This document shows, one piece after another, positions 1 to 64,000 of a DNA stretch of 64,000 bases. Every line of letters starts with the position of its first letter. Within the stretch, counting starts at the first letter, position 1. A program made the translations under genes and the position numbers. The notes below the pieces were generated by a model that did no database searches, was not told the DNA's origin, and saw nothing but the letters and a program-made list of their open reading frames with translations. This DNA is from Auricularia sp. M13 (taxonomy: Eukaryota > Basidiomycota > Agaricomycetes > Auriculariales > Auriculariaceae): contig CM073197.1 in assembly GCA_037042915.1 (NCBI GenBank), positions 3,410,001 through 3,474,000 of the forward strand. Direction: 5' to 3'.

Positions 1-983
1 TGTTCATCCTGTCAAAGACATTAAATTAAGATTTGAGATTTGACAAAGGCTACACCAAGACTCTGGCTATAGAATGGTATTATGATATTCCTTTTTAATG
101 AGCATTTCATCTGTGTACGAGTGAGCAAAGTCTGCCAGCCAGTGTAGCAGAGTCACCTCGTGGCCTCAGCCACCAGTGTTTCTCTCACTGCATTTAAGAT
201 GTCGAACTAGGATTCGAAATTCAACAATTTCAGCACCAATGGTATAGTAAGAAGTCTGTCTGGTAACCTCCTTTTTAGGATGACATTTCGACTCTATACA
301 TGTGAGCAAACTCTCACGAAGGGTTATTACACCATTCCAAACATTACAACTGTAAAACTCGGCAGAAGCCTGAGGCGAGAACGACAATGTCTGCTGTATG
401 GTGTACACTATCCCAGGCATCCATATGAAGTCAATTGGTCCAGTTCCCAGCCTTCGGCAGCAGGGCAAAGTATTTCAGAATGTGTCTGGTTTCCTATTTT
501 CCCTGTTCCAATACGTTGCCCTGCTGCCGAAGGCTGGGAACTGGACCAATTGACTTCATATGGATGCCTGGGATAGTGTACACCATACAGCAGACATTGT
601 CGTTCTCGCCTCAGGCTTCTGCCGAGTTTTACAGTTGTAATGTTTGGAATGGTGTAATAACCCTTCGTGAGAGTTTGCTCACATGTATAGAGTCGAAATG
701 TCATCCTAAAAAGGAGGTTACCAGACAGACTTCTTACTATACCATTGGTGCTGAAATTGTTGAATTTCGAATCCTAGTTCGACATCTTAAATGCAGTGAG
801 AGAAACACTGGTGGCTGAGGCCACGAGGTGACTCTGCTACACTGGCTGGCAGACTTTGCTCACTCGTACACAGATGAAATGCTCATTAAAAAGGAATATC
901 ATAATACCATTCTATAGCCAGAGTCTTGGTGTAGCCTTTGTCAAATCTCAAATCTTAATTTAATGTCTTTGACAGGATGAACA
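1..983. repeat. 983-base near-perfect palindrome (468-base arms)
   Basis: Arms 1-468 and 516-983 are reverse complements around a 47-base spacer, centred near 492. The outer ends (TGTTCATCC and GGATGAACA), the inner ends and an internal block near 140-190/794-843 all match. Reading frames called in one arm recur identically on the opposite strand in the other. Because the window starts at base 1 the left arm could extend further. The open frames inside (about 100 codons) resemble no family I know and follow from the symmetry, so I do not call genes. It could be a foldback element, a recent inverted duplication, or an assembly or library artefact. Confidence 0.9.
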
Positions 984-2180
984 CTGGTCCCATCAATGTA
1001 CCATCCGGTACTCAGGTCACCAGTCCACACTGGGCTCCCACTGCACAGGCTCTTCTCGCATCATCCCCACGGGTGGTGCCATCAAGTCTTGTGTATCATA
1101 TCGAACTATCTTGTCACTCTCGCATCACTTACTGTGCATAGTACTGCAACACACAGGGCCTCGAGGGCCAAGCGTGTGCTTGATCAATCAAAACTGATCG
1201 TTCAAACATGCTGAACCTGAAAGGACTTGTACTCTCAAAACACTCTTTTGGGTTGCACTGCAGTACGTTCAATCATGAAAAGGACTTGTTGCGTTTGGAA
1301 CACTCTGATTATTGAATCTCAAGATGTTCAATCATGAGTGGCTGATGGTTTATAGTGCTGTCGGCAGGTTGGGCAGCTGTCTAAGAGGCATCTGCCAGGC
1401 CTGACTATGACAGATGCTTTTGGCACCTGCGACAGTTTGACATTGGCATCTGGACATTAATCGGCCAGCCAACTAATTTAATGTGCGAGATATGTGTGGA
1501 TATATTAAGTAATTAACAGTGGTTGAGCATGGTCACTTAGTCCAGTTGGTTAATGCTCATGGATGGTCTGCTGCTGCTCATGCCTCATGCCGCAGGTGAA
1601 AATAGGGAGCGATGGTTCCATCCTGCGAAGGTCATTTTGTACACATTTTCATTCGTTTCATCAGTATACATTTGATCAATCAGAGCCAAGACTGTTTGAT
1701 TCATCCTTGATGTGCAGGTACGTCAATGCCATTCCTGGACGACAGCTGACAACTGTCGACAGCTGCAATGGTTTGACAGCTGCAAGGGAGTGTGGCAGCT
1801 GTCGTGGTTCAACAGCCGCTAGGATTGACACCTGCCTGTACAACTCAGTCTTGACAGGTTTATGTATCATGTTTTATGTTAATTGACAAATTCTGATTTG
1901 ATTAAACAGTCGTACAGTCCATAAATGCAGTCGAATTCAGCAGCTGTAGCCCATAGAAACAATTGTAATTGACATGGCTCTGGTTGTTTGATCAACAATG
2001 AGAACATTGATCACAGAGAAAATTTAACTCCGGATCTTGATTGAAGCTCTATTGGCGAGCAGCCAGTGTATTTAACACACCACATAATATATCTCATGGA
2101 CATGGAATATCTGGCTGGCAATCCTTAACGGGAATATTTAAACAAAACATGACATTCTTAACGGGGATATTCTATCATTT
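984..2180. other. Gene-free AT-richer stretch with short motif repeats
   Basis: No convincing coding frame. The stretch is AT-richer than the gene-dense part of the window. The words GACAGCTG and close variants recur around 1430-1440 and 1740-1850, and two TTAACGGGRATATT-like words lie near 2125-2172. It looks like decayed repeat sequence, but no ends, target duplication or protein relic was found. Confidence 0.5.
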
Positions 2181-2538
2181 GGCCTGGTAATGGTGACTAC
2201 CGTTGCGGACATCGCTGTCAGGATGTGCGGACAACTTGCCGGAAGCCTCCCGTCAAGCCGAGCCGGACGTCTGTCAACGAAGCGTCCCGTGCAGCGGTGT
2301 ACACCACGATTACAATTCATTTTGCCCACCACAGCTCAAATGAAGATGTCTGGGCGACGAGCACAGCAAAATCACGTCAGAACGCGCCCAGAACGGTCAT
2401 TGTGGTGTGCACCTGGTGCATTTGTGGTGCATAATGGTCTTCGGACCTCGCTTAACGCGATTGGCGCAAGGCAGCTGCATCGGTCATCCAGAAGCGTGGT
2501 GCTGGGAGCGGCCGTCCGCGTCGACGTCAGCACTGCCG

Positions 2539-2644
2539 CGGGTCCCGTTTAGATGGACCATGGACGCACCTGACGGCCACCGCGGGTCCCGTTTAGATGT
2601 ATGGAGCGGCCGCGAAACGCGGCGATACGGGTCCCGTTTAGATG
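2539..2644 (+). repeat. Three copies of a 16-base word at exact 45-base spacing
   Basis: GGGTCCCGTTTAGATG occurs at 2539-2554, 2584-2599 and 2629-2644, giving two exact 45-base steps with unrelated 29-base spacers. In copies one and three the word continues so that GGTCC/GGACC or GGGTCCC/GGGACCC can pair as a small hairpin. The geometry resembles a minimal CRISPR-like array, but the repeat is short, there are only three copies, no cas genes are present and the host is eukaryotic. A degenerate minisatellite is more likely. Confidence 0.7.
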
Positions 2645-3743
2645 GGACCCTTATCGGACTTTGCCGGGGGCCTGCTTCGGACAACGTTTTCTGTGAGGCT
2701 CGGTGCTAACGGCCCTCGAGTGCAATTTGCATGGTAGAAAAATACTGGCTTAGAGCTTTTATAGTCCCTGACCTACTTTGAAGTGTTTTCCCCTTGTCCT
2801 TCAATAGGGGAGCAAACGCAACATCGCGAAACGCGGAAACACAGCCACAAAGAGAAGCAGGAAATGGCCAATAAGAGCGCACTCCTGGCCCTCTCAGAGT
2901 CCTCAAACTTGTTGACTAGCTGCAACAAGTCTTTGAGCTTTGAGAGCACCAAGAGCGCATGCATCCTCATTGGCTGAAGGGGCTTCTTCGGGGCCTATGT
3001 TCTCCCCGGTGTGCTGATAAAGCGTGTACGACTGAGTGCGCTGCGCGCAGCCTGAAAAAAAGTACTTAATGGGGTTAGTGTCGTGCAAAATAAGCCGCTA
3101 AGCGCACGCGCCTTCCCATCGTCACAATCTATAGATTCGAAGAGCGGAAGTGGAATAGATCGACTAGTAGAACTCTTGCACTGGCAGGAGCCAGGACAGA
3201 GTCCGGACGACACGGCAGATCATTGAACACGGAGTCAAACCAGTTAAGACGCAGTCCCCAGAGTGCCGGTGCGCATATACAATCCTTTAACGGAGACCCG
3301 GCCCCCTTGCACATCCGATCCCTTAGCCAAAAGATCCTCCATAGCAACAACCCTCAGCCGGATGTCAAACATTCCATGCAGTCCCGAGACGACGGCGGGG
3401 ATATGCCAAGTACGAGAACGAACAGGGAGGCTCGAGAGTCATTCCTGAGATGCGTCGCCTGAACTAACGATTAGCTCATCTTGCGAAAGTCAGAAAACAA
3501 TGAGACTTACGCAGCGAGTCCTCAGAATACTTTTGGCGCGTAAAATAAGGCGCGCAACGCCGGCAAAGCGGAGGGTAGAGGACGACGGCATGTTATGGAT
3601 GGAGAGGAGACTGGCTAAGCTGCGGGTTTGCGAAGCAGATTGGAGCCGTAGTATTAATCCTCAGCGACTCTCGCATCGGACGCGCTTCGTTTCAAATCCA
3701 ATCCCTCTTAAAGTCGTCCCGGCATTGAACAGCTCTGACGAAA
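2645..3743. other. Intergenic, no gene that I can support
   Basis: Several open frames of 60-90 codons exist on both strands, including a plus-strand frame from an ATG at 3500 that ends at 3775 and overlaps the end of the minus-strand gene that follows. None shows a recognisable motif or a clean exon chain. The 3500-3775 frame (arginine-rich, 91 codons) is the only one that might be real. Confidence 0.4.
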
Positions 3744-5415
3744 TCATGTGGGAACATGAATTCGAAAGCATGTAATCACAAATGCGGCCATATTTACGTG
3801 GAGAAGGGCTTGCGCCAAAGCAAAGCCCAGAAGAACGCTCGCGATCTCGCTGCGATTGATTCTTGTCCAAACCATCCCGATATCCAGAGGAATACTAGTA
3901 GAAGTCAGCCGCAAGACGCGCTGCTCTGGAAGCACGGAGCACGCACAGTGTTTCATCCCGAGACCAAGGTGCCTTGGACTGTAGTACGATATCGAGCGGC
4001 TAGAAGGCTCATCGGGACTGGGAGCTCCCAGCGGCGTATGGCTCGTGCATGCAGAATCCAGCTTAGAGCTGTGGTCCCCGCTCAGTGCATCCGTCGCGGC
4101 TGAGCAAGCGGAAGAGGCCGGAGATTCGAGCGACGACTGCAACATGAACGACTCGTGAGTAAGAGAAATGTTGTCTTGCGCGTCGGCCTCTTCGGGGGAG
4201 CGGTGATCCTGTGGTTCGGCAATGGGGCTGCCCAGCGCGGGCTGCTGATTGCTTTTCGAGGCCAGTTCTGAAAAGCCCACGTATTAGCCGTGGCCTCCCT
4301 GAAGTATCAAGACTGCGCACCGCGTTCGATACGATGCTCTATTGCATCGTCGGGCCCGATGGAATCGTCGTCAATGACAATAACACTTAACTTCAAGTCA
4401 GAAAATCGACAAGATGGCAAAATAAATGCTCTACAGACTCATCATCTTTGTTGGGTAGAGGCGCGTCCGCTCCTGCGGTACCCTCGAGCCACGCAGTTGT
4501 TTGAGGCTTCTTGGACAGGAGAGCTGCTATCGTGCGTTGCGCCCATTCGTCTTCGATCCTACAGACGTTTATATGTTCAGAGCGAAAAAAAGAGACAGAA
4601 AGGAAATCGTACTCTGCGAGACGCTTCAGACCCTTTGCGAAGTCTTCGGGTCGACACAGCTGATCAGCAGCGCTGATTTCGACCCACATTTGCACGTATA
4701 CTTTCACAGTCGGCGTACCGTCCGAAAAGAGCCCGGGAAAGTTCTCTCGGAGGTCATCACCTTGGTTCACCGGCGCATCAGGTTCTTGCTCGACCAGCGG
4801 CGCGACCGAAAGCGCAGGTGACTTGAGAATGACGGGCGCTGGCGGAGCAGCAGCAAGAGCGGCCGCGCGTTTACGCTCGCCCTTTTCTCTCGAGTCGCGT
4901 CCTACTCTTTTCCGGATCTCGCGAAATAGAGGCCGAGGAAATGACGGACCAGGCGTCCGGTGCTGGTAAAGCCGAGAGACTCGTGCAATGCAACTGCTCA
5001 ATGTGTGAATGTAGCAGTCATCCCACGGCAGCGGATAGGATGGTTCAACCGCAGGACGACCCGTCTCCGGATGTGGTGGCGCTGGTGCAATAGGCGTCGC
5101 AGCCCATGAATACGGTGGCTCAGGCAGACCACGACCGGCCAGTCTGAACCAGAGGCTGAGTTGCAGACCGCCCGCTTTGTCAGATGCGACCATTTCACCC
5201 GGCTTTTAACATTAATTAGCGCGCCGGGAACGAATGCAAGTGCGCACAAGGTAGACCAAAGCCAGACAGCGTAGTGGCTCCATCTCGGATGCTTGCCGCG
5301 TGGCCTCCTCGTCACAAAGGTCTGCAACGGATTCGACGGGATCCAATCCTATGATGACGAAAGTCCCCGTTTCGACCGGCTCGTCCCAGAGCGATGGATA
5401 GTTGATCACGAGCAT
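3744..5415 (-). CDS. Agaricomycete hypothetical protein with C-terminal membrane segment
   Basis: Four exons close in phase: 5415-5248, 5202-4435, 4390-4321 and 4267-3744 (about 509 residues). The introns are 45, 44 and 53 bases with usable branch sites. The start at 5415 is the first ATG before the conserved-looking run NYPSLWDEPVE; an earlier exon is possible. The protein has an N-terminal part with a TFVIIGLDP strand, a proline-rich middle ending in PLPWDDCYIHTL, a basic stretch, an acidic 'VIVIDDDSIGPDD' segment, a Ser/Pro-rich linker and a hydrophobic last 35 residues that could be a membrane anchor. I recall similar unnamed proteins in polypore genomes but know no function. An alternative GTAAAT donor near the end would replace the last residues. 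Confidence 0.7.
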
Positions 5416-5815
5416 GATCGTAGCAAGCAGAGCAAGAGTTGCGTGAGACCGGTGGCGGACTTTTAATCGCGTCGAACTCGATCCCCATTGTAACCGCCAT
5501 GTGCACACACGGCTGATGGCAGCTTCGCCCGGACAAGGCGGCAACCTTCCCGGGCCCCGGCGGTGCTGGTGTGCATTGCGCTCGGAACCTGCGAATCACC
5601 GTCGCGTGGTCAACCTCTTGTTCTCGCATGTTCTTCCGTCATGTTCCTCACTGCGTTGTTTAGGGAGGCAAGTTACAATTGAGCCATTGTACCTCGCAGC
5701 ATAGGGCGGGCATGCTTAAAGAGCGGGCCCCGTCTGTCGCGCTGCCCCATTCCTCTCGACGGCTGGTCCATCCACAGACCTTCAACACTTACCCAGACCT
5801 TCTTACTGCCCTTCG

Positions 5816-7309
5816 ATGGCATCTGCTTTTCCTGACCCTGAGCGCGGAGAGATATGGTCAGCTCATGCCAGCGCTATCTTGCCAATACTTCAGGCAGCAG
5901 CTGCCTGTAGTCTGGTTGGCCTTTCCGAAGCGATGTTGTCCGACAAGACTTCGCTGGAGTCCGCCGACCCCTCCAAGTTGCCTCTTCGCCCCTGCTTAAT
6001 TCTGGAAGCCGAAGAGGGGTCTCCGTCATGTGCAGTCGTTGTACTCACCACTTGCGGCCGTGGGACTCGACGCATCACTCAGCTGAGTGCTCACTCGCAA
6101 TTCTTTGCTGTCTCCGTGGGCAAAACGCGTCCATGGCCTTACCACGATTCGCCCGTCTTGAACGTGCTCCCAGCGTGGCCCAAGTCTTTCGAAGCCCCTG
6201 CATACGCCATCGCCTATATCGTTAGCATTCCACGCAGTGCGTTGGTCGGCCGATGGTACGAGAACGGCGCGGCGTACAAAAATGCCCAATTCTTCTGCGA
6301 TGAAGACGACGTCGAAGAACTCGAGGCCATATGCGATGAGCGCAGATCCCTATATATGTCATTGGGACCTGAAGAGCGCGCCCGCTGGGATCGCACATAC
6401 GAGGTGTGTCCCACCTTTGTGGTGTTGCGCACACGGTGTTGACGGATATCTCAGGTCTCGAGGCGCGAATGGCTCTTGGCACGTCAGGCAGAAACCAACC
6501 TCAGTACAATAGCGTCAGAGGTTTACGCGCATCGCCACGCGTTTACTGAGCAACCGCACTCCGCGGGCCGACCTGCTCAAGATTCTGGCCGTCGGGAGCA
6601 GCACGCGTGCCAACGACCTCCGCCCATTACGTCCCCTTCACATCGTCCCGCACAGCTCTCGTCACCGCGTTCTCAGATGCCGACTGCTGTAACGCAGGAT
6701 CCTAATGGACTCTCCAACCTGCCCCGTCCTCAAGCGTCTACTACTCGAGCGAGCTGGCAGGCAGGCCTTCGAGCGTCCGATCCTCCTGGGGCGCAGGAAT
6801 TCCCACCTCTACGCGATCCCTTGAATACTCACGATACGCTCCATGACAGCAAGGAGGTGAATACGCCAGACACCACCCCGACAAACTCGCCATCGTCACT
6901 CGCTGACTCCTTGTCTACCTCCGATTCCGAGGCTTCGCCTGGTGCGGACCCGACCTGCGAGCTCCACGACGACGAGCCCGACGGCCGTAGCACAGCTAAA
7001 GAGCCCGTTAACAATCTGGTGAGATAGTCACGCTGCTTCACCATCTGGGGTCTGCGATGCTGATTTGCGGATTAGCTCTTGTCGCTCGACGGCCTCGACG
7101 GCGACGATGCCGAGACGGTCGCTGGCACCATCAGCTATAGCCAGATCGTCAAAGGCGTCGGCGTCCCTCGCGCCCAGCCAGTCGCTTCGAACATGGATAT
7201 CGCTGCTGCAGAGCCGCAACAGGGGAAGAAGGCGAAGAGAATCTCGCGGGTCAACATATTTGCTATCGGTTTACGAATGGGAGCAGGGACTCGAACTACC
7301 CTGTTCTGA
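5816..7309 (+). CDS. Conserved basidiomycete hypothetical protein
   Basis: Exons 5816-6403, 6455-7018 and 7076-7309 join in phase 0 through introns of 51 and 57 bases, giving about 461 residues. The N-terminal ~190 residues are compact and probably globular (motifs LSEAMLSDKTSLESADP, RPCLILEAEEG, VGKTRPWPYHDSP). The rest is low-complexity Pro/Ser/Thr-rich and acidic, and the tail is basic (QGKKAKRISR). The ATG at 5816 is taken because the frame opens there shortly after stop-rich sequence. No catalytic motif or membrane segment is visible, and the function is unknown. Confidence 0.72.
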
Positions 7310-7499
7310 TTTCTGAACATTCTCACTGTCTTTACCATCTATATACCCATCCTTCATGTTTTTACGCCGTTCCAGTGTATTCAAGCTGATTCTAATGAAA
7401 ATCATACGCGACAGTGTCACTCAGTTCGAGGCAAAACTCGCCAGCGGTTAGGCGCGTTGTTCTCGTCCGGCAACTTCCGCAACTTCTTCACCGCCGACC

Positions 7500-8007
7500 A
7501 TGATTTCGTTAAAAGGCACGCTCCATGTACGCATCGTGCTTTATACTCTCACTGTACGCTTTGCTTACGCGGTGCCATAGATAATAGATAACACCGGTGC
7601 CCTTCTCGCGGAGTGCGTGAACGTGCTGAAGCACAAAATCAACCATGGCTGGGGCACGGTCGGCGACGAGATCGTGGTCGTCATCCAGGAGGCGCGTCCG
7701 ATCAGCGCGTCGGCGCTGGCGTCGAGCACGGCGGTCAAGGTGCGCCGCGGCGACGTGCGGCGCGCGGTCATTGTGCGTACGCGGAAGCCTGTGCGCAGGC
7801 CTGACGGCCGTTGGGTACGCTTCGACGACAACGCGGCCGTGCTACTCAACAACAAGCGCGAAATGCTCGGCACGCGTATAAGCGGCGTCGTCAGCGCTGA
7901 CTTGCGATACAAGGGCTGGAGTAAGATCGTCAGCTTGGCACCAAAAGTACGTCGAACCGAAACTTCTGCTTTTACTTCAACTGAACGTTCGGGCATAGGT
8001 TATATAG
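7500..8007 (+). CDS. MRPL38: Mitochondrial large-subunit ribosomal protein uL14m
   Basis: Exons 7500-7526, 7581-7946 and 7999-8007 (introns 54 and 52 bases) give a 133-residue protein. It starts [20 protein letters not shown], the classic uL14 N-terminus, continues with [29 protein letters not shown] and [20 protein letters not shown], and ends SLAPKVI. The conserved core (GD, KVKRGD-like and DxNAxVLI-like blocks) covers the family's normal length, so the gene looks complete. uL14 sits at the subunit interface of the mitoribosome. The yeast orthologue is named MRPL38 and the human one MRPL14. The tiny first and last exons (9 codons; 2 codons plus stop) are easily missed by gene finders. Confidence 0.95.
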
Positions 8008-8320
8008 CTTTCTTCGCTGCCCATGTAATTCAAGACCTCTCTCTCTCTACCTCCTCACTCGGCACTCTGATATGTAAACGCGCTCGAATCCTAGGCCCAC
8101 CAGAGGTCGACGCAAAGCGTCGGCCAAGCACGCAAACTTGCGTCTCAAAATAGCCACCTTTATCGCTCCCGGGAGTACGCCGAGTACGCTCTTGCCTTAC
8201 ATGAACTGCAGTCAGTTTCGAAACGTTAGCAAGAGATTTATATGTGGAAAGAGGCTACCATGCATGGTCACGTCGTCACTCCGAAGTCTGCAACTAGTTA
8301 ACAAGACGTTACAATTTCTT

Positions 8321-9674
8321 CTACAGCTTCAACTTCAATATAAGCTGCTCCACGTCATGAACGCCCTTCTCTACCGGCGGCAGCGTGTCGTGCGGCTCAG
8401 CGAAAGCAGCTTGAAGAGGCGTAACGCTAACATGCCCGGAATGGACAGCCCACGCGTCCGAGCCAAAAGGCAAATCCTCGAGCTTGGGTCTGACCAAGCT
8501 CTCGAACTGCGGCGCGAACTTGAACAGCAGGGGCTGGGGCGCATCTTCGGGCGTCGCGCCGAGTGTCTCCTGCTCGTTCGCGCTAGCGGCGGGCACCTGC
8601 GAGGCGAACAGCTGGCCGTACCGACTGCGCCACATGCGCGTCCAGCAGATGCGCAGCGGCTCGCCCCCGCCGAGCGCCTCAATCATCGGGATATTGATGC
8701 TGTACAGCTCGGCGGGCGGTATGGTGGATGTGCCCCAGGAGTCCCACAGGTGGCGGATGATGTTGACGCTAAGGGCGTGTGCGGGCGCGTGCAGCTCGAG
8801 CGGTGTGTGCTTCAAGAAGATGCCGTACGAGAGCGCTATGCTGCGCACAGAGCTCAGTGCGCCGGACATCGCAGCGCCAATCGTGCCAGACGACAGCGCG
8901 AAGGCCGCTGCATCGCGAGACTCGTCAGCCATTCAGCGGCACACCAAGAACCAAAGCGCGCACAGGATGTGTTACGGCCGAGATTAGGGCCACTTATCTA
9001 CAGCGCAAGGCAAGATGGTTCTTCTGAGCTCGATCACGATGAGACGCGTTGCGCGCCGGCCAGCGGGACGTACTACAAGGTCGATTTCGTCCTTGTACAA
9101 ATTATGCAGAGCGATGTTGGCACAGGTCGCCGGCGTCTGTGAAGTCTATCAGATGATGTGTTGCATACTGAATGGCCTAACATACGCCATCAAAGAGGAT
9201 CCATTCTGCCACCTCGCCGTCTTTCAGCGGACGCGACGAAGGCGATGTTTCGCCGATGCCATCTAGCGCAGACATCAGCAGCGTCTTCAGATGAAGCCTT
9301 TGAACCCGCCTGGTAGTCGAGGATAGTAATATCGGCCCTGTACGTCTTCCTTTATGTGGAATGCCTTGCCTGAAGCATGGTGAATGCCAATATCCGAGGC
9401 AGCAGCAGGAAGCGTACCGATCCATGACTTCTGTGAGGACGGGACCACAACTCGAACATCCCAATCTGTTATCTGAGTCAGGAAACGCGCTGTCCGAGAT
9501 GCAACATGAGCAGCGTACCGAGTTCTTTCTGAAGGAACTGCGAGAAGCCAAAGATGAATGGGCTCTCAGGTCCTGGAGGACCATCGTCGTTCTGGGCATC
9601 TGTAAGTGACTGAGCATTATCGTGCAACCAAATCGTACAGTGAGCAGTACACGAACGCGGCGCGAGGAAGACAT
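8321..9674 (-). CDS. SurE-type survival protein / nucleotidase-phosphatase
   Basis: Eight exons close in phase: 9674-9639, 9591-9519, 9465-9418, 9369-9310, 9262-9186, 9136-9074, 8997-8964 and 8907-8321, giving 325 residues. SurE landmarks appear in order: VRVLLTNDDGPPGPESPF (metal-binding NDDG at residues 13-16), VVVPSSQKSWIG, AFHIKEDVQGRYYYP, GTPATCANIALHNLY, ISGPNLGRNTSSAFALSSGT and IALSYGIFLKHTP. The family hydrolyses nucleoside monophosphates and other phosphoesters with a divalent metal; fungal members include the N-terminal domain of yeast Pby1. The fourth intron (9309-9263) needs a GC donor to keep frame. The gene is convergent with uL14m. Confidence 0.92.
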
Positions 9675-10439
9675 GAGGTGCGGCTTACTCCGGATGTCAC
9701 CATCCTTGCTTTCTTTCCTTCCTGGAGGTCTGGACTGGAAGCCTCAAATTTTAACAATGCCGTCGTCCCAATCACACGCCGAGCTCGCTATTCCTTGGAA
9801 AGAGCGAACATGTTTTTCAGTGCGTGGGGTGGCCTAAATCGCGGCCCGGATGTCGCCAATACTCAACACCTTGTATCTGGCATATCAACAGATATCAGCC
9901 AGAACATCTATGCCTTCAAGCTAATGCATTGTTTGAGCCCAGTCCTCCAGCTGCTCTGAAACCGACATCTGTTTTGCCTGCTGGGTCGCGGACGGTTCTA
10001 TGAGACTGTGAGCCCGAACACTTCATGCAGATCTCCAAGGAGGTACAGCTCTGTCCTAGGAAATCTCTCGCACACCAGTTTCCCAATGGCCACCTGGCTC
10101 CCGTTTTGGACTGAAATCTCCCTCCCAATGCGTAGTGGTTACCCACCACAGTTCGTTCCTCCACGAATCATTGTCTTCCAGACGCTCTCGAGTTAGCTTC
10201 CAGCCGCAACTCGAAGATCGTGTGTTGAAATGTGGTTCAGTGTTTACTTGCGCAACGTGCTCATCGTCCCGTTCTTCTACTGTAGCTTAGTCAGCGGGCC
10301 TCGGCGGCCGATGACCCCGTCCCTGGCAGAAATTCAACTGTCCGGATCTCTCTGCAGCGGCCAGCGCCAGCCTGGTTCTATACTTTACTTAAGTAGCTGC
10401 GGCGGTCGCGAGCAGCATCGTCTGTTTCACCCCGCCGTC
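9675..10439. other. Intergenic, upstream of SurE and the MFS gene
   Basis: The SurE and transporter genes diverge from this 765-base region. Open frames here are short and show no family signature. A CTCGGCGGCCGA-type GC block near 10300-10312 is a possible zinc-cluster regulator site for the transporter, judged from sequence alone. Confidence 0.45.
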
Positions 10440-12603
10440 ATGTCCGCGACACGGAATAGCCTCGACGAAGCACACGGCGCTACTGCAACAGCTTCTGCGG
10501 ACTTGTCTCATGAACATACGCTCGCGCACCGCGACACCGCCGAGCTCGAGGAGGAGTTCGAGATCAGCGGCATCCCGCAGCCTGATGACTGGGACGCCGA
10601 CCCTGACAACCCTCACAACTGGCCCCAGGGCAAAAAATGGGCGATGGCCGGCGTTGTCGCGTTGTACACCCTGGTTGCGTGCGTCTTTCCCGCCAGCTGC
10701 AAAGCCTGTTCTCACGCGTGCCACTGTAATCTCTTTGCAGACCTCTCGCGTCGAGTATGCTTGCGCCTGGCCTGATCGAAATGGCGCGGCATTTCAAGAC
10801 AACGAATCCCTCCCTCGTGTCGATGATCCTGTGGTAAGCACGCGCAGTTGGAATGTTTGGTTTGCACTGCTTATCATGCCGTGCAAAGCATATTCGTTCT
10901 GGGATTCGCAATAGGTAAGCTGATCTACACTGGTGCACCTACGCACGTAAATCGTCCCCACTTTTAAGGTCCAATGGTCTATGGCCCGCTCTCCGAGATG
11001 TACGGCCGCACATGGGTGAGTGCCTAATCCACCGTGCCAAGCTCTGAGATACCAGTTACCTCTCGCGACGGCTTGGAACTGCCGCGTTGGTTCATGCTAA
11101 TGCTCATTCCTGCATAGGTTCTGCATTTCTCGACGGCGTTTTTCTTGATCTTCAACACCGTGTCGATCTGGGCACCCAACCTGACAGCCATCCTGCTCTT
11201 CCGATTCTTGGGTACGCGCTCCACGCTGCAGAGTACCGTTTATGACTTGTCCTCTCGTGCAGCTGGTCTCGGTGGTAGCGCCGCCGTAGCTATTGGCGGA
11301 GGATGCATCGCCGATCTATTCCGCGAGAACGAGCGTGCGGCGGCCATGGGCCTCTTCTCCTTGGGCCCTTTGCTAGGTATCATCTCTTGCCATCAATTCT
11401 AGGCTCCCATATTTATATTGTTCTCCCAGGTCCTGTCGTCGGCCCCGTCGCAGGCGGCTTCATCGTCGATAGCATTGGGTTCAAATGGGTCTTCGTCATC
11501 GTCTCGATTCTCGGCGCCGTCAGCCTTCTCATTGGCATCCCCGTCCTGCGCGAGAGCTACGCGCCCGTGATCATTGAGAGGCGCACAAAGCGGCGCGCCA
11601 AGGACGAGGAGGCGCACGGGAAGGTTCCCGAGAAGGTTCCTGTGCCGCCGTCGCTTGGCCACGTCGTCTGGATTAACCTGTCGCGCCCGATCAACCTGCT
11701 CACCCGCAGCCTGACGTGTTTCATGCTCAGCCTCTACACCGGCGTGCTCTACGGATACATGTACCTGATGTTGACAACGTTCCCGACGCTCTATAGCCGT
11801 GTGTACGGCTGGGGTCCCGGCATCGTTGGCCTGGTATGCAAAAACGACACCATGCGCATGATGTTGGGCTCATGGCTTCAAGGCCTACCTCGGTCTCGGC
11901 ATAGGCTTCTTCCTCGCTGCAGTCGTCGGGTCTCAATGGATGAACAAACTTTACAACGTCGTGAGTCGCTCATTCGTACTTCTAACACGACGTGCCCATT
12001 CACTTCACGTTTAGCTGGTAGAACGTAACGGTGGCAAGTCCAGGCCGGAATTCCGCATTCCAGGGATGATCATTGGCAGCATAATTGTACCCATCGGCCT
12101 TTTGTGCGTCCACGGCCTAGAGTTCAGTCCAGCTGAGGCTGACCGTTTGCAGCTGGTACGGTTGGAGTGCGCACTACGCAATCCACTGGATCATGCCCGT
12201 CATCGGGACAGGCATATTCGGCTGCGGCGTCATGCTGACGTTCATCCCCATTCAACTCTATGTCAGAATTCCCCGTATTGTCCTTCGTTCATCCATACGC
12301 TAACGCCTATTCCAGCTCGTCGACACTTTCACTTTTGCCGCGAGTGCGATCGCCGCGTCGTCCTTACTGCGTTCACTCTTCGGATTCTCTTTCCCGCTCT
12401 TTGCATGTGCGTCCGTCACTCGCTTCCCACTGGCATCGCTCTTTAACGCCAGCCCCATAGCTCAAATGTACGCGAAGCTCAACACTGGACCGGGGAACAG
12501 CCTGCTGGGCGGCCTCGCGATTGTGCTCGGTGTGCCTTTCCCATTGTACCTGTACTTCTATGGAGAGCAAGTGCGTAGCAAGGATAAGTACACGCGTAAA
12601 TGA
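10440..12603 (+). CDS. MFS transporter, DHA1 (drug:H+ antiporter) type
   Basis: Twelve exons (10440-10678, 10741-10833, 10889-10914, 10969-11015, 11118-11211, 11263-11376, 11430-11833, 11883-11960, 12015-12103, 12153-12261, 12316-12406, 12461-12603) give 508 residues. The N-terminal tail ends in the family box DADPDNPHNW, followed by PLASSMLAPG. The loop 2-3 motif GPLSEMYGRTW and the antiporter motif C PVVGPVAGG are present, the central loop is basic (RRTKRRAKDEE), and hydrophobic stretches fit twelve membrane helices. This is the fungal TPO1/FLR1-like group that exports polyamines, azoles and other small molecules at the plasma membrane; the substrate cannot be told from sequence. Length is normal and nothing is broken. 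The 26-base third exon and the 102-base fourth intron are notable. Confidence 0.93.
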
Positions 12604-12850
12604 AGACGCGGATTGGATTTTTCGAGTGGGGTTGAAGATGAAATATCTAGCTTTTACGTCATTACTGTCTACTTTACCTCCATCCCTAAATTTACGCATT
12701 CATGCATACATAACTGTCGCTACATAGAGTCTTCGGGAATTTAGTGATACGTGGCTTTTACATCTCATAGCTGAGACGGAATGACATGTTTGAGGACGTC
12801 CATTGCAACCTTCTGGTAGCCAAGTCCAAGGCTCTAAGTACATCGATATC

Positions 12851-14996
12851 TCATTCCTCCCATCCCGAGTCCCGTTTCAAGTCTTCGCTCAATCCCAGTA
12901 CCGTCGGCAGCTGCTCGACATCTGTCATTGTAGGCAGAAGGTTCTCGTGCCCAATAGGCTGCCTTGTAAAGGCGAAGTCGATGAGCACGAGGTCGAAGGC
13001 ATCCGCGCCATTCATTTCCGCGGGCTTGTCTGAGAAGCCGGGCCTTGGAACACAAAGTATCTGATTTGTGTGCCAGTCTCCTTGAGAAATGAAAGACGAA
13101 TTCAAGACCGTGACTGCATTCCGGACGTCTTGGGACTAGATAATAGCGCGCGTGAGCGCGCATACCGATAAATCCAAAAGTGCTTACGAGTTTAACCTGC
13201 TCTTCATAGACCCAACAAGCCGCGACATAGGGCAAGACTTCGGACAGCGGTATGCCTTTGACATATTCCATAAGTATGCCGAATACCTTTTGACCATCGG
13301 GAAGCAAGAACTACGGTGTGACACTTTAGGATACGCCCCAGAAGCTCAGTTGAATCTCGTACCTGATGACAGCCATAAAAATGAGGAATGAGTTGACCCT
13401 GATATTGCGAAAGGCGATGGTACGCTGCCTCCTCGCGTTTGAGTAAGCTATCGGCATCATGAAGCTCATTGAGAATGTGGTTGGCAGCGTCCTCAGATTC
13501 GAGTTCGAAGAGAGTTGGCAGAGGCACAGGAAACAACCGCTCGTCAAAGAGCTTTAAGCACATGGTGCTACTCACAGAGCAGCGCTGTTTCGAGAGCCTT
13601 CCGAAGTACACCTGGGACCATTTTCCCTTTCCCTGCTGCTTGATCTCGGTGATCTCAAATTCGATATTGTCGTGCCGGTCGATCGCGAGTAGATCTCTAG
13701 CCCGAGAATCACGGGGCCGACGAACGTAACGCGATAGCATTTGGGTGACTTTCTGAGGCAAATCCGGTCCGTGGTACCACGTCGGCAGTTCGAAGTGCCA
13801 AGGCGCAAGCAAATTGGGAATGATAAACGTGCGGGTAACGGTTAAGAAAGCCCCCGGGGTAGGACGATTGGAGAATGCAGCGATGCTGGCTTGTTTTTTC
13901 CAGCGCAAGAATGCGTCGTAGTATTTGAAATCTCGCCCAAGCCGATAGACGTCGAAATCCCCGAAACAAGTGGGCGTCCCCTCGACATCGACATCCGCCG
14001 AAGGTTGATTCATAGCACCGAGTAAGAGATATTGGGTATCATCCAGGCTTTCTGAGATATTGGAGATAATAGAAGCGACGCAATATGCGAGAGAGTACGT
14101 CGTCGACGGGAAGACTTCGACGAAACTGGTGACGCGTGTCGTGAGACCATCGAAGGTATTCATTTTGAAGCGAGCCAAAGCAGATGTTGTTCCATCGGAA
14201 ATGATTCCATACGCGCATTTCTGCGCGTCGCATCGGAGGACTATGAAGTAGATGAGGTGTTCTAATGCTGTGGAAGGCTCCTGGACCTCGCGGCTATACC
14301 GCAAATCGGTAAGTTCTTTCCAGTCCACAATACCTGATGGCTAGTTGCTCTTATCAGAATGTAATTGAGGGTGAGATGAGACAGGACAGACGGACGATTT
14401 GGAGAAGGACACATATGCATGTCTTATGAGCCGATGCGTTAAAACCGGACATCCCGCCGAACTGGTACTTCCAGCTCCGATTGTAGTTGCGCATGTCGTA
14501 GTCATCAGGCACATTGCTCAAAACAAAGTCCACGACTACGCCAACTGCCGTTCATGTTAGACATATTATTGAACATTACGTAAGATGAGCAAACTCTTTG
14601 CGACGACTTGGACGTCCGTTGATAGGGTGCCATAATGTCCTTCGGGGAAGCAGAACCGCTTGGTCCACGTATGAATAATAGATAGCCATGCAGTCCATGA
14701 TGAGTTGTGTACGACCATAGCACGCACACTGTGGATACAATGTCAGAAACAGGATGTCAGTTACTTATGTATTCTGCGCACCTATCATCAAGATGACCAC
14801 GGAAGACAAGGCGCTTTAGGAGCAACTTGAAGCGTTCGTTCATGGCAGTAAAATTTATGGAGGAGCATATGCCGATACCGTGCCTAATGCGTCGTGCATC
14901 TTTAACGGCCTCGGCGGCTGTAAAGTCTGGTTCGATGACCGCGGGAGGGGTAGGCCACGACCACAGCGCTTCAAGAATGGACGCCGGCGATGACAT
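12851..14996 (-). CDS. Protein-kinase-like paralogue 1 of 4
   Basis: Six exons close exactly: 14996-14782, 14728-14595, 14544-14392, 14333-13363, 13310-13188 and 13135-12851 (626 residues; introns 50-58 bases). The first third is a family-specific region (WTAWLSIIHTWTKRFCF, VGVVVDFVLSN, TCICVLLQ). The C-terminal half looks kinase-like: QGKGKWSQVYFGRL as nucleotide loop, MCLKLFDERLFP with the candidate ATP-binding lysine, KREEAAYHRL for helix C, GILMEYVKGI as hinge, SQGDWHTNQIL as catalytic loop and VLIDFAF replacing DFG. It resembles fungal FunK1-like kinases in layout but I cannot assign it. No membrane segment is seen. It shares all five intron positions with paralogue 2. Confidence 0.85.
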
Positions 14997-15388
14997 GACA
15001 GATCACTGAAGCTGGATGCAGACAATGGCACAAGTAGCGGAGCTTCGTGCCACTCGACGACGAGAACTTTAAAGCAAAGCCTAGGTCCGCTTTTTATACT
15101 CCGCATGTTGACAGTTGATGCGTCTCAACCATTCATCAATAGATACTCAATGGATTCTCTACTCTACTCTCAGTGCCAGGAAGAACGAAGATTGAAAATG
15201 TGCTTAGTATGCACCTTTTCCAACGCCAAAAGTGCGGTATGCAGAGCCAAGGAAATGGTATTCTGCTCCAGTCATAACATCCTTCAAGTTCGCGAGACAC
15301 AGGAAATTGTGGTGCTTGGAACCCTCAAATTCTGTCACAATGGGAGCCAACGACCGCGATGTCAGACACATCAGTCTAGATGCATATC
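14997..15388. other. Spacer between kinase-like paralogues 1 and 2
   Basis: 392 bases holding the promoter of paralogue 2's downstream neighbour and the 3' end of paralogue 2. A minus-strand open frame (15392-15204, 62 codons) starts right after the stop of paralogue 2. It could be a relic of another tandem copy but has no diagnostic motif. Confidence 0.4.
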
Positions 15389-17558
15389 TCATTCATTCCA
15401 TCCCGCATCTCGCCGCAAGTCATCGCTTAGTCTCAACTCGAGCGCCAGCGCCCCCACATCTAGCATCTGAGGAAGGATGTTCGTCGTTCCCGTCGGCTGT
15501 GTTGCGAAAGCAAAGTCGACGAGCACGAGCTCGACAGCATCCGCACAGTAGACTTCCTCGCCATTGGCGTCGGTCTGGCGCATGAGGCACAGAACCTGCG
15601 CAGTGTGCCAATCCCTTTGCGATATGTGAGATGCGTTCAGGACGGCGACGGCGTTTCTGATGGATCGACACTGTACAATCGTGAGTGTTTGCGTGCAGAC
15701 CGTTCATGCATGCAGGGCGCGGTGCTTACGAATTTCACTTGCTCGTCGTAGTCCCAATATCGGCCGGCGAAAAGCAGCATATAGGACAGCAATGTCCCTT
15801 TGATGTTCTCCATGAGAATGCCGAATACCTTCTGGCCGTCGGGCATCGTAAACTGCCAGCGCGCAACGTGGGGTCGGTCACTGCGTCCAGAGATAAATCA
15901 GATCTGAACGACGCACTTGATGGCAGCCATAAAAGTGCGGCAGGAGCTGACCCTGGTGTTCTTCAAGGTGGTGGTACACGGCCTCCTCGCGACGGAGCAA
16001 GCTATCGGGATGGTGGAGCTCTTCGAGAAGCTGGTGTGCCCCATCCTCCTCGTCGAGGAGCCTCGGCGAAGGGACAGGGAAGAAGCGGTCGTCAAACAGT
16101 TTCAGACAGAGCTCGCTTCCTTCAGAGCTCCCGTCGCGCAAAAGCCTGCCCACGTAGACCTGCGACCATCGCCCTTTCCCGTTCTGCTTGACCTCTGTAA
16201 TCTCGAATGCGAGCTCACCGCCAGAGGCGAGCAGCTCGTGAGCGTCAGAATCCCGCGGACGGCGAACGCGACGAGATATCTCTTCAATGACTTGCTCGGG
16301 CAGCTCGAGCCTTTCATAATACGATGGGCAGCGCCAAGGGTCGAGAATATCGGGTATCACGGACGTGCGGGCGATACTCAAGCGGGAACCGATCCCAGGC
16401 AGGGCAGCGAATCCGCTGATGCTAGCCGCCTTTTTCCAGACCAAGAAAGCCCTGTAGTAATCCTCATCGCGCGCCAATTGATAGGCGTCAAAGTCGCGGA
16501 AACAGGTGTGGCCCACGTCCAAAGGAAGCGTCTTGACGATCTTCGGGTCGTTCATCGCGCCGAGCAGGCGACGTGGACTATCCCTGAGGCCAATCGAGAT
16601 GTTTGAAAGCACGGCAACCAGGCGATAGGCAAGCAACTGTGATTGGGGACCGAAAATCTCCACAAATGTGTCTTTGGGGAAATAGTGTTGCGTTATCGGT
16701 CTTGGCCTGATGTTAACAAAGGCGGACGTGGAACCGTCGGAGAGAATCGCATACGAGCAGCATCGCGCATCAGAGCGAGCTACCATGAGGTGCAGAAGAT
16801 GTTCGACGCGTGTTGTTGGCTTCACGATTAACCGCCCGCCGCGCAGGGAACGTAATTCGTTCCAATCCACCGTATCCAGGGGCTGTTCAGCTCAATGAGA
16901 AAAAATTGCAACGCAGTGCAAATGGTCCAAACGCACCACTTGAAACAGCGTGCATATGCAGGTCTTGTGGGCCGACAAGTCGAAGCTCGACGTCATCCCG
17001 CCTCGTTGCAGTTTCCAGGCGCGCTCGGTGTTACGAAGAACGTCGTTACCAGCAACATTGCTCAGGACAAAGTCCACTACTACGCCGACTGCACCGTGAC
17101 TGCATATCAATAGACGCGCTCGCCGTCTGAAGGTTGACTTGGACGCACGTTTTTCGACGACCTCGATCTCCGTTGTGAGCCCGATTCCGAAGTCACCGTA
17201 ATCCCCTGTGAGAAAACAGAACCGGGCGGCCCACCACTTGAATATGGAAAGCCATTCTAACCACGAATCGTTCGTCGGAGCCGCGAAACTGGGCTCGCTC
17301 CTGCTTGATTGTGAGACCTAAATGTTTCTGGATGAAAAGTTCAACGTACTTGTTGTTGCCGGACCCTTGAAAGCGAAGCCGATCCAATCTATAATCTAAA
17401 TCCTTGCACAACTTTGTGCAATGCGTTGAACCACTTGTTTTGGTACCGTGCACCAAGCGCGGCAAAGTCGACAGAGCTTCGGCTGGGGAAAAAGCTGGCT
17501 CGAGAACATCAGGTGGTTTTGGCCACGACGCAAGCTGTTCCCGTATAAATGAGGCCAT
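15389..17558 (-). CDS. Protein-kinase-like paralogue 2 of 4
   Basis: Exons 17558-17350, 17300-17149, 17088-16937, 16882-15917, 15852-15730 and 15670-15389 give 627 residues. The ATG at 17558 starts MASFIREQLASWPKPPDVLE, matching the N-termini of paralogues 1 and 3. The parts occur in the same order as in paralogue 1: CFLTGDYGDFGIGLTTEIE, VGVVVDFVLSNVAGND, NGKGRWSQVYVGRL, LCLKLFDDRFFP, FGILMENIKG, SQRDWHTAQVLC and LVLVDFAFATQP. In the catalytic loop the residue aligned with the metal-binding Asn reads TAQ rather than TNQ or QNQ, which would weaken or abolish catalysis. Tandem with paralogue 1 on the same strand. Confidence 0.85.
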
Positions 17559-17654
17559 GCCAAAAAGACGCCGTGGCGCTCCAACGGGAGGTATGGGTGG
17601 CAATGAAAGTGGAAAGGCAAGCAGGCCAAGAAAAAGCGCGAGTTTGAACTCCGC

Positions 17655-19128
17655 TGTTCGTGTGAGCACGCCAGAACACTGAGTTCTTAGATTTGACCTT
17701 CCGCCGGCCGGCCGGCCACCGTCCGCCAGCGTACGCGCCCATCTGCTGGGCCAGGCGACTTGCTCTTGACGGTCATTGCCGTCTCGTCGCCCAACAGCAC
17801 TGAGGTCTTTCCACCGGCGCTTACAGTCCAGAATCATTAAAGCCAACGACCGGCCTCAAGGGGTGTCCATCGGCAAAATCCGATAGCACGAGGACGAGGG
17901 AGGGAGGGGTCCGATGAGGACCTTATTTCGTTTTTTGAAAATTGAGTATTTGCCTCCGAAATCCATCTCGAAGCTGCATAGAAGGTCCCAAGACTTGTAT
18001 GACCACCTGAAATTGTGGTGTGAACCTTGTTTGAACCCTAACATGCAGCATACTATTCACAAGTAGGTCATTAGAGACCATCCACTCCTTGAGTACAGGT
18101 TGGGTCTAATTCAGGAATAACTTTGATAATCATGTGTCTGAATACTGAGACGTTGAATTGGTGACTTAGATACTTGGGAGAATGACAAAAAGCCCCGGGA
18201 TTATCGCGATGATCCCGGAGTTAGCGGTTCTAGATATCCGGAGGCAAATGCGTGGGAAGATATTACCGGATTAGGCAGGAGGGAGGGAGGGAGGGGTCCG
18301 CTGGAGAGCTTATTTCGTTTTTTGGACCCTGTGTAACTTTTTTTTTTCTTGGACACCCCTTGACCGGCCTTCAACGTTGTCAGCAGCGAGCCCCGGGCCT
18401 GCCCATGACAGCGGCATTTCGTCAAATGTAAACTCATATTCTTTCGTGTACAGCAATGTAAAATATCTATGCATTCCTGGATTCTCAAGTGGCTAACGCG
18501 CGTGGTCACATCGAAGTCAAAGCTGTGGTATGACGCAAACCGTGCATTATTCAACACGCACAAAGGATACTACTATGAGCATGGATCGCAGGCAAGAACG
18601 GACGATGCCCCGCTCACGTTTACAGCGCGTGGATGGCGTGACGAAGGGGGCGGGGGGGATATCCGATGAGCACCGACCTGCGCGCGCTGCCACCACTGTG
18701 GACGCGAAGAACGCGTCTATGGCGGTGCAAACACTCGGGTATATTCCAGTTGGGTGAACGCACCATGTTGTCCGACATACAGCGCTGTCGCCCTGATGCC
18801 CAGCCCTCTGGCCACGACACTCCTGTATGCCGCGATAGAACCATAGCTCCCGGCAAGGTCAACGTCGGGGCCGGACCATCGCCGCTATGTGCCCACTGGC
18901 ATGGGCGCGACATGGGCCCTCGATTTGACGGGCGGGTGTCAGCAGCGACGGCGAGAAAAAAAGAGGGAAAGAGTGAGGCAGCTTGTGACGGCTGTCTCCG
19001 TATGGACGTGTAGCCTCCGACCAACTCAGATTCGCCCTCCGTTTGGGTCCGACCCCGGACGGCCGGCAGCCGGCCGGCCGCCGGAAATCGAAATCTAAGA
19101 CCGTATAGTTCTCGAGCACACGCACGGA
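17655..19128. repeat. Inverted repeat pair, possible TIRs of a 1.5-kb element
   Basis: Bases 17655-17724 and the reverse complement of 19057-19128 share, in the same order, TTCGTGTG-AGCACG-like, AGAAC, TCTTAGATTT, TTCCG and GGCCGGCCGGC blocks ending in GTCC. By eye this is about 70 percent identity over 70 bases. The outer flanks show no clear target duplication and nothing inside resembles a transposase. Either a non-autonomous DNA element or two unrelated insertions of the same repeat. Confidence 0.35.
17890..18335 (+). repeat. Two copies of a 50-base interspersed repeat
   Basis: Copies at about 17890-17938 and 18275-18335 both read GAGGGAGGGAGGGGTCCG, a few variable bases, then CTTATTTCGTTTTTTG. 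An 11-base word (CGGAGGCAAAT) follows the first in inverted orientation and precedes the second, so the unit may be longer and rearranged. Confidence 0.6.
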
Positions 19129-20340
19129 AAATTATGTCTCGGAATTGTACGCACGTGCGCCTACATAGAAATATCACTTACCCAGACAAAGGTTCCTACT
19201 GTACTCAATTCATTCCTTTTCCCGTAATTGAAGTCGTGTGGCTGCATCACTTCAAGTTCACGCGGCTCAGGCTAAGTACAGTAGATGCCTGTGTCACCCA
19301 TCCTGGCCCGGGCAGCGCGGGAATTACGCGTAGCAAGGGTCGTCACGCGGCGGCGCTCAGGTAGCACGCGTCGAAGTCCGGATGCCTCGAGCTCTGCCAG
19401 CGCATCATCGCGCACAGTCCATGCCCGCTGCATCATGCGGCTGAGACAGCTGCAAAGATCTGTTCGCATGCCTCAGCGCGTCGAGATCGGACAGTGGATA
19501 TGGCATGGAATGTCGCGGGTAGCATAACTTAAGCAGCGGCGGAAGAATAAGGGACTGCATAGCGGCCGCAGAAGAAAGCCTGAGCGACTCCGAGTCGGTG
19601 GACGGAGTCTGTCTTTATCGGCGCCGCATTGTGGACCTCACAGGCAGGCATATCGTGTTCGTAGTGTACGAGCGGAGCATGCAAACGCGAGCGTCGAAGA
19701 GGAGTGCCATGGGTTGCGCTGCAGGTTCGGATGCGACTGTGGGCGGGTGGCGAGCGCGATTCACAGGGTAGCTGGTTCCCGGTCTCTGAGGGTACCGGTG
19801 GTACTGGTAGCCACTTTTAGTCGCGAGAATGGCGGCGTCAGCGCGGGATCGATGGGGTCCATACGCGTGCCCACAGCCAGCCACAACTGCTCTTACGAGC
19901 TGGACAGTGAGTGTTGAGCTGGTGTCCCGGACCGAGCATGAGCATGGTACGCAGAGATCAATGTGGCAGCAAGAGAGCTTGATGACGTGTCTGCAATACG
20001 TGACAAACACACAAACACGATTCCAGATTGAACGCACTGCAAATTCTGCAGGTTCAAGTTGCTAGCTGTTCATAACTCGATGAAACGGAGGGAAGTAAGC
20101 AGCGCGCGACAGTGAAGATGACAGCAGGAGAACATAAAACGGACGGACGGATGCAGAGGGCGGATGCAGTGCGTAAAGGCAGGGAGGAGACGGATGCGAT
20201 GGTCCGAGGTGGCCAAAGGGGGCGCAGGGGCACTATTCGGCGCGGGGTACTGTAGTGTATAGTATGGCATTGCGCAGGGATGGATAATTCATGAACGAAA
20301 AGGGTGCGATGCAGAGTCATAAGCGTCCAATGGCAGCGAT

Positions 20341-20909
20341 CTAGATGAGGCCGACGGCGACGACGCCGAAGAGCACGGCGCCGATGCTGAGGGCGGCGGT
20401 GCGGACGCCCGCTGCGATGTAGTCGTCTGGCGGGCCGTAGACGCCGCCGTTGCTGTTCTGGCCGGGCGAGGGCGCGCCGTTGGTGCCGCCACCGGGACCG
20501 CCCTCGCGAGTTTTGGCAGCGGTGGGCCAGGTGCGGGTGTCGACGGTCGTGTTGTTCGCGTTGTCCTGCTCGCCGTTATTGCCGGGCGGCACCGTCGGAC
20601 CAGAACTGTCGCCCTGGTCGGGCACGAACGTCACCACGACCGGCACCGTCACGGTCACGGCCGTCCGACCCGAGAACGACTGCGACAGCGAGAAGGACGT
20701 CGAGGTCACCGTCGTTCGCGATGCCGATGGCGTGGCCTGGCTATTCGCCTGTGTGTTCGACTGGCCGCCGGTGGTCTGGCTGTTGCTGTTAGTTTGTCCC
20801 TACAGGACGTCAGCGACGATGAGCAGCATGCCCGCTGTTGACTGGGGCTCACCAGGACGGGCAGCAGGGCGGAGGCAAGGACGAGCAGGAGGGCGCGCGG
20901 GAGGAGCAT
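20341..20909 (-). CDS. Small secreted protein, predicted GPI-anchored
   Basis: Exons 20909-20853 and 20799-20341 (53-base intron) give 171 residues. Exon 1 is a clean signal peptide (MLLPRALLLVLASALLPVL). The mature part is rich in Ser, Thr, Asn and Gly (QTNSNSQTTGGQSNTQANSQ; SRTTVTSTSFSLSQSF), has few charges, then a Gly/Asn/Pro-rich stretch, and ends in a hydrophobic 20-residue tail (LSIGAVLFGVVAVGLI) with no residues after it, as GPI-anchored proteins do. A cell-wall or plasma-membrane location is inferred. No enzymatic domain. Confidence 0.8.
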
Positions 20910-20976
20910 GGTCGCGGTTGCAGGACGAGGAGCGGAGTTCAGTTCTTGCCTCCTTGCCGCGACCAGCCCGCCCGCG
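20910..20976. promoter_or_regulatory. 67-base divergent gap between two start codons
   Basis: The start codons at 20909 (minus) and 20977 (plus) are only 67 bases apart, so both 5' leaders and core promoters must overlap each other or the opposite gene. No TATA box is visible. The intron of each gene lies within 60 bases of its start and could carry control sequences. Confidence 0.6.
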
Positions 20977-22537
20977 ATGGCGCCCGCGCCGTTCCACGAC
21001 TACCTCGTCTCGCTCGTCCTACAGCACAGTGCGCATATATTCTCGCCATTGCGCGCATTCTCATTGGCTGACGGCGGCGGCGACAACAGTGGTGCCGCCG
21101 GGCACAACGCCGCTCCCGCCGCACCTCGTCTCGTCTGCGCTCGCGTCGCGGCACCATCTGCTCCATTTGACGCCGTCGGACGCAGAATACTACTGCTGGC
21201 CGCTGACGCCGGCGCTCGAGCCGACGCACGGCCCGCCGGCCCGCGTCGTCGACGCCCTCGCGCGCCTCGACCTCGAAGTGCTCGAGGACACCGCGATGCC
21301 CGTCCGCTACCTGCCCGGCGGGCCCCAGGCGCTCGTCCACGTGCCCCTGCGTGGCTCCCCGACGACGGGGCGCATGGAGCAGCTCGTCCTCGTGTTCTCC
21401 TGGCAGCAGAACGACGCCGACGACGGCGAATGGCGCTTCCACGACGCCCGGCTCTTCACCGGCGGCCACGAGCAGCTCGACACGGGCTTTGCGACGCTCG
21501 ACGAGGCCCTCGCGGCCCGCTCGCCGTCGCCCAGCGATGGCGACGACAACGACTCGGACGCGTACTGGAACGGCTACGCCGCAAGCGAGCCGACGTCCCA
21601 CTCGCCCGGCTCCGCTGCAGCCGCCTCGCTCTCCGGCGGCGGCGCCGGCAGCGCGGGCGAGGACGCATACTGGGCGCGCTACGACGCAGAGCGCAGCACG
21701 GGCCACTCGCCCATCCCGCCGCCCGCCGCGCCGGCCATCGTCACGAAGCCCGGGACACTCGACGCCAACGCGCTCGCCAACGCCTTGCACAACACCAACA
21801 CCTCCGGGCGCCCGTCGCCGGTCCCGTCGCCTTCTCCGCTCGACACGAACCTGACGCTCCCGCCCGCGCCGGCGGGCACGGCGCCGCTCGACCTGCTGCC
21901 GTCGCCGACGCACCCGCTGCAGCAGCACCACGCGGGCACGCCGCAGGGCCTGACGCTGACGCTCGGCACGCCGCCGCCGTCAATCCCCACCGTCTCCGCG
22001 CCGCTGCCCACGAGCCCGTCCATCATCCACCAGTCGTTCATCGCCATCGCCGACAAGGGCAAGGGCCGCGCCACGCGCGCGCTCGTCACCGGCAGCCCCG
22101 TCGCTGGCCCTTCGCGGCTGCTCGTCGACGGCAACGGTGCCGGCAGCGGCGGGGGCGGGGAATCTGCACTGGCGATCAACCTCAATCCCGCGTCGCCGTC
22201 GCCGCTTTCGTCGACGGCGAGCAGTAATGGCAATCGCGGCGTGATGCCGAGCCCCATCTCCCCGCCCGCGAGCCGCGCGAACAGCATCCCCACCCCGGCG
22301 CCCTCCGCGGCGCTCCTGCGGCGCGGGAGCCACCCGCTCGCGACCTCGCACACGTTCAGCTCGTCCACGTCGTCCGTCTCGTCCAACTCGAACGCGAACG
22401 AGGATGTGGACGGCGCGCTGGGCGAGACGGTGCGCGGGCTGTACCGCGTTTGGCGCGCCACGCACAGCGCGAACGGGGGCGGGGAGGACGACGACCGCGC
22501 GGCGTTCTTGAGCTTTGTAGCGAGGAGCTTGCGGTAG
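20977..22537 (+). CDS. Basidiomycete hypothetical protein, Ser/Pro-rich
   Basis: Exon 20977-21028 is joined through a 61-base intron to 21090-22537, giving 499 residues. The protein starts MAPAPFHDYLVSLVLQHMVP, so the first ~160 residues are folded (DAEYYCWPL, LEDTAMPVRYLPGGPQALVH, QLVLVFSWQQND, WRFHDARLF). A long low-complexity Pro/Ser/Ala region follows, and the end is a short helical segment (GETVRGLYRVWRATHS). Two YW-type motifs recur (DAYWNGYAA and DAYWARYDA). The function is unknown. The reading frame in the very GC-rich middle was chosen because it stays open and links to both ends; frames on the other strand are shadows. Confidence 0.78.
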
Positions 22538-23063
22538 CCTGGCTGCGGCGCGGTCTGCCTCGGCCAGACCTACGGTACTTTTGGGAGTTTGCTTTGATCA
22601 TGAGGGCTTGGGGGGTCTCAGTTATCGTACTGCTTTTTTGGGGTTCGCGGGGTGATAATAGGTGCTGTAATACGGTACATAACCCCCTCTTTGGGCGCGG
22701 CGTTGTGCGTTAGATATACACGGACGATTCGCAGCGCGGTGTTCTACTATGTATTCTTGTATTGATGCCGCGGCGGGGTGTCAAGTCGAACGACTCGATC
22801 GCGACTTCGACGTGGACACTCCGCTCCCTCGCCCGGCCCCGCTCGCAGCAACATTCTGTGAATCTTTTTCCGCGCGCAGGCGGAGCATGCTCGTGGCTCG
22901 CAGTCTTCTGCTGGCGATACACGATTCCCCCCACAGCTGCGTCGTTCCCAGTTGAGTCAGGACAATGATGTTCTGCCCCGGCTTGACTCAGTCAGCCTGC
23001 CCCTCGTCACCCGTGACAGGCGGCTGAGTTCGGAATAATCGCGTCTTGCCACACTCCCTCCTC
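22538..23063. other. Intergenic, 3' region and promoter of kinase-like paralogue 3
   Basis: 526 bases with no supported gene. A TTGACTCAGTCAGCC word lies near 22984-22998, shortly upstream of the paralogue 3 start, and includes a TGACTCA core of the bZIP/Gcn4 type. That match is seen in sequence; binding is inference. Confidence 0.45.
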
Positions 23064-25367
23064 ATGGTGCACGCCATCCGCGACCTTCTGTACTCATGGC
23101 CGGACGCGCCGGAGGTCGCAGTGTCCGACTTCGCGCCAGCCACAGCGTATTCGGCTCCGACGCCCGTCTTTGGTAGTGGCATCGCGGTATATGGCACCGC
23201 CGGCACCCATCCGTCGACGTGGTCGCATCTCGAGGCAGAACTTCGTCTGTTGCTCGGCCGTTTGAGGTTCCAGCCGTTCACCGTGACGGGTTCCACGAAA
23301 ACTAGTACTGAGTACGGCGCTGTTGCGATGCTCGAGTGCGTTCTTTGTCTGACTTCTTCACAGAATAGCTCGGGGCGAGTTTTGGCTGTCTGCTGGTGAT
23401 GGGTACGCACCTTGGTGTTATGGGCATAATTACTCACACTTACGCGTCGAGCAGAATGTGCAAATCCGGCGACAACGGGGAGCTTCGCTGGGACGACTGG
23501 CTGTCGATCATCCACAGGTGGTCCGAAGACTTCTGTTTTCTCCCAGGGGATTACGGGAACTTCAACATCGGGCTGTCTACGGACATCGAAGTCGTCGAGA
23601 ACGGTGAGCAGGGCTTGCCCTTGGTACTGGTTACTGATGCTTGCACAGTCGGCGTTGTGGTGGACGTCGTATTGAGCGACGTGCCGTTCGATAAACACGA
23701 GCGCGACACCAACAGAGCATGGAAATATCACGGCGAAAGCGTTAATACACTGTTCAACAGTACCACCCAGAAGCATTGCATGTGTGTTCTTTTTCAGCTG
23801 GTGCGTGAGCGGACAGTAAGTAGGCTATGTGGCGTGCAGCAGTGACTGACCCACGAATCCTTTCACACTTGCTCAGCCCCGCGATACGTTGAACTGGACA
23901 GAGTTGGGCGGGATGTTCGAAGCCTTGCACAAACTCAAGCAGCCCCAGACAGACCTGGAACACTTTCTGAATTTCTTGGTCCTGCGGTGTCAGCGTCAAC
24001 AGTGTTACTTTGCGATCGTTTCGGATGGACGGGTAACCTGTTTCATGCGCGTCAAGCCAGCACGGTTCAACAATGTCACATACAAGATCACGCTAACCTG
24101 CCAGTCATTCGCCGCCGCAACCTTTCCCGTCCCTTGCTGTCTAGCTGTTGTGCTCTCCAAGTATTCGTGGAGCTTTCTGGATTCAAAGCCTCAACGCCTT
24201 GGCGCACTGAACCGCCCGTCGACGTCTATCAGATCTCTGGGTGGCAGTCCAGAATGTTTCGCGGATTTCGACGCCTTCCGACTCGGCTGGGATAGTGCCT
24301 ACTTCGCGCACTTTCTGCGCTGGAAGGAGAAAGCCGCCCAACGCGCCCTTGCGCGTCTGCCGTCGGCTGGTACGACCTTGACAGTCAACCGCGCAGTGAT
24401 TCCCCGTCGCTTGAACCCTTTGCGCTGCCCGTACCCGAAGGCTGCTATCCCCGCAGACGTCTTGAAATCGGTTAGAGGCGAATATCGGGCCCGCGACGAC
24501 ACGAGTGTTGAGCTCTTGGACTCGACGGTGCCCCTCAAGTTCGAAATCGAGGCGGTCTTGCAGGAAGGCGAAAACAGATGGTCTCAGGTCTTCATCGGCA
24601 AGCTCAAGTCCAAAACACGCACGGCGTCGCGGAGTCTCTGCTTGAAACTATTCGACGAGCGCCTCTTCCACGTTCCCTCCATCGACATTTTTCAAAGAGA
24701 AGATCCGCACACCCACATGAGCAACGAGCTTCACGACGCCGAGACGATGGTTAGGCGGGAGGAGAGCGTTTATCATCGCCTCTCTGAGTTCCAGGGAACG
24801 CTCCTTCCTCATTTCTACGGGTGCCATGAGGTAACTCTCACCGCCTTTTCGCTCTTTCAAGCTGATGATGCTCACAGTTCGTCTTGCCCGGAAATATCGT
24901 TTCGGGCGGCCAGAAGGTTCTCGGAATCCTCATGGAGAAGATTGAAGGTGTGCATCTGTCAGAGTTACTGGAGGCCGGCGACACTTGGGACCGCGAGCGA
25001 CGGGTCGGACTTGTAGGTCTTATATGGATTTCAGCCGCCTCACTGAGCGCTCACACCCGCACAGTTCAAGCGGATCGGCGACATCGTCAAGCTTCTGAAC
25101 GCGTCATGCATATCTCAGAGAGACTGGCATCAGAACCAGATCATGTGCATTGAGCGGGGCACGGAGCCACCGCATGCGATTGACTTGGTCCTTATCGACT
25201 TCGCCTTCGCCTTTCAACCTTTGGGCGAAAGGCACGTTCTCCCGGAAATGCCAGATCGTCTCCGCCTTGGGTTTGAGCTGGGGCTAGATGGGGAGACGGA
25301 GAAAAGTATTCGGTGGAACGATTACGACGAGGACGAATGGGTGGTCCCCACTCCGGATCCGGTCTGA
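23064..25367 (+). CDS. Protein-kinase-like paralogue 3 of 4
   Basis: Seven exons close exactly: 23064-23311, 23364-23402, 23455-23603, 23649-23800, 23877-24830, 24878-25012 and 25065-25367, giving 659 residues. It has one more intron than paralogues 1 and 2, splitting the ARGEFWLSAGDG segment into its own 39-base exon. Kinase-like landmarks: nucleotide-loop-like EGENRWSQVFIGKL near 425-440, LCLKLFDERLF with the likely ATP lysine at 453, RREESVYHRL near 485-495, GILMEKIEG hinge, SQRDWHQNQIM with candidate catalytic Asp at 579, and VLIDFAFAF with Asp at 604 in place of DFG. Opposite orientation to paralogues 1, 2 and 4. Confidence 0.87.
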
Positions 25368-25844
25368 ATTGTATCATTGATTTCGTATGCTGCTGAACCA
25401 GGGACTGCTTCAAATCAAGAATGGCGTTCCCACACGCCCCTCACTCTTGAGTTCCCGCCTGCGCTGTCACTACCATGTCACCTTGTGGCTCAGGCAAGCG
25501 CCGTCACATGTGCTGCCCTCGCCTTCACGTGACCCGAGTGACCCGCTGAAGTTCTCACAGTCTTGGGCTGCTGAGTGCTCGGCTGCCTACATTTCAAAGT
25601 CTTGCTTTGAGGGATTCAACTGGCCGCTAGAGTCTTTGTCTCTCTTTTTCCGTGTTCGAGGGTGCTGTATGAATAACAGATGCAGGAACAATTCGCAGTC
25701 TGCGCTCACTCAGATGGAGGAAGCTTGGTCTTATTCGCGGGCCCATCCGCGGCACACGGAACTGAAATTAATGTGGGTTCTATTCAGCTTCTAAAACGAG
25801 CACCAACGCCGTGATCATAGCATCTTCACGCCGATAATGCAGTA
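25368..25844. other. Tail-to-tail spacer between kinase-like paralogues 3 and 4
   Basis: 477 bases between two convergent stops. An open plus-strand frame (25387-25794) has no family features; a CCTGCGCTGTCACTACC-like stretch and a TGACCCGAGTGACCC near-repeat are the only structures noticed. Confidence 0.4.
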
Positions 25845-27936
25845 CTACTCGCAGATATCACGCTCAAACCATTGTAAATCCTCTTCCAACCGACCAGCAA
25901 CACTCAAGAGAAGGCCCAACACAGCAACGTCGTCGGGGTACTCCATAGTAACACTCCTGCCGGAGGGCTGCGTCGCAAATGCAAAATCAAGGAAAACGGG
26001 ACGGTAGCACTTGACCAATCCTCCCGCCACAGTACGTATCGTGTGTGGCTCGCAGATGATCTGATCCGCGTGCCAATCTGTCTGTGTGATACTGCAATGG
26101 TTGATCTCGCGAATGAAGCCCCGGATGCAGGAGTACTAGCGTGAATTGTGAGATACACCGGGAACATGATGAGGGAGCGTACCAGATTCTTGACCTCCTC
26201 ATAGGACGTCTGCTTCGCCAGGACATCCTCGATTTTCGATCCAGCAATGTCCTCCAGGAGGATACCTAGGACCTTGCGGCCATCGGGGAGCTGGACCTTG
26301 CGGACACAACCAAAGTTGAGCGTTCGCATTTCCTAAATTCGATTTGTCTCACCTCGTGACTACCGTAGTAACGTGGAATCAGCGACCCTTGGAGTTTGCG
26401 CAAACGTCGATAGGCGCTGTCCTCGCGTCTCAGGAGTTGGTCGGCAAAATTCACCCAGAAGCTGGCTTTGTGCTCCGGGTCCGACTCGGAAAAATTCTCG
26501 AGCTTCATCGGGAACAGTCGCTCGTCGAATAGCTTCAGAACGAGCGTCTGGGCCGACGACGCTCTGGCTCCGGGCACTTGCAGCTGCCCGCGAACAACAC
26601 GCGAGTAATGGTCGGGGCCATCCTGGATGACCTCCGTGACCCGAAATGCGGGGGCAGGCGATTTTAGGAGCAGCTCGTCCGTCGTTCGATCACGAGTGCG
26701 CCTCCGTTTTATCCAAGGGTTCATCTTTACGCGCTCTAGTTTCGACAGAGGATACCGGGGAAATTGACTGCGCCAACGAAGCATTTGACGCGGGAGAACA
26801 TACCGCCCTGTAACAGAGAGCACATGGCCGACACGAAGCGAAGTGACAGTGGAGGATTGATGCTTCTTCCAGTCCAGAAAGTATCGCAGATAGTCGCCAC
26901 CCTCAGAAAGCTCGTAATAGTCAAAGTCGCGGAAGCGTGTCGGAAGCTTTGGGAGCGGTGTCTGGAGCGATTCCCCTTCCTTGCGAAAGGCAGCACCACT
27001 GTGGAAGATCGGATTGCGGAATTTCAGAGTAGGAGAGTATTTGGAGAGGATTTGTGCGATACAAAAGACCGCGGAGTGCTCAGCAGCCGTGAACAATTGG
27101 CACGAGGAGGTCTGATCTGTTGTCGTAGTCGAATATTTCTCGGGCTCTGCAACGACCACAATGAGGGTGTGTTGGCTATCCATGATTACTCCGTGGGCAC
27201 ACTTGACCTTGTTGCATTCATCGTGCAAAAATCGGATGAGGCGTTGGCTTCTGCTGGCATTTGAGACCTCGCGCCGACGATTGTCGTAAAGGTCTTTCAA
27301 TTCGTTCCAGTCGACCGTGTTGTCCGGCTGTAGCAGCTTGAGTTTGCTATGGAGAAGGAAGTTCGAACATACCATCCGGAAGGCAATGCACATGCACAAC
27401 TTGTGCTGCGCCCACTTAAATCGGCGATCGGGGGAAGTGTCGATGTAATCGCCAAACCACTCCCGTTCTGCGAGCACCTTGGGTTCTTCGGAATTGCTCA
27501 ACAAAAATTGCAGCTCGATGCCCACTAGAGAGGAGTGTCAGGTCGGGTTCGAACCACGACTGGTACTGTGCGAACCATTTTTCCGACGTTTGATTTGGGT
27601 AAACATCATAGCGTCCCAATCCCCGCAGTCACCTGGTAAGAAGCAAAAGCGACGAGCCCAAGAGTGCAGTAGGCTCAACCAAGGAATCCAGGGTGGCGCG
27701 CGGCGAATTGTTTTGTCATCTTTGGCAAGAACAACATCCTGTTCGCGAGGCACCAACATTGACGACCGAAGCAACTTGAGCGTGTTGCGGAACGCGCGAG
27801 TCAGCTTGATTTCAGTCATTTCGAGGGTGACTTTGTGGTCGAAATTTGGCGCTAGCGCATCGAACGAGACTGCGTCCAAGTGAGGGAGTCGAGCGTTCTT
27901 GTGAGCATCGAGGACGGCAGACAGCGAGGTGGCCAT
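25845..27936 (-). CDS. Protein-kinase-like paralogue 4 of 4, shorter N-terminus
   Basis: Exons 27936-27576, 27524-27373, 27327-26353, 26296-26183 and 26135-25845 give 630 residues. The first exon is unsplit and its first 90 residues do not match the other copies, but from CFLPGDCGDWDAM onward the order is the same: VGIELQFLLSN, LCMCIAFRM, VDWNELKDL, DGPDHYSRVVRGQL, LVLKLFDERLFP, LRREDSAYRRL, LGILLEDIAG, TQTDWHADQIIC and VFLDFAFATQP. It is the most diverged copy; the glycine-loop equivalent lacks most small residues. Confidence 0.83.
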
Positions 27937-28361
27937 GGCTTTGGGTCGGCGATCAGCGATGATGAGGGTAGGAGACTGAGGTTGGGGAACGTCAATTTAA
28001 ACGCAGCCAGCAAACAAACCCGGTCGGATGCAACGGGCGTGTAACCATCGGCGAACGTTTACGTCACAAATACTCATGGCTTTCTGCACGATTCACAAGA
28101 TGCCGGGCATATCTGAAGGCTATATGACTGGCAAGCTGTGCTTGTGCGCAATAAGTTGCTACCCTTAATTCACACTTTGGGCAACCTGATTTGCACAAGC
28201 AGAATACATATGCTGACCCTTCCGCGTTGCTTCCGCGACTCACCCCAGAAAACTATGCCACAGCCATAATCCATCTACGGTGTATCTGTGATCAAGTGTC
28301 TGTTCTGCAGGAGAAATAGGCCTCGACCCGGACGGGCGATGCAGCTGGAGAACACGCCCCG
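27937..28361. other. Intergenic, no gene seen
   Basis: 425 bases upstream of kinase-like paralogue 4. Several open frames here are shadows of the direct repeat that follows. No RNA gene or regulatory array was recognised. Confidence 0.45.
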
Positions 28362-28522
28362 TTGTAACTCGAGACTTGCTCTCTTGAAGCCACAAGGGCC
28401 TATGTTCACATGTGCTGGGACTTTGACACAAGACCGAACACGCTCAATTGTGACTCGAGACCTGCTCTCTTGAAGCCACAAGGGACTATGTTCACATGTG
28501 CTGGGACTTTGACACAAGACCG
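28362..28522 (+). repeat. Direct repeat, two 75-base copies at 86-base period
   Basis: The block starting TTGTRACTCGAGACYTGCTC at 28362 recurs at 28448 with three visible differences in about 75 bases, separated by 11 bases. The second copy ends about 30 bases before a TATAAAAG box (28552-28559), so the duplication lies in the promoter of the disrupted gene that follows and may hold regulatory sites. Confidence 0.85.
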
Positions 28523-28866
28523 CACAGAATCGCTGCCCTGGGGGACATTATTATAAAAGGTAATGGCTGCACCCCCCCTCCAACTCACGACACCTCCTGC
28601 CATGGCTCAAGCACCCGACGACAATCTCGACATCGACAATAATGTACCCGACAACAATCTTGTCATTGACAATGACCCCGCGCTAGAACGATTTCTCAAT
28701 AGTCCTCTTCCCTGCTACGAGCTTCACGGAAGCACGGAGCTCATTGCGCAGGAATCGGGGGTGTCAAACAGCAGGACAACCGCTCAATGGGCGCCAGTGC
28801 ATCTGGCCAAGCTAATGCTTGCCGAGGTTGAAGGTAATAAGAGCGACAAAGAGTTCAGAGCATATT

Positions 28867-29095
28867 AGGGGGTGTCACAGTAGTCGCAACATGTCGCAAC
28901 GGAATCCGCAACGGAATCCGCAACGCAAGTCGCAACGCGTCGCAACGGCCCGCTGCGACGTGTTGCGACGTTGCGACTCGAGATGTCGCAACGTCGCAAC
29001 GAGTCGCAACACGTCGCAACAGGCCGTTGCGACCTGTTGCGACTTTCGTTGCGGATTCCGTTGCGGATTCCGTTGCGACCACTGTGACACCCCCT
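28867..29095. mobile_element. 229-base MITE with AGGGGGTGTCACAGT termini
   Basis: The element begins AGGGGGTGTCACAGT and ends with its reverse complement ACTGTGACACCCCCT. The inverted repeat continues inward through GTCGCAACGGAATCCGCAAC-type units, so the element is almost one long palindrome built of GTCGCAAC/GTTGCGAC words. The 3-base duplication ATT flanks it (28864-28866 and 29096-29098). Removing element plus one ATT restores the reading of the host gene through ...EFRA-YWEPF. No coding capacity. A 3-base duplication and C-rich palindromic ends suggest a non-autonomous DNA transposon (Harbinger-like duplication length), but the superfamily is uncertain. Confidence 0.93.
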
Positions 29096-29269
29096 ATTGG
29101 GAGCCCTTCATTACGGCTATGCTCACTCAATCCAGCCTCAGGGCCAAGTTCCCTGGGCCAGACGGGCCGGAGCTGCTCTCGTCAGCTGCGGCGTACACCG
29201 AAGCCTGTGGCTTGTAAGTGCGCACATCTTAGTCTACAACTTGTTTGAACACTCCTTTCAGGCTTGCCC

Positions 29270-29283
29270 ACAATGATGTTTGC
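29270..29283 (+). repeat. Left copy of 14-base target-site duplication
   Basis: ACAATGATGTTTGC here matches 40928-40941, the bases immediately after the LINE poly-A. Position right at the tail and restored reading frame of the host gene make chance very unlikely. Length is typical for target-primed LINE insertion. Confidence 0.88.
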
Positions 29284-29771
29284 GGAGGCTTCTTCCGGTA
29301 CCATCACATACCGGAGCGCACACCAGCGCGAAGCACACGAAACTCCCTCCCGTCGCGCATGTACATAAGTTTTTTTGAGCATAGATCGCCTAACTGGCGT
29401 GCGACATGGTCTTTTTCGCGGCAGGAAACGAATGAAAGCACGGCGCGAGGCCTAGGCATGTTTTTTTCTCAGAGCGGGGAGTACGGCAAGTTGCTGGCGT
29501 GAAAGTGTAGCTCTATATGACATGGCGGCGTGCTCTATATCGCCCACAAGACGCGCAATAAGCCCCAACGCGGCCGCCCTCGTATATCCGGACGGCGGCG
29601 TCACAGTCGGCAGTCCTGGAAGCGAAAGGACGGTCCATCAGCGACGAAGACCGACATAGAAAAAGGGCTGGTCTTGGCCAACACCACGCTGCTCGGACCA
29701 AATGGCCGCGACGCAACCAAGAGCGGGTGACCAGGCCCGTAGGAGCTGACGGGGAAGAGACGAGATACGCA

Positions 29772-30171
29772 CTAGTTGTTGCGGTGACCCACGAACAGAG
29801 CGATGACCACGGCGAAGGTGAGCGCCCAGGTGCCAGCGTACATCACGCAAGTCGCGCAGACTGCGTTCTCGTTGACACGAGGAACGAGCTGGACGGCGTC
29901 AGGAAAGCTCCAAGAGCGCCGGCGCTAAACCAACTCACCTCAACACAAAAAAGGCAGGTACACAGCCTGCGGTCGCCTCCGCCGAGGCAGTGCTCCGAGA
30001 AGCATGGGATGACGCAAATGGTGGGATCGCCAGCGGGGCACTGCGAATGGTGAGCGCCATCCCCGGCCGAGAAATGGAAGCGGCCGCGTACACCGCAGAG
30101 GTGAGACGGCTCGACACTGCGACGAGGATCAGCCTTGCATGTGACGAGCACGGGCTCGGGGCTGAGCACAT
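29772..30171 (-). CDS. Small cysteine-rich protein with C-terminal membrane segment
   Basis: Exons 30171-30094, 30040-29939 and 29867-29772 (introns 53 and 71 bases) close in phase for 91 residues. A CATAAAAGG box lies about 70 bases upstream (near 30238-30246). The N-terminal ~26 residues (ARLILVAVSSRLTSA) resemble a signal peptide. The mature part packs nine cysteines into about 38 residues (CPAGDPTICVIPCF, CTCLFCVE, VCATCVM) and ends in a hydrophobic helix (WALTFAVVIALFVG) plus GHRNN. It resembles small secreted or GPI/CFEM-like fungal surface proteins without matching the CFEM spacing. It lies antisense inside the 11.6-kb insertion and keeps its introns, which is odd. Confidence 0.5.
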
Positions 30172-30928
30172 ACAAATGGCACATTGAGGATGGGGATGGG
30201 AAAAAGTCTGTAGCAAACGTCGGGACGAAATTGGAGCCTTTTATGTGGACGGCGGCCTCTTCGACGCAATTGTTACATACGTCCTGTGAGTTCAAAGGCC
30301 CGCAGCCTCAGAATTGTATTGAAGCACCTTTGGCGGGTGCTACATCCTCGTAGGATCCACACGCGCCCACGGGCGCTGTGGCAAACCAAATCAGAGTTTT
30401 GGTGGCTGTGCCGCGCCCGCACAGCCACAAAAACAGACGCGTCATCGGCCGACACGTCGGGTCCGTTGCCACAATCCCGAGCGATTGCGCCCGAAAACAC
30501 CCGAGCTGTTTGTGACAAGGTGCCACCGTGCATTCCCGGAGTGCATGACTGCGCGCGTCGTTGCGAACGGTCCACCGCGGCCGCGGACGACCCTATACGC
30601 ACGAAGAATATGAGAACAAATTGCTGGGAATTCCTTGAAGCGTACGAGATCAATGCGAGATGATCCGAAGCTGAGAATGGATTTCGAGCAGGCCTGCGTG
30701 GCGCTGAACCGAGGGATGTAGCCTAGTCCCACCGACTGGGCCAACACGAAGGCAAAGAAAAGAGTTGACACGACCCGTGAGAAAAGAATACACCCCATGA
30801 TTAGAGGCCGCGGGTCCTACTGCACGTCTATACTGCACGTCAGCCCCCGCGCGCCTATAAAAGAGAAACAGACGGCTGCTGCCGCACCTCCCCCTCATTA
30901 GCGCCGCACACATCCTCGCCCCGGCCAC

Positions 30929-31490
30929 ATGCAGAGCGCAGAGTCCAAGGGTTGCCAGCGCCAGGTAGCGCACGCAAGACCACGAACCAAAAAGCGCCAG
31001 TCGACACCCCAGACCCCAGAGACACCCCTCCTGGACCTCGCACAGGACAAGCCCCACACAAGCCCACGAAGTGTCACGGATAGAACAGAACAACCAGGGG
31101 ATGTGCCCTCAGGTCAGCACGTACAGGGATAAACGGGGTGTTAACAACGACGACTCACTCTCAACACTAGCCCGCAGCCCCTGCTGCCAGAGTCCGTCGT
31201 CGACTTTGGGTGAAGCCGAAGCGCGCATATCCAAGCCTGGTCGCCGCCGCCCGAAGCGCAAGGGCGATTTCTCATCGGACAAGATCCGCTGTGAGGGTGG
31301 CTGCAGGAAAGGTTTCCTCACGGCGCGGGGCCGTGACCACCACTGGTCGACGAACCCGTCCTGCGAAGAACGTCATGCCGCCTTCGTCCAGGGGACGGAC
31401 GCCGAGCTCGACTATAGAACCTCGGTGGAGAGGAGGGCCCGTCAGGTCGACAGGCCGCGGAGGAAGTATCGGCCGTACTCACGGTATTAA
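30929..31490 (+). CDS. Basic protein with one C-x3-C/H/C zinc-finger-like motif
   Basis: Exons 30929-31112 and 31171-31490 (58-base intron) give 167 residues. A TATAAAAG box sits at 30856-30863, 66 bases before the ATG. The protein is basic and low-complexity except for RCEGGCRKGFLTARGRDHHW followed by an STNPSC stretch. The spacing C-x3-C-x(11-12)-H-x6-C resembles the N-terminal finger of fungal CACTA/Plavaka-type transposases and some C2H2 fingers. It lies within the LINE insertion, on the LINE strand and 400 bases upstream of ORF1, so it may be an extra LINE ORF, a captured gene or a nested relic. Confidence 0.5.
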
Positions 31491-31892
31491 GCCGTAAGAC
31501 CGTTGGATCTCCGACTCCGGCACTCTTCCCAATTAGGCCAGGTCAGCGCCCATAACAAACACTGCGCGGTGGTCCTCATGTAACATCTGCCATGTACGCG
31601 ACGTCGACTAGCGCATCCCGGCGCTGAATACATTTGCTATGGCCGCATCTCGATCTGTTGCAGCAACCGCGGGCCTTTCAGGGTGGGCTGAGTAATTCCG
31701 CCCTTGGAAACGTTTCGTCAGCTCATGCGCGCACAAAGTGACAGCGGAGAGGTCGCCCCACTAGCCATGAATGCTAGCAGAGCGTGTGAAGCATCACTAT
31801 ACTTGCTACGTGCGCGGTGTCCGAGCTGTCAATGGGCGGCGTCATAAAAGCCAGGCGCGGCTGAGCATCGCCAGCACCCCATTTCGCTCAAC

Positions 31893-34544
31893 ATGCAGCA
31901 GAACCAGCAGAACAAGCCTACCCCGACCGCCCTCGACCTCGAGATCCCACCCACCTTGGGCGGGGAAAAATTCGATGAGCCTGCGCAGCAGGTGCGCCTC
32001 ATTTCGCCGCTGTCTGCCCGCCAGTCTCCTCACGCGAACCTCGCCCTCCTCGCGCAGGCCGCCGCAGCAGTCCGCGATGCAGACTCTGTCACCTCTGGAC
32101 ACGATGAGGTGATCGACGAGCCAGAGCAGCGCGGTCACGTGAGAAAACACGGCGAATTCGCGCCCGGCGGCACCCCCGCGGCCGACCGCGTCGCGCGCGC
32201 CGAGCGCTGGGTTCGCGCACACAACTCGGTGTCAGAACTCGGCCAGAGCGACAGGGAAGACGGCGAGGACCTCACGGCCTTGGGCCAGTCCACGAGGATC
32301 CCGCCTGGTAACAACCTCGAGACCGCTCACGCACACGCCGCTGCCGCCGGCCTCTCTGAACTCGGAGACGCGGGAGCCGAGTCCTTCGCCATCAACAGCG
32401 AGCCGACCGCGCCTGCAGTGCCCCCGGGCCTCGATATCCCCACACAGCGCCCCGTCGGGACACAAGCCGGCAACCAGCAGCAGGCCACTGCGGCACACCT
32501 CGCGAGTAGCACTGGAGACTTGCGCGAGTTCTATTGGCCCACGGTACGAACTTGCGAACTGGCTCGTAAAACGAGGTCTGATACATCTCCAGCCCGGCGA
32601 AGCAGCCTTCCGCACGGGCAGCGGTCTGCCCCTTCCCCGCGACAGCAAAACAGGCCGCCTCCTGCCCTTCAAGCCGCCCGCCCGCGTCGCTCCACCGCAT
32701 GCGTCGGTGCCGGTGACCAATAATCAGGGCAGACGCCGCCTCGTCAATCATGACTTCGCCAGGGGCCCGCCGGGCTCCTTAAAAATGCCCCCCCCGCCGC
32801 TGCCGGCGGCTTGGCAGCGCCCCGCGCTCGGACCTGAGCCTCTGCCCTTTGTAGAGGTTAGCGGAAAGTGCAGTTGCGCCCGCAGGTTACTCATATGCCT
32901 CAGGATGATACGGAATGGCGCCCATACACGCAGACCATGCCGAGCGCCGACGACGAGGAACTGGGCTCAGCGTCGATGGACATCTCCACGGAACTCTCCA
33001 ACGGCGCAGGCTCAGCGGCGGTGAAATATGACGAGGACGACAACGACTCGTGGCTCCACACGAGCATCGGTGCTCCGATGGCCGTGTACTCCCCGCCACC
33101 ATCCCCGTCTCTCCGCGCGGCGGAACGCCTGCGCCAAGGCCCTCGCGCAGGACGAGAGCAGCCGTCGAGGCAGGGCCCGGACGCTGGCACTGGCACCCGC
33201 GTGCCCGAGGCGACGAAGGGGAACTCAGCGCGCCCCCTGCACGAGCAACAAGACACTCCGCTTGCCACCCAGGCTGCCGCTCCGCACGCCGCTATGAGCG
33301 TCCACGACGGCTTCACCACGGACGAGGACATGTACGTTGACGAACCCGCGCCCGCCGGCCCAGCTCCGGACGCGGACGTCTCAGACGTGGGAGACGACTT
33401 GAACCAAGGCGAGGCCGGCGACGAGGAGCTGGCGACCGAGGAAGACCGCCGAGTTGCGGCACACATCGACCCACTCTTCGACCGTACAGAGGTCCCCATG
33501 CGCGCGTCCCCCCCGTGCCACGAGACCATTGACGGCAAGAACGCTGGGGAACTCTGGGCAGGCGTAGACCCGCAGGTGCTCTCGGACTGGGACAACATCC
33601 CAGGCGGCTTCGGGATCCGGGTACACAGCGTCGACGGCGACACCAACGTCGCCGACATGAACAAGGTGCAACTCAACATCGACCTCCAGAACACCGTCAG
33701 GAGGACGACGCCGGGAAGCCAGATGCTGCTCGCGCCCGGCCGTGCAGCCCAAGGTGCTCAGCCCGCCGAGCCCGGGCTCTTCCTCGCGCACAACGTCGAC
33801 GCAGTTACGACAGCAGCGTGGACGGGCAGAACCTTCATGCAGATCGGCAAGTACTGCTTGGTCATCTTCGCCAAGAAACACGGGGACTCCAACTTCATCG
33901 GCACCTTCGCAGACTCGTCCGCCCCCTGCCCGAAGGTGCAGAGTGGCCTCCGTGTGCGCTGCCGCTCAGCCATCAAGATCCGTACCGTCTTCCGACGCAT
34001 CGAGGCTGCACACGCAGGCGAAGGCAAACGCGCGTACAAGGCGTTCCTCAAGAATCTCGAGGTGCGCCCACTCGTAATCACACCGCGAGGCCCGGGGCGC
34101 GTCCAAGTGGTGGAATACAACGTCTACTCGGGCCCGATCACCTACGAGGTCACCAAGGAGGACGGAACGAGGGAGCTGGCCACTATTTCCCAGGACCAGC
34201 GCCGCGAACTTTTCGACGCGGTCATGGAACTCTCGGTGCCGGATGCGCTTCACGGCGCAGCAGTCAGACGGAGCCCGGGACTAGCCATGTACAACTGTGG
34301 CATTTGCAAAGCATCATCCCACCCGAGAGGAAAATGCTCGGCGCTCACCATACCTGGCTGGGGTCGCCCCCGCCAGCCGCGCCCAGCCCCTCGACAGCAG
34401 CGCCACAAGTCGGACACCCCGCGGCCGCCTCGCCCAGGCCCTCAGCCTCCACGTGGAGGTCGCCCGCCGCGACCTGGCGGCCAGTACCTCAGCAAGAACG
34501 TTCGGACCGGTGGATCATGGAACCGCGCCGCTTATGGCGCGTAG
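31893..34544 (+). CDS. LINE ORF1, Gag-like with CCHC zinc knuckle
   Basis: The frame opens at the ATG 31893 (MQQNQQNKPTPTALDLEIPP) and ends at 34544, about 880 residues. The coding-looking frame moves by +1 near 32541 (…FYWPT then YELANWLVKRGLIHLQPGEA) and returns near 32865 before RPQVTHMPQDDTEWRPY, so the copy carries two mutually compensating frame changes or unannotated splicing there. A conserved block (GGFGIRVHSVDGDTNVADMN, FMQIGKYCLVIFAKKHGD, RCRSAIKIRTVFRRIEAAH) precedes the zinc knuckle CGICKASSHPRGKC (C-x2-C-x4-H-x4-C) and a Pro/Arg-rich tail. ORF1 proteins of this type bind the LINE RNA. Confidence 0.82.
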
Positions 34545-35288
34545 CTCGCCACCGCCCTAACAGCCCGCGCAGGCGCAAATCTTTTTCCCCTTCCTCAAGT
34601 ACCCCCATCCCCCCCTGTTTTTGCTTGCACAACGTCACCTCCCGTCCCCATCTCCCCTTCCCCCGGCCATCTATTCACGCAGCAGCGGTGACTGCCAAGC
34701 GCGTCGCCCCCTTTCGATGCATTCACGCACATTCGCCCCATTCATCGCTTTCATCCAACGTCGCAGCCTGTGACCGCACACGTTGCACGACCCGGTAGCC
34801 TGTTTTTTTTCGATAAAATCACAGTCAAATAGCCAGCCAAGCAATACGATTTATTTTCATGGCAGCTCAGAAGTGTGCGAGCGATGGGCCGCCTGAAAAA
34901 GAGTGCAAAAATTCCCCAGATCAACTGCGTCTCCGCACTCAGCTCTCCAATAAGGCGAGCTATGAGTCCAGTTGGTCGAGCACCCCCGCTGCTGCGTGCC
35001 GGCGCAACCAGGGGGGCGCTGACCTTTTTGAGCTTTGTACTATCTCTGAGTAGTACCTCGGAGGCCCTCACATACTGCCATGGCAGGAAAGGCCCCCGAG
35101 AGCGGTGACTTATTCAAGTCGGGGCTGCCCGCGTGGAGACACTCAAGCTAATAGGAAGCTGTGTTGTCCGGCAAGACCAGTGGAACGAATTAGCATGGCC
35201 CACCGTGCTGGCCGGTTGCCAGCTGTGCGACAAGGGTGCACTGGCCCTGTAAGCGAGATTCTCAGTGCAACCAAAGGAACTACATTAT
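34545..35288. other. Inter-ORF region of the LINE
   Basis: 744 bases between ORF1 stop and the ORF2 ATG. It contains a pyrimidine-rich stretch around 34580-34640 but no supported ORF. How ORF2 is translated (re-initiation or read-through) cannot be told. Confidence 0.5.
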
Positions 35289-38200
35289 ATGCAATCTACT
35301 CACGGTGACAATAACAGGTCAGGCAAGAAGTCGTCGATGCCCGGACCCTTACGTGAGTCTCCCGCTGCACGTACAGGCGAGGATGGGATCGACGAGCTGG
35401 CAGGCGGGAAGGGCTCTGGGCTGCGGACAGCCTCAGGACCTGGGGAAGAGCGTACTTCGAATCTCAACGAAGGTGCTGCAGCAGCTCGCGGTAAAAACGT
35501 CTCCTCGACCTCTCCCCATGTCTCACCACGGACACGCACATTTGCGGATCGATATCATACGGAGAATCACTCTCATGCCACACCAGGCACACCTCTTGGC
35601 CCTGAGGGAGCCGAGAGCGAGCTCGAACAGCTTACCACAACACACACCGAGCTACCAGCCGACGAGCGAGTCCAAACACCAGAGGGCTGGGCCGTGGAGC
35701 CCACGCAGGATACTCCCTCAGCGGGTACGCACGGGCATCATACGTCGTCGTCAAACTATGACTCTACACAAGCACCGTCTACATCAGGCACGTCTATGGG
35801 CGAACATCATACGCTCCCCACGAGCAAAAAGAGGACCAAGGCCTACCTCACAATTGCCTCTGAGAATATTCGCGGTAGGGGGGCCCTCAGCATCGGAAAG
35901 AGTGTGAAATGGCGCAGACTGTCCGAAGACATTCGCGCTCAGAAGATCGGTGTTATGGCTCTTCAAGAGACCCACATGAACGATGAACACGTTGGTCAGG
36001 CCGAGGCACTATATAGAAACCTTTGCATATTCAATACGTCGCTACCAGACAATCCGACGGGAGCGGGAGGTGTCGCAATTGTCCTGAACAAATTGCTAAC
36101 GAATACGAAATCGGCGAAGCACTCTGTGCTAGTGGAAGGGAGAGCGATAGCAGTCGAATTCGAGTGGCATAGAGGAAAACATCTCTGCGTCTTGGCGGTG
36201 TATGCTCCGACAGACAAAGTTGAGAATAAGACTTTCTGGAAGGTGGTGCGCAAGAAGGTGTGTTCGCCGCACTTCAGTCTGTCCCGTCCGGAAATCGTAC
36301 TAGGGGATTTCAATTGCGTTGAAGACCCGATTGATAGATTTCCTGCAAAATTGACACCGATAGATAATCCAGAGTCGCTGACGGCCCTCAGAAGGTCCCT
36401 GAAAGTGACCGACACATGGCGCGAAACTTTCCCAGATACGATCGAATGGACGTGGCGAAATCCCACCAGGTCGGCGATGTCGCGCCTGGACAGAATATAT
36501 ATGGGGGGAGCGCTAGCCTCTTCATCCCGGGAGTGGATGATTCAGATCTCAGGCCTGACGACAAGTGATCACAGCCGTGTGTCAGTACGCGTAGCCCACT
36601 TGGATGCACCTGAAATAGGCCCAGGACGATGGGCCATGCAAGCCTCGATGATTAAAGACCGTAAGTTCATGTCCCTGGTAGACGAGATTGGAAAGACGGC
36701 CACCGCGAACATGAAGGAGGTCACTGGATACAAAAGGACGGCAATGAAGAATCCCCAGACCATCTGGCATCAGCTCAAGGCCGAAATCACATCAGCTGCG
36801 AAGTCCAGAGCGAAGGAAATAAACTGTGCTCGCCAGTCGAAGCTGAAAATCGCCGAGTCCAAGCGCGTAGAGGTCCTCACACAACTACAGGCTTCAGGAC
36901 CAGGAGACCAACGCGACGTGCTCGGACGGGAGCTGCGCAAAACAGAGCTAGACATAGAAAGGCTGAGGGTTCAGGATTTTGACAAACGCTTCGCACAACG
37001 ATCGGCAAGCAACTGGGCGGCGGTGGAGATGATGACCAAGTCGTGGTTCCGCTGGCATAAAGACCCTGCACCGCGCGATACCATAGCCACTCTCAGGCTC
37101 CCAGAGGACTCAGGCCAAGGTTTCACAACAGACTCGAAGCGAATGGCGAAGGTGGCACGTGACTACCACGAGAGTATCCAAGCGGTGGATTTAGATGTAG
37201 ACGAAGGAGAAAGGGAAGCTGCGACGCGCGAAGCGCTTCGCCACATACTGCTCCCTGCTACACCCGTCGTTGTGGAAGAACTAGGGCGGGGAATCTCCAG
37301 GGAAGACGTGGAGGAATCGCTTAGAGCAGCGAAGAACGACTCTGCGCCGGGCCTTGACGGATTGATTTACGAGCTGTGGAAGGAACTCAGGCGCAGGCAT
37401 ACGGCCGCTCAGAAGAAGAATCAACTTGCCTTCGACGTGATCGGGGCGCTGCAAATGGTCTATGGAGACATTGAATCGAACGGTGTGGACAGCAATACGA
37501 CCTTCACGGATGGATGGCTATGCCCCCTGTACAAAAAGGGTGATAGAAGCGAGATCTCAAACTATAGGCCCATTACCCTCTTAAACACGGACTATAAAAT
37601 ATATACGAAGGCGCTTGCCCTCAGGCTCGCACGCGCGGCGCCTGGCATCATTCATGAATCTCAAGCCGGCTTTGTTAAGGGACGGAGTATTACGGACCAG
37701 ACAAAACTCACCACCTTGATTATTGAATACGCGGAGGTGTCCTGCGTGGACGGGGCTATAGTAGCCCTTGACCAGGAGAAAGCCTACGATCGAGTTCGCC
37801 ATGATTATCTGCTGACAATACTACGCGGATATAAGTTCCCAGAAAGTTTTATTAGAGTAGTAGGCTCACTGTACGCGCACGCGAAGACGGCGGTCATTGT
37901 AAATGGCTGCATCAGTGAGAAATACGCAGTTACGAGGGGAGTCAGGCAGGGCGACCCCCTCTCCTGCTTGCTTTTCAACCTCGCTATCGAACCGCTGTCG
38001 GCCATGCTGAGAACCTCTGCCCTGCGCGGAATTAGTGTCCCAGGCCTCACGGAGAAATTGATAGCATCACTTTACGCAGACGATACGACTGTATACCTCT
38101 CAGCCAACGATTCGTATACCGCCCTTGGCGAGATCCTGCGCACCTGGTGCCTAGCCTCCGGGGCGAAATTCAACATTAAAAAGACTGAGATAATCCCTAT

Positions 38201-40718
38201 AGGCTCGCCAGAATATAGACAGACCGTAATCCAGTCGCGCCGCCTAAACGAAATAGATGTCGCATTCGAAGATCAGGTAAGAATTGCCCGAGATGGTGAG
38301 CCAACACGGATCCTAGGAGCCTGGCCGGGAAATGGAGTCGGAGTAGTCAATGCGTGGTCGTCGATATTAGACAAGCTGGAAGACACACTGACACGATGGG
38401 CGCGGTCCAAACCGTCGCTAAATGGTCGTAGTATCGTATCCAGAGTCATCATTGGGGGACACACCCAATTCCTGACAGCAGCGCAGGGAATGCCACAGAA
38501 TGTGGAACGAAAGCTGGACAAGATGACTTTAAACTTCTTCTGGGGTAGCACAAAACGGCACCCGATAAACATGGCAACACTGCGCACGCTGCGAGATGAG
38601 GGTGGCATGAACCTCTTCCACGCGGAGGAAAGGAACGAGGCGCAGTACCTCGCCTGGATAAGTGCATTCATGGCGCCCGAGGGCTCAAGACCAGCCTGGG
38701 CAGTGGTGGCGGAAAGAATCTTTGAAAAGGCCATAATTGCAGAGCAGCGGGAGCGGATCCCCGCGGAACAAAGAACGAATCCGTTCTACCAGGATTGGCG
38801 CCCCAATATGGCAAAGCTGCATTTCATCCTAAAGCAGATGATTAGGACGGCGAGGAAGTACGGCATCACGGTGGACGCTCCACTGCTGCCACTCCCAGTC
38901 CGCGAGAAGGCCCTGATATGGTCGCACCCTGCCCTACTGGGAAAGGAGATAATGCACCACAAGAGGGGAAAATTGAGATGCCTCAGAACGGCGCACGCGG
39001 TCGCGACGGTTGAGGACCTTGAAGAGATCGCGGAACTCGACTGCCAGGATCACACCGGGAGAAGCTCCTGCCGCTGTGAGAACTGCCTAGCAGACCGAGC
39101 GGAAGGGTGCAGGAACCCCGCGAGATGCCAGGAGTTAGCCAGCGACATACTCAGCATGATCGCCGAAAAATGGAATACCGCCACCTCAGACACAACGCCG
39201 GGAGAGGAAGTCTGGAAGGAACTGCTGCCATCGCGTGAAAATGCGATAAAAACGGGTCGCCCGATAGCTTTCGACCCGGTTATAACGTACGCGGCTCGGG
39301 CAGAGGACCTCGGTAGAGTCTTCGTGGACTCAATTGCGCTGCGACGACGCGAGGCGGACGAAGTTCTGCGCTCCTCGGCGGGGATGCGGGATCCAGTACC
39401 AGAGAACGGGAGCCGAACAGAGATCATTATCTGTGCGGCAATGGTCCATGCAGACACGGCTGATGCGAAGAGCGGATTCTCCGTCCACTTCCCAGCCCAG
39501 GACTATGAGGACATGTTCCATAGCTGCACAGGCCCGGTCCAATCCTATGTGCATGCGACCGCAATCGCGATCTGCGCGGCCCTGTCAGCCGTCGACCTCA
39601 AGCGCCCAGTACACGTGAAGATGCCGTGCAAAATCGTCACGGATGCCATGACCATATCCCGCCGCAGACACGAGGATAGGGGTTGGCAGGATTTACATGA
39701 GGACGGGCCGGCCCTGAGAGCAGCAGTAGCAATACTTCGCCGCCGCAATGCGGCGACGACATTCACACATGTCACAAAGCGAAAAATGGCGGACGATGCA
39801 GAAGTCAAGGACAATGTCCAACGTGCGGCAAATGCAGTCCTATGGGGAGCCGCGTACGAGTGGGATCCCAAAGATGTTGTCAACTTTGACCTCCCGGGCC
39901 TGAGTATTCAGAACCTGCGACAACGCACGGCGCACCAGGCCATAAAAACAGCAAAGTTGATGAACCACAAGATGCGACGAGCCACAGCTGCGGTACTGAG
40001 CCGTGTTAAGACAGATATTAGGCGGGCGTGCGGAACGGCACCGACGAACAAGCAACTTTGGACCGGCGTGCGGAGCCGAGATATATCACCGGGCGCGCGC
40101 GTATTTCTCTGGAAAGGGCTACACGACGCCCATAAAGTAGGGCGATACTTTGAAAAGATGCCGGAGCCTTGGAAGAGCCGCGCAATGTGCCCAACCTGTC
40201 ACGTGACAGAATCGATGGAACATATCATGCTGGAGTGCCGGGATTCGGGCCAAGCCACAGTATGGAAGCTAGTAGAACAATTCATGAACAAGAAACAGAT
40301 CTCGGTGAAGCCGTCCATAGGCACAATATGGGGATGTTCAAGCGTCAGACCAGCCGGTTCCTGGGGACAGCGCACGAGTGGGCACGCACGTGCCTTCAGA
40401 ATAGTCGTGTCTGAGTCAGCCTTCTTGATCTGGAAACTCAGATGCTCGAGGCGTATCGAGCACGGTGAAGATGTAAATTGGAGCTGGACAGTGGACCAAA
40501 TCGTCGCGAAATGGAAGAAAATGCTGAAATCCAGAGTCCTTCTGGATTACAAGCTAATGGACAAGCGGAGGTTCGGCAACAGGGCGCTTGACCCCGGCCT
40601 CTGCTGGATGACATGGCGTAATAATACGGAATACAGGCCGTATGTCTCAGGGCATAGCAACAATGATCCCGGGGTTTTAGTGGGTATGGAAGAGCAAATT
40701 GCGAGCGGCGTCGGCTGA
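35289..40718 (+). CDS. LINE ORF2: endonuclease, reverse transcriptase, RNase H-like, zinc finger
   Basis: Uninterrupted frame of 1809 residues from the ATG at 35289 (an upstream GTG at 35265 is in frame). Residues 1-190 are a Ser/Thr/His-rich extension. About 190-425 is an APE-type endonuclease: ASENIRGRGA, ALQETHM, GRAIAVEFEW, VYAPTD, VLGDFNCVED, MSRLDRIYM and TSDHSRV. Reverse transcriptase follows: GWLCPLYKKGDRSEISNYRP, QAGFVKGRSITDQ, ALDQEKAYDRV, GVRQGDPLSCLLFNLAIEPL, and the catalytic YADD near residue 928. Residues ~1380-1520 resemble RNase H (AAMVHADTAD, KIVTDAM) but the usual helix Glu is not obvious. The C-terminal finger is CPTCHVTESMEHIMLEC near 1633. All core motifs are intact. Confidence 0.96.
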   Translation: MQSTHGDNNRSGKKSSMPGPLRESPAARTGEDGIDELAGGKGSGLRTASGPGEERTSNLNEGAAAARGKNVSSTSPHVSPRTRTFADRYHTENHSHATPGTPLGPEGAESELEQLTTTHTELPADERVQTPEGWAVEPTQDTPSAGTHGHHTSSSNYDSTQAPSTSGTSMGEHHTLPTSKKRTKAYLTIASENIRGRGALSIGKSVKWRRLSEDIRAQKIGVMALQETHMNDEHVGQAEALYRNLCIFNTSLPDNPTGAGGVAIVLNKLLTNTKSAKHSVLVEGRAIAVEFEWHRGKHLCVLAVYAPTDKVENKTFWKVVRKKVCSPHFSLSRPEIVLGDFNCVEDPIDRFPAKLTPIDNPESLTALRRSLKVTDTWRETFPDTIEWTWRNPTRSAMSRLDRIYMGGALASSSREWMIQISGLTTSDHSRVSVRVAHLDAPEIGPGRWAMQASMIKDRKFMSLVDEIGKTATANMKEVTGYKRTAMKNPQTIWHQLKAEITSAAKSRAKEINCARQSKLKIAESKRVEVLTQLQASGPGDQRDVLGRELRKTELDIERLRVQDFDKRFAQRSASNWAAVEMMTKSWFRWHKDPAPRDTIATLRLPEDSGQGFTTDSKRMAKVARDYHESIQAVDLDVDEGEREAATREALRHILLPATPVVVEELGRGISREDVEESLRAAKNDSAPGLDGLIYELWKELRRRHTAAQKKNQLAFDVIGALQMVYGDIESNGVDSNTTFTDGWLCPLYKKGDRSEISNYRPITLLNTDYKIYTKALALRLARAAPGIIHESQAGFVKGRSITDQTKLTTLIIEYAEVSCVDGAIVALDQEKAYDRVRHDYLLTILRGYKFPESFIRVVGSLYAHAKTAVIVNGCISEKYAVTRGVRQGDPLSCLLFNLAIEPLSAMLRTSALRGISVPGLTEKLIASLYADDTTVYLSANDSYTALGEILRTWCLASGAKFNIKKTEIIPIGSPEYRQTVIQSRRLNEIDVAFEDQVRIARDGEPTRILGAWPGNGVGVVNAWSSILDKLEDTLTRWARSKPSLNGRSIVSRVIIGGHTQFLTAAQGMPQNVERKLDKMTLNFFWGSTKRHPINMATLRTLRDEGGMNLFHAEERNEAQYLAWISAFMAPEGSRPAWAVVAERIFEKAIIAEQRERIPAEQRTNPFYQDWRPNMAKLHFILKQMIRTARKYGITVDAPLLPLPVREKALIWSHPALLGKEIMHHKRGKLRCLRTAHAVATVEDLEEIAELDCQDHTGRSSCRCENCLADRAEGCRNPARCQELASDILSMIAEKWNTATSDTTPGEEVWKELLPSRENAIKTGRPIAFDPVITYAARAEDLGRVFVDSIALRRREADEVLRSSAGMRDPVPENGSRTEIIICAAMVHADTADAKSGFSVHFPAQDYEDMFHSCTGPVQSYVHATAIAICAALSAVDLKRPVHVKMPCKIVTDAMTISRRRHEDRGWQDLHEDGPALRAAVAILRRRNAATTFTHVTKRKMADDAEVKDNVQRAANAVLWGAAYEWDPKDVVNFDLPGLSIQNLRQRTAHQAIKTAKLMNHKMRRATAAVLSRVKTDIRRACGTAPTNKQLWTGVRSRDISPGARVFLWKGLHDAHKVGRYFEKMPEPWKSRAMCPTCHVTESMEHIMLECRDSGQATVWKLVEQFMNKKQISVKPSIGTIWGCSSVRPAGSWGQRTSGHARAFRIVVSESAFLIWKLRCSRRIEHGEDVNWSWTVDQIVAKWKKMLKSRVLLDYKLMDKRRFGNRALDPGLCWMTWRNNTEYRPYVSGHSNNDPGVLVGMEEQIASGVG

Positions 40719-40893
40719 GACGCCCAACTTCGAGCCCCACACTGCCTCAGAAGGGCGTGCTAAATGCGATTTCCCCGGGAGGACGCGTCAATTCACTCGC
40801 AGCGTGAAGCTGCCAACCTAGCTCTGACGACTTTGTCTACAGATAGACCCGATGCTGGACCACCATGTGGCCTCAGTACGAGTCGACGCTCCA

Positions 40894-40894
<1 letters not shown>

Positions 40895-40927
<33 letters not shown>
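40895..40927 (+). other. LINE poly-A tail
   Basis: Run of about 33 adenines at the end of the roughly 175-base 3' UTR, directly abutting the right target-site copy (40928-40941). Confirms 5'-to-3' orientation on the plus strand. Confidence 0.95.
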
Positions 40928-40929
<2 letters not shown>

Positions 40930-40941
40930 AATGATGTTTGC
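40928..40941 (+). repeat. Right copy of 14-base target-site duplication
   Basis: Identical to 29270-29283. The host gene frame runs straight from this copy into LKPIFTHASRNW, which is why it is accepted as the true 3' edge of the insertion. Confidence 0.88.
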
Positions 40942-42001
40942 CTAAAACCCATCTTCACCCATGCATCCCGGAATTGGTTTACGGTTGAGCAGGATCACCT
41001 CGACGATCTCGGCGTCAAGGCTTTACACTTTGAACTTTTGGATGAAAATCCAGCCGCTGACTCTTCCAGTGAGTGCAACGCACCTTTGCATTGTGAAAGC
41101 GCTCAAATTTCCGCAGGTCGTGCCGCCCTTATTCGCGCAGACAGAGTTTTTAGCGTTGGAGCGACAGGCGATAAGACCGCATCAGATTCCGCGGCGACGC
41201 AGGCATATATGACCCGCATCCAATCAACAGACCAGAAGGCCGCGGATACAAAGCAGACCGATCGCTATAAATTCCTCAAGCTTGGTCTTTCCTGGGAAGT
41301 TGAGAAGGGCGTTGCGAAAATGCTTAAAGCTCGCAGGGCCATACTCCCGATCGAATACAAGGTGAGACCTGTTTTTTCTTTTTGAAGGATGGCAACTCAA
41401 ATAGTATTCAGAAATATGGAGCGTTGCATTGGTACTATTTCGACCACCTCAGGAGGTGCCGTCATGCGCTCGGTTCCGACCCCGAAAAGGTCCAAGTCCT
41501 GACCGTACAACATCAGCCTAGTTTGGGCAAGGAACTCGTCGACAAGGACGTCGTTGCCCAGGGGGCGAGAAATCTTGTATACATCCTGAGGCAGGTCTTG
41601 CACTATTGCGATCGGTACGGCAGGAGAGAAATCATTATAAGCGATTACCAATCCACTGTGCTGCTTATTATTCCCGATGCCGCGTTTGTGGGGGGCAGCA
41701 TCAGCACCTCAGGAGCGACGGACAGGATTCCAATGTGGTTCATGCATATATTCAGTTGCACTGAGAAGTGAGTTACCCCATTTACGGTGTCGACTAGAGC
41801 TGATCATATGCACAGCACCAAGCTCAAGGAGGGACTCACGAGCCGCAATCTGATTACATGCTTTCTATGGCGGAATCTTGAATAATCTGTTACATCCGCG
41901 TTTGCTCGCGGAGACCTGAAGCCGTTAATGCGCTGGAGCGGAAGACATTAAACCGACGTCCGTAACTGAGCTAGTACACTGTACAATTACAAGAGATGCA
42001 A

Positions 42002-42902
42002 TTAAGGAAGCAGGGGCGCATTATCAAGGACACAGACGTTAGCTAAAGCCAGGTTACAGTATGGCTGCTCGCCCTCGGCGTGGATGCGCGCGAAATACAC
42101 CTCAAGTAACACTAAATCTCCGTCGTGAAGCTGCGTTCTTCGCATTTCGGACCGCGGCGCCTGTAGCCCGCGACGTCCATCTAGCACTCGTCCTACGTCC
42201 GCCGCGACTGTGGACTGCAAGGCGATTAGAATAATTGCGACCTGGATGCAATACGTACCACGTCGTAGGAGCCATCCGTATCAGCCGTCATGGTGTCTGT
42301 AAAGCGCGGTTCTAAGACGACATGAGCGAAGCATTTGCCGTGAAAAGCGCCTAACAGACTCTTGCGATTACGCGCGAAGCGGTCGAACAATGCGTTGGTG
42401 ATGTCGAGAGCCCGACGGTCCAAAGGCCGAATGGTGACGGAAGACGCGCTGCAGCGGTCGTCGGGCGGTCGCGTGAAGCTTTGCACCACGCCGGTGACCC
42501 AGATGTACATGGGCATGCGCACTTCGTAAGCGCCCATCCGTTTTGGCAGGGACAACACTGCGACGTAGCGCTGGCGATAGATCATGTTCATCCAGCGTAT
42601 GACCGCAGGCAGGCACGTCATTGAATAAGTGCGCGTTTCCTTATCCGCAAAAGTGGACATGCGTTCGATACGACTACAGTCGTCAGCATAAGTCGCTAGC
42701 GCACAGAGCTGACGGCGCACTCGTTCAGGATGGGGTTGCGAACCACCCACATCTTCTTGGCAGGTTCACCGGCTTCTTCCAGGTAGCCGATAGCAAGCGT
42801 CGAGCCCGGGAGTGAGGTAGGAGGGAAGGCAGCGTGGAGCATGTTACGAGATGGAATGGGATTGAAGATGTCGGCCGTAAGAGTCAGTAGCGGCGAGAAC
42901 AT
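42002..42902 (-). CDS. Family A copy 1, OB-fold-like hypothetical protein
   Basis: Exons 42902-42721, 42673-42259 and 42214-42002 (introns 47 and 44 bases) give 269 residues. Family A layout: an N-terminal part ending WVVRNPILN, the intron-split box N-x-RIERMSTFAD-x-TYSMTCLP, a beta-rich middle with MPMYIWVTGVVQSF and ITNALFDRF, and a C-terminal exon with GDLVLLEVYFARI and ANVCVLDNAP. The alternating hydrophobic strands and the GDLVLLE ending suggest an OB-like beta barrel; this is inference from pattern. Four more copies follow in this window with the same phase-2 first intron. A heat-shock-element-like array lies at 43043-43065, about 140 bases upstream. Confidence 0.75.
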
Positions 42903-43042
42903 GGGGGTCAGAGACAAGAGGGATGCCCGCGGGACCGCAATATAATTCGCGGATGTATATTCTTATTTGACGTTCCCGCAGGGACGCGCTGTGGCGACTT
43001 TGCTAATAATGACGGAATCTGTCGCGCACGAGGATAATGTGC

Positions 43043-43065
43043 TGGAACTTTCTGGAGTTCTGGAA
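43043..43065. promoter_or_regulatory. Heat-shock-element-like array upstream of family A copy 1
   Basis: GGAAC-TTTCT and GTTCT-GGAAC pentamer pairs, offset by three bases. Both pairs fit the nGAAn/nTTCn heat-shock factor half-sites. Confidence 0.5.
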
Positions 43066-43259
43066 CTATCCCTTGTCGGGTCGAGGGATCTCGCATTTAA
43101 CCGGTGTGGGGATTCATCGGCAAGACAGTATGTTGTTTTCTATCAAGAAGGATTGTCTACATTACGGTATAACGAATATCAGAGAACGCGCACGGCGCTA
43201 CATGCTAGCAAGGCGACATCAAGCTTCCGGAGAAAGACCAGCAGGCGCGGTATCCGCAT

Positions 43260-44870
43260 TCACGGCGCTGGCCTCTTCGCAGTCCTCTGGGACAGCAGGC
43301 CAATATTTTCGGCATTCCTCCTGCAACTCTTCGATGAGGCGGAGGTTGTTTTTCTCCTCTTCTCCACCCGAAGTACGTGGCGTTGAAGCTTAACGAGCTC
43401 GTCGACCAGGACCTTGTTGCCGTCGCCGAGGACGCGCAGCAGCTGCGGAGCACTGACGTATCCGGTCGCACTGTGTACTTGGCGTATGGACCGCGATGTA
43501 GCTGTGGTGGACTGCTTGCCAGGACCACCGGCGGGTTTCGTCGCGCGTTCGGTCGTAACACGGCGATCGGCGTGCGCAACGTCCGTCTACAACGCGAATG
43601 AGCAAATTCTAGAACGAGAGAAAATCACCGTTATATCATACCTCGTCCTCGTCAGAAACATCGTCCGCGAGCTGATCGACCTCGTCAGAATCATCGTCCG
43701 CGAGCTGGTCGACCGATTCGTCGTCGCCCGAGAGGACATACTCATCGCTGTCGGCAGGCTCTACAGCGTCGTCGTCCTCGGCAACCTCCTGGATCCCAGT
43801 CTCCATGCCAGTCTCGACATTGCTCTCAGTTTCAGCCGCGGACAAGGTCTCGCCCGCGTCATCGTACTCGTCGTCCTCGTCGACGCTGATAAAGCACGGC
43901 CGGCCAGCAACCGCTCTGCGCTGGATCCAGCACCCGTGGCAGCACAATTCGTACGCAAAACGCAAGCAGGGTCGGGTCTTGTGCCTGGTGTCCTTCGGAT
44001 AATAACCGCACTTGCTGCATACGACTTGACCAGGGAAAGACCAGCAGCAATGACGCGCGTAGTAGTCGAACTTGATCGAACTCTTGATGGCGTCGAATAT
44101 ATCATGAAAGCATGGGGGAAGTTGCGCGATGTCCTGAAATACCTCCAGAAGCAGATGACCAAGGGCGAGCGCGATGTTCCAGAAAGGCGAGTCGTCATCC
44201 TTCAAGTCTACGTGTGTCAATGAGGGCGAGATCATGTCGCGCGTGTGCTCGGCCCAGTGATCGAACGAGTCGTCTTGCACCTGGGGGTCGTCGAGGCCTT
44301 GCAGCGTAGAGACGAGCAAGCGATGAGCAAGAAACGCAAAGATCATTAAGTCGAACAGCGCGGCCTCTGCAGCAGCGAGAGAATCGTCCGCGAGTAAATC
44401 TTCAGGAATAGGAGCGTAGGCAGCGAGTAGAAAGCAGCAGACGATGCCGCGGACGGCAGGCATGTAAGAGACCTGCAACCTATGTTAATCTAACGATCCT
44501 GTCGCATATGACCTGCGAAACTCACCAGATAATTGCAAGGAAACTTGATAGCGACGCACACGTCGGGGCGCCTGCCGACACACGCAAGGCAGTCGCGATT
44601 TGCGGAGAGCAATTCGTCGCGCCTGTCGTTGTTACAGCACACGAAGCAAGCAGGTAGCTGTTTAGGGAGCTCGAAGCTGAAGTCGGTGTTGTACGCGTAC
44701 AGCGCGACAGCCTGTGCGGCGGTCTTGGGCACGGGCTTGTGCTTCCGCCCAGATTTGGCGGCGACGGCAGCGGGCTTGAGCACGCGCTTGGACTTGCGTC
44801 GCGCGGTCTTAGGCTTGAGGGAGACGGCAACGGTCTTGAGCACGCGCTTGGACCTGCGTCGCGCGGTCAT
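43260..44870 (-). CDS. Cys-rich protein with basic repeats and acidic tail
   Basis: Exons 44870-44526, 44472-43642 and 43586-43260 give about 500 residues. The N-terminus holds two near copies of RRxSKRVLK (nuclear-localisation-like). A cysteine cluster follows (CFVCCNNDRRDE, CLACVGRRPDVC). Exon 2 has a hydrophobic segment (VRGIVCCFLLAAYAPI), a second cysteine cluster (VCSKCGYYPKDTRH, CCHGCWIQRR) and a strongly acidic stretch (SDEVDQLADDVSDEDE). The last exon carries LRVLGDGNKVLVDELVKL; a better-looking continuation (EEKNNLRLIEELQEECRKYW) lies one base out of frame, so the 3' end may be frameshifted. No family recognised; zinc binding is possible. Confidence 0.6.
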
Positions 44871-45474
44871 GGGAAGAGGGAGAAATGCGAAACTTTGAAG
44901 TTCGACACGCGACGAGCGTCGCACTATTTATGCCTACTAGCAACATATCACAGCATTCATTCAACGCTCAAAGGCTGAATACTGACGGGCGCCAGTGACA
45001 GCCAATCACGTCGTGCGCGCGGGATAGCATCGGGAGCGCATTCGCACCAGCTATTCGGCGCACGCAACTTTCCATACACATGTGTATCCGCGTCGTACCG
45101 AGAAGTCGGCGTCGTTTCTGCGCAGAATACTCAGTTGGATCTGGAAAGTTCGATGAATACGAACAACAGCCTCTCGCTGTTTCATACCTCTCGCTAGGGC
45201 GCACCTAAGAAGCGGCGCACCTTCCGTATAGAACAGACACCTGCGCTGGAACTTTCGATGAATACGGACAGCATTCTGGCGGCAGGACACCCTTCATATC
45301 GCGTCACGTGCAGCGACAAAGGCCGAGCGCTTATTTTTCAACTGTGAGGTTGCTCGTGCAAGACTTGATTTACCACGCGTGACGTCACGTACTACGAAGA
45401 AGGATAGTAACATTCAAGTACCAGAAAAAAAAACTGAACGGGCACCGTAGAGCATACAAGGACTAGCTAAACAT
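44871..45474. other. 604-base spacer with promoter repeats
   Basis: Upstream of the Cys-rich gene and downstream of the Helitron-N-like gene. Two copies of a GGAAnnTTCGATGAATACG word at 45143 and 45248 (105 bases apart) sit in an imperfect tandem duplication of about 105 bases. No gene supported; the 79-codon minus-strand frame across it simply reads the repeat. Confidence 0.6.
45143..45262. promoter_or_regulatory. Tandem promoter repeat with heat-shock-like half-sites
   Basis: GGAAAGTTCGATGAA at 45143-45157 and GGAACTTTCGATGAA at 45248-45262, each two abutting nGAAn/nTTCn units plus a third GAA shifted by one base. They lie 270-390 bases upstream of the Cys-rich gene's ATG at 44870. Confidence 0.5.
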
Positions 45475-45870
45475 TCAGTCCGAGCGCGCGCAATGAAATT
45501 CTCCTCTGTACAAACCATTGGCGAGAGACAAGGCCGGAGTGCGAAGCTGCCGAATAGCGGACCAACACGACATGCAACGCGCGTACGCGGGGCGACCATT
45601 ATGAAGGTCGACGCCGCGTGGATCGAGAACAGCATCGCCCAGCTCAATATATGGGGGAGCGAGAACGAGGTCGTTGAGGTACAACGACGGGTCTACCAGA
45701 ACGCGGCGTTGATCGTCAGTCAGTACGCGAATGCTCGCGTTGACCGCGTACGACGAGCAGACCGCGCAAATTTCCACGACGACCGACGCAACAGCGGCTT
45801 TGTAGCGGCGTAAAAGAGCAGAGTGGTCCATTGTATACGAGTCCGGCATCATGCCCGCGTCCAGAAGCAC
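45475..45870 (-). CDS. Truncated gene resembling the N-terminal domain of fungal Helitron proteins
   Basis: Open frame of 131 codons whose first codon here is GTG at 45870; the first ATG is at 45852 and an upstream exon is possible. It contains CAVCSSYAVNA, then PPYIELGDAVLDPRGVDL, CMSCWSAIRQ and TPALSLANGLYRGEF. The C..C / C..CW / P-x-LSLANGLY-x-G pattern is the signature I associate with the region found N-terminal to the Rep domain in basidiomycete Helitron proteins (DUF6570-like). It stops right after the G-x-F, where family members normally continue for several hundred residues. It is therefore a fragment or a domain reused alone. A heat-shock-like array lies at 46049-46067. Confidence 0.55.
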   Translation of the reverse strand: MLLDAGMMPDSYTMDHSALLRRYKAAVASVVVEICAVCSSYAVNASIRVLTDDQRRVLVDPSLYLNDLVLAPPYIELGDAVLDPRGVDLHNGRPAYARCMSCWSAIRQLRTPALSLANGLYRGEFHCARSD

Positions 45871-46048
45871 CAGTGATACTGCGCGTCGGCGTTATATGCG
45901 GTGAGTTCACACAGCGAAGTGTGCAGACGCACGTCGTTGCGCGAAGCGAACTGCGGGATGCCGCGACAGAAGTTGGCAGAGGTATGGTCGAGGGCCGGCC
46001 GCGCAGTGTCGGTGGCGTGGCTTAAGTGGAAGAGGGATGGAAACATCC

Positions 46049-46067
46049 GGAAAGTTCTGGAACGCTC
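46049..46067. promoter_or_regulatory. Heat-shock-element-like array
   Basis: Three perfect abutting pentamers (GGAAA, GTTCT, GGAAC) plus a near match GCTCG. It is about 180 bases upstream of the Helitron-N-like gene on the minus strand. Confidence 0.6.
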
Positions 46068-46263
46068 GCGCAAAATGTCAGCGGAATCTTTAGCAGCTCT
46101 GAATTACATAAGCATAGGCCATGGGTTTACAAGCGAAGAACAGCGAACAACTCTAACATATAAAAAACCACTGCGACGTGAACATCTTCCTCGTCGATGC
46201 ATGCTGCGAGAAAAGGTGTTACGTGTTTGTACATATATGCACGAAAATCGCTAAGCCACGTAC

Positions 46264-47146
46264 CTAGTGCGACGTCCACCTCCGTAGCGTACGCGAACGA
46301 AGGAGTTTGCAGACCTGGGAGTCGTCATAGCTCAGTGCGTGGATGTGATGGTCCAGAATGGGCTTGTAATCGTTGAGGATGTTCTTCCAGACGCGAAGCA
46401 TTCGTCCTTCGTCTCGTCTTCCAGGACGTGGAGAGCAGCGATGACGCCGAGGGAAAACACGTAGTACGTGACAACTGCCACGGCCGTCGAGTCGTAGTTT
46501 GCAAGCGGCTGACCCAGGCGACGTTCGAGCGTATCGAGTTTAGCGCGCGTGGGGAACGTCCGCGGTTGCATCGTACCCATAGCGTCTCCAAGGACGTACG
46601 CGAGGTTGCTGTATACCTCGAGGTGAAGATATGTTCTTATCTGCATCAGCATCCGAGAAGACATGCGGGTCTGCGTACATACCGGGCTATGACGACGCCG
46701 TAAAGGCATCGATCACCCGCACTGTCTCGCGCACAGCACAAGTTGGATAAGATCGACGTTATGGGATAGTCATTCAAATAGGCCAGATGGCTGTCGAGGA
46801 CGTCGCACAAGCCGCGGACGAACGGACGCGTACGAGGGAGCGCAAGCGCCTCGACGTCCAGCAACTGTAGAAAGTCTTCGCAGACCCAGAATTCGTGTTC
46901 GATGTGCTTATAAGACTTCCAAGTCTGTCGCAGAGTGTTAACCAGCGATGATTGTACCGGAAATTGCGCGTACGTTCTCAGAATAAGACGTTTGTGCCGG
47001 GCGAAGAACGTAGCGGTCGACAACCGCTCCAGGAGCGTCGGCGGATATCTGCTCGCGAGGCATGCCACGGGGGCGAGAATTAGAGCGCCCAGTAGAGAGC
47101 CGGGAGCCACGCAGATTAAATACTGTGCGTTCCGGGCGGAGCACAC
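46264..47146 (-). CDS. Unknown protein, spliced, 3' end possibly frameshifted
   Basis: An exon open to 47146 (GTG; a splice acceptor at about 47118 is an alternative beginning) reads through GSLLGALILAPVACLASRYP, WKSYKHIEHEFWVCEDFLQL and GLCDVLDSHLAYLNDYPITS to CLYGVVIAR. A 46-ish-base intron near 46690-46650 leads to TYLHLEVYSNLAYVLGDAM and YDSTAVAVVTYYVFSLGVIA. The clear continuation VWKNILNDYKPILDHHIHAL…RRWTSH ends at 46264 but is one base out of frame, so either a small intron was missed or the copy is damaged. Helix-rich, mildly hydrophobic, no known domain. Confidence 0.5.
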
Positions 47147-47173
47147 GCGTCAAAGCTTAGTTGACGCGTGTGC
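47141..47173. repeat. Perfect 13-base hairpin with two MluI-box (ACGCGT) arms
   Basis: GCACACGCGTCAA and its reverse complement are separated by AGCTTAG. ACGCGT is the core of MCB cell-cycle elements bound by MBF in fungi. It lies at the 5' edge of the unknown gene ending at 46264, and about 60 bases beyond the 3' end of family A copy 2. Confidence 0.8.
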
Positions 47174-47235
47174 TGGCGACAGAGAATCGGACAGTCTTTG
47201 CGGTAATAGAGGCCACGTGTCTTTCGAAGTGTAGT

Positions 47236-48185
47236 TCAACGTACAGCGCTATCCAGCAGGCATATGGATTTCAAATGGAAATACGGGTCCCAACGGGGAG
47301 CACCGTTCCCGTCGTTCGATGAATGACAGGAGGTCAACACAAAATCCGCTTCAACGAGAACAAGGTCACCATCGCCGACGGCAGCACGTTCCATATCGAA
47401 GCGCGGCGATGTGATGCGGTCGCGAGCGTCACATATTACGACCTGGACAATCTGAGTTCGATTGCTCACGAACGGCGATAAAAATAGATAAAAACTTACC
47501 CGGTCGTGACATGCTGAAGACCCAAAAACGTCATGAGGTTTGAAGGTGAGAGGCAGCGCTTCTCGCCGTATGGTATCTGCGGATAATGAGCATGCGAAGG
47601 TAACATACGTTCCGCTATCTCACGCACCAATACAACCATTCCCATAGCGGCGCAGAAGCGCGCATGCTACGCCATATGATTCGTCGTCCAGCAGATCGAT
47701 ACGCAAATCGCAGCGCGCATCGCGAGAGGGATCGCCGGAGTCGCAACGGATGTCGTATACTCGTCCGATCAGCCACACCGTTATAGGCATGGGGATGGTA
47801 TAGAATGGCGAGACCATGCGAGGATAGGCAAGAACGCGGCTCTGGGCCGGCTGCGAAGAGCGGACCGACACGAATTGTGCCCCGCACGGAAGGTTCGTGA
47901 TGGAGAACGTATTGGTACGGTAGTCGGTGAGAGCATGCATGCGCAGAATGCGTCTAAGCACTGTTAGTGCCCGTGTCCAGCAGGAGCGCTGTCGACTCAC
48001 TTGTTGAGAATATCATCGCTGACCCAGTCCTTATCCATGGGCTCGTCGGCGTCGGGGAAAAGCTGTTTCACGACGGAACGAGCCTTGCTTGTTGACGGCG
48101 GGTAAGCCACAGCGAGCGCAGTCGGAGGCGCATCGACCGTCAACGAAAGGACATTGATAACCGAGGAAGGAACTGTGTGGGCCAT
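47236..48185 (-). CDS. Family A copy 2, OB-fold-like hypothetical protein
   Basis: Exons 48185-48001, 47953-47628, 47576-47500 and 47442-47236 (introns 47, 51 and 57 bases) give 264 residues. The family boxes are DKDWVSDDILNKRILRMHAL, TNTFSITNLPCG, PITVWLIGRVYDI, a short variable exon (IRREALPLTFKPHDVFGSS) and GDLVLVEADFVLT…YFHLKSICLLDSAV. The start ATG at 48185 lies 63 bases from a five-unit heat-shock element. Compared with copy 1 it has one more intron, shared with copies 4 and 5, so copy 1 probably lost it. Confidence 0.78.
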
Positions 48186-48247
48186 TGGGAAAAGTCTTGA
48201 AAGCAAGCCGCGCTGCGAATGCGACCTTTAACGTACCAGTACCATGG

Positions 48248-48272
48248 AGAATATTCTGGAACATTCGCGAAT
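48248..48272. promoter_or_regulatory. Five-unit perfect heat-shock element
   Basis: Five abutting pentamers alternate nGAAn and nTTCn without mismatch or gap (AGAAT, ATTCT, GGAAC, ATTCG, CGAAT). This is a canonical high-affinity HSF1 site, 63 bases upstream of the family A copy 2 ATG on the minus strand. Confidence 0.8.
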
Positions 48273-48315
48273 GAACGTCACACCGGCAAATACCGGTCAA
48301 CATAATATGAGATTA

Positions 48316-49301
48316 CTAATCGCTGGTTACATCGGTTGCGCGGTGGAGAAGACACATAGAACGCAGGTTATAATATGCTTCTTCGTGGTCAGGCGAGTCG
48401 GACTTCCGGAAACGAGTCAGCCAAGCTTCCGCTAAGATGAGGTCGCCGCAACGAAGGCTGGAAAGAGGCAGCGCCATCATGGTGTCGCCATGGAGACGCC
48501 AGCGCACGAGTGCCGTCCCAGAAACCGTTCGCGGAAGACTGAGAGAAAGTTAAACCGTGAACTGACCTCGTCAGCTTCAGCGCACCTCTTCTCCGTTCTG
48601 CGGCAGTTCGTAGCTGTGCATAAACATGACGTCGGGGGCATAATGGGGACACTCTCTGTGTACGAAAAGATCAGTCGTGTAACACGCGGTACCACTAAAC
48701 GAGGCGCACCGAACATGTAGTGACCTCCAAAATTGACTTGAAGGCCGTGTGCTAGCTCCTGCGCTCGAGGGTCGAGGGTCTTCACGTGCACGAAATAGTT
48801 CTTCGGTATGGAACCGTCTTCGTCTTGGAAACGGACCCGAGTAACGTGGCCGACCATCCAGAGCGTAACGGGTGCTTGCAAGCGCGAGGCTGGCATCGGG
48901 TAAGACAAGATGTTGACCTTCCATTCCGACTTGTCCGCGGGCACGCGCATAGGCATGAGCAGGACGCTAGACGGCACGCAAGTGATAGAGTACGTGAGAG
49001 TGTCGTCGTCGGATTGTCGGTGCATGAGATGAATCCGACTTCGCGTCATAGCAATGCGTAAGTGCCCGCGCGCATAAGATATACTCGAGGCGCACCGATT
49101 TAATTCTGGGTTTCCCTTAACCCATTCGATAGGCTGGGGCTCCGACGCCTCGGGAAGAATTATGCTCATCACGTCCTCGAGAATTGGACGCTTGACCGGG
49201 AAGGCGAAGTAGCGGAACGATTCCTCGGTATCGATATCGAACGCGCGGCGCGAGTCCAGGACACTGTGCAATACGTGAACGCGCGGTACCTCACGGGGCA
49301 T
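48316..49301 (-). CDS. Family A copy 3, probably frameshifted
   Basis: Exons 49301-49096 and 49038-48725 are clear: VKGNPELN, RIHLMHRQSDDDTLTYSITC, APVTLWMVGHVTRV, KTLDPRAQELAHGLQ. The short third exon around 48655-48580 (CPHYAPDVMFMHSYELPQNG) and the last exon (CGDLILAEAWLTRF, YYNLRSMCLLH) are recognisable, but FWDGTRALASPWRH at the start of the last exon is one base out of frame with the GDLILAE part near 48480. Either a sequencing error or early decay. A TATA-like CTATATGAA lies about 50 bases upstream of the start. Confidence 0.6.
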
Positions 49302-49618
49302 GAAGTTCGAGTGCGGTTGTGAAGACCCGCTAGTTTTAACTCACATCGGTCAGAGCCTATATGAATGCGGAATGACAAGGATACTGATTCCAACGCGTTA
49401 CCGAGTCAGAACCTGCGCATAGACGTACCAACGAGGTTGGATTTGGTCAATACTAATATACAGCTAGAAGTACAGTACGGCTACAACGGCGAAAGTCATG
49501 TGCGGCATCAAGAGCTGAGCCGGCGGTCCGTGACAAAGATACTAGTACAGAGAGTCAAAGAGCCGGTTCATAACGTTCGAAGGAAAGAGACCAGTATCGA
49601 GTGACAGGCCGGAACGAC

Positions 49619-51312
49619 TCACAGTGCCCAGTTACCAACGGGGACCGCGGCGGCGGGGTCGGCTTCAACGGGCGTGTCGTCCAGCATGCAGATGGACTTG
49701 AGAGAGAAGTAAGCGGCCCAGTTCTCGTGCCGCTTCTTGTTCTTGTTCGGCGAGGTGGATTCGGAAGACTTGTCCGTGACGCGGTATCTGGCAAGGCTGA
49801 CTTCAAGGAGCACGAGGTCGCCTTTCTTCAAGTCCGCCGCCGACATAGGTTCCATCTGTTCGCGCGGCGATTTCAGGGCCTTGCGAGCATCCCAAATAGC
49901 ATCAAAGCTGTCAATCTGCGGAAACACAACGGTCAGCTGTGGTACCGAGAGGTGTACGAAGTAGTCACTCGGTCTGAGTACTCACCAGGGACTTTGACGT
50001 TCATCCAGCGCGATGCGCGAATATCATCGTAGCGCTCGACGCCTACGAAACGATAAGCAGCGCGCGATTTACACGCCAACAAACGTACTAGCGGCATCCG
50101 TCGTGTGGCGGCGAAGCAAGGTCGTCGCCGCGTGGAACGAACGGGAGTTCAAGGGCCGGATGTTGACGGAGACGCTCTTGGGAAGATTGCCGAGATTGTC
50201 ACGAAGGTAGACGCGCGAAAGACGTCCGACGATCCAGATGGAAACGGGAGCCATATTCTGCGGGCGATTCTTCAAGGGACGACCGAGAACGTGGACGCGG
50301 TCGCGGACGGGGTCGTCGGTGACGATGATGCGAGCGTCGGCCGGAACGCGTAGGATGGAATAAGTCAGCTCGTCGTCGTTCGCGAAGTCGTGCATGCGGT
50401 CGATGCGCCTACGCGAGGAAAAGGTCAGAAGGCGAGTAAGCAGCGCGCTAGTTACATACGCATTAAGTCGAGGGCGACCTTGAACCCATTGCTGCTTGAT
50501 CATCGCCTCTTCCTTGGAAAGCGTCAAGATAATGTCATGTCTTCGCGCGACATACGAAGACACACCTTCTTAACAACCGGCTCGGGTGATTTCGCGTCCT
50601 TTGACTGCGTCAATACGAGTGTGCCGGGCTACAGGCGAAAACGCACCTTCTTAACAACGGGGTCAGGTGCTTTCACCTTGACGGGCGCCTTGACGGTATC
50701 CTCACGCGACAGCGCAGGCTCGACCTGTTCCTTTGCTTCGACTGGATCGACAACCGCTTGTTCAACCGACGTAACGACGGCAACATCGTCGGCGCGTTCC
50801 TATACTTATACATTAGGGCGACGAACACGCGCTACCACGGCTTTTGCACGCGCAACGCACCTGTGATGGCTCCTCGGCCGTGGTATCGATATTATTGGAG
50901 GGCAAGACGTCCTGCTGACGCGAAGAGCATCCGTGAGCCCGACGCCTTCAACACAGATAACAGACGAACCTTGGCACGCGCGCGCAAGGAGTAAGCAGAA
51001 TGAACTGATTCGCCGTCGTCCTCAATAGCACCGTCTTCGTCTTCATTGGCGTCTTCTTCGCCGTCTTCCTCGTCGTCGAGTACATCATCGTCTTCCTCTG
51101 CTTCACTATCGTGGAATCAGCTCATATTCAAGTCGGCAGATGAAAAGTAGACCTACTCGTCTATGAACTGCGACGCAACGTGATGGCGGTCGTTGCGCTT
51201 CCTACAAAAGCACACGCGAGTAAGATTTATGCCAGCCAACGCGTAGCTACGGGACTGACCGGGATTTCTTGGGAGAAGTCGCACCGGGCGGTGGGCGAGA
51301 GCGTTTGGGCAT
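49619..51312 (-). CDS. Family A copy 4 with acidic, Spt5-like N-terminal extension
   Basis: Ten exons close in phase (51312-51260, 51201-51157, 51105-50970, 50914-50861, 50799-50647, 50604-50566, 50512-50460, 50408-50089, 50042-49982, 49907-49619) for 400 residues. The N-terminus is MPKRSRPPPGATSPKKSRKR, then FIDDEAEEDDDVLDD and a run of acidic residues. This layout recalls the N-terminus of elongation factor Spt5, though no NGN or KOW domain follows. Two successive exons end KAPDPVVKK and KSPEPVVKK, an exon duplication. The rest is family A: WVQGRPRLNARIDRMHDFAN, APVSIWIVGRLSRV, FDAIWDARKALKSPREQM, KKGDLVLLEVSLARY, YFSLKSICMLD. The extension is absent from the other four copies. Confidence 0.75.
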
Positions 51313-51764
51313 TGCTGTAGGACCCTTGCGACGAAAATGCAGTGATTTTTAATCGGCCTTTATTGCGAGACGCAGGAGTCGTCCAGAATGCGCCGGAAAC
51401 GCGTAGAACGACGTCGAAGGATTTCGATCGCTCCACTGCGCCAGGAATGTTGTGGAATATTCGAGACGGCCACAAGAAAGTGCGCGACGGTTGGCAGAGG
51501 CTCATAACGCAAGTTGTACGAGGAATCGCGCAAGACGGAAAGTCAGAGAACACTGCCGAATAATCTGGAAAATCCGACCGTAGCAGAGACCATCCGCTGT
51601 CGATGGTCGCAATGCCATTGTATTGCGATAGCGACAGAAGTTTAGTCGTCGTGACGGTTGGAGTCCATCAAGGACATGCGAAAATGTCGATGTGAATGAC
51701 ATGAATAACAGCGCGAGAGCCATATGAACTGCCAGTGCGATGGAAGGCGGTGGGAGAACGACAC

Positions 51765-51784
51765 GGAATATTCTCGAAGATTCC
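51765..51784. promoter_or_regulatory. Four-unit perfect heat-shock element
   Basis: Four abutting pentamers, GGAAT, ATTCT, CGAAG and ATTCC, without mismatch. It lies between two divergent genes, 453 bases upstream of one ATG and about 380 upstream of the other. Confidence 0.75.
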
Positions 51785-52117
51785 GCGCAAATTCAACGAC
51801 TCGGACCACACGACGTCTCGGTGCGCAGGGTGGCGATATGGGTGGTGGGCCTCGGCAACGTCGCGGACGCGAGTAGAGTGTCCGAAGATGTCCTATAAGC
51901 CTTAATGCAAGGGAGGATCTCGATAGCATCTAGTCGAAGTCCAATAAAGACGAACATTGTAGAGCAAAGGAGCATAGTCGTGGGACATGGTACAAAGAAG
52001 CGGAGCCATAATGATTATCTGCCGGTCGGGACCGGCGAGTAGACGACGCTTTTGTGACGCGTCGCCATCGCCGCCAGCTGGAGCGCCACCTTATGACAGG
52101 AAGCAGGGGCCTCGCAG

Positions 52118-52125
52118 TATAAAAG
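52118..52125 (+). promoter_or_regulatory. TATA box
   Basis: TATAAAAG, 42 bases before the ATG at 52167. Spacing is right for a fungal core promoter with a short leader. Confidence 0.6.
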
Positions 52126-52166
52126 CCAGCCAAAATGCGACGCACCGGGTCTCTTGCGCAATCGAA

Positions 52167-53473
52167 ATGGCGTTTCTCGTCGGTGAGCGGCTGACGTAGT
52201 GCCTGGCGAAAAATCCGCTAATCCCCATGCAGACGACAATACGAATGAGTTAGTCCGCAATCTCTGGCCGGACCACTTCAAACGTCTCGCCAAAGACCCC
52301 GTCGACTACACCGAATGCGCGTTCTGGCAGGCCGTGCCATGCAACAAGGTCGAACTTTCCGAGTGGCTTCAAATCGTGCGGAACCCCATTCAGACCGACC
52401 GCTCTCGCCCGTATATCGTCACGCACGTGCCAGACGTCGAGGATGGCGCGGAAGATGGAGCAGAATTGTACGAAGTCGGTGTTCGGTTCACCGGCTTCCT
52501 GGAACGTTTCAATCTGGGGACGCTCGGTAACTGGGACGGGTAAGTTGATCGCCAGTAGCATTCGTGCACTTCATTAACCGCTTATACCTGTACAGAAAGG
52601 AGCAAGGAGCCGTCAAAGCCGTGCAGACGCTTGTACTATCGGGAGGCGGCTATGCGCGCGAATGGAACGCGACTCTTCGCGCTTTAAACCGCCTTGGCGA
52701 GGTCGTCGTGAAGATGGCGAAGCCGAGCGAGGATTACGTCCCAATCTTCGACGTGGACAACGGCGGTGACGTTTACATGCAACGCAGAGTGTTCGCCAAA
52801 GTGAGTTCGCGTCGCAACGCCTCAGCGATCACCGCTAATACAGATAGGCCAACGCGGAAAGCGAATTCAACATCCCTTCAGATGTTGCCCACCGTGGACC
52901 CGAGCTCCGCGCGGTGCAGAATACGTGGCACTTGAACGACAAGATGGAATTTGGCGAAATGGCCCGCAACGGTCTCGTGAAGCACGCGACCAGCATCGTC
53001 TTTCAAGCCGGCCATTTCGTCGACGTTACCGCCTTCAGAGAGGTGGTGGTATCCAAGACTGGACGCGTCCGTGTCCATTTCCGTCCCGAGCGTATTGTAC
53101 TCATCAGCAAGGAAGGCCAGAAGAAGGTCAGTAAGACGCGCCCTTCGCGATCTACTTCGAGTAACAATGCATCGCGCAGGGTCGACCGCAGAAGGGCAAA
53201 GTCATCAGGATTGTAAAGCGACCTTCGGCACACGTTCCCCTCGCAAGCTACTTCGACGAGGCCGAAGCCGCGACCGACGCGCTCATGATAGGCATGACAG
53301 CCGAAGCGGCGACCTCGCGGTCTTCATCTCATCCTCTACTTCCAAGCCGCTTCAACGAAGACGATGACACTAGCAAGATCGGAATGCCTGGCACCCCCGA
53401 ACCTTCGGAGCAGACGGAGGAGATGCACGAGCACGACGAGGACGTATACGAATCCGAAGATATGATGGAGTAA
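52167..53473 (+). CDS. Hypothetical protein with acidic tail
   Basis: Exons 52167-52182, 52233-52539, 52596-52800, 52848-53126 and 53180-53473 (introns 47-56 bases) give 366 residues. The first exon is only 16 bases (MAFLV plus one base). The body has DDNTNELVRNLWPDHFKRLA, SRPYIVTHVPDVEDG, LYEVGVRFTGFLERFNLGTL, VYMQRRVFAK, NTWHLNDKMEFGEMARNG and the strand-rich VDVTAFREVVVSKTGRVRVH. The end is basic (RPQKGKVIRIVKRP), then Ser/Glu/Asp-rich to EDMME. No known domain. It is the one of only two plus-strand genes in the cluster and shares a promoter region with family A copy 4. Confidence 0.75.
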
Positions 53474-53685
53474 GTCGATAGTACGATTGGGACTGCTAAT
53501 ATGGACATTACAACGCGCGTACAACGAGCAAACGAGCCAATATACTGTACATGCATGAACTTCGCGTTAGCTACTGGCGCAGGACGCTGCAAAGCGAATC
53601 TATCAGTACGATGGCGAATGGTCACGGCTGCGCGAACGTACGTGACCAGTAGATCGCGTACAAGATCAGAGTCAGAGTTGCAGAC

Positions 53686-54179
53686 GTGAGTGACGGAGCT
53701 TGTATGGTCCGCGCCACAGTGCTTCACGACGAGAACGTCGCCCTTCCAGGTGCAGTCTCCGTTCGATGCAGTCGAAAGAAAGGTGTTCAGCGCCCGGTCT
53801 CCGTCTTGGGGCTGAGTAAAGACAGTGAAAGCGCAACGTGTCGCATATCTGCCGGCCACGTCGGGTTCTAGAGCGTAAGTGCGCCTCTGCCACGTGCCGT
53901 AGCAAATACGGTCCCTGTCGTGAGACGTGGTTGGGGTCATCCAGTGGTTGACCATGAGATGGCGCAACTCGATGCGGCCGACCACGTCGAAGTCGACCGC
54001 GAGTGAAACGGCGTGGAGCTGAGTGCAACCGGCGCCGACGAAGAATGCGCGGTACAGCGCGGGATAGGCCTGGCGTGGATGAGATAAAGGCGAACGGAAA
54101 AAAGAAATGTTGAATGCGCTCTTACGGGCTTGCGGTGCGTGATTTCGCGCTCCACGGTAAGGACTCTATCGTCGTCCAT
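53686..54179 (-). CDS. Family B copy 1, hypothetical protein
   Basis: Exons 54179-54126 and 54069-53686 are firm (56-base intron); a last exon below 53686 is likely but was not resolved. Content: MDDDRVLTVEREITHRKP, ALYRAFFVGAGCTQLHAVSL, VDFDVVGRIELRHLMVNHWM, ALNTFLSTA…CTWKGDVLVVKHC. The W-x-GDVLV-x-(K/G) strand with an LN-x box about 20 residues earlier is shared with the gene at 56951-57605 and recalls a widespread basidiomycete family (…W-x-GNVLVM-K…) of unknown function. Convergent with the preceding plus-strand gene. Confidence 0.6.
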
Positions 54180-54280
54180 GGTAGCGCTCGCGAACAACAC
54201 TGGGAGAGTAAGGGAGGGCGCGTTCATTATTCTCGAGCTAAGCGACACAAGGACCCGAGCCTATATACAGGGCAAGGAAT

Positions 54281-55286
54281 TCAATCAAGCTCAAGGGGCA
54301 ACGTCCAAGCCACCCAACTTGCACTAGGCCCGATACCGTCAGCATAACCGGTCACTAACGAGCACGAAGGCCTACGCACATAGAAACTATGGTCACATTC
54401 CACGTTGCCACACTCGAAGGGCGCGGTCCAATACTTGAAGGGCGGTACAGCCGGCGAGGGGAGAAACGCGTAAGGGACGTCGAGTGGAGCCGACAAGCAC
54501 GTCTTCGGCTTCCACGACGCTGCGTAAGAGAGACGGGCAGCTGGTGCGGCATGGCTCTGTGAAGTCCAAGTTCGAGAAGTAGAAGGAGAACCCGCGGCGT
54601 TCGTACTTGTTGATGATCTTCTTCGGCGTGTTGGAGTGGGAATACGACTCGAAGGCGAACGTAAGGTCGGGGAACATGACGAGGAGGTGGGTAGGCGTGA
54701 GGAGGTTCATGACGTGCGTGGAATGGAAACCGCTGACAGCGTCGATGGCGTAATCCGTGCTGCTATGCAGAACGTCGACTTGGGTCTTGAGCTGGTGGTT
54801 ATACCACGCGGTGACGCGATCGATACAGCGCATGGGGGAGTCCTTGTAGGGCGCGGTGCCGCCGTGGAACTCCTTGATCATCACGTATCCAGCGACGCGC
54901 AGGGCTTGCTCAACAACCTGCGCGATGCGGTATCAAAAGATGCCGCCAGGATGAAGTAACGAATTGCGTACCATGCCGGGAAGACCGTACGGGCACGCAA
55001 TATCCATGTCCTTTGCGTGCCAGTCGACGGGGTCGAGTATAAACGCGACCAACCAGGAGCCCGTAACGCCAGCGTTCGCGAAATTCAGAGCGTCGAAGAT
55101 GGCGCCGGGGTCGGGGAAGTACTTCCTCATCTTCTCGTAGACGCGGACTTGTAGTTCGACGATCATCGCGGCGAAACGAGGGGTCATGGTCGTCGAGGTC
55201 TTCTGCGCGGTGCAAATATCGATAATAAGGTCGCGATTGGAAACCCTGACAGTGAACGGGGTCGTCAATAACGGCGACTGAGACAT
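54281..55286 (-). CDS. Family C copy 1, nucleotidyltransferase-like, likely frameshifted
   Basis: Exons 55286-54972 and 54917 onward join in phase through a 54-base intron. The region FANAGVTGSWLVAFILD followed by KDMDIACPYGLPGM and VVEQALRVAGYVMIKEF has the G-S…D-x-D-I arrangement of nucleotidyltransferase-fold proteins. A typical second half follows: FHSTHVMNLLTPTHLLVMFP, KYERRGFSFYFSN. Near 54503 the frame slips by one base; the true C-terminus (CLSAPLDVPY, FECGNVECDHSFYV) matches family C copy 2 (CVLPLDYAE, CKVIGCPHKHD) in the next frame and ends at 54281. Related fungal proteins are very numerous and uncharacterised. Confidence 0.6.
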
Positions 55287-55608
55287 ATCCTGGGCAGCTT
55301 ACTTCGCGAAGTCAAAGCTAGGGTCGCGACACGGGGCGGAGGGTCGATTGCGGCTGAACGGGGTGATGTGCGTGTAAAGCTGCACCCATTCGGGGTGAGA
55401 GCGCGCGGCGGACAGCATGCCTCACGATTCGGGGAGAAAGCACGCGAAGAGGACAGACAGAAAGAGCGGGATGGACCTTATACGTGCGGGCGCCGAACTT
55501 TGTTGTACAGGCGGGCACGATCGAGGCTCCGGGATCAGGCAACATGAACCGGAACATTGTAGACGGGGAGAAAAGCAGCGCAGGAATTTGCCTGAGATAA
55601 AAGGATGT

Positions 55609-56588
55609 TCATACATCGAGTGCATACTGGCCAGCACGCGCGAGAACGCACATAGAGCGAGTGTGATAGTGACACTGCTCGAGGTGCGTCTCGTTGTCTT
55701 CTCGACCATGACGTGCTAACCATAGCTCAGCGAGTACGAGGTCACGTTCGGCAAGATGCTCGGGCGGGATGGCAGGCATGTCACGGCGCGGGAAGGAAAG
55801 CTTGTGGGTGGCGTCCCAACAGTTCGCCATAATCGTCTGCGTAAAATAGGTTTAGTAAAATTCCGGGATTGGCGAACATTTCATACACCAACCGGACGAC
55901 CTTGCTCGTCGACTTTGCGAGGAGACGAGCACAGTATAGGTCGGTTACGATTAACGGGCCCGGCTATGTATGCGTCAGAAACAAGGCGCGAGGCTGAAGC
56001 AAAATGCATACCAAGCGGCGAGCCCGAGAAATGTTGACGCAGCTCCTCAGCAAAATCATGCACCTTTCGCTCCAGTGCGCGTATATAGACAGTCCACTTG
56101 GTAAGTTCGCCCTGGTCGTCACGAAGAAGGACCACTCGCTCGACGACGGCGACGATCCAGATGGTAACCGCTGCGCGCATAGACACGTCGGGGATAGGAG
56201 CGCTGAGGATACTGACGAGGGATTCGGCGCCGGAGGGTTGCGACAGCGTCAAGAGCGAAAGGGTAGATGGGAGGCACATCATCGAATATGTAAAGGCGGC
56301 GTCGTCCGAGTGCCGTTGGAAGAAGTGGATGCGCCTGAGTAACAATCAGTGCGAAACGTGGTCAAGACGCAAGAATGAATCGCACTCGTTCAGCGCGGCG
56401 TTGTCCTTAACCCACTGTGCAGCCTTTGGTTCACCCGCGACTGGGAGAAGCTTGGCGAGGGCGTTCCAAGCAAGCGTGCTGAAAGGGGGAAAGGCCATGT
56501 ATTGTGGGCGCGTCGAGAAGCCCGGTACGGCCGAGCGATGGTGGTCCATCACGGAATAGCGTGGCAGGATACGAGCCCCGTCGTCCAT
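55609..56588 (-). CDS. Family A copy 5, OB-fold-like hypothetical protein
   Basis: Exons 56588-56386, 56334-56012, 55963-55887 and 55836-55609 (introns 51, 48 and 50 bases) give 276 residues. Boxes: AAQWVKDNAALNERIHFFQR, AFTYSMMCLPSTL, AAVTIWIVAVVERVVLL, the short variable exon (AGPVNRNRPILCSSPRKVDE), and CWDATHKLSFPRRDM, RDLVLAELWLARH, YHTRSMCVLARA. All intron phases equal those of copy 2, which argues for duplication of a spliced genomic copy rather than retroposition. Confidence 0.78.
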
Positions 56589-56950
56589 GGCTGGGAGCAA
56601 GAAGAGGCGCGGGCCTCGAATCGCTGACGAACGGAATCTTATTCGACCAAGGCGACTTCAGCAACACCGCGATAACCAATTCCATGGAGTCGAGCCGCGC
56701 CGTAGTATCAGATGCGCTCTGCCGAGTGGGAGTGCGTCGGTCTTCATATCTAGGGACCACATGTACCAGTGCGTTACGAAGGAGGATCTTAGTTGGGAGT
56801 CGGGTGGTGCTGGCGAAATTTGACGACGGCCGGTAGCTCCGACTGCAAAAACAATACAAACGAGTATATTCGGCTACATATTCGACAGTCCTCATCAGCA
56901 TCGTGAGCGTATCATAGAAATACAAGTACAAGTTAAACAATCTGTCCATG

Positions 56951-57605
56951 CTACATCTGAACAGTCATCGTCGGCGCAATACTGCAGTCTCTGGCGTCGG
57001 CTAAAGCACATTGGATAATGGACGCCAGTCGCATGTGCAGGCTAACAAAGAAGAAGCTGGGTCCACGCCCGAGTACCAATACGTCACCTCTCCAGGCCCC
57101 GGCGGGTTGTGCGTCGTGATGAATGGAGCGATTGAGAGGTAACGTCGATGACCCAGCGACGCGGAACGCGCGAATTCCGAATTCATGACCGTCGTGCTCG
57201 ACCATGACGTCGGTGTGAAGAACGGGACCACGTAGGAACGGCGTGATATGCTCCTCCAGCACGCTCACATAGGGAGGAGAATGCGTGAGAACAAAGTCGA
57301 CAGCAACCGTAACTTGCTGAGGGCTGCCGTTCGCGGGAATGAAGATCGCTTCCACGTGCCGTCTGACTATCAGGGTGGAGTCGCGATCCTGTGCATACGC
57401 GTTAGCGGCAAATCCGGAGGGCACGATGCTGAATGCAGACCCTCATTATTTCACGAGCCATCTCCATGCGCGCGGGCGACGGAATAGAAGTGCTGCGCGC
57501 ATATCGCTCGTAAGGCGGCGGCGATGGGGCACGACCAAGCCTCTCGGACGAATCGTCCGCGGGGGCGTGAGCGTTCAAACGGGGGGTGGTAAAATTGGGA
57601 GGCAT
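56951..57605 (-). CDS. Family B copy 2, hypothetical protein
   Basis: Exons 57605-57441 and 57388-56951 (52-base intron with GCTAAC branch site) give 200 residues. The N-terminus is MPPNFTTPRLNAHAPADDSS and Pro/Ser-rich; exon 2 has RHVEAIFIPANGSPQQVTVA, VDFVLTHSPPYVSVLEEHIT, VLHTDVMVEHDGHEFGIRAF and LPLNRSI…AWRGDVLVLGRG. The last box is shared with family B copy 1. The protein appears complete; the function is unknown. Confidence 0.68.
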
Positions 57606-58087
57606 GAAGGTGCAACAGTTAACGTGCGCTCAGGGCCTTTAGCCTAAATGGAGCACGTCTGGACCGCCAGCCGGAACTTCACTTAAGCTCGAGGGCAGGT
57701 ACGTACCGTGCAGACGACCGTCCCTCAATGGCGGCCGTCTGATCTCATCCGCGCTGATTAAATACCGCGCGCATGGTCTAAGTTAGCTCAGCGACGACAA
57801 TCCGGAGGAAGGCTGCGGCAAGTATCTCAGAATTGCGGACTGCAAATAACGGAAGATAACATGTGGCAGTGCAACGTGCTCATGGCATCATTCCCACGTG
57901 CTTCGTCTTGCGAAGCATGACGCAGATATGTCGAACGCCGCCATGGAATGCGATGGATTCTGCAGTCGAAATACATCGAACATCATGGATAGTGCGGCCG
58001 TAATTACCATCCGGACGGACATAACGCTCGCCGTTTACGCCGCGTTTTCTTCGGAAGTAAATTAATCTGTCTAACTGGGTTCTGCGC
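57606..58087. other. Divergent spacer between family B copy 2 and family C copy 2
   Basis: 482 bases. A minus-strand frame of 69 codons (58089-57880) ends in MLRKTKHVGMMP; it has no neighbours to splice to and is probably chance. No heat-shock array or TATA box is obvious. Confidence 0.4.
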
Positions 58088-59413
58088 ATGTCCGCGGACG
58101 CATGCGCTCGTGTCTCGGACCTGCCTATCTCGGACGATAAAATGCCGGGGGAGGGTGGCGACCCGGCTGACCATTCTTTGCCCCCGCAATCGAGGTGCTG
58201 CCTGTCTCACCGTACAATGTCGACCGTCGAGCACACCGGTGATACAGCCATGGAATTGGACGTGGCCATGCCGTGTGTAGCGCCCCGCGCGATATCGGAC
58301 TTCGCATTGACTGATTGACAGATTCGGTCTCCATTCTTCCGTCGACACCGCATCGGAGGAAGACCGCCTTAGCCGCTACGGCCGCTTCATGTACGCACTA
58401 GCCAGCCGTCCCGTATAACCGTTCACACCTCGCCGCCAGCGCCAATAATGGCCGTATCTGTGACGACGTCTGGTTGCACATCATATCCAAGCTCAACTTC
58501 AGCGAGCTCGCCACCCTCCGTGCCGTTAGCAAGGGTCTCAAGCGCATGGTCCCTATGGAGCTTCGTCTTCGTCTGCTCCTGCTGGTCACCAACTACGTCG
58601 GCACCATGGACCGCGCCAAGATCGTCCGCGAGTTCATGGACCTCACCCACTCCGTCATCGCCGGCGGAGAAGGTCTAGACGTCGTCCAAGCCATGAAGGA
58701 ACGCGCGAACAGTCTTGACATCTTCACGCCATTGGGCCTCCACCAGGTACGCATCGCGCGCGGCTTGCAAGTTGACGCAGCATTGACCGTTCATAGTTTT
58801 TCATCAACCTATTCGTCGGTTGGGGCGCCAAAGTCATGCCGTTCATCGCGGGGGCGCCGCTTCCCGGCGTGTACGCGCACCTGCCGCAGCGCATGGACAC
58901 TCGCTCTATTACTTGCATGGAGCTCAACGGGCGCCGCATCCACATAATCGAGAGCGTCACGCCCATGGCAATGCACGCGGTGCTGGACGGGTGGACTTCG
59001 GCGGGACTCAACGTCCTAACGGCGCGCTTCTTCGTGATCTCGTTCCCCCATCTTACTCGCGAGAACGTATGGACGCCTCTCTTGTCGAGCCGTGGGCAAT
59101 GATGCTTACGACGACGCAGATCGCGCTCTTCAACGGTCTGGCCATGGACGGTTATCGCAGCGTCAACGACACGGCATTGACCAAGTACGACAGGCGCGGC
59201 ATTCAACACTTCGACACGACCATCTACGGCGATTTCGGCACTAAATGCTTGTCGGACTGGTGGACCATTCACAAGACGGATCGCATTTGCGTCCTGCCCC
59301 TGGACTACGCGGAGACGGGCAGCCCGCCCGAGTTCGGGCACGAGCTGCGCTGGCGCGTCGGGGCGACCTGCAAGGTCATTGGCTGCCCGCACAAGCACGA
59401 TGGTGCGCGTTGA
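58088..59413 (+). CDS. Family C copy 2: F-box plus nucleotidyltransferase-like protein
   Basis: Exons 58088-58272, 58322-58390, 58440-58746, 58797-59066 and 59120-59413 (introns 49-53 bases) give 374 residues; internal ATGs downstream of 58088 are alternative starts. After a short acidic lead, ICDDVWLHIISKLNFSELAT followed by LRAVSKGLKRM is an F-box (binds Skp1 in SCF ubiquitin ligases). Then DLTHSVIAGGEG…NSLDIFTP parallels the G-S…D-I core of family C copy 1, followed by VYAHLPQRMDTRS, MAMHAVLDGWTSAGLNVLTA, KYDRRGIQHFDTT and CKVIGCPHKHDGAR. Unlike copy 1 it is intact. On the plus strand, convergent with the Helitron helicase gene. Confidence 0.75.
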
Positions 59414-59699
59414 AGTCAGCAGCCGATGCAGTATACTAACGCGCGATGCAGAAGAGGAGGTAGACGAGGTCACTTGGCTTAAAGGACTCCGTTCGTCGCC
59501 TTCCACTTGAACATTCCGTACATCCCGTATCGCGGACAATATCGCGATTAAACATCTCGGCTTTACGACTAACGAACATTCCCTCCCTTATCTTCTTGTA
59601 TCGAACGTGTCGACGGTGGCTGCGCGCCGTCTGTACTATAACTATCTCCTCCACTATACATACGTCTTTGCAGACACAACGTCGGTACAAAGTGATCTG

Positions 59700-62600
59700 C
59701 TAAAGCGCGACCATCAAGTTATAGAAATCAGACGCGATCCACCTCTTCATGGTGCGGACGGTCAATGCATGTAAACGCGCCATCTCACGCTGCGTACTTG
59801 GTGTCTGTGACCGACGGATATGCTGCGCAGGAAATGCACGCAGTATAGCCATGTTGGACAACTTAACGACACGCGACAACATAACATACGTAGATTGGAT
59901 GCATCGAGCTGTGCTCTGCAGGTCAAGAATGGCGTACTGCATCGTACGTCCTTGACTTTTGTAATCCGTGAATGCGTATGCTGGGATCAAGGGTAGCTGA
60001 GTTCGCGTCACACCTTGACCATCGCGCCCAACTTTGAAATACCGTTTCTGCGGAAATATTGGTACCACGCCGGGCTCGTAACCTGGATAGGAAAGACTAC
60101 AGCCAGGGATACGGACCATCGCACATAGAGCGACGCGATCTCCGTGTTCACTCAAGTCGTATGTCACATCCACGAGCTCACCCTCTGCACCATTTACGAC
60201 CCCAGACGTTGTAACAATGTTATCCAAGATCATAACTTTCATGCCCTTACACAAAGGGATGGATCCCAATCTGTCCTTCGTCACAGAAGAGCTTACGGTA
60301 CGCAGAGCAAGCTCCAATCGGCGACTCACGGCTTGACCGAGCATAGTATCTCGCGCGACGTATTGATGCAAAACCTGGCCCGTCCTCGCGGCATGCCTAC
60401 GCGTGGCCTCCATATTCCACTCATCGCGTACAGCTTTGTCGGCCGTAATCAAGGGCGCGTCTTGAAACTCAGGACCGAGCACACAACGGGACATCAACCG
60501 GCTGCACAACACTTCGACATCCCCAGTGGTTGCGTTGCCGTCGCCGACGCGCTGCACTAGAGCTCCATACCGCGGATCTAATCTATGACGAAAATTCTCC
60601 GTCAACGTCACAACACGGTCTACGAACGACCACAAGCCCTGGCCATGCGCCTTCAACTGTCCACTTTTCTTCGGGGCAGCCGTACGAGTATATGAATCGG
60701 TGAGTGCTGCTTTCTCCAACCACAGATGATTATCCAGCACGGGGGGCAATTGACGAACGTCTCCCAGGAAAATTACATTCAGGCCTCCGAAAGGTTCGTC
60801 CGAGCCTGTGATCTGACCTAGCCTTTCGCTAATGCGGGACAAGAGCTTCGCTCCAATCATAGACACCTCGTCTATGATGAGATACTTCACTCCAGCCCAT
60901 TCAGACTGCAACTCGGAGAGTGCGTTCAAGCTGTTTTTGGTGTTGAAATGCAAGCGAAGCATGTAATGTAAAGTTTCTGCACTGATCAGATACGCTGAAC
61001 AACCCGTAGGGCCCCCTTTCCGCAGACGTCGTCGCGCACCAACGCGCGCGAAGAACTCTTCGATGCCTCGTATGACGTAACTTTTACCAGTACCACCTGC
61101 GCCAGTAACTAACATGAGCAACTGCTCAGGATCTCCGGAGATCAAATGCTCCGCCACCGTTCCAACTGCCGCAGACTGCTCGCGATTCAAGCGAAAGTCG
61201 CGAATCACGCCTTTGACGACGTCGGGATCGCGGTAAGCCGGATGGTCAGCCTGGTAAAAGAGGGGTCGAATTGACTCTCCGTCGTTCCGAGGACCGTCGT
61301 ACAAGAGATGCACATCGCGTTCTGGCATTTCGGAACTAGCAACGCGGTCATCGATCCCGGACGGAGCGTCCTCCGACGCCGACAAGTCTACTCGCTGCGC
61401 CCTTCGAAAGTTCTCAGTAACTCTCGCTAGCTTCCTGTGATGAGCGTCGGCCTCCGCGGTGGCCAAGGCCGCAAAATCATGCGATGCGCCAGACGAAGGG
61501 ACGTCAAATACACTGGATTTAAAAGCTTTCGCTACCGCCCGCTGTGCACTGATAGAGTTGAAGGACTGGGCCATTACCGCAGACGGATTCTTGGGAGAAT
61601 CATCGTCAGATGCTCCCTGTCGAGCCAGCTCCTCGGCCACAGCAGGCATCGAAGCGTGCAGCCAGTCCCAGTGCGTCTCATCGGCCTGATCTCGATTGTT
61701 CATCTGAGCTATGGATCTCATGACCTGGTGTTCACTAATTAAATCATGACGAATGGCACCGCGTTTACGCATCTCAGTGTACGCGTCGCGCGCGTCTTTG
61801 CATTCAAACATCGCGGCCAGATTGGACATGATTTCTACCGAGCGCGAGTGAAAGCGATATTTCTCAAATGCCGTCGACCAAGACTCGCTCGGTCCGCGTA
61901 GGTCAGCCAGAGATCTCCAAGGTTTAAATAATATAAGCATGGCTCTACAATAAGCTTCGTACTCATCAGCGCGATCACCACGCGGTAACGTCGGTCCCAA
62001 CACCACTGGCACGACGGGTTTCTCACGAACGCAAAGCAGATGCGTCTCATGCTGTGGATGCTGATCGAGGAAATACGCTCTCGGGCTGGTTCGCGAGGTC
62101 TTTCGCGCTCTCTTCCCTAGACGAACCTTCTCACGGTCAACGGGCATCTTGTTCAAGGTGTTAACGAACCAATACAGCGGGACATCCGCGTACCCATGTG
62201 CGCGATACACGTAATCATCAACCTGACTCGAAACCTGGACCTTGCGACGGTGAGGCGCCATATCTATCATAACGTCGTCTTCCACGTCGTCGCAAAGATC
62301 AGGTTCGTCATCCCGAGCATGATCTACGGAGGACAACCCTTCGGACGATTCTTGCCTCTTGACCCACGCATGAAAACTTCCCCAGTACAGAGTCTGGAAG
62401 GAATGCGACGAGTAGTGATCAAAGGCATTCGTGGCCAACAAGTAAAGTGCGCTCTGCTGTCCACTCAACTCCATCTCAGACATCAGCGCGTTACAAGCCC
62501 TATTGAGGAACTTTCTAGAACGTTCGATGCCTGCTCGAGCAACATCACGCTCGGTATTATCCAACGCAGCGTCGCCTTCGATCCCCCCCTCGGCAGCCTG

Positions 62601-62849
62601 GATGGTCTCCAGTACACGTTGCAGAGCCGCAAAAACTGTGTGCGTGGGAAGATTGTTCTTGGTGATATAATCCGTAGCATAGTGTATCAACGCCTGCGCA
62701 CCGGGACCCGAACCGATGAACTTACAATCAGAATTACACCTTGTGCAAGCTGTAACCGTACGATTATGCTGATTAACCCAAGGATGCCATCGACGGTGAA
62801 GAATGGAACCAGTCTCAGCGTCGAGCTCTGTTGCAGCGCGTTGAACCAT
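59700..62849 (-). CDS. Helitron PIF1-like helicase part of RepHel
   Basis: Open frame of 1049 codons. The first 90 residues finish the linker typical of Helitron proteins (TGSILHRRWHPWVNQHN, ACTRCNSDCKFIGSGPGAQA, YATDYITKNN). The helicase follows: Walker A GAGGTGKS (near 61081-61105), Walker B YLIIDEVSMIGAK (near 60860-60890), GDVRQLPPV, TLTENFRHR, and the C-terminal YKSQGRTMQYAILDLQST and VMLSRV boxes. PIF1-type helicases unwind 5' to 3' and in Helitrons serve strand displacement. All core motifs look intact. The ATG at 62849 is internal; the protein is really the continuation of the Rep frame. Confidence 0.93.
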   Translation of the reverse strand: MVQRAATELDAETGSILHRRWHPWVNQHNRTVTACTRCNSDCKFIGSGPGAQALIHYATDYITKNNLPTHTVFAALQRVLETIQAAEGGIEGDAALDNTERDVARAGIERSRKFLNRACNALMSEMELSGQQSALYLLATNAFDHYSSHSFQTLYWGSFHAWVKRQESSEGLSSVDHARDDEPDLCDDVEDDVMIDMAPHRRKVQVSSQVDDYVYRAHGYADVPLYWFVNTLNKMPVDREKVRLGKRARKTSRTSPRAYFLDQHPQHETHLLCVREKPVVPVVLGPTLPRGDRADEYEAYCRAMLILFKPWRSLADLRGPSESWSTAFEKYRFHSRSVEIMSNLAAMFECKDARDAYTEMRKRGAIRHDLISEHQVMRSIAQMNNRDQADETHWDWLHASMPAVAEELARQGASDDDSPKNPSAVMAQSFNSISAQRAVAKAFKSSVFDVPSSGASHDFAALATAEADAHHRKLARVTENFRRAQRVDLSASEDAPSGIDDRVASSEMPERDVHLLYDGPRNDGESIRPLFYQADHPAYRDPDVVKGVIRDFRLNREQSAAVGTVAEHLISGDPEQLLMLVTGAGGTGKSYVIRGIEEFFARVGARRRLRKGGPTGCSAYLISAETLHYMLRLHFNTKNSLNALSELQSEWAGVKYLIIDEVSMIGAKLLSRISERLGQITGSDEPFGGLNVIFLGDVRQLPPVLDNHLWLEKAALTDSYTRTAAPKKSGQLKAHGQGLWSFVDRVVTLTENFRHRLDPRYGALVQRVGDGNATTGDVEVLCSRLMSRCVLGPEFQDAPLITADKAVRDEWNMEATRRHAARTGQVLHQYVARDTMLGQAVSRRLELALRTVSSSVTKDRLGSIPLCKGMKVMILDNIVTTSGVVNGAEGELVDVTYDLSEHGDRVALCAMVRIPGCSLSYPGYEPGVVPIFPQKRYFKVGRDGQGVTRTQLPLIPAYAFTDYKSQGRTMQYAILDLQSTARCIQSTYVMLSRVVKLSNMAILRAFPAQHIRRSQTPSTQREMARLHALTVRTMKRWIASDFYNLMVAL

Positions 62850-64000
62850 CCATTCTCATGCGACAATGTACGTCATCACGCGGTTCACCAGAACGGAGGT
62901 TCTTCCAGCATGTATCCGTATGGGCATGGAAATGACAATCATACACTAAGCGCTCGAGTTGACGAGCAAATTCGCCCTCGAAATCCGCTTCATCCGGGTG
63001 GGGACATCTCATCGTACAAGGATGAACCTCGTCCGGATCACGTATGACGAAAACAGCGTCCTCAGGGGCAACAACACCCGTGTTACTCGGGAGGGAGGTA
63101 TGCACACTGTCGTCAAGGTAATCAAACAGTTGAGATTTGAAATCCGCATCGGACCGCATCTTATCACGCAACTGTTTTGGAGACAAGCCGCCGTCTATCC
63201 AGATAAACATGTGGCAGTGTAAGGATCCGCGGCCCTGCGCTTCTATTGTACCATAATAAGCCCTGAGCGGTCCGAATATACCGAAGCGGTCAGGGCTATC
63301 CGCCCCGAGAATAACTTCGATAAAGCAGGTCATCATGGCGTGAAAGAATTTCGCTCCTGCCACGGGGTTACGGGCAACTAGCACCTCGCGTTCATGATGA
63401 GACGGTAAAGAGGCGGGAACACGCTCGTCTAAACTAACCTCAACACCCGCAAACTTGCAAAACAACGGATGATATACGTCGGCCGGATTCAGCGTGAAAA
63501 AAAATGTGGGCATGCCCAAATACGCGCATAAAGAACGTATCTGATTTCGCATGCTTAGCTTTGACGACTCGCTCCCCGGTATGGGTAGCTGGACCATCTT
63601 TACTTCTCGCGCAAGACTGGCGATAGCACGCTCTTCATCTGTCTCAGGCACGGCACGTGCATAAGGATTCTGCGAGCTGCGAATGCGCAGGGCCTCGCAA
63701 GCCGAAGTTTCTGCACTGGATAAGTAGGCAAGAACTCTGTCCTGCGAGGAACGCTTGACACGCCAACGCGAAGATTTGTATACCACCAACTTCTGAATGA
63801 TGTTCATGGCTACGAACATGAAAGTCTGGTCCGTCTGGAATACACGATTGGCGTGGTTTAAATAGTGGCGCACCAACGACTCCAGCGAAACAGGCTCGCG
63901 TCGCCGACCGTCATCAATACCGCCAAGTCCCCAGGGAAACAAATGAGGGAACATACACGGGAATAAAGACGGGTTCCTCCATTCAGACACGGGCGTGGAA
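62815..64000 (-). CDS. Helitron Rep (Helitron_like_N) part, partial
   Basis: Open to the window edge; the start lies beyond. RNPSLFPCMFPHLFPWGLGG, FMFVAMNIIQK, FFFTLNPADVYHPL, FFHAMMTCFIEVILG and EAQGRGSLHCHMFIWIDG are characteristic. LHCHMF (near 63206-63220) is the HUH metal-binding motif of the rolling-circle nuclease. The frame ends at 62815 in CRMRMDGSTRCNRA, while the helicase frame picks up at the same point (MVQRAATELDAETGSIL), so this copy has a one-base frame slip between the two halves or a sequence error there. Confidence 0.92.
   Translation of the reverse strand, partial: STPVSEWRNPSLFPCMFPHLFPWGLGGIDDGRRREPVSLESLVRHYLNHANRVFQTDQTFMFVAMNIIQKLVVYKSSRWRVKRSSQDRVLAYLSSAETSACEALRIRSSQNPYARAVPETDEERAIASLAREVKMVQLPIPGSESSKLSMRNQIRSLCAYLGMPTFFFTLNPADVYHPLFCKFAGVEVSLDERVPASLPSHHEREVLVARNPVAGAKFFHAMMTCFIEVILGADSPDRFGIFGPLRAYYGTIEAQGRGSLHCHMFIWIDGGLSPKQLRDKMRSDADFKSQLFDYLDDSVHTSLPSNTGVVAPEDAVFVIRDPDEVHPCTMRCPHPDEADFEGEFARQLERLVYDCHFHAHTDTCWKNLRSGEPRDDVHCRMRMDGSTRCNRARR

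Follow-up and report, generated by a model that had tools for sequence, protein, structure and literature searches.

A giant Helitron with Helitron2-like ends, about 13 further genes and heat-shock-element arrays in Auricularia sp. M13

The window analyzed here, a stretch of 64,000 nucleotides of contig CM073197.1 (C5 below) of Auricularia sp. M13, holds a Rep/helicase gene and, downstream of it, a cluster of genes, which raises the question whether the two are neighbors or parts of a single mobile element. A sequence-only reading had suggested that the cluster is the cargo of a giant Helitron, and this was borne out by ends shared between genomic copies, by an empty site and by a nested self-insertion. 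The element is a complete Helitron of 24,224 bp on the minus strand, spanning window positions 41,882-66,105 (C5:3451882-3476105); its 5' end at 66,105, 2.1 kb beyond the window end, was reached by the extension past 64,000 that the same reading had proposed. Overall, the best explanation of the Rep/helicase gene and the cluster, and a very probable one, is that the two form one autonomous giant element of Helitron2 type whose cargo is mostly standing.

The genome contains six giant elements: the copy in the window (C5), two on C6 (C6- and C6+) and one each on C10, C2, and C7. The C6-, C6+, and C10 copies are ~99% identical to the window element, which is therefore judged to have been recently active, and since their flanks are unrelated, these copies are not segmental duplications. 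On the 3' side they end within 2 bases of each other. The sequence-only reading had seen no Helitron 3' end directly past the Rep stop, and indeed the first boundary shared between copies lies 17.8 kb downstream of it, at window positions 41,880-41,882. The 5' end is common to C6-, C2, and C7, and also to C10 and the split C6+, and has been read in all six elements. The C2 and C7 relatives have ~70% DNA identity to the window element and are collinear with it across its entire length, except that the final ~10 bases of C2 are unlike those of the other elements. An empty site was found as a paralogous site in the same genome (C5:2879127-2881000), where the two flanks are contiguous (99.7 and 99.2% identical) around one ATTC. 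C6- is nested within C6+ with zero bases lost or gained, save for a 4-nt ambiguity in boundary placement that arises because ATTC is present on both sides. Copies ending near the helicase stop and lacking the cluster were not found, all end-word matches (six for each end) lying in the giant elements.

The ends of the element are Helitron2-like, not canonical. The 3'-end word GGCTTCAGGTCTCCGCG has six exact matches in the genome, one in each giant element, and the matches of the 5'-end word occur exclusively in these same elements. (An initial 3'-end pattern with fixed loop length matched the C7 element only, and the shorter word was used instead; its 13 matches at two mismatches, vs. 17 for a reversed control, were disregarded.) The terminal inverted repeat (Table 1) is asymmetric with its 3' copy internal to the end, as is characteristic of Helitron2, and the 3' hairpin has a 6-bp stem and a 6-nt loop and lies 13 nt from the 3' end. 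The 5' TC and the subterminal hairpin of canonical Helitron1 ends are present but the 3' CTRR is absent, the 3' end reading ...CAGATTAT. Of the ends that the sequence-only reading had anticipated (5' TC, 3' CTRR), the 5' TC stands, whereas the CTRR does not. NAT^TC is the best reading of the insertion and does not need a target duplication; with ATTC on both sides a 4-bp duplication is formally possible, but the 3' end of C10 speaks against it. A Pfam search for the C-terminal AP endonuclease of Helentrons found no endonuclease domain within the helicase frame, and Rfam gave no match over positions 41,000-64,000.

The Rep/helicase gene is oriented toward the cluster, as had been claimed. It matches PF14214 at C5:3473205-3473873 (114 bits) and PF05970 and AAA_30 in the 59,700-62,855 frame, and it carries the HUH motif LHCHMFIW, the double tyrosine YATDY, Walker A GAGGTGKS, and Walker B LIIDEVS; its helicase part also matches solved Pif1 and Helraiser chains. 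Fusion of an HUH/Y2 Rep to a helicase of the Pif1 type is a defining feature of the Helitron superfamily, and the gene shows it. The two-exon model begins beyond the window; started at its first ATG it encodes 2,069 aa, and the next methionine, at 65,886 and preferred here, gives 2,046 aa.

Table 1. Features of the element, in window positions.
Feature	Position	Strand	Basis or remark
Giant Helitron, in-window part	41,882-64,000	-	shared copy ends, empty site, nested self-insertion
RepHel transposase, in-window part	59,700-64,000	-	Pfam and two-exon model
g1, F-box protein	58,250-59,510	+	PF00646, E 1.7e-5; collinear in C2 and C7; dN/dS 0.22, 0.25
g2, family B	56,951-57,605	-	aa identity 69% (C2), 74% (C7)
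g3, family A	55,609-56,588	-	gene model
g4, no assigned identity	54,495-55,286	-	distant similarity to part of g1, E 1e-4
g5, family B, start approximate	53,539-54,190	-	gene model, split by conservation
g6, 366 aa, hallmark gene	52,167-53,473	+	dN/dS 0.11 vs. both relatives
g7, family A	49,619-51,320	-	conserved exons 49,619-50,503; N-terminal exons uncertain
g8, family A	48,316-49,301	-	gene model
g9, family A	47,236-48,185	-	gene model, split by conservation
g10, no assigned identity	46,332-47,149	-	collinear; identity 38% (C2), 42-46% (C7)
g11, resembles N-terminus of the element's own Rep	45,475-45,852	-	collinear in C2 and C7
g12, Cys-rich protein	43,636-44,869	-	taken from ORF list
g13, family A, final gene ahead of 3' end	42,002-42,902	-	gene model
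Heat-shock-element-like array	62,508-62,525		within helicase coding sequence; relatives without counterpart
Heat-shock-element array, 4 perfect units	51,766-51,783		between g6 and g7
Second g6-g7 array, one mismatch	51,445-51,462		g6-g7 interval arrays also in both relatives
Heat-shock-element array, 5 perfect units	48,249-48,271		86 bp upstream of g9; counterparts in both relatives
Heat-shock-element array of 3 perfect units, 4 if one mismatch is allowed	46,050-46,067		215 bp upstream of g11; counterparts in both relatives
3' subterminal hairpin	41,895-41,912	-	fold of last 60 nt
13-bp asymmetric terminal inverted repeat, 3' copy TTAACGGCTTCAG	41,916-41,928	-	35-47 nt from 3' end
5' partner repeat CTGAAGCCGTTAA	66,091-66,103		outside window; reverse complement of 3' copy

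Between the Rep/helicase gene and the 3' end lie about 13 cargo genes, and the earlier impression that most of them are on the Helitron strand is correct for 11 of the 13, the exceptions being g1 and g6. Their models are approximate: the predictor fused g4 with g5 and g9 with g10, overlooked g12, and produced many spurious opposite-strand models that were ignored. The Helitron N-terminal fragment recognized in the cluster by the sequence-only reading is g11, which matches the N-terminus of the element's own Rep (43% over 95 aa, E 1.5e-13), though outside the PF14214 domain. The idea that family A is a DNA-binding, RPA-like protein did not find support: Pfam gave none for an RPA/OB-fold, a PDB profile search returned a single match to an unrelated repressor (E 0.21), and Foldseek, for which only exon 2 was folded (pLDDT 75, pTM 0.55), returned none with E <= 0.001. 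In Pfam, 12 of the 13 cargo proteins had no match above a cut-off; nothing matched family B in the same kinds of search, and g6 had no relative among solved structures (best E 0.44). Both structure models, each restricted to one exon, are weak (pLDDT 75 and 65).

Twelve of the 13 cargo genes occur in the same order in the C2 and C7 relatives, g12 being missing from both. In these comparisons synonymous sites are close to saturated, pS being 0.57-0.84 vs. a pN of 0.15-0.49; dN/dS is 0.11-0.26 vs. C2 (estimable for 8 of 12 genes) and 0.11-0.40 vs. C7 (5 of 12); all C2 and C7 cargo matches together contain a single in-frame stop. The protein of g7 is 76% identical to those of both relatives (dN/dS 0.12 vs. 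C2). The comparison of g10 was limited to 96 and 81 codons, exons 1-2 of g3 matched paralogs, and g11 matched the Rep N-terminus; since these last two are confused by paralogs and g12 is unshared, ancestry is not proven for every gene. Among the matches listed, members of three cargo families (g4, g6, and A) also follow five Rep genes that are more distant. Each of the 10 g6 loci among these matches is downstream of a Rep, a single g4 locus, on C3, lacks one, and of the 10 family A loci beyond the close family 5 are unlinked to a Rep. The genome searches score the best candidates only and locus counts are, therefore, lower bounds; there are at least 43 Rep loci (51 PF14214 rows, of which 8 beside another listed row were dropped), with the lengths of C1, C3, C4, C8, C9, and C12 guessed for the linkage test and loci grouped by hand. 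The one distant Rep for which it was measured, C2:2018k, has 41-43% aa identity, and a search for inverted-repeat ends of its element gave no convincing pair; the Rep on C11:3077k has a 67% DNA alignment over 956 bp. The cargo keeps its order in all three diverged elements, amino-acid changes being few relative to silent ones, and three families recur beside five more distant Reps in this genome; most of the cargo is therefore best regarded as a standing part of the element and not as a fresh capture.

True passenger cargo, i.e., host genes captured via end bypass without a role for the element, seems unlikely for the set as a whole. It fits g12, which has ~27 other genome loci among the matches listed and, judged from its absence from C2 and C7, is a probable later acquisition. 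The F-box of g1 is also in line with it, as F-box proteins form a large host family. Across the 13 cargo genes the window element and the young C6+ copy differ by 17.2 synonymous and 30.8 non-synonymous changes, compared with 13.0 and 7.0 for Rep (1,283 codons compared); these differences are too few for per-gene tests, and strong selection on the cargo is not evident at that depth. Published fungal Helitrons, as far as described, also gain genes downstream of RepHel (PMC4289320). However, capture without function accords less well with 12 collinear genes at near-saturated synonymous divergence and, where estimable, low dN/dS, or with the linkage of g6 and, save for one locus, of g4 to Rep, the case of family A being less clear.

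The link of the cluster to heat shock, also proposed earlier, was confirmed at the level of motifs, which are far above chance: the element contains five strict heat-shock-element arrays, vs. a mean of 0.165 in 200 Markov sequences, and the remaining 41,879 bp of the window none. In both ~70% relatives, four of these five arrays are matched by one at the corresponding position. The Rep array, of four units and likewise with counterparts in both relatives, lies 81 bp upstream of the methionine at 65,886, a distance that depends on this choice of start, the first ATG of the Rep model falling within the array. With HSF-type arrays upstream of its transposase, the element is, by motif only, a candidate heat-shock-regulated transposon. 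Since heat-shock elements occur in both the Rep leader and the cargo promoters, it is fairly probable that heat stress would switch on transposase and cargo jointly. That the arrays are chance occurrences or leftovers without a regulatory role is the less likely reading; it is favored by the array within the helicase coding sequence, by two of the seven strict arrays of C2 (one inside g6, one near g5 without strict counterpart) and by the failure to find an array near the Rep of the distant C2:2018k element, but it does not explain the excess over expectation, the restriction of the arrays to the element within the window, or their conservation in the relatives.

A small Helitron beside an unrelated host cluster, by chance or through tandem duplication, is very improbable: the arrangement within the window, taken alone, is compatible with adjacency, but independent copies share ends 24 kb apart, and this boundary evidence, with the empty site and the nested insertion, led us to reject it. 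Equally improbable, and rejected, is a composite in which a Helitron sits within a large element of another kind (Starship, Polinton, or DDE transposon), which the multi-gene content resembles, because every boundary that the copies share is a Helitron-type end lacking a target duplication, and these ends coincide with the unit of Rep and cargo; in Pfam, moreover, neither the helicase exon nor the 13 cargo proteins, 12 of which were unmatched, showed a recombinase, integrase, or DDE domain.

For a single giant Helitron, the HUH/Y2 Rep would, by analogy with the family, nick the 5' end, roll through the helicase and all cargo genes, and terminate where the subterminal repeat and the hairpin mark the 3' side, the strand chemistry being presumed to be that of the family. 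A single strand would then be inserted at NAT^TC without target duplication, in keeping with the boundaries and clean empty sites observed. In a circle of the whole element the joined 5' and 3' ends would read ...GATTAT-TCCTGAAG... The proteins of families A and B, g4, and g6 may work for the element itself, in its replication, its regulation, or its escape from silencing, a proposal to which we give roughly even chances.

Fungal Helitrons with downstream genes have been reported up to ~14 kb; the present element has 24,224 bp and ~13 such genes. FoHeli1 and FoHeli2 of Fusarium oxysporum are described as Helitron2-type elements of ~5-6 kb, with 27 putative gene captures without an important role (PMC5148889). 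They share with our element the asymmetric terminal inverted repeat with a 3' copy tens of bases internal, the hairpin, and the 5' TC start without CTRR, the FoHeli insertion being between TNAT and T (PMC5148889), whereas the window element is longer (24.2 kb) and has ~13 genes more as well as heat-shock elements. HELPO1 of Pleurotus ostreatus has 3' CTRR ends and reaches 13.7 kb; it also has 'cap' genes (one to four) downstream of RepHel, some ~45% similar between subfamilies and several with function unassigned, but a dozen collinear genes and a heat-shock motif are not reported in the available parts of that account (PMC4289320). Proto-Helentron-Pi of Phytophthora infestans is similarly large (~14 kb), with extra ORFs, an empty site and no target duplication; unlike our element, it has 5' TT, 3' CTAG, an ORF with a SET domain, and an ankyrin/TIR fragment that was captured, and the available text reports no heat-shock elements (PMC4067079). 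Heat-shock elements upstream of the Rep-helicase, heat-induced in that case, occur in Caenorhabditis Helitrons; these are animal elements for which the accessible text does not mention cargo genes (PMC6927752), while the arrays of the window also precede cargo. A link to heat is further described for the Xuan-Feng Helitrons of wheat, whose mobilization is promoted by heat stress and reduced methylation, although this is a plant family for which a comparable cargo set is not reported in the sections available (PMC13286980).

An element that retains a dozen intact genes, as its diverged relatives do, would alter the existing picture. With heat-shock elements common to transposase and cargo, it would be possible to test directly whether stress mobilizes an entire set of genes, and g6, with its consistent linkage to Rep at the loci listed, provides a simple marker for similar elements in other genomes. 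More tentatively, and with considerable doubt, the elements may, instead of being transposons with cargo, represent a lineage of multi-gene, heat-switched rolling-circle elements, found at some eleven loci of this genome among the matches listed, with their own conserved module (g4, g6, A, and B) for replication, spread, or defense of the element; Starships and Mavericks would then have a counterpart among giant Helitrons.

The 24,224-bp minus-strand Helitron is a single unit. Its copies were sought by DNA searches of the same genome (52.1 Mb, 14 contigs) with pieces of the window as queries, and six elements were found: the window copy (on contig C5, where the window spans 3410001-3474000), two ~99% copies lying head to head on C6 (C6+ and C6-), an interrupted copy on C10, and ~70% relatives on C2 and C7. 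On the left side, which is reached by three of the copies (C6+, C6- and C10), these share a boundary at window position 41,880-41,882, beyond which their flanks are unrelated, and the 5' end, outside the window, is common to C6- and the C2 and C7 relatives. C6+ and the window copy are 99.24% identical over 24,131 bp, and copies as similar as these suggest recent activity of the element. Elsewhere on C5, a paralog of both flanks (99.7% and 99.2% identical) is contiguous and carries a single ATTC. C6- is nested in C6+ in the opposite orientation, having landed within the heat-shock array that the C6+ Rep (RepHel) gene has in its 5' leader, and since C6+ is split there into a short first piece and a remainder, with no sequence lost, its own leader also represents an empty site. 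The proposal of the sequence-only reading, that the cluster is cargo of a giant Helitron, is supported. The element exists as a complete unit, to which most of the cargo belongs.

Coordinates of the element, its copies and neighboring features (window positions unless a contig is named)
Feature	Position	Remarks
Helitron	41,882-66,105	5' end at 66,105
Rep start adopted	65,886	2,046 aa
g12	43,636-44,869	cargo gene not found in C2 and C7 relatives
LINE-type element	35,265-40,718	a short way left of Helitron insertion; open frame of 1,817 aa encoding an endonuclease and a reverse transcriptase domain
Repeat	40,002-40,934	relatives at many other genome sites, mostly 66-79% identity; possibly 3' part of the same LINE family
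Long open frame	20,450-22,537	695 aa; no Pfam match; GC 0.68, among the window's highest-GC stretches
Long open frame	32,868-34,544	558 aa; no Pfam match; GC 0.67, likewise
Empty site	C5:2879127-2881000	
Nested C6 pair	C6:1102458-1150933	
C6+, first 147 bp	C6:1102458-1102604	remainder resumes at 1126824
C10 copy	C10:1778831-1844892	pieces spanning 66 kb, broken up by large insertions
C7 relative	C7:1716848-1764039	~25-kb insert within helicase
Broken copy	C7:2287914-2298003	end words not found
g4- and A-like genes	C3:455956-457762	no Rep detected nearby; may be a giant element that has decayed or lacks Rep

ATTC closes the 5' flank in all six copies, and the 3' end reads CAG(A/G)TTATTC in four of them (C5, C6-, C6+ and C7); that of C10 reads CAGATTATCG and that of C2 does not match the other copies. 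The C10 end is best explained by an element TCCTGAAG...GATTAT that would insert after NAT, usually before TC, the alternative being a point change in C10; in the other copies the 4-nt ambiguity of the boundary is not removable. A 13-bp inverted repeat at the 5' end has its partner 35-47 nt inside the 3' end, with a hairpin after it. Ends of this kind have been described for Helitron2 elements of Fusarium (PMC5148889), which the window element resembles in this respect. The Helitron2-like ends and the shortness of the predicted introns both fit the fungal origin assumed by the sequence-only reading. Genome-wide, the 3' word GGCTTCAGGTCTCCGCG has six exact matches and the 5' word six (five exact, one with one mismatch) vs. 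none for the control. Because every match belongs to the six elements, these searches yielded no short derivative of this family without the cluster.

The Rep/helicase gene, on the minus strand, matches PF14214 (114 bits) and PIF1 (Pfam, E 1.4e-17), and encodes an HUH motif, a double tyrosine and Walker motifs. The gene model has two exons and 2,069 aa counted from the first ATG. Since this ATG sits within a heat-shock array, the next methionine was taken as the start.

Thirteen genes lie downstream of Rep in the window copy: g1 (F-box), g2 and g5 (protein family B), g3, g7, g8, g9 and g13 (family A), and g4, g6, g10, g11 and g12. When all 13 proteins and the helicase exon were searched against Pfam, the F-box of g1 was the sole cargo match above a family cut-off, the other 12 proteins reaching none. 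PDB sequence searches with A, B and g6, and Foldseek searches with A and B (single exons folded), returned nothing credible, and the earlier likening of family A to RPA-like DNA-binding proteins is, therefore, unsupported by these searches.

All cargo genes except g12 (12 of 13) are collinear in the C2 and C7 relatives. In the C2 comparison, pS is 0.59-0.84 and pN 0.16-0.41 for the cargo (0.86 and 0.19 for Rep); dN/dS is 0.11-0.26 against C2 (8 of 12 genes with estimable dS) and 0.11-0.40 against C7 (5 of 12), and the only in-frame stop met in these comparisons is in g5 of C7. By these sequence comparisons, the cargo is conserved. Counting against this, no strong selection is evident at the depth of C6+, since the 13 cargo genes show 17.2 synonymous vs. 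30.8 non-synonymous differences from the window copy (13.0 and 7.0 for Rep). As for g12, it has at least about 27 other loci in the genome, six of them 5-20 kb downstream of a Rep on the same strand vs. 0.80 expected; five of these six follow Rep genes whose PF14214 matches are all short or split, a hint that long Helitrons of a second class exist.

The module also extends beyond the close family. A more distant element at C2:2018k (Rep 41-43% amino acid identity) carries downstream of its Rep g6, three g4-like genes, two B genes and one A gene. Genome-wide, all ten g6 loci among the matches listed are downstream of a Rep and at most 60 kb from it, regardless of strand: five in the close family and five beside other Reps on C1, C2, C10 and C11 (two). 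When each five-locus set was placed at random 5,000 times, no more than three (distant set) or four (family set) loci were linked. The gene g4 occurs at the same five distant places and at one C3 locus without a detected Rep. Outside the close family, five of ten family A loci follow a Rep and share its strand (0.28 expected), the remaining five being without Rep linkage. Judged from where its genes lie, the cargo module predates the close family of elements.

Fungal Helitrons are known to carry TET/JBP cargo (PMC12730594), Pleurotus elements reach 13.7 kb with up to four genes downstream of RepHel (PMC4289320), and a ~14-kb multi-ORF element occurs in Phytophthora (PMC4067079). A review gives sizes of 14 kb in fungi and up to 39 kb, with gene fragments, in maize, and describes the capture of full-length genes as exceptionally rare (PMC6431247). 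In literature searches, none of the titles and abstract openings listed concerned a giant Helitron of fungi that has heat-shock elements or a conserved cargo of a dozen genes, which is weak evidence of absence as few subscription journals were covered.

Strict heat-shock arrays (at least three alternating GAA/TTC units at 5-bp spacing) number five in the element vs. a mean of 0.165 and a maximum of 2 in 200 first-order Markov sequences, and none occur in the rest of the window (41,879 bp). Four arrays have at least four units (none in the Markov sequences), and with one mismatch allowed there are six four-unit arrays vs. a mean of 0.075 in 40 Markov sequences. Seven strict arrays occur in the C2 relative and four in the C7 relative. 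Four of the five arrays are matched in position in both relatives: those in the Rep leader, between g6 and g7, and upstream of both g9 and g11. The array inside the helicase coding sequence has a counterpart in neither. Among the seven C2 arrays, one is within g6, and another, near g5, lacks a strict counterpart. In Caenorhabditis, a Helitron Rep is driven by heat-shock elements (PMC6927752), and in wheat Helitron mobility is promoted by heat (PMC13286980). For the Auricularia element, the motifs make switching by heat likely.
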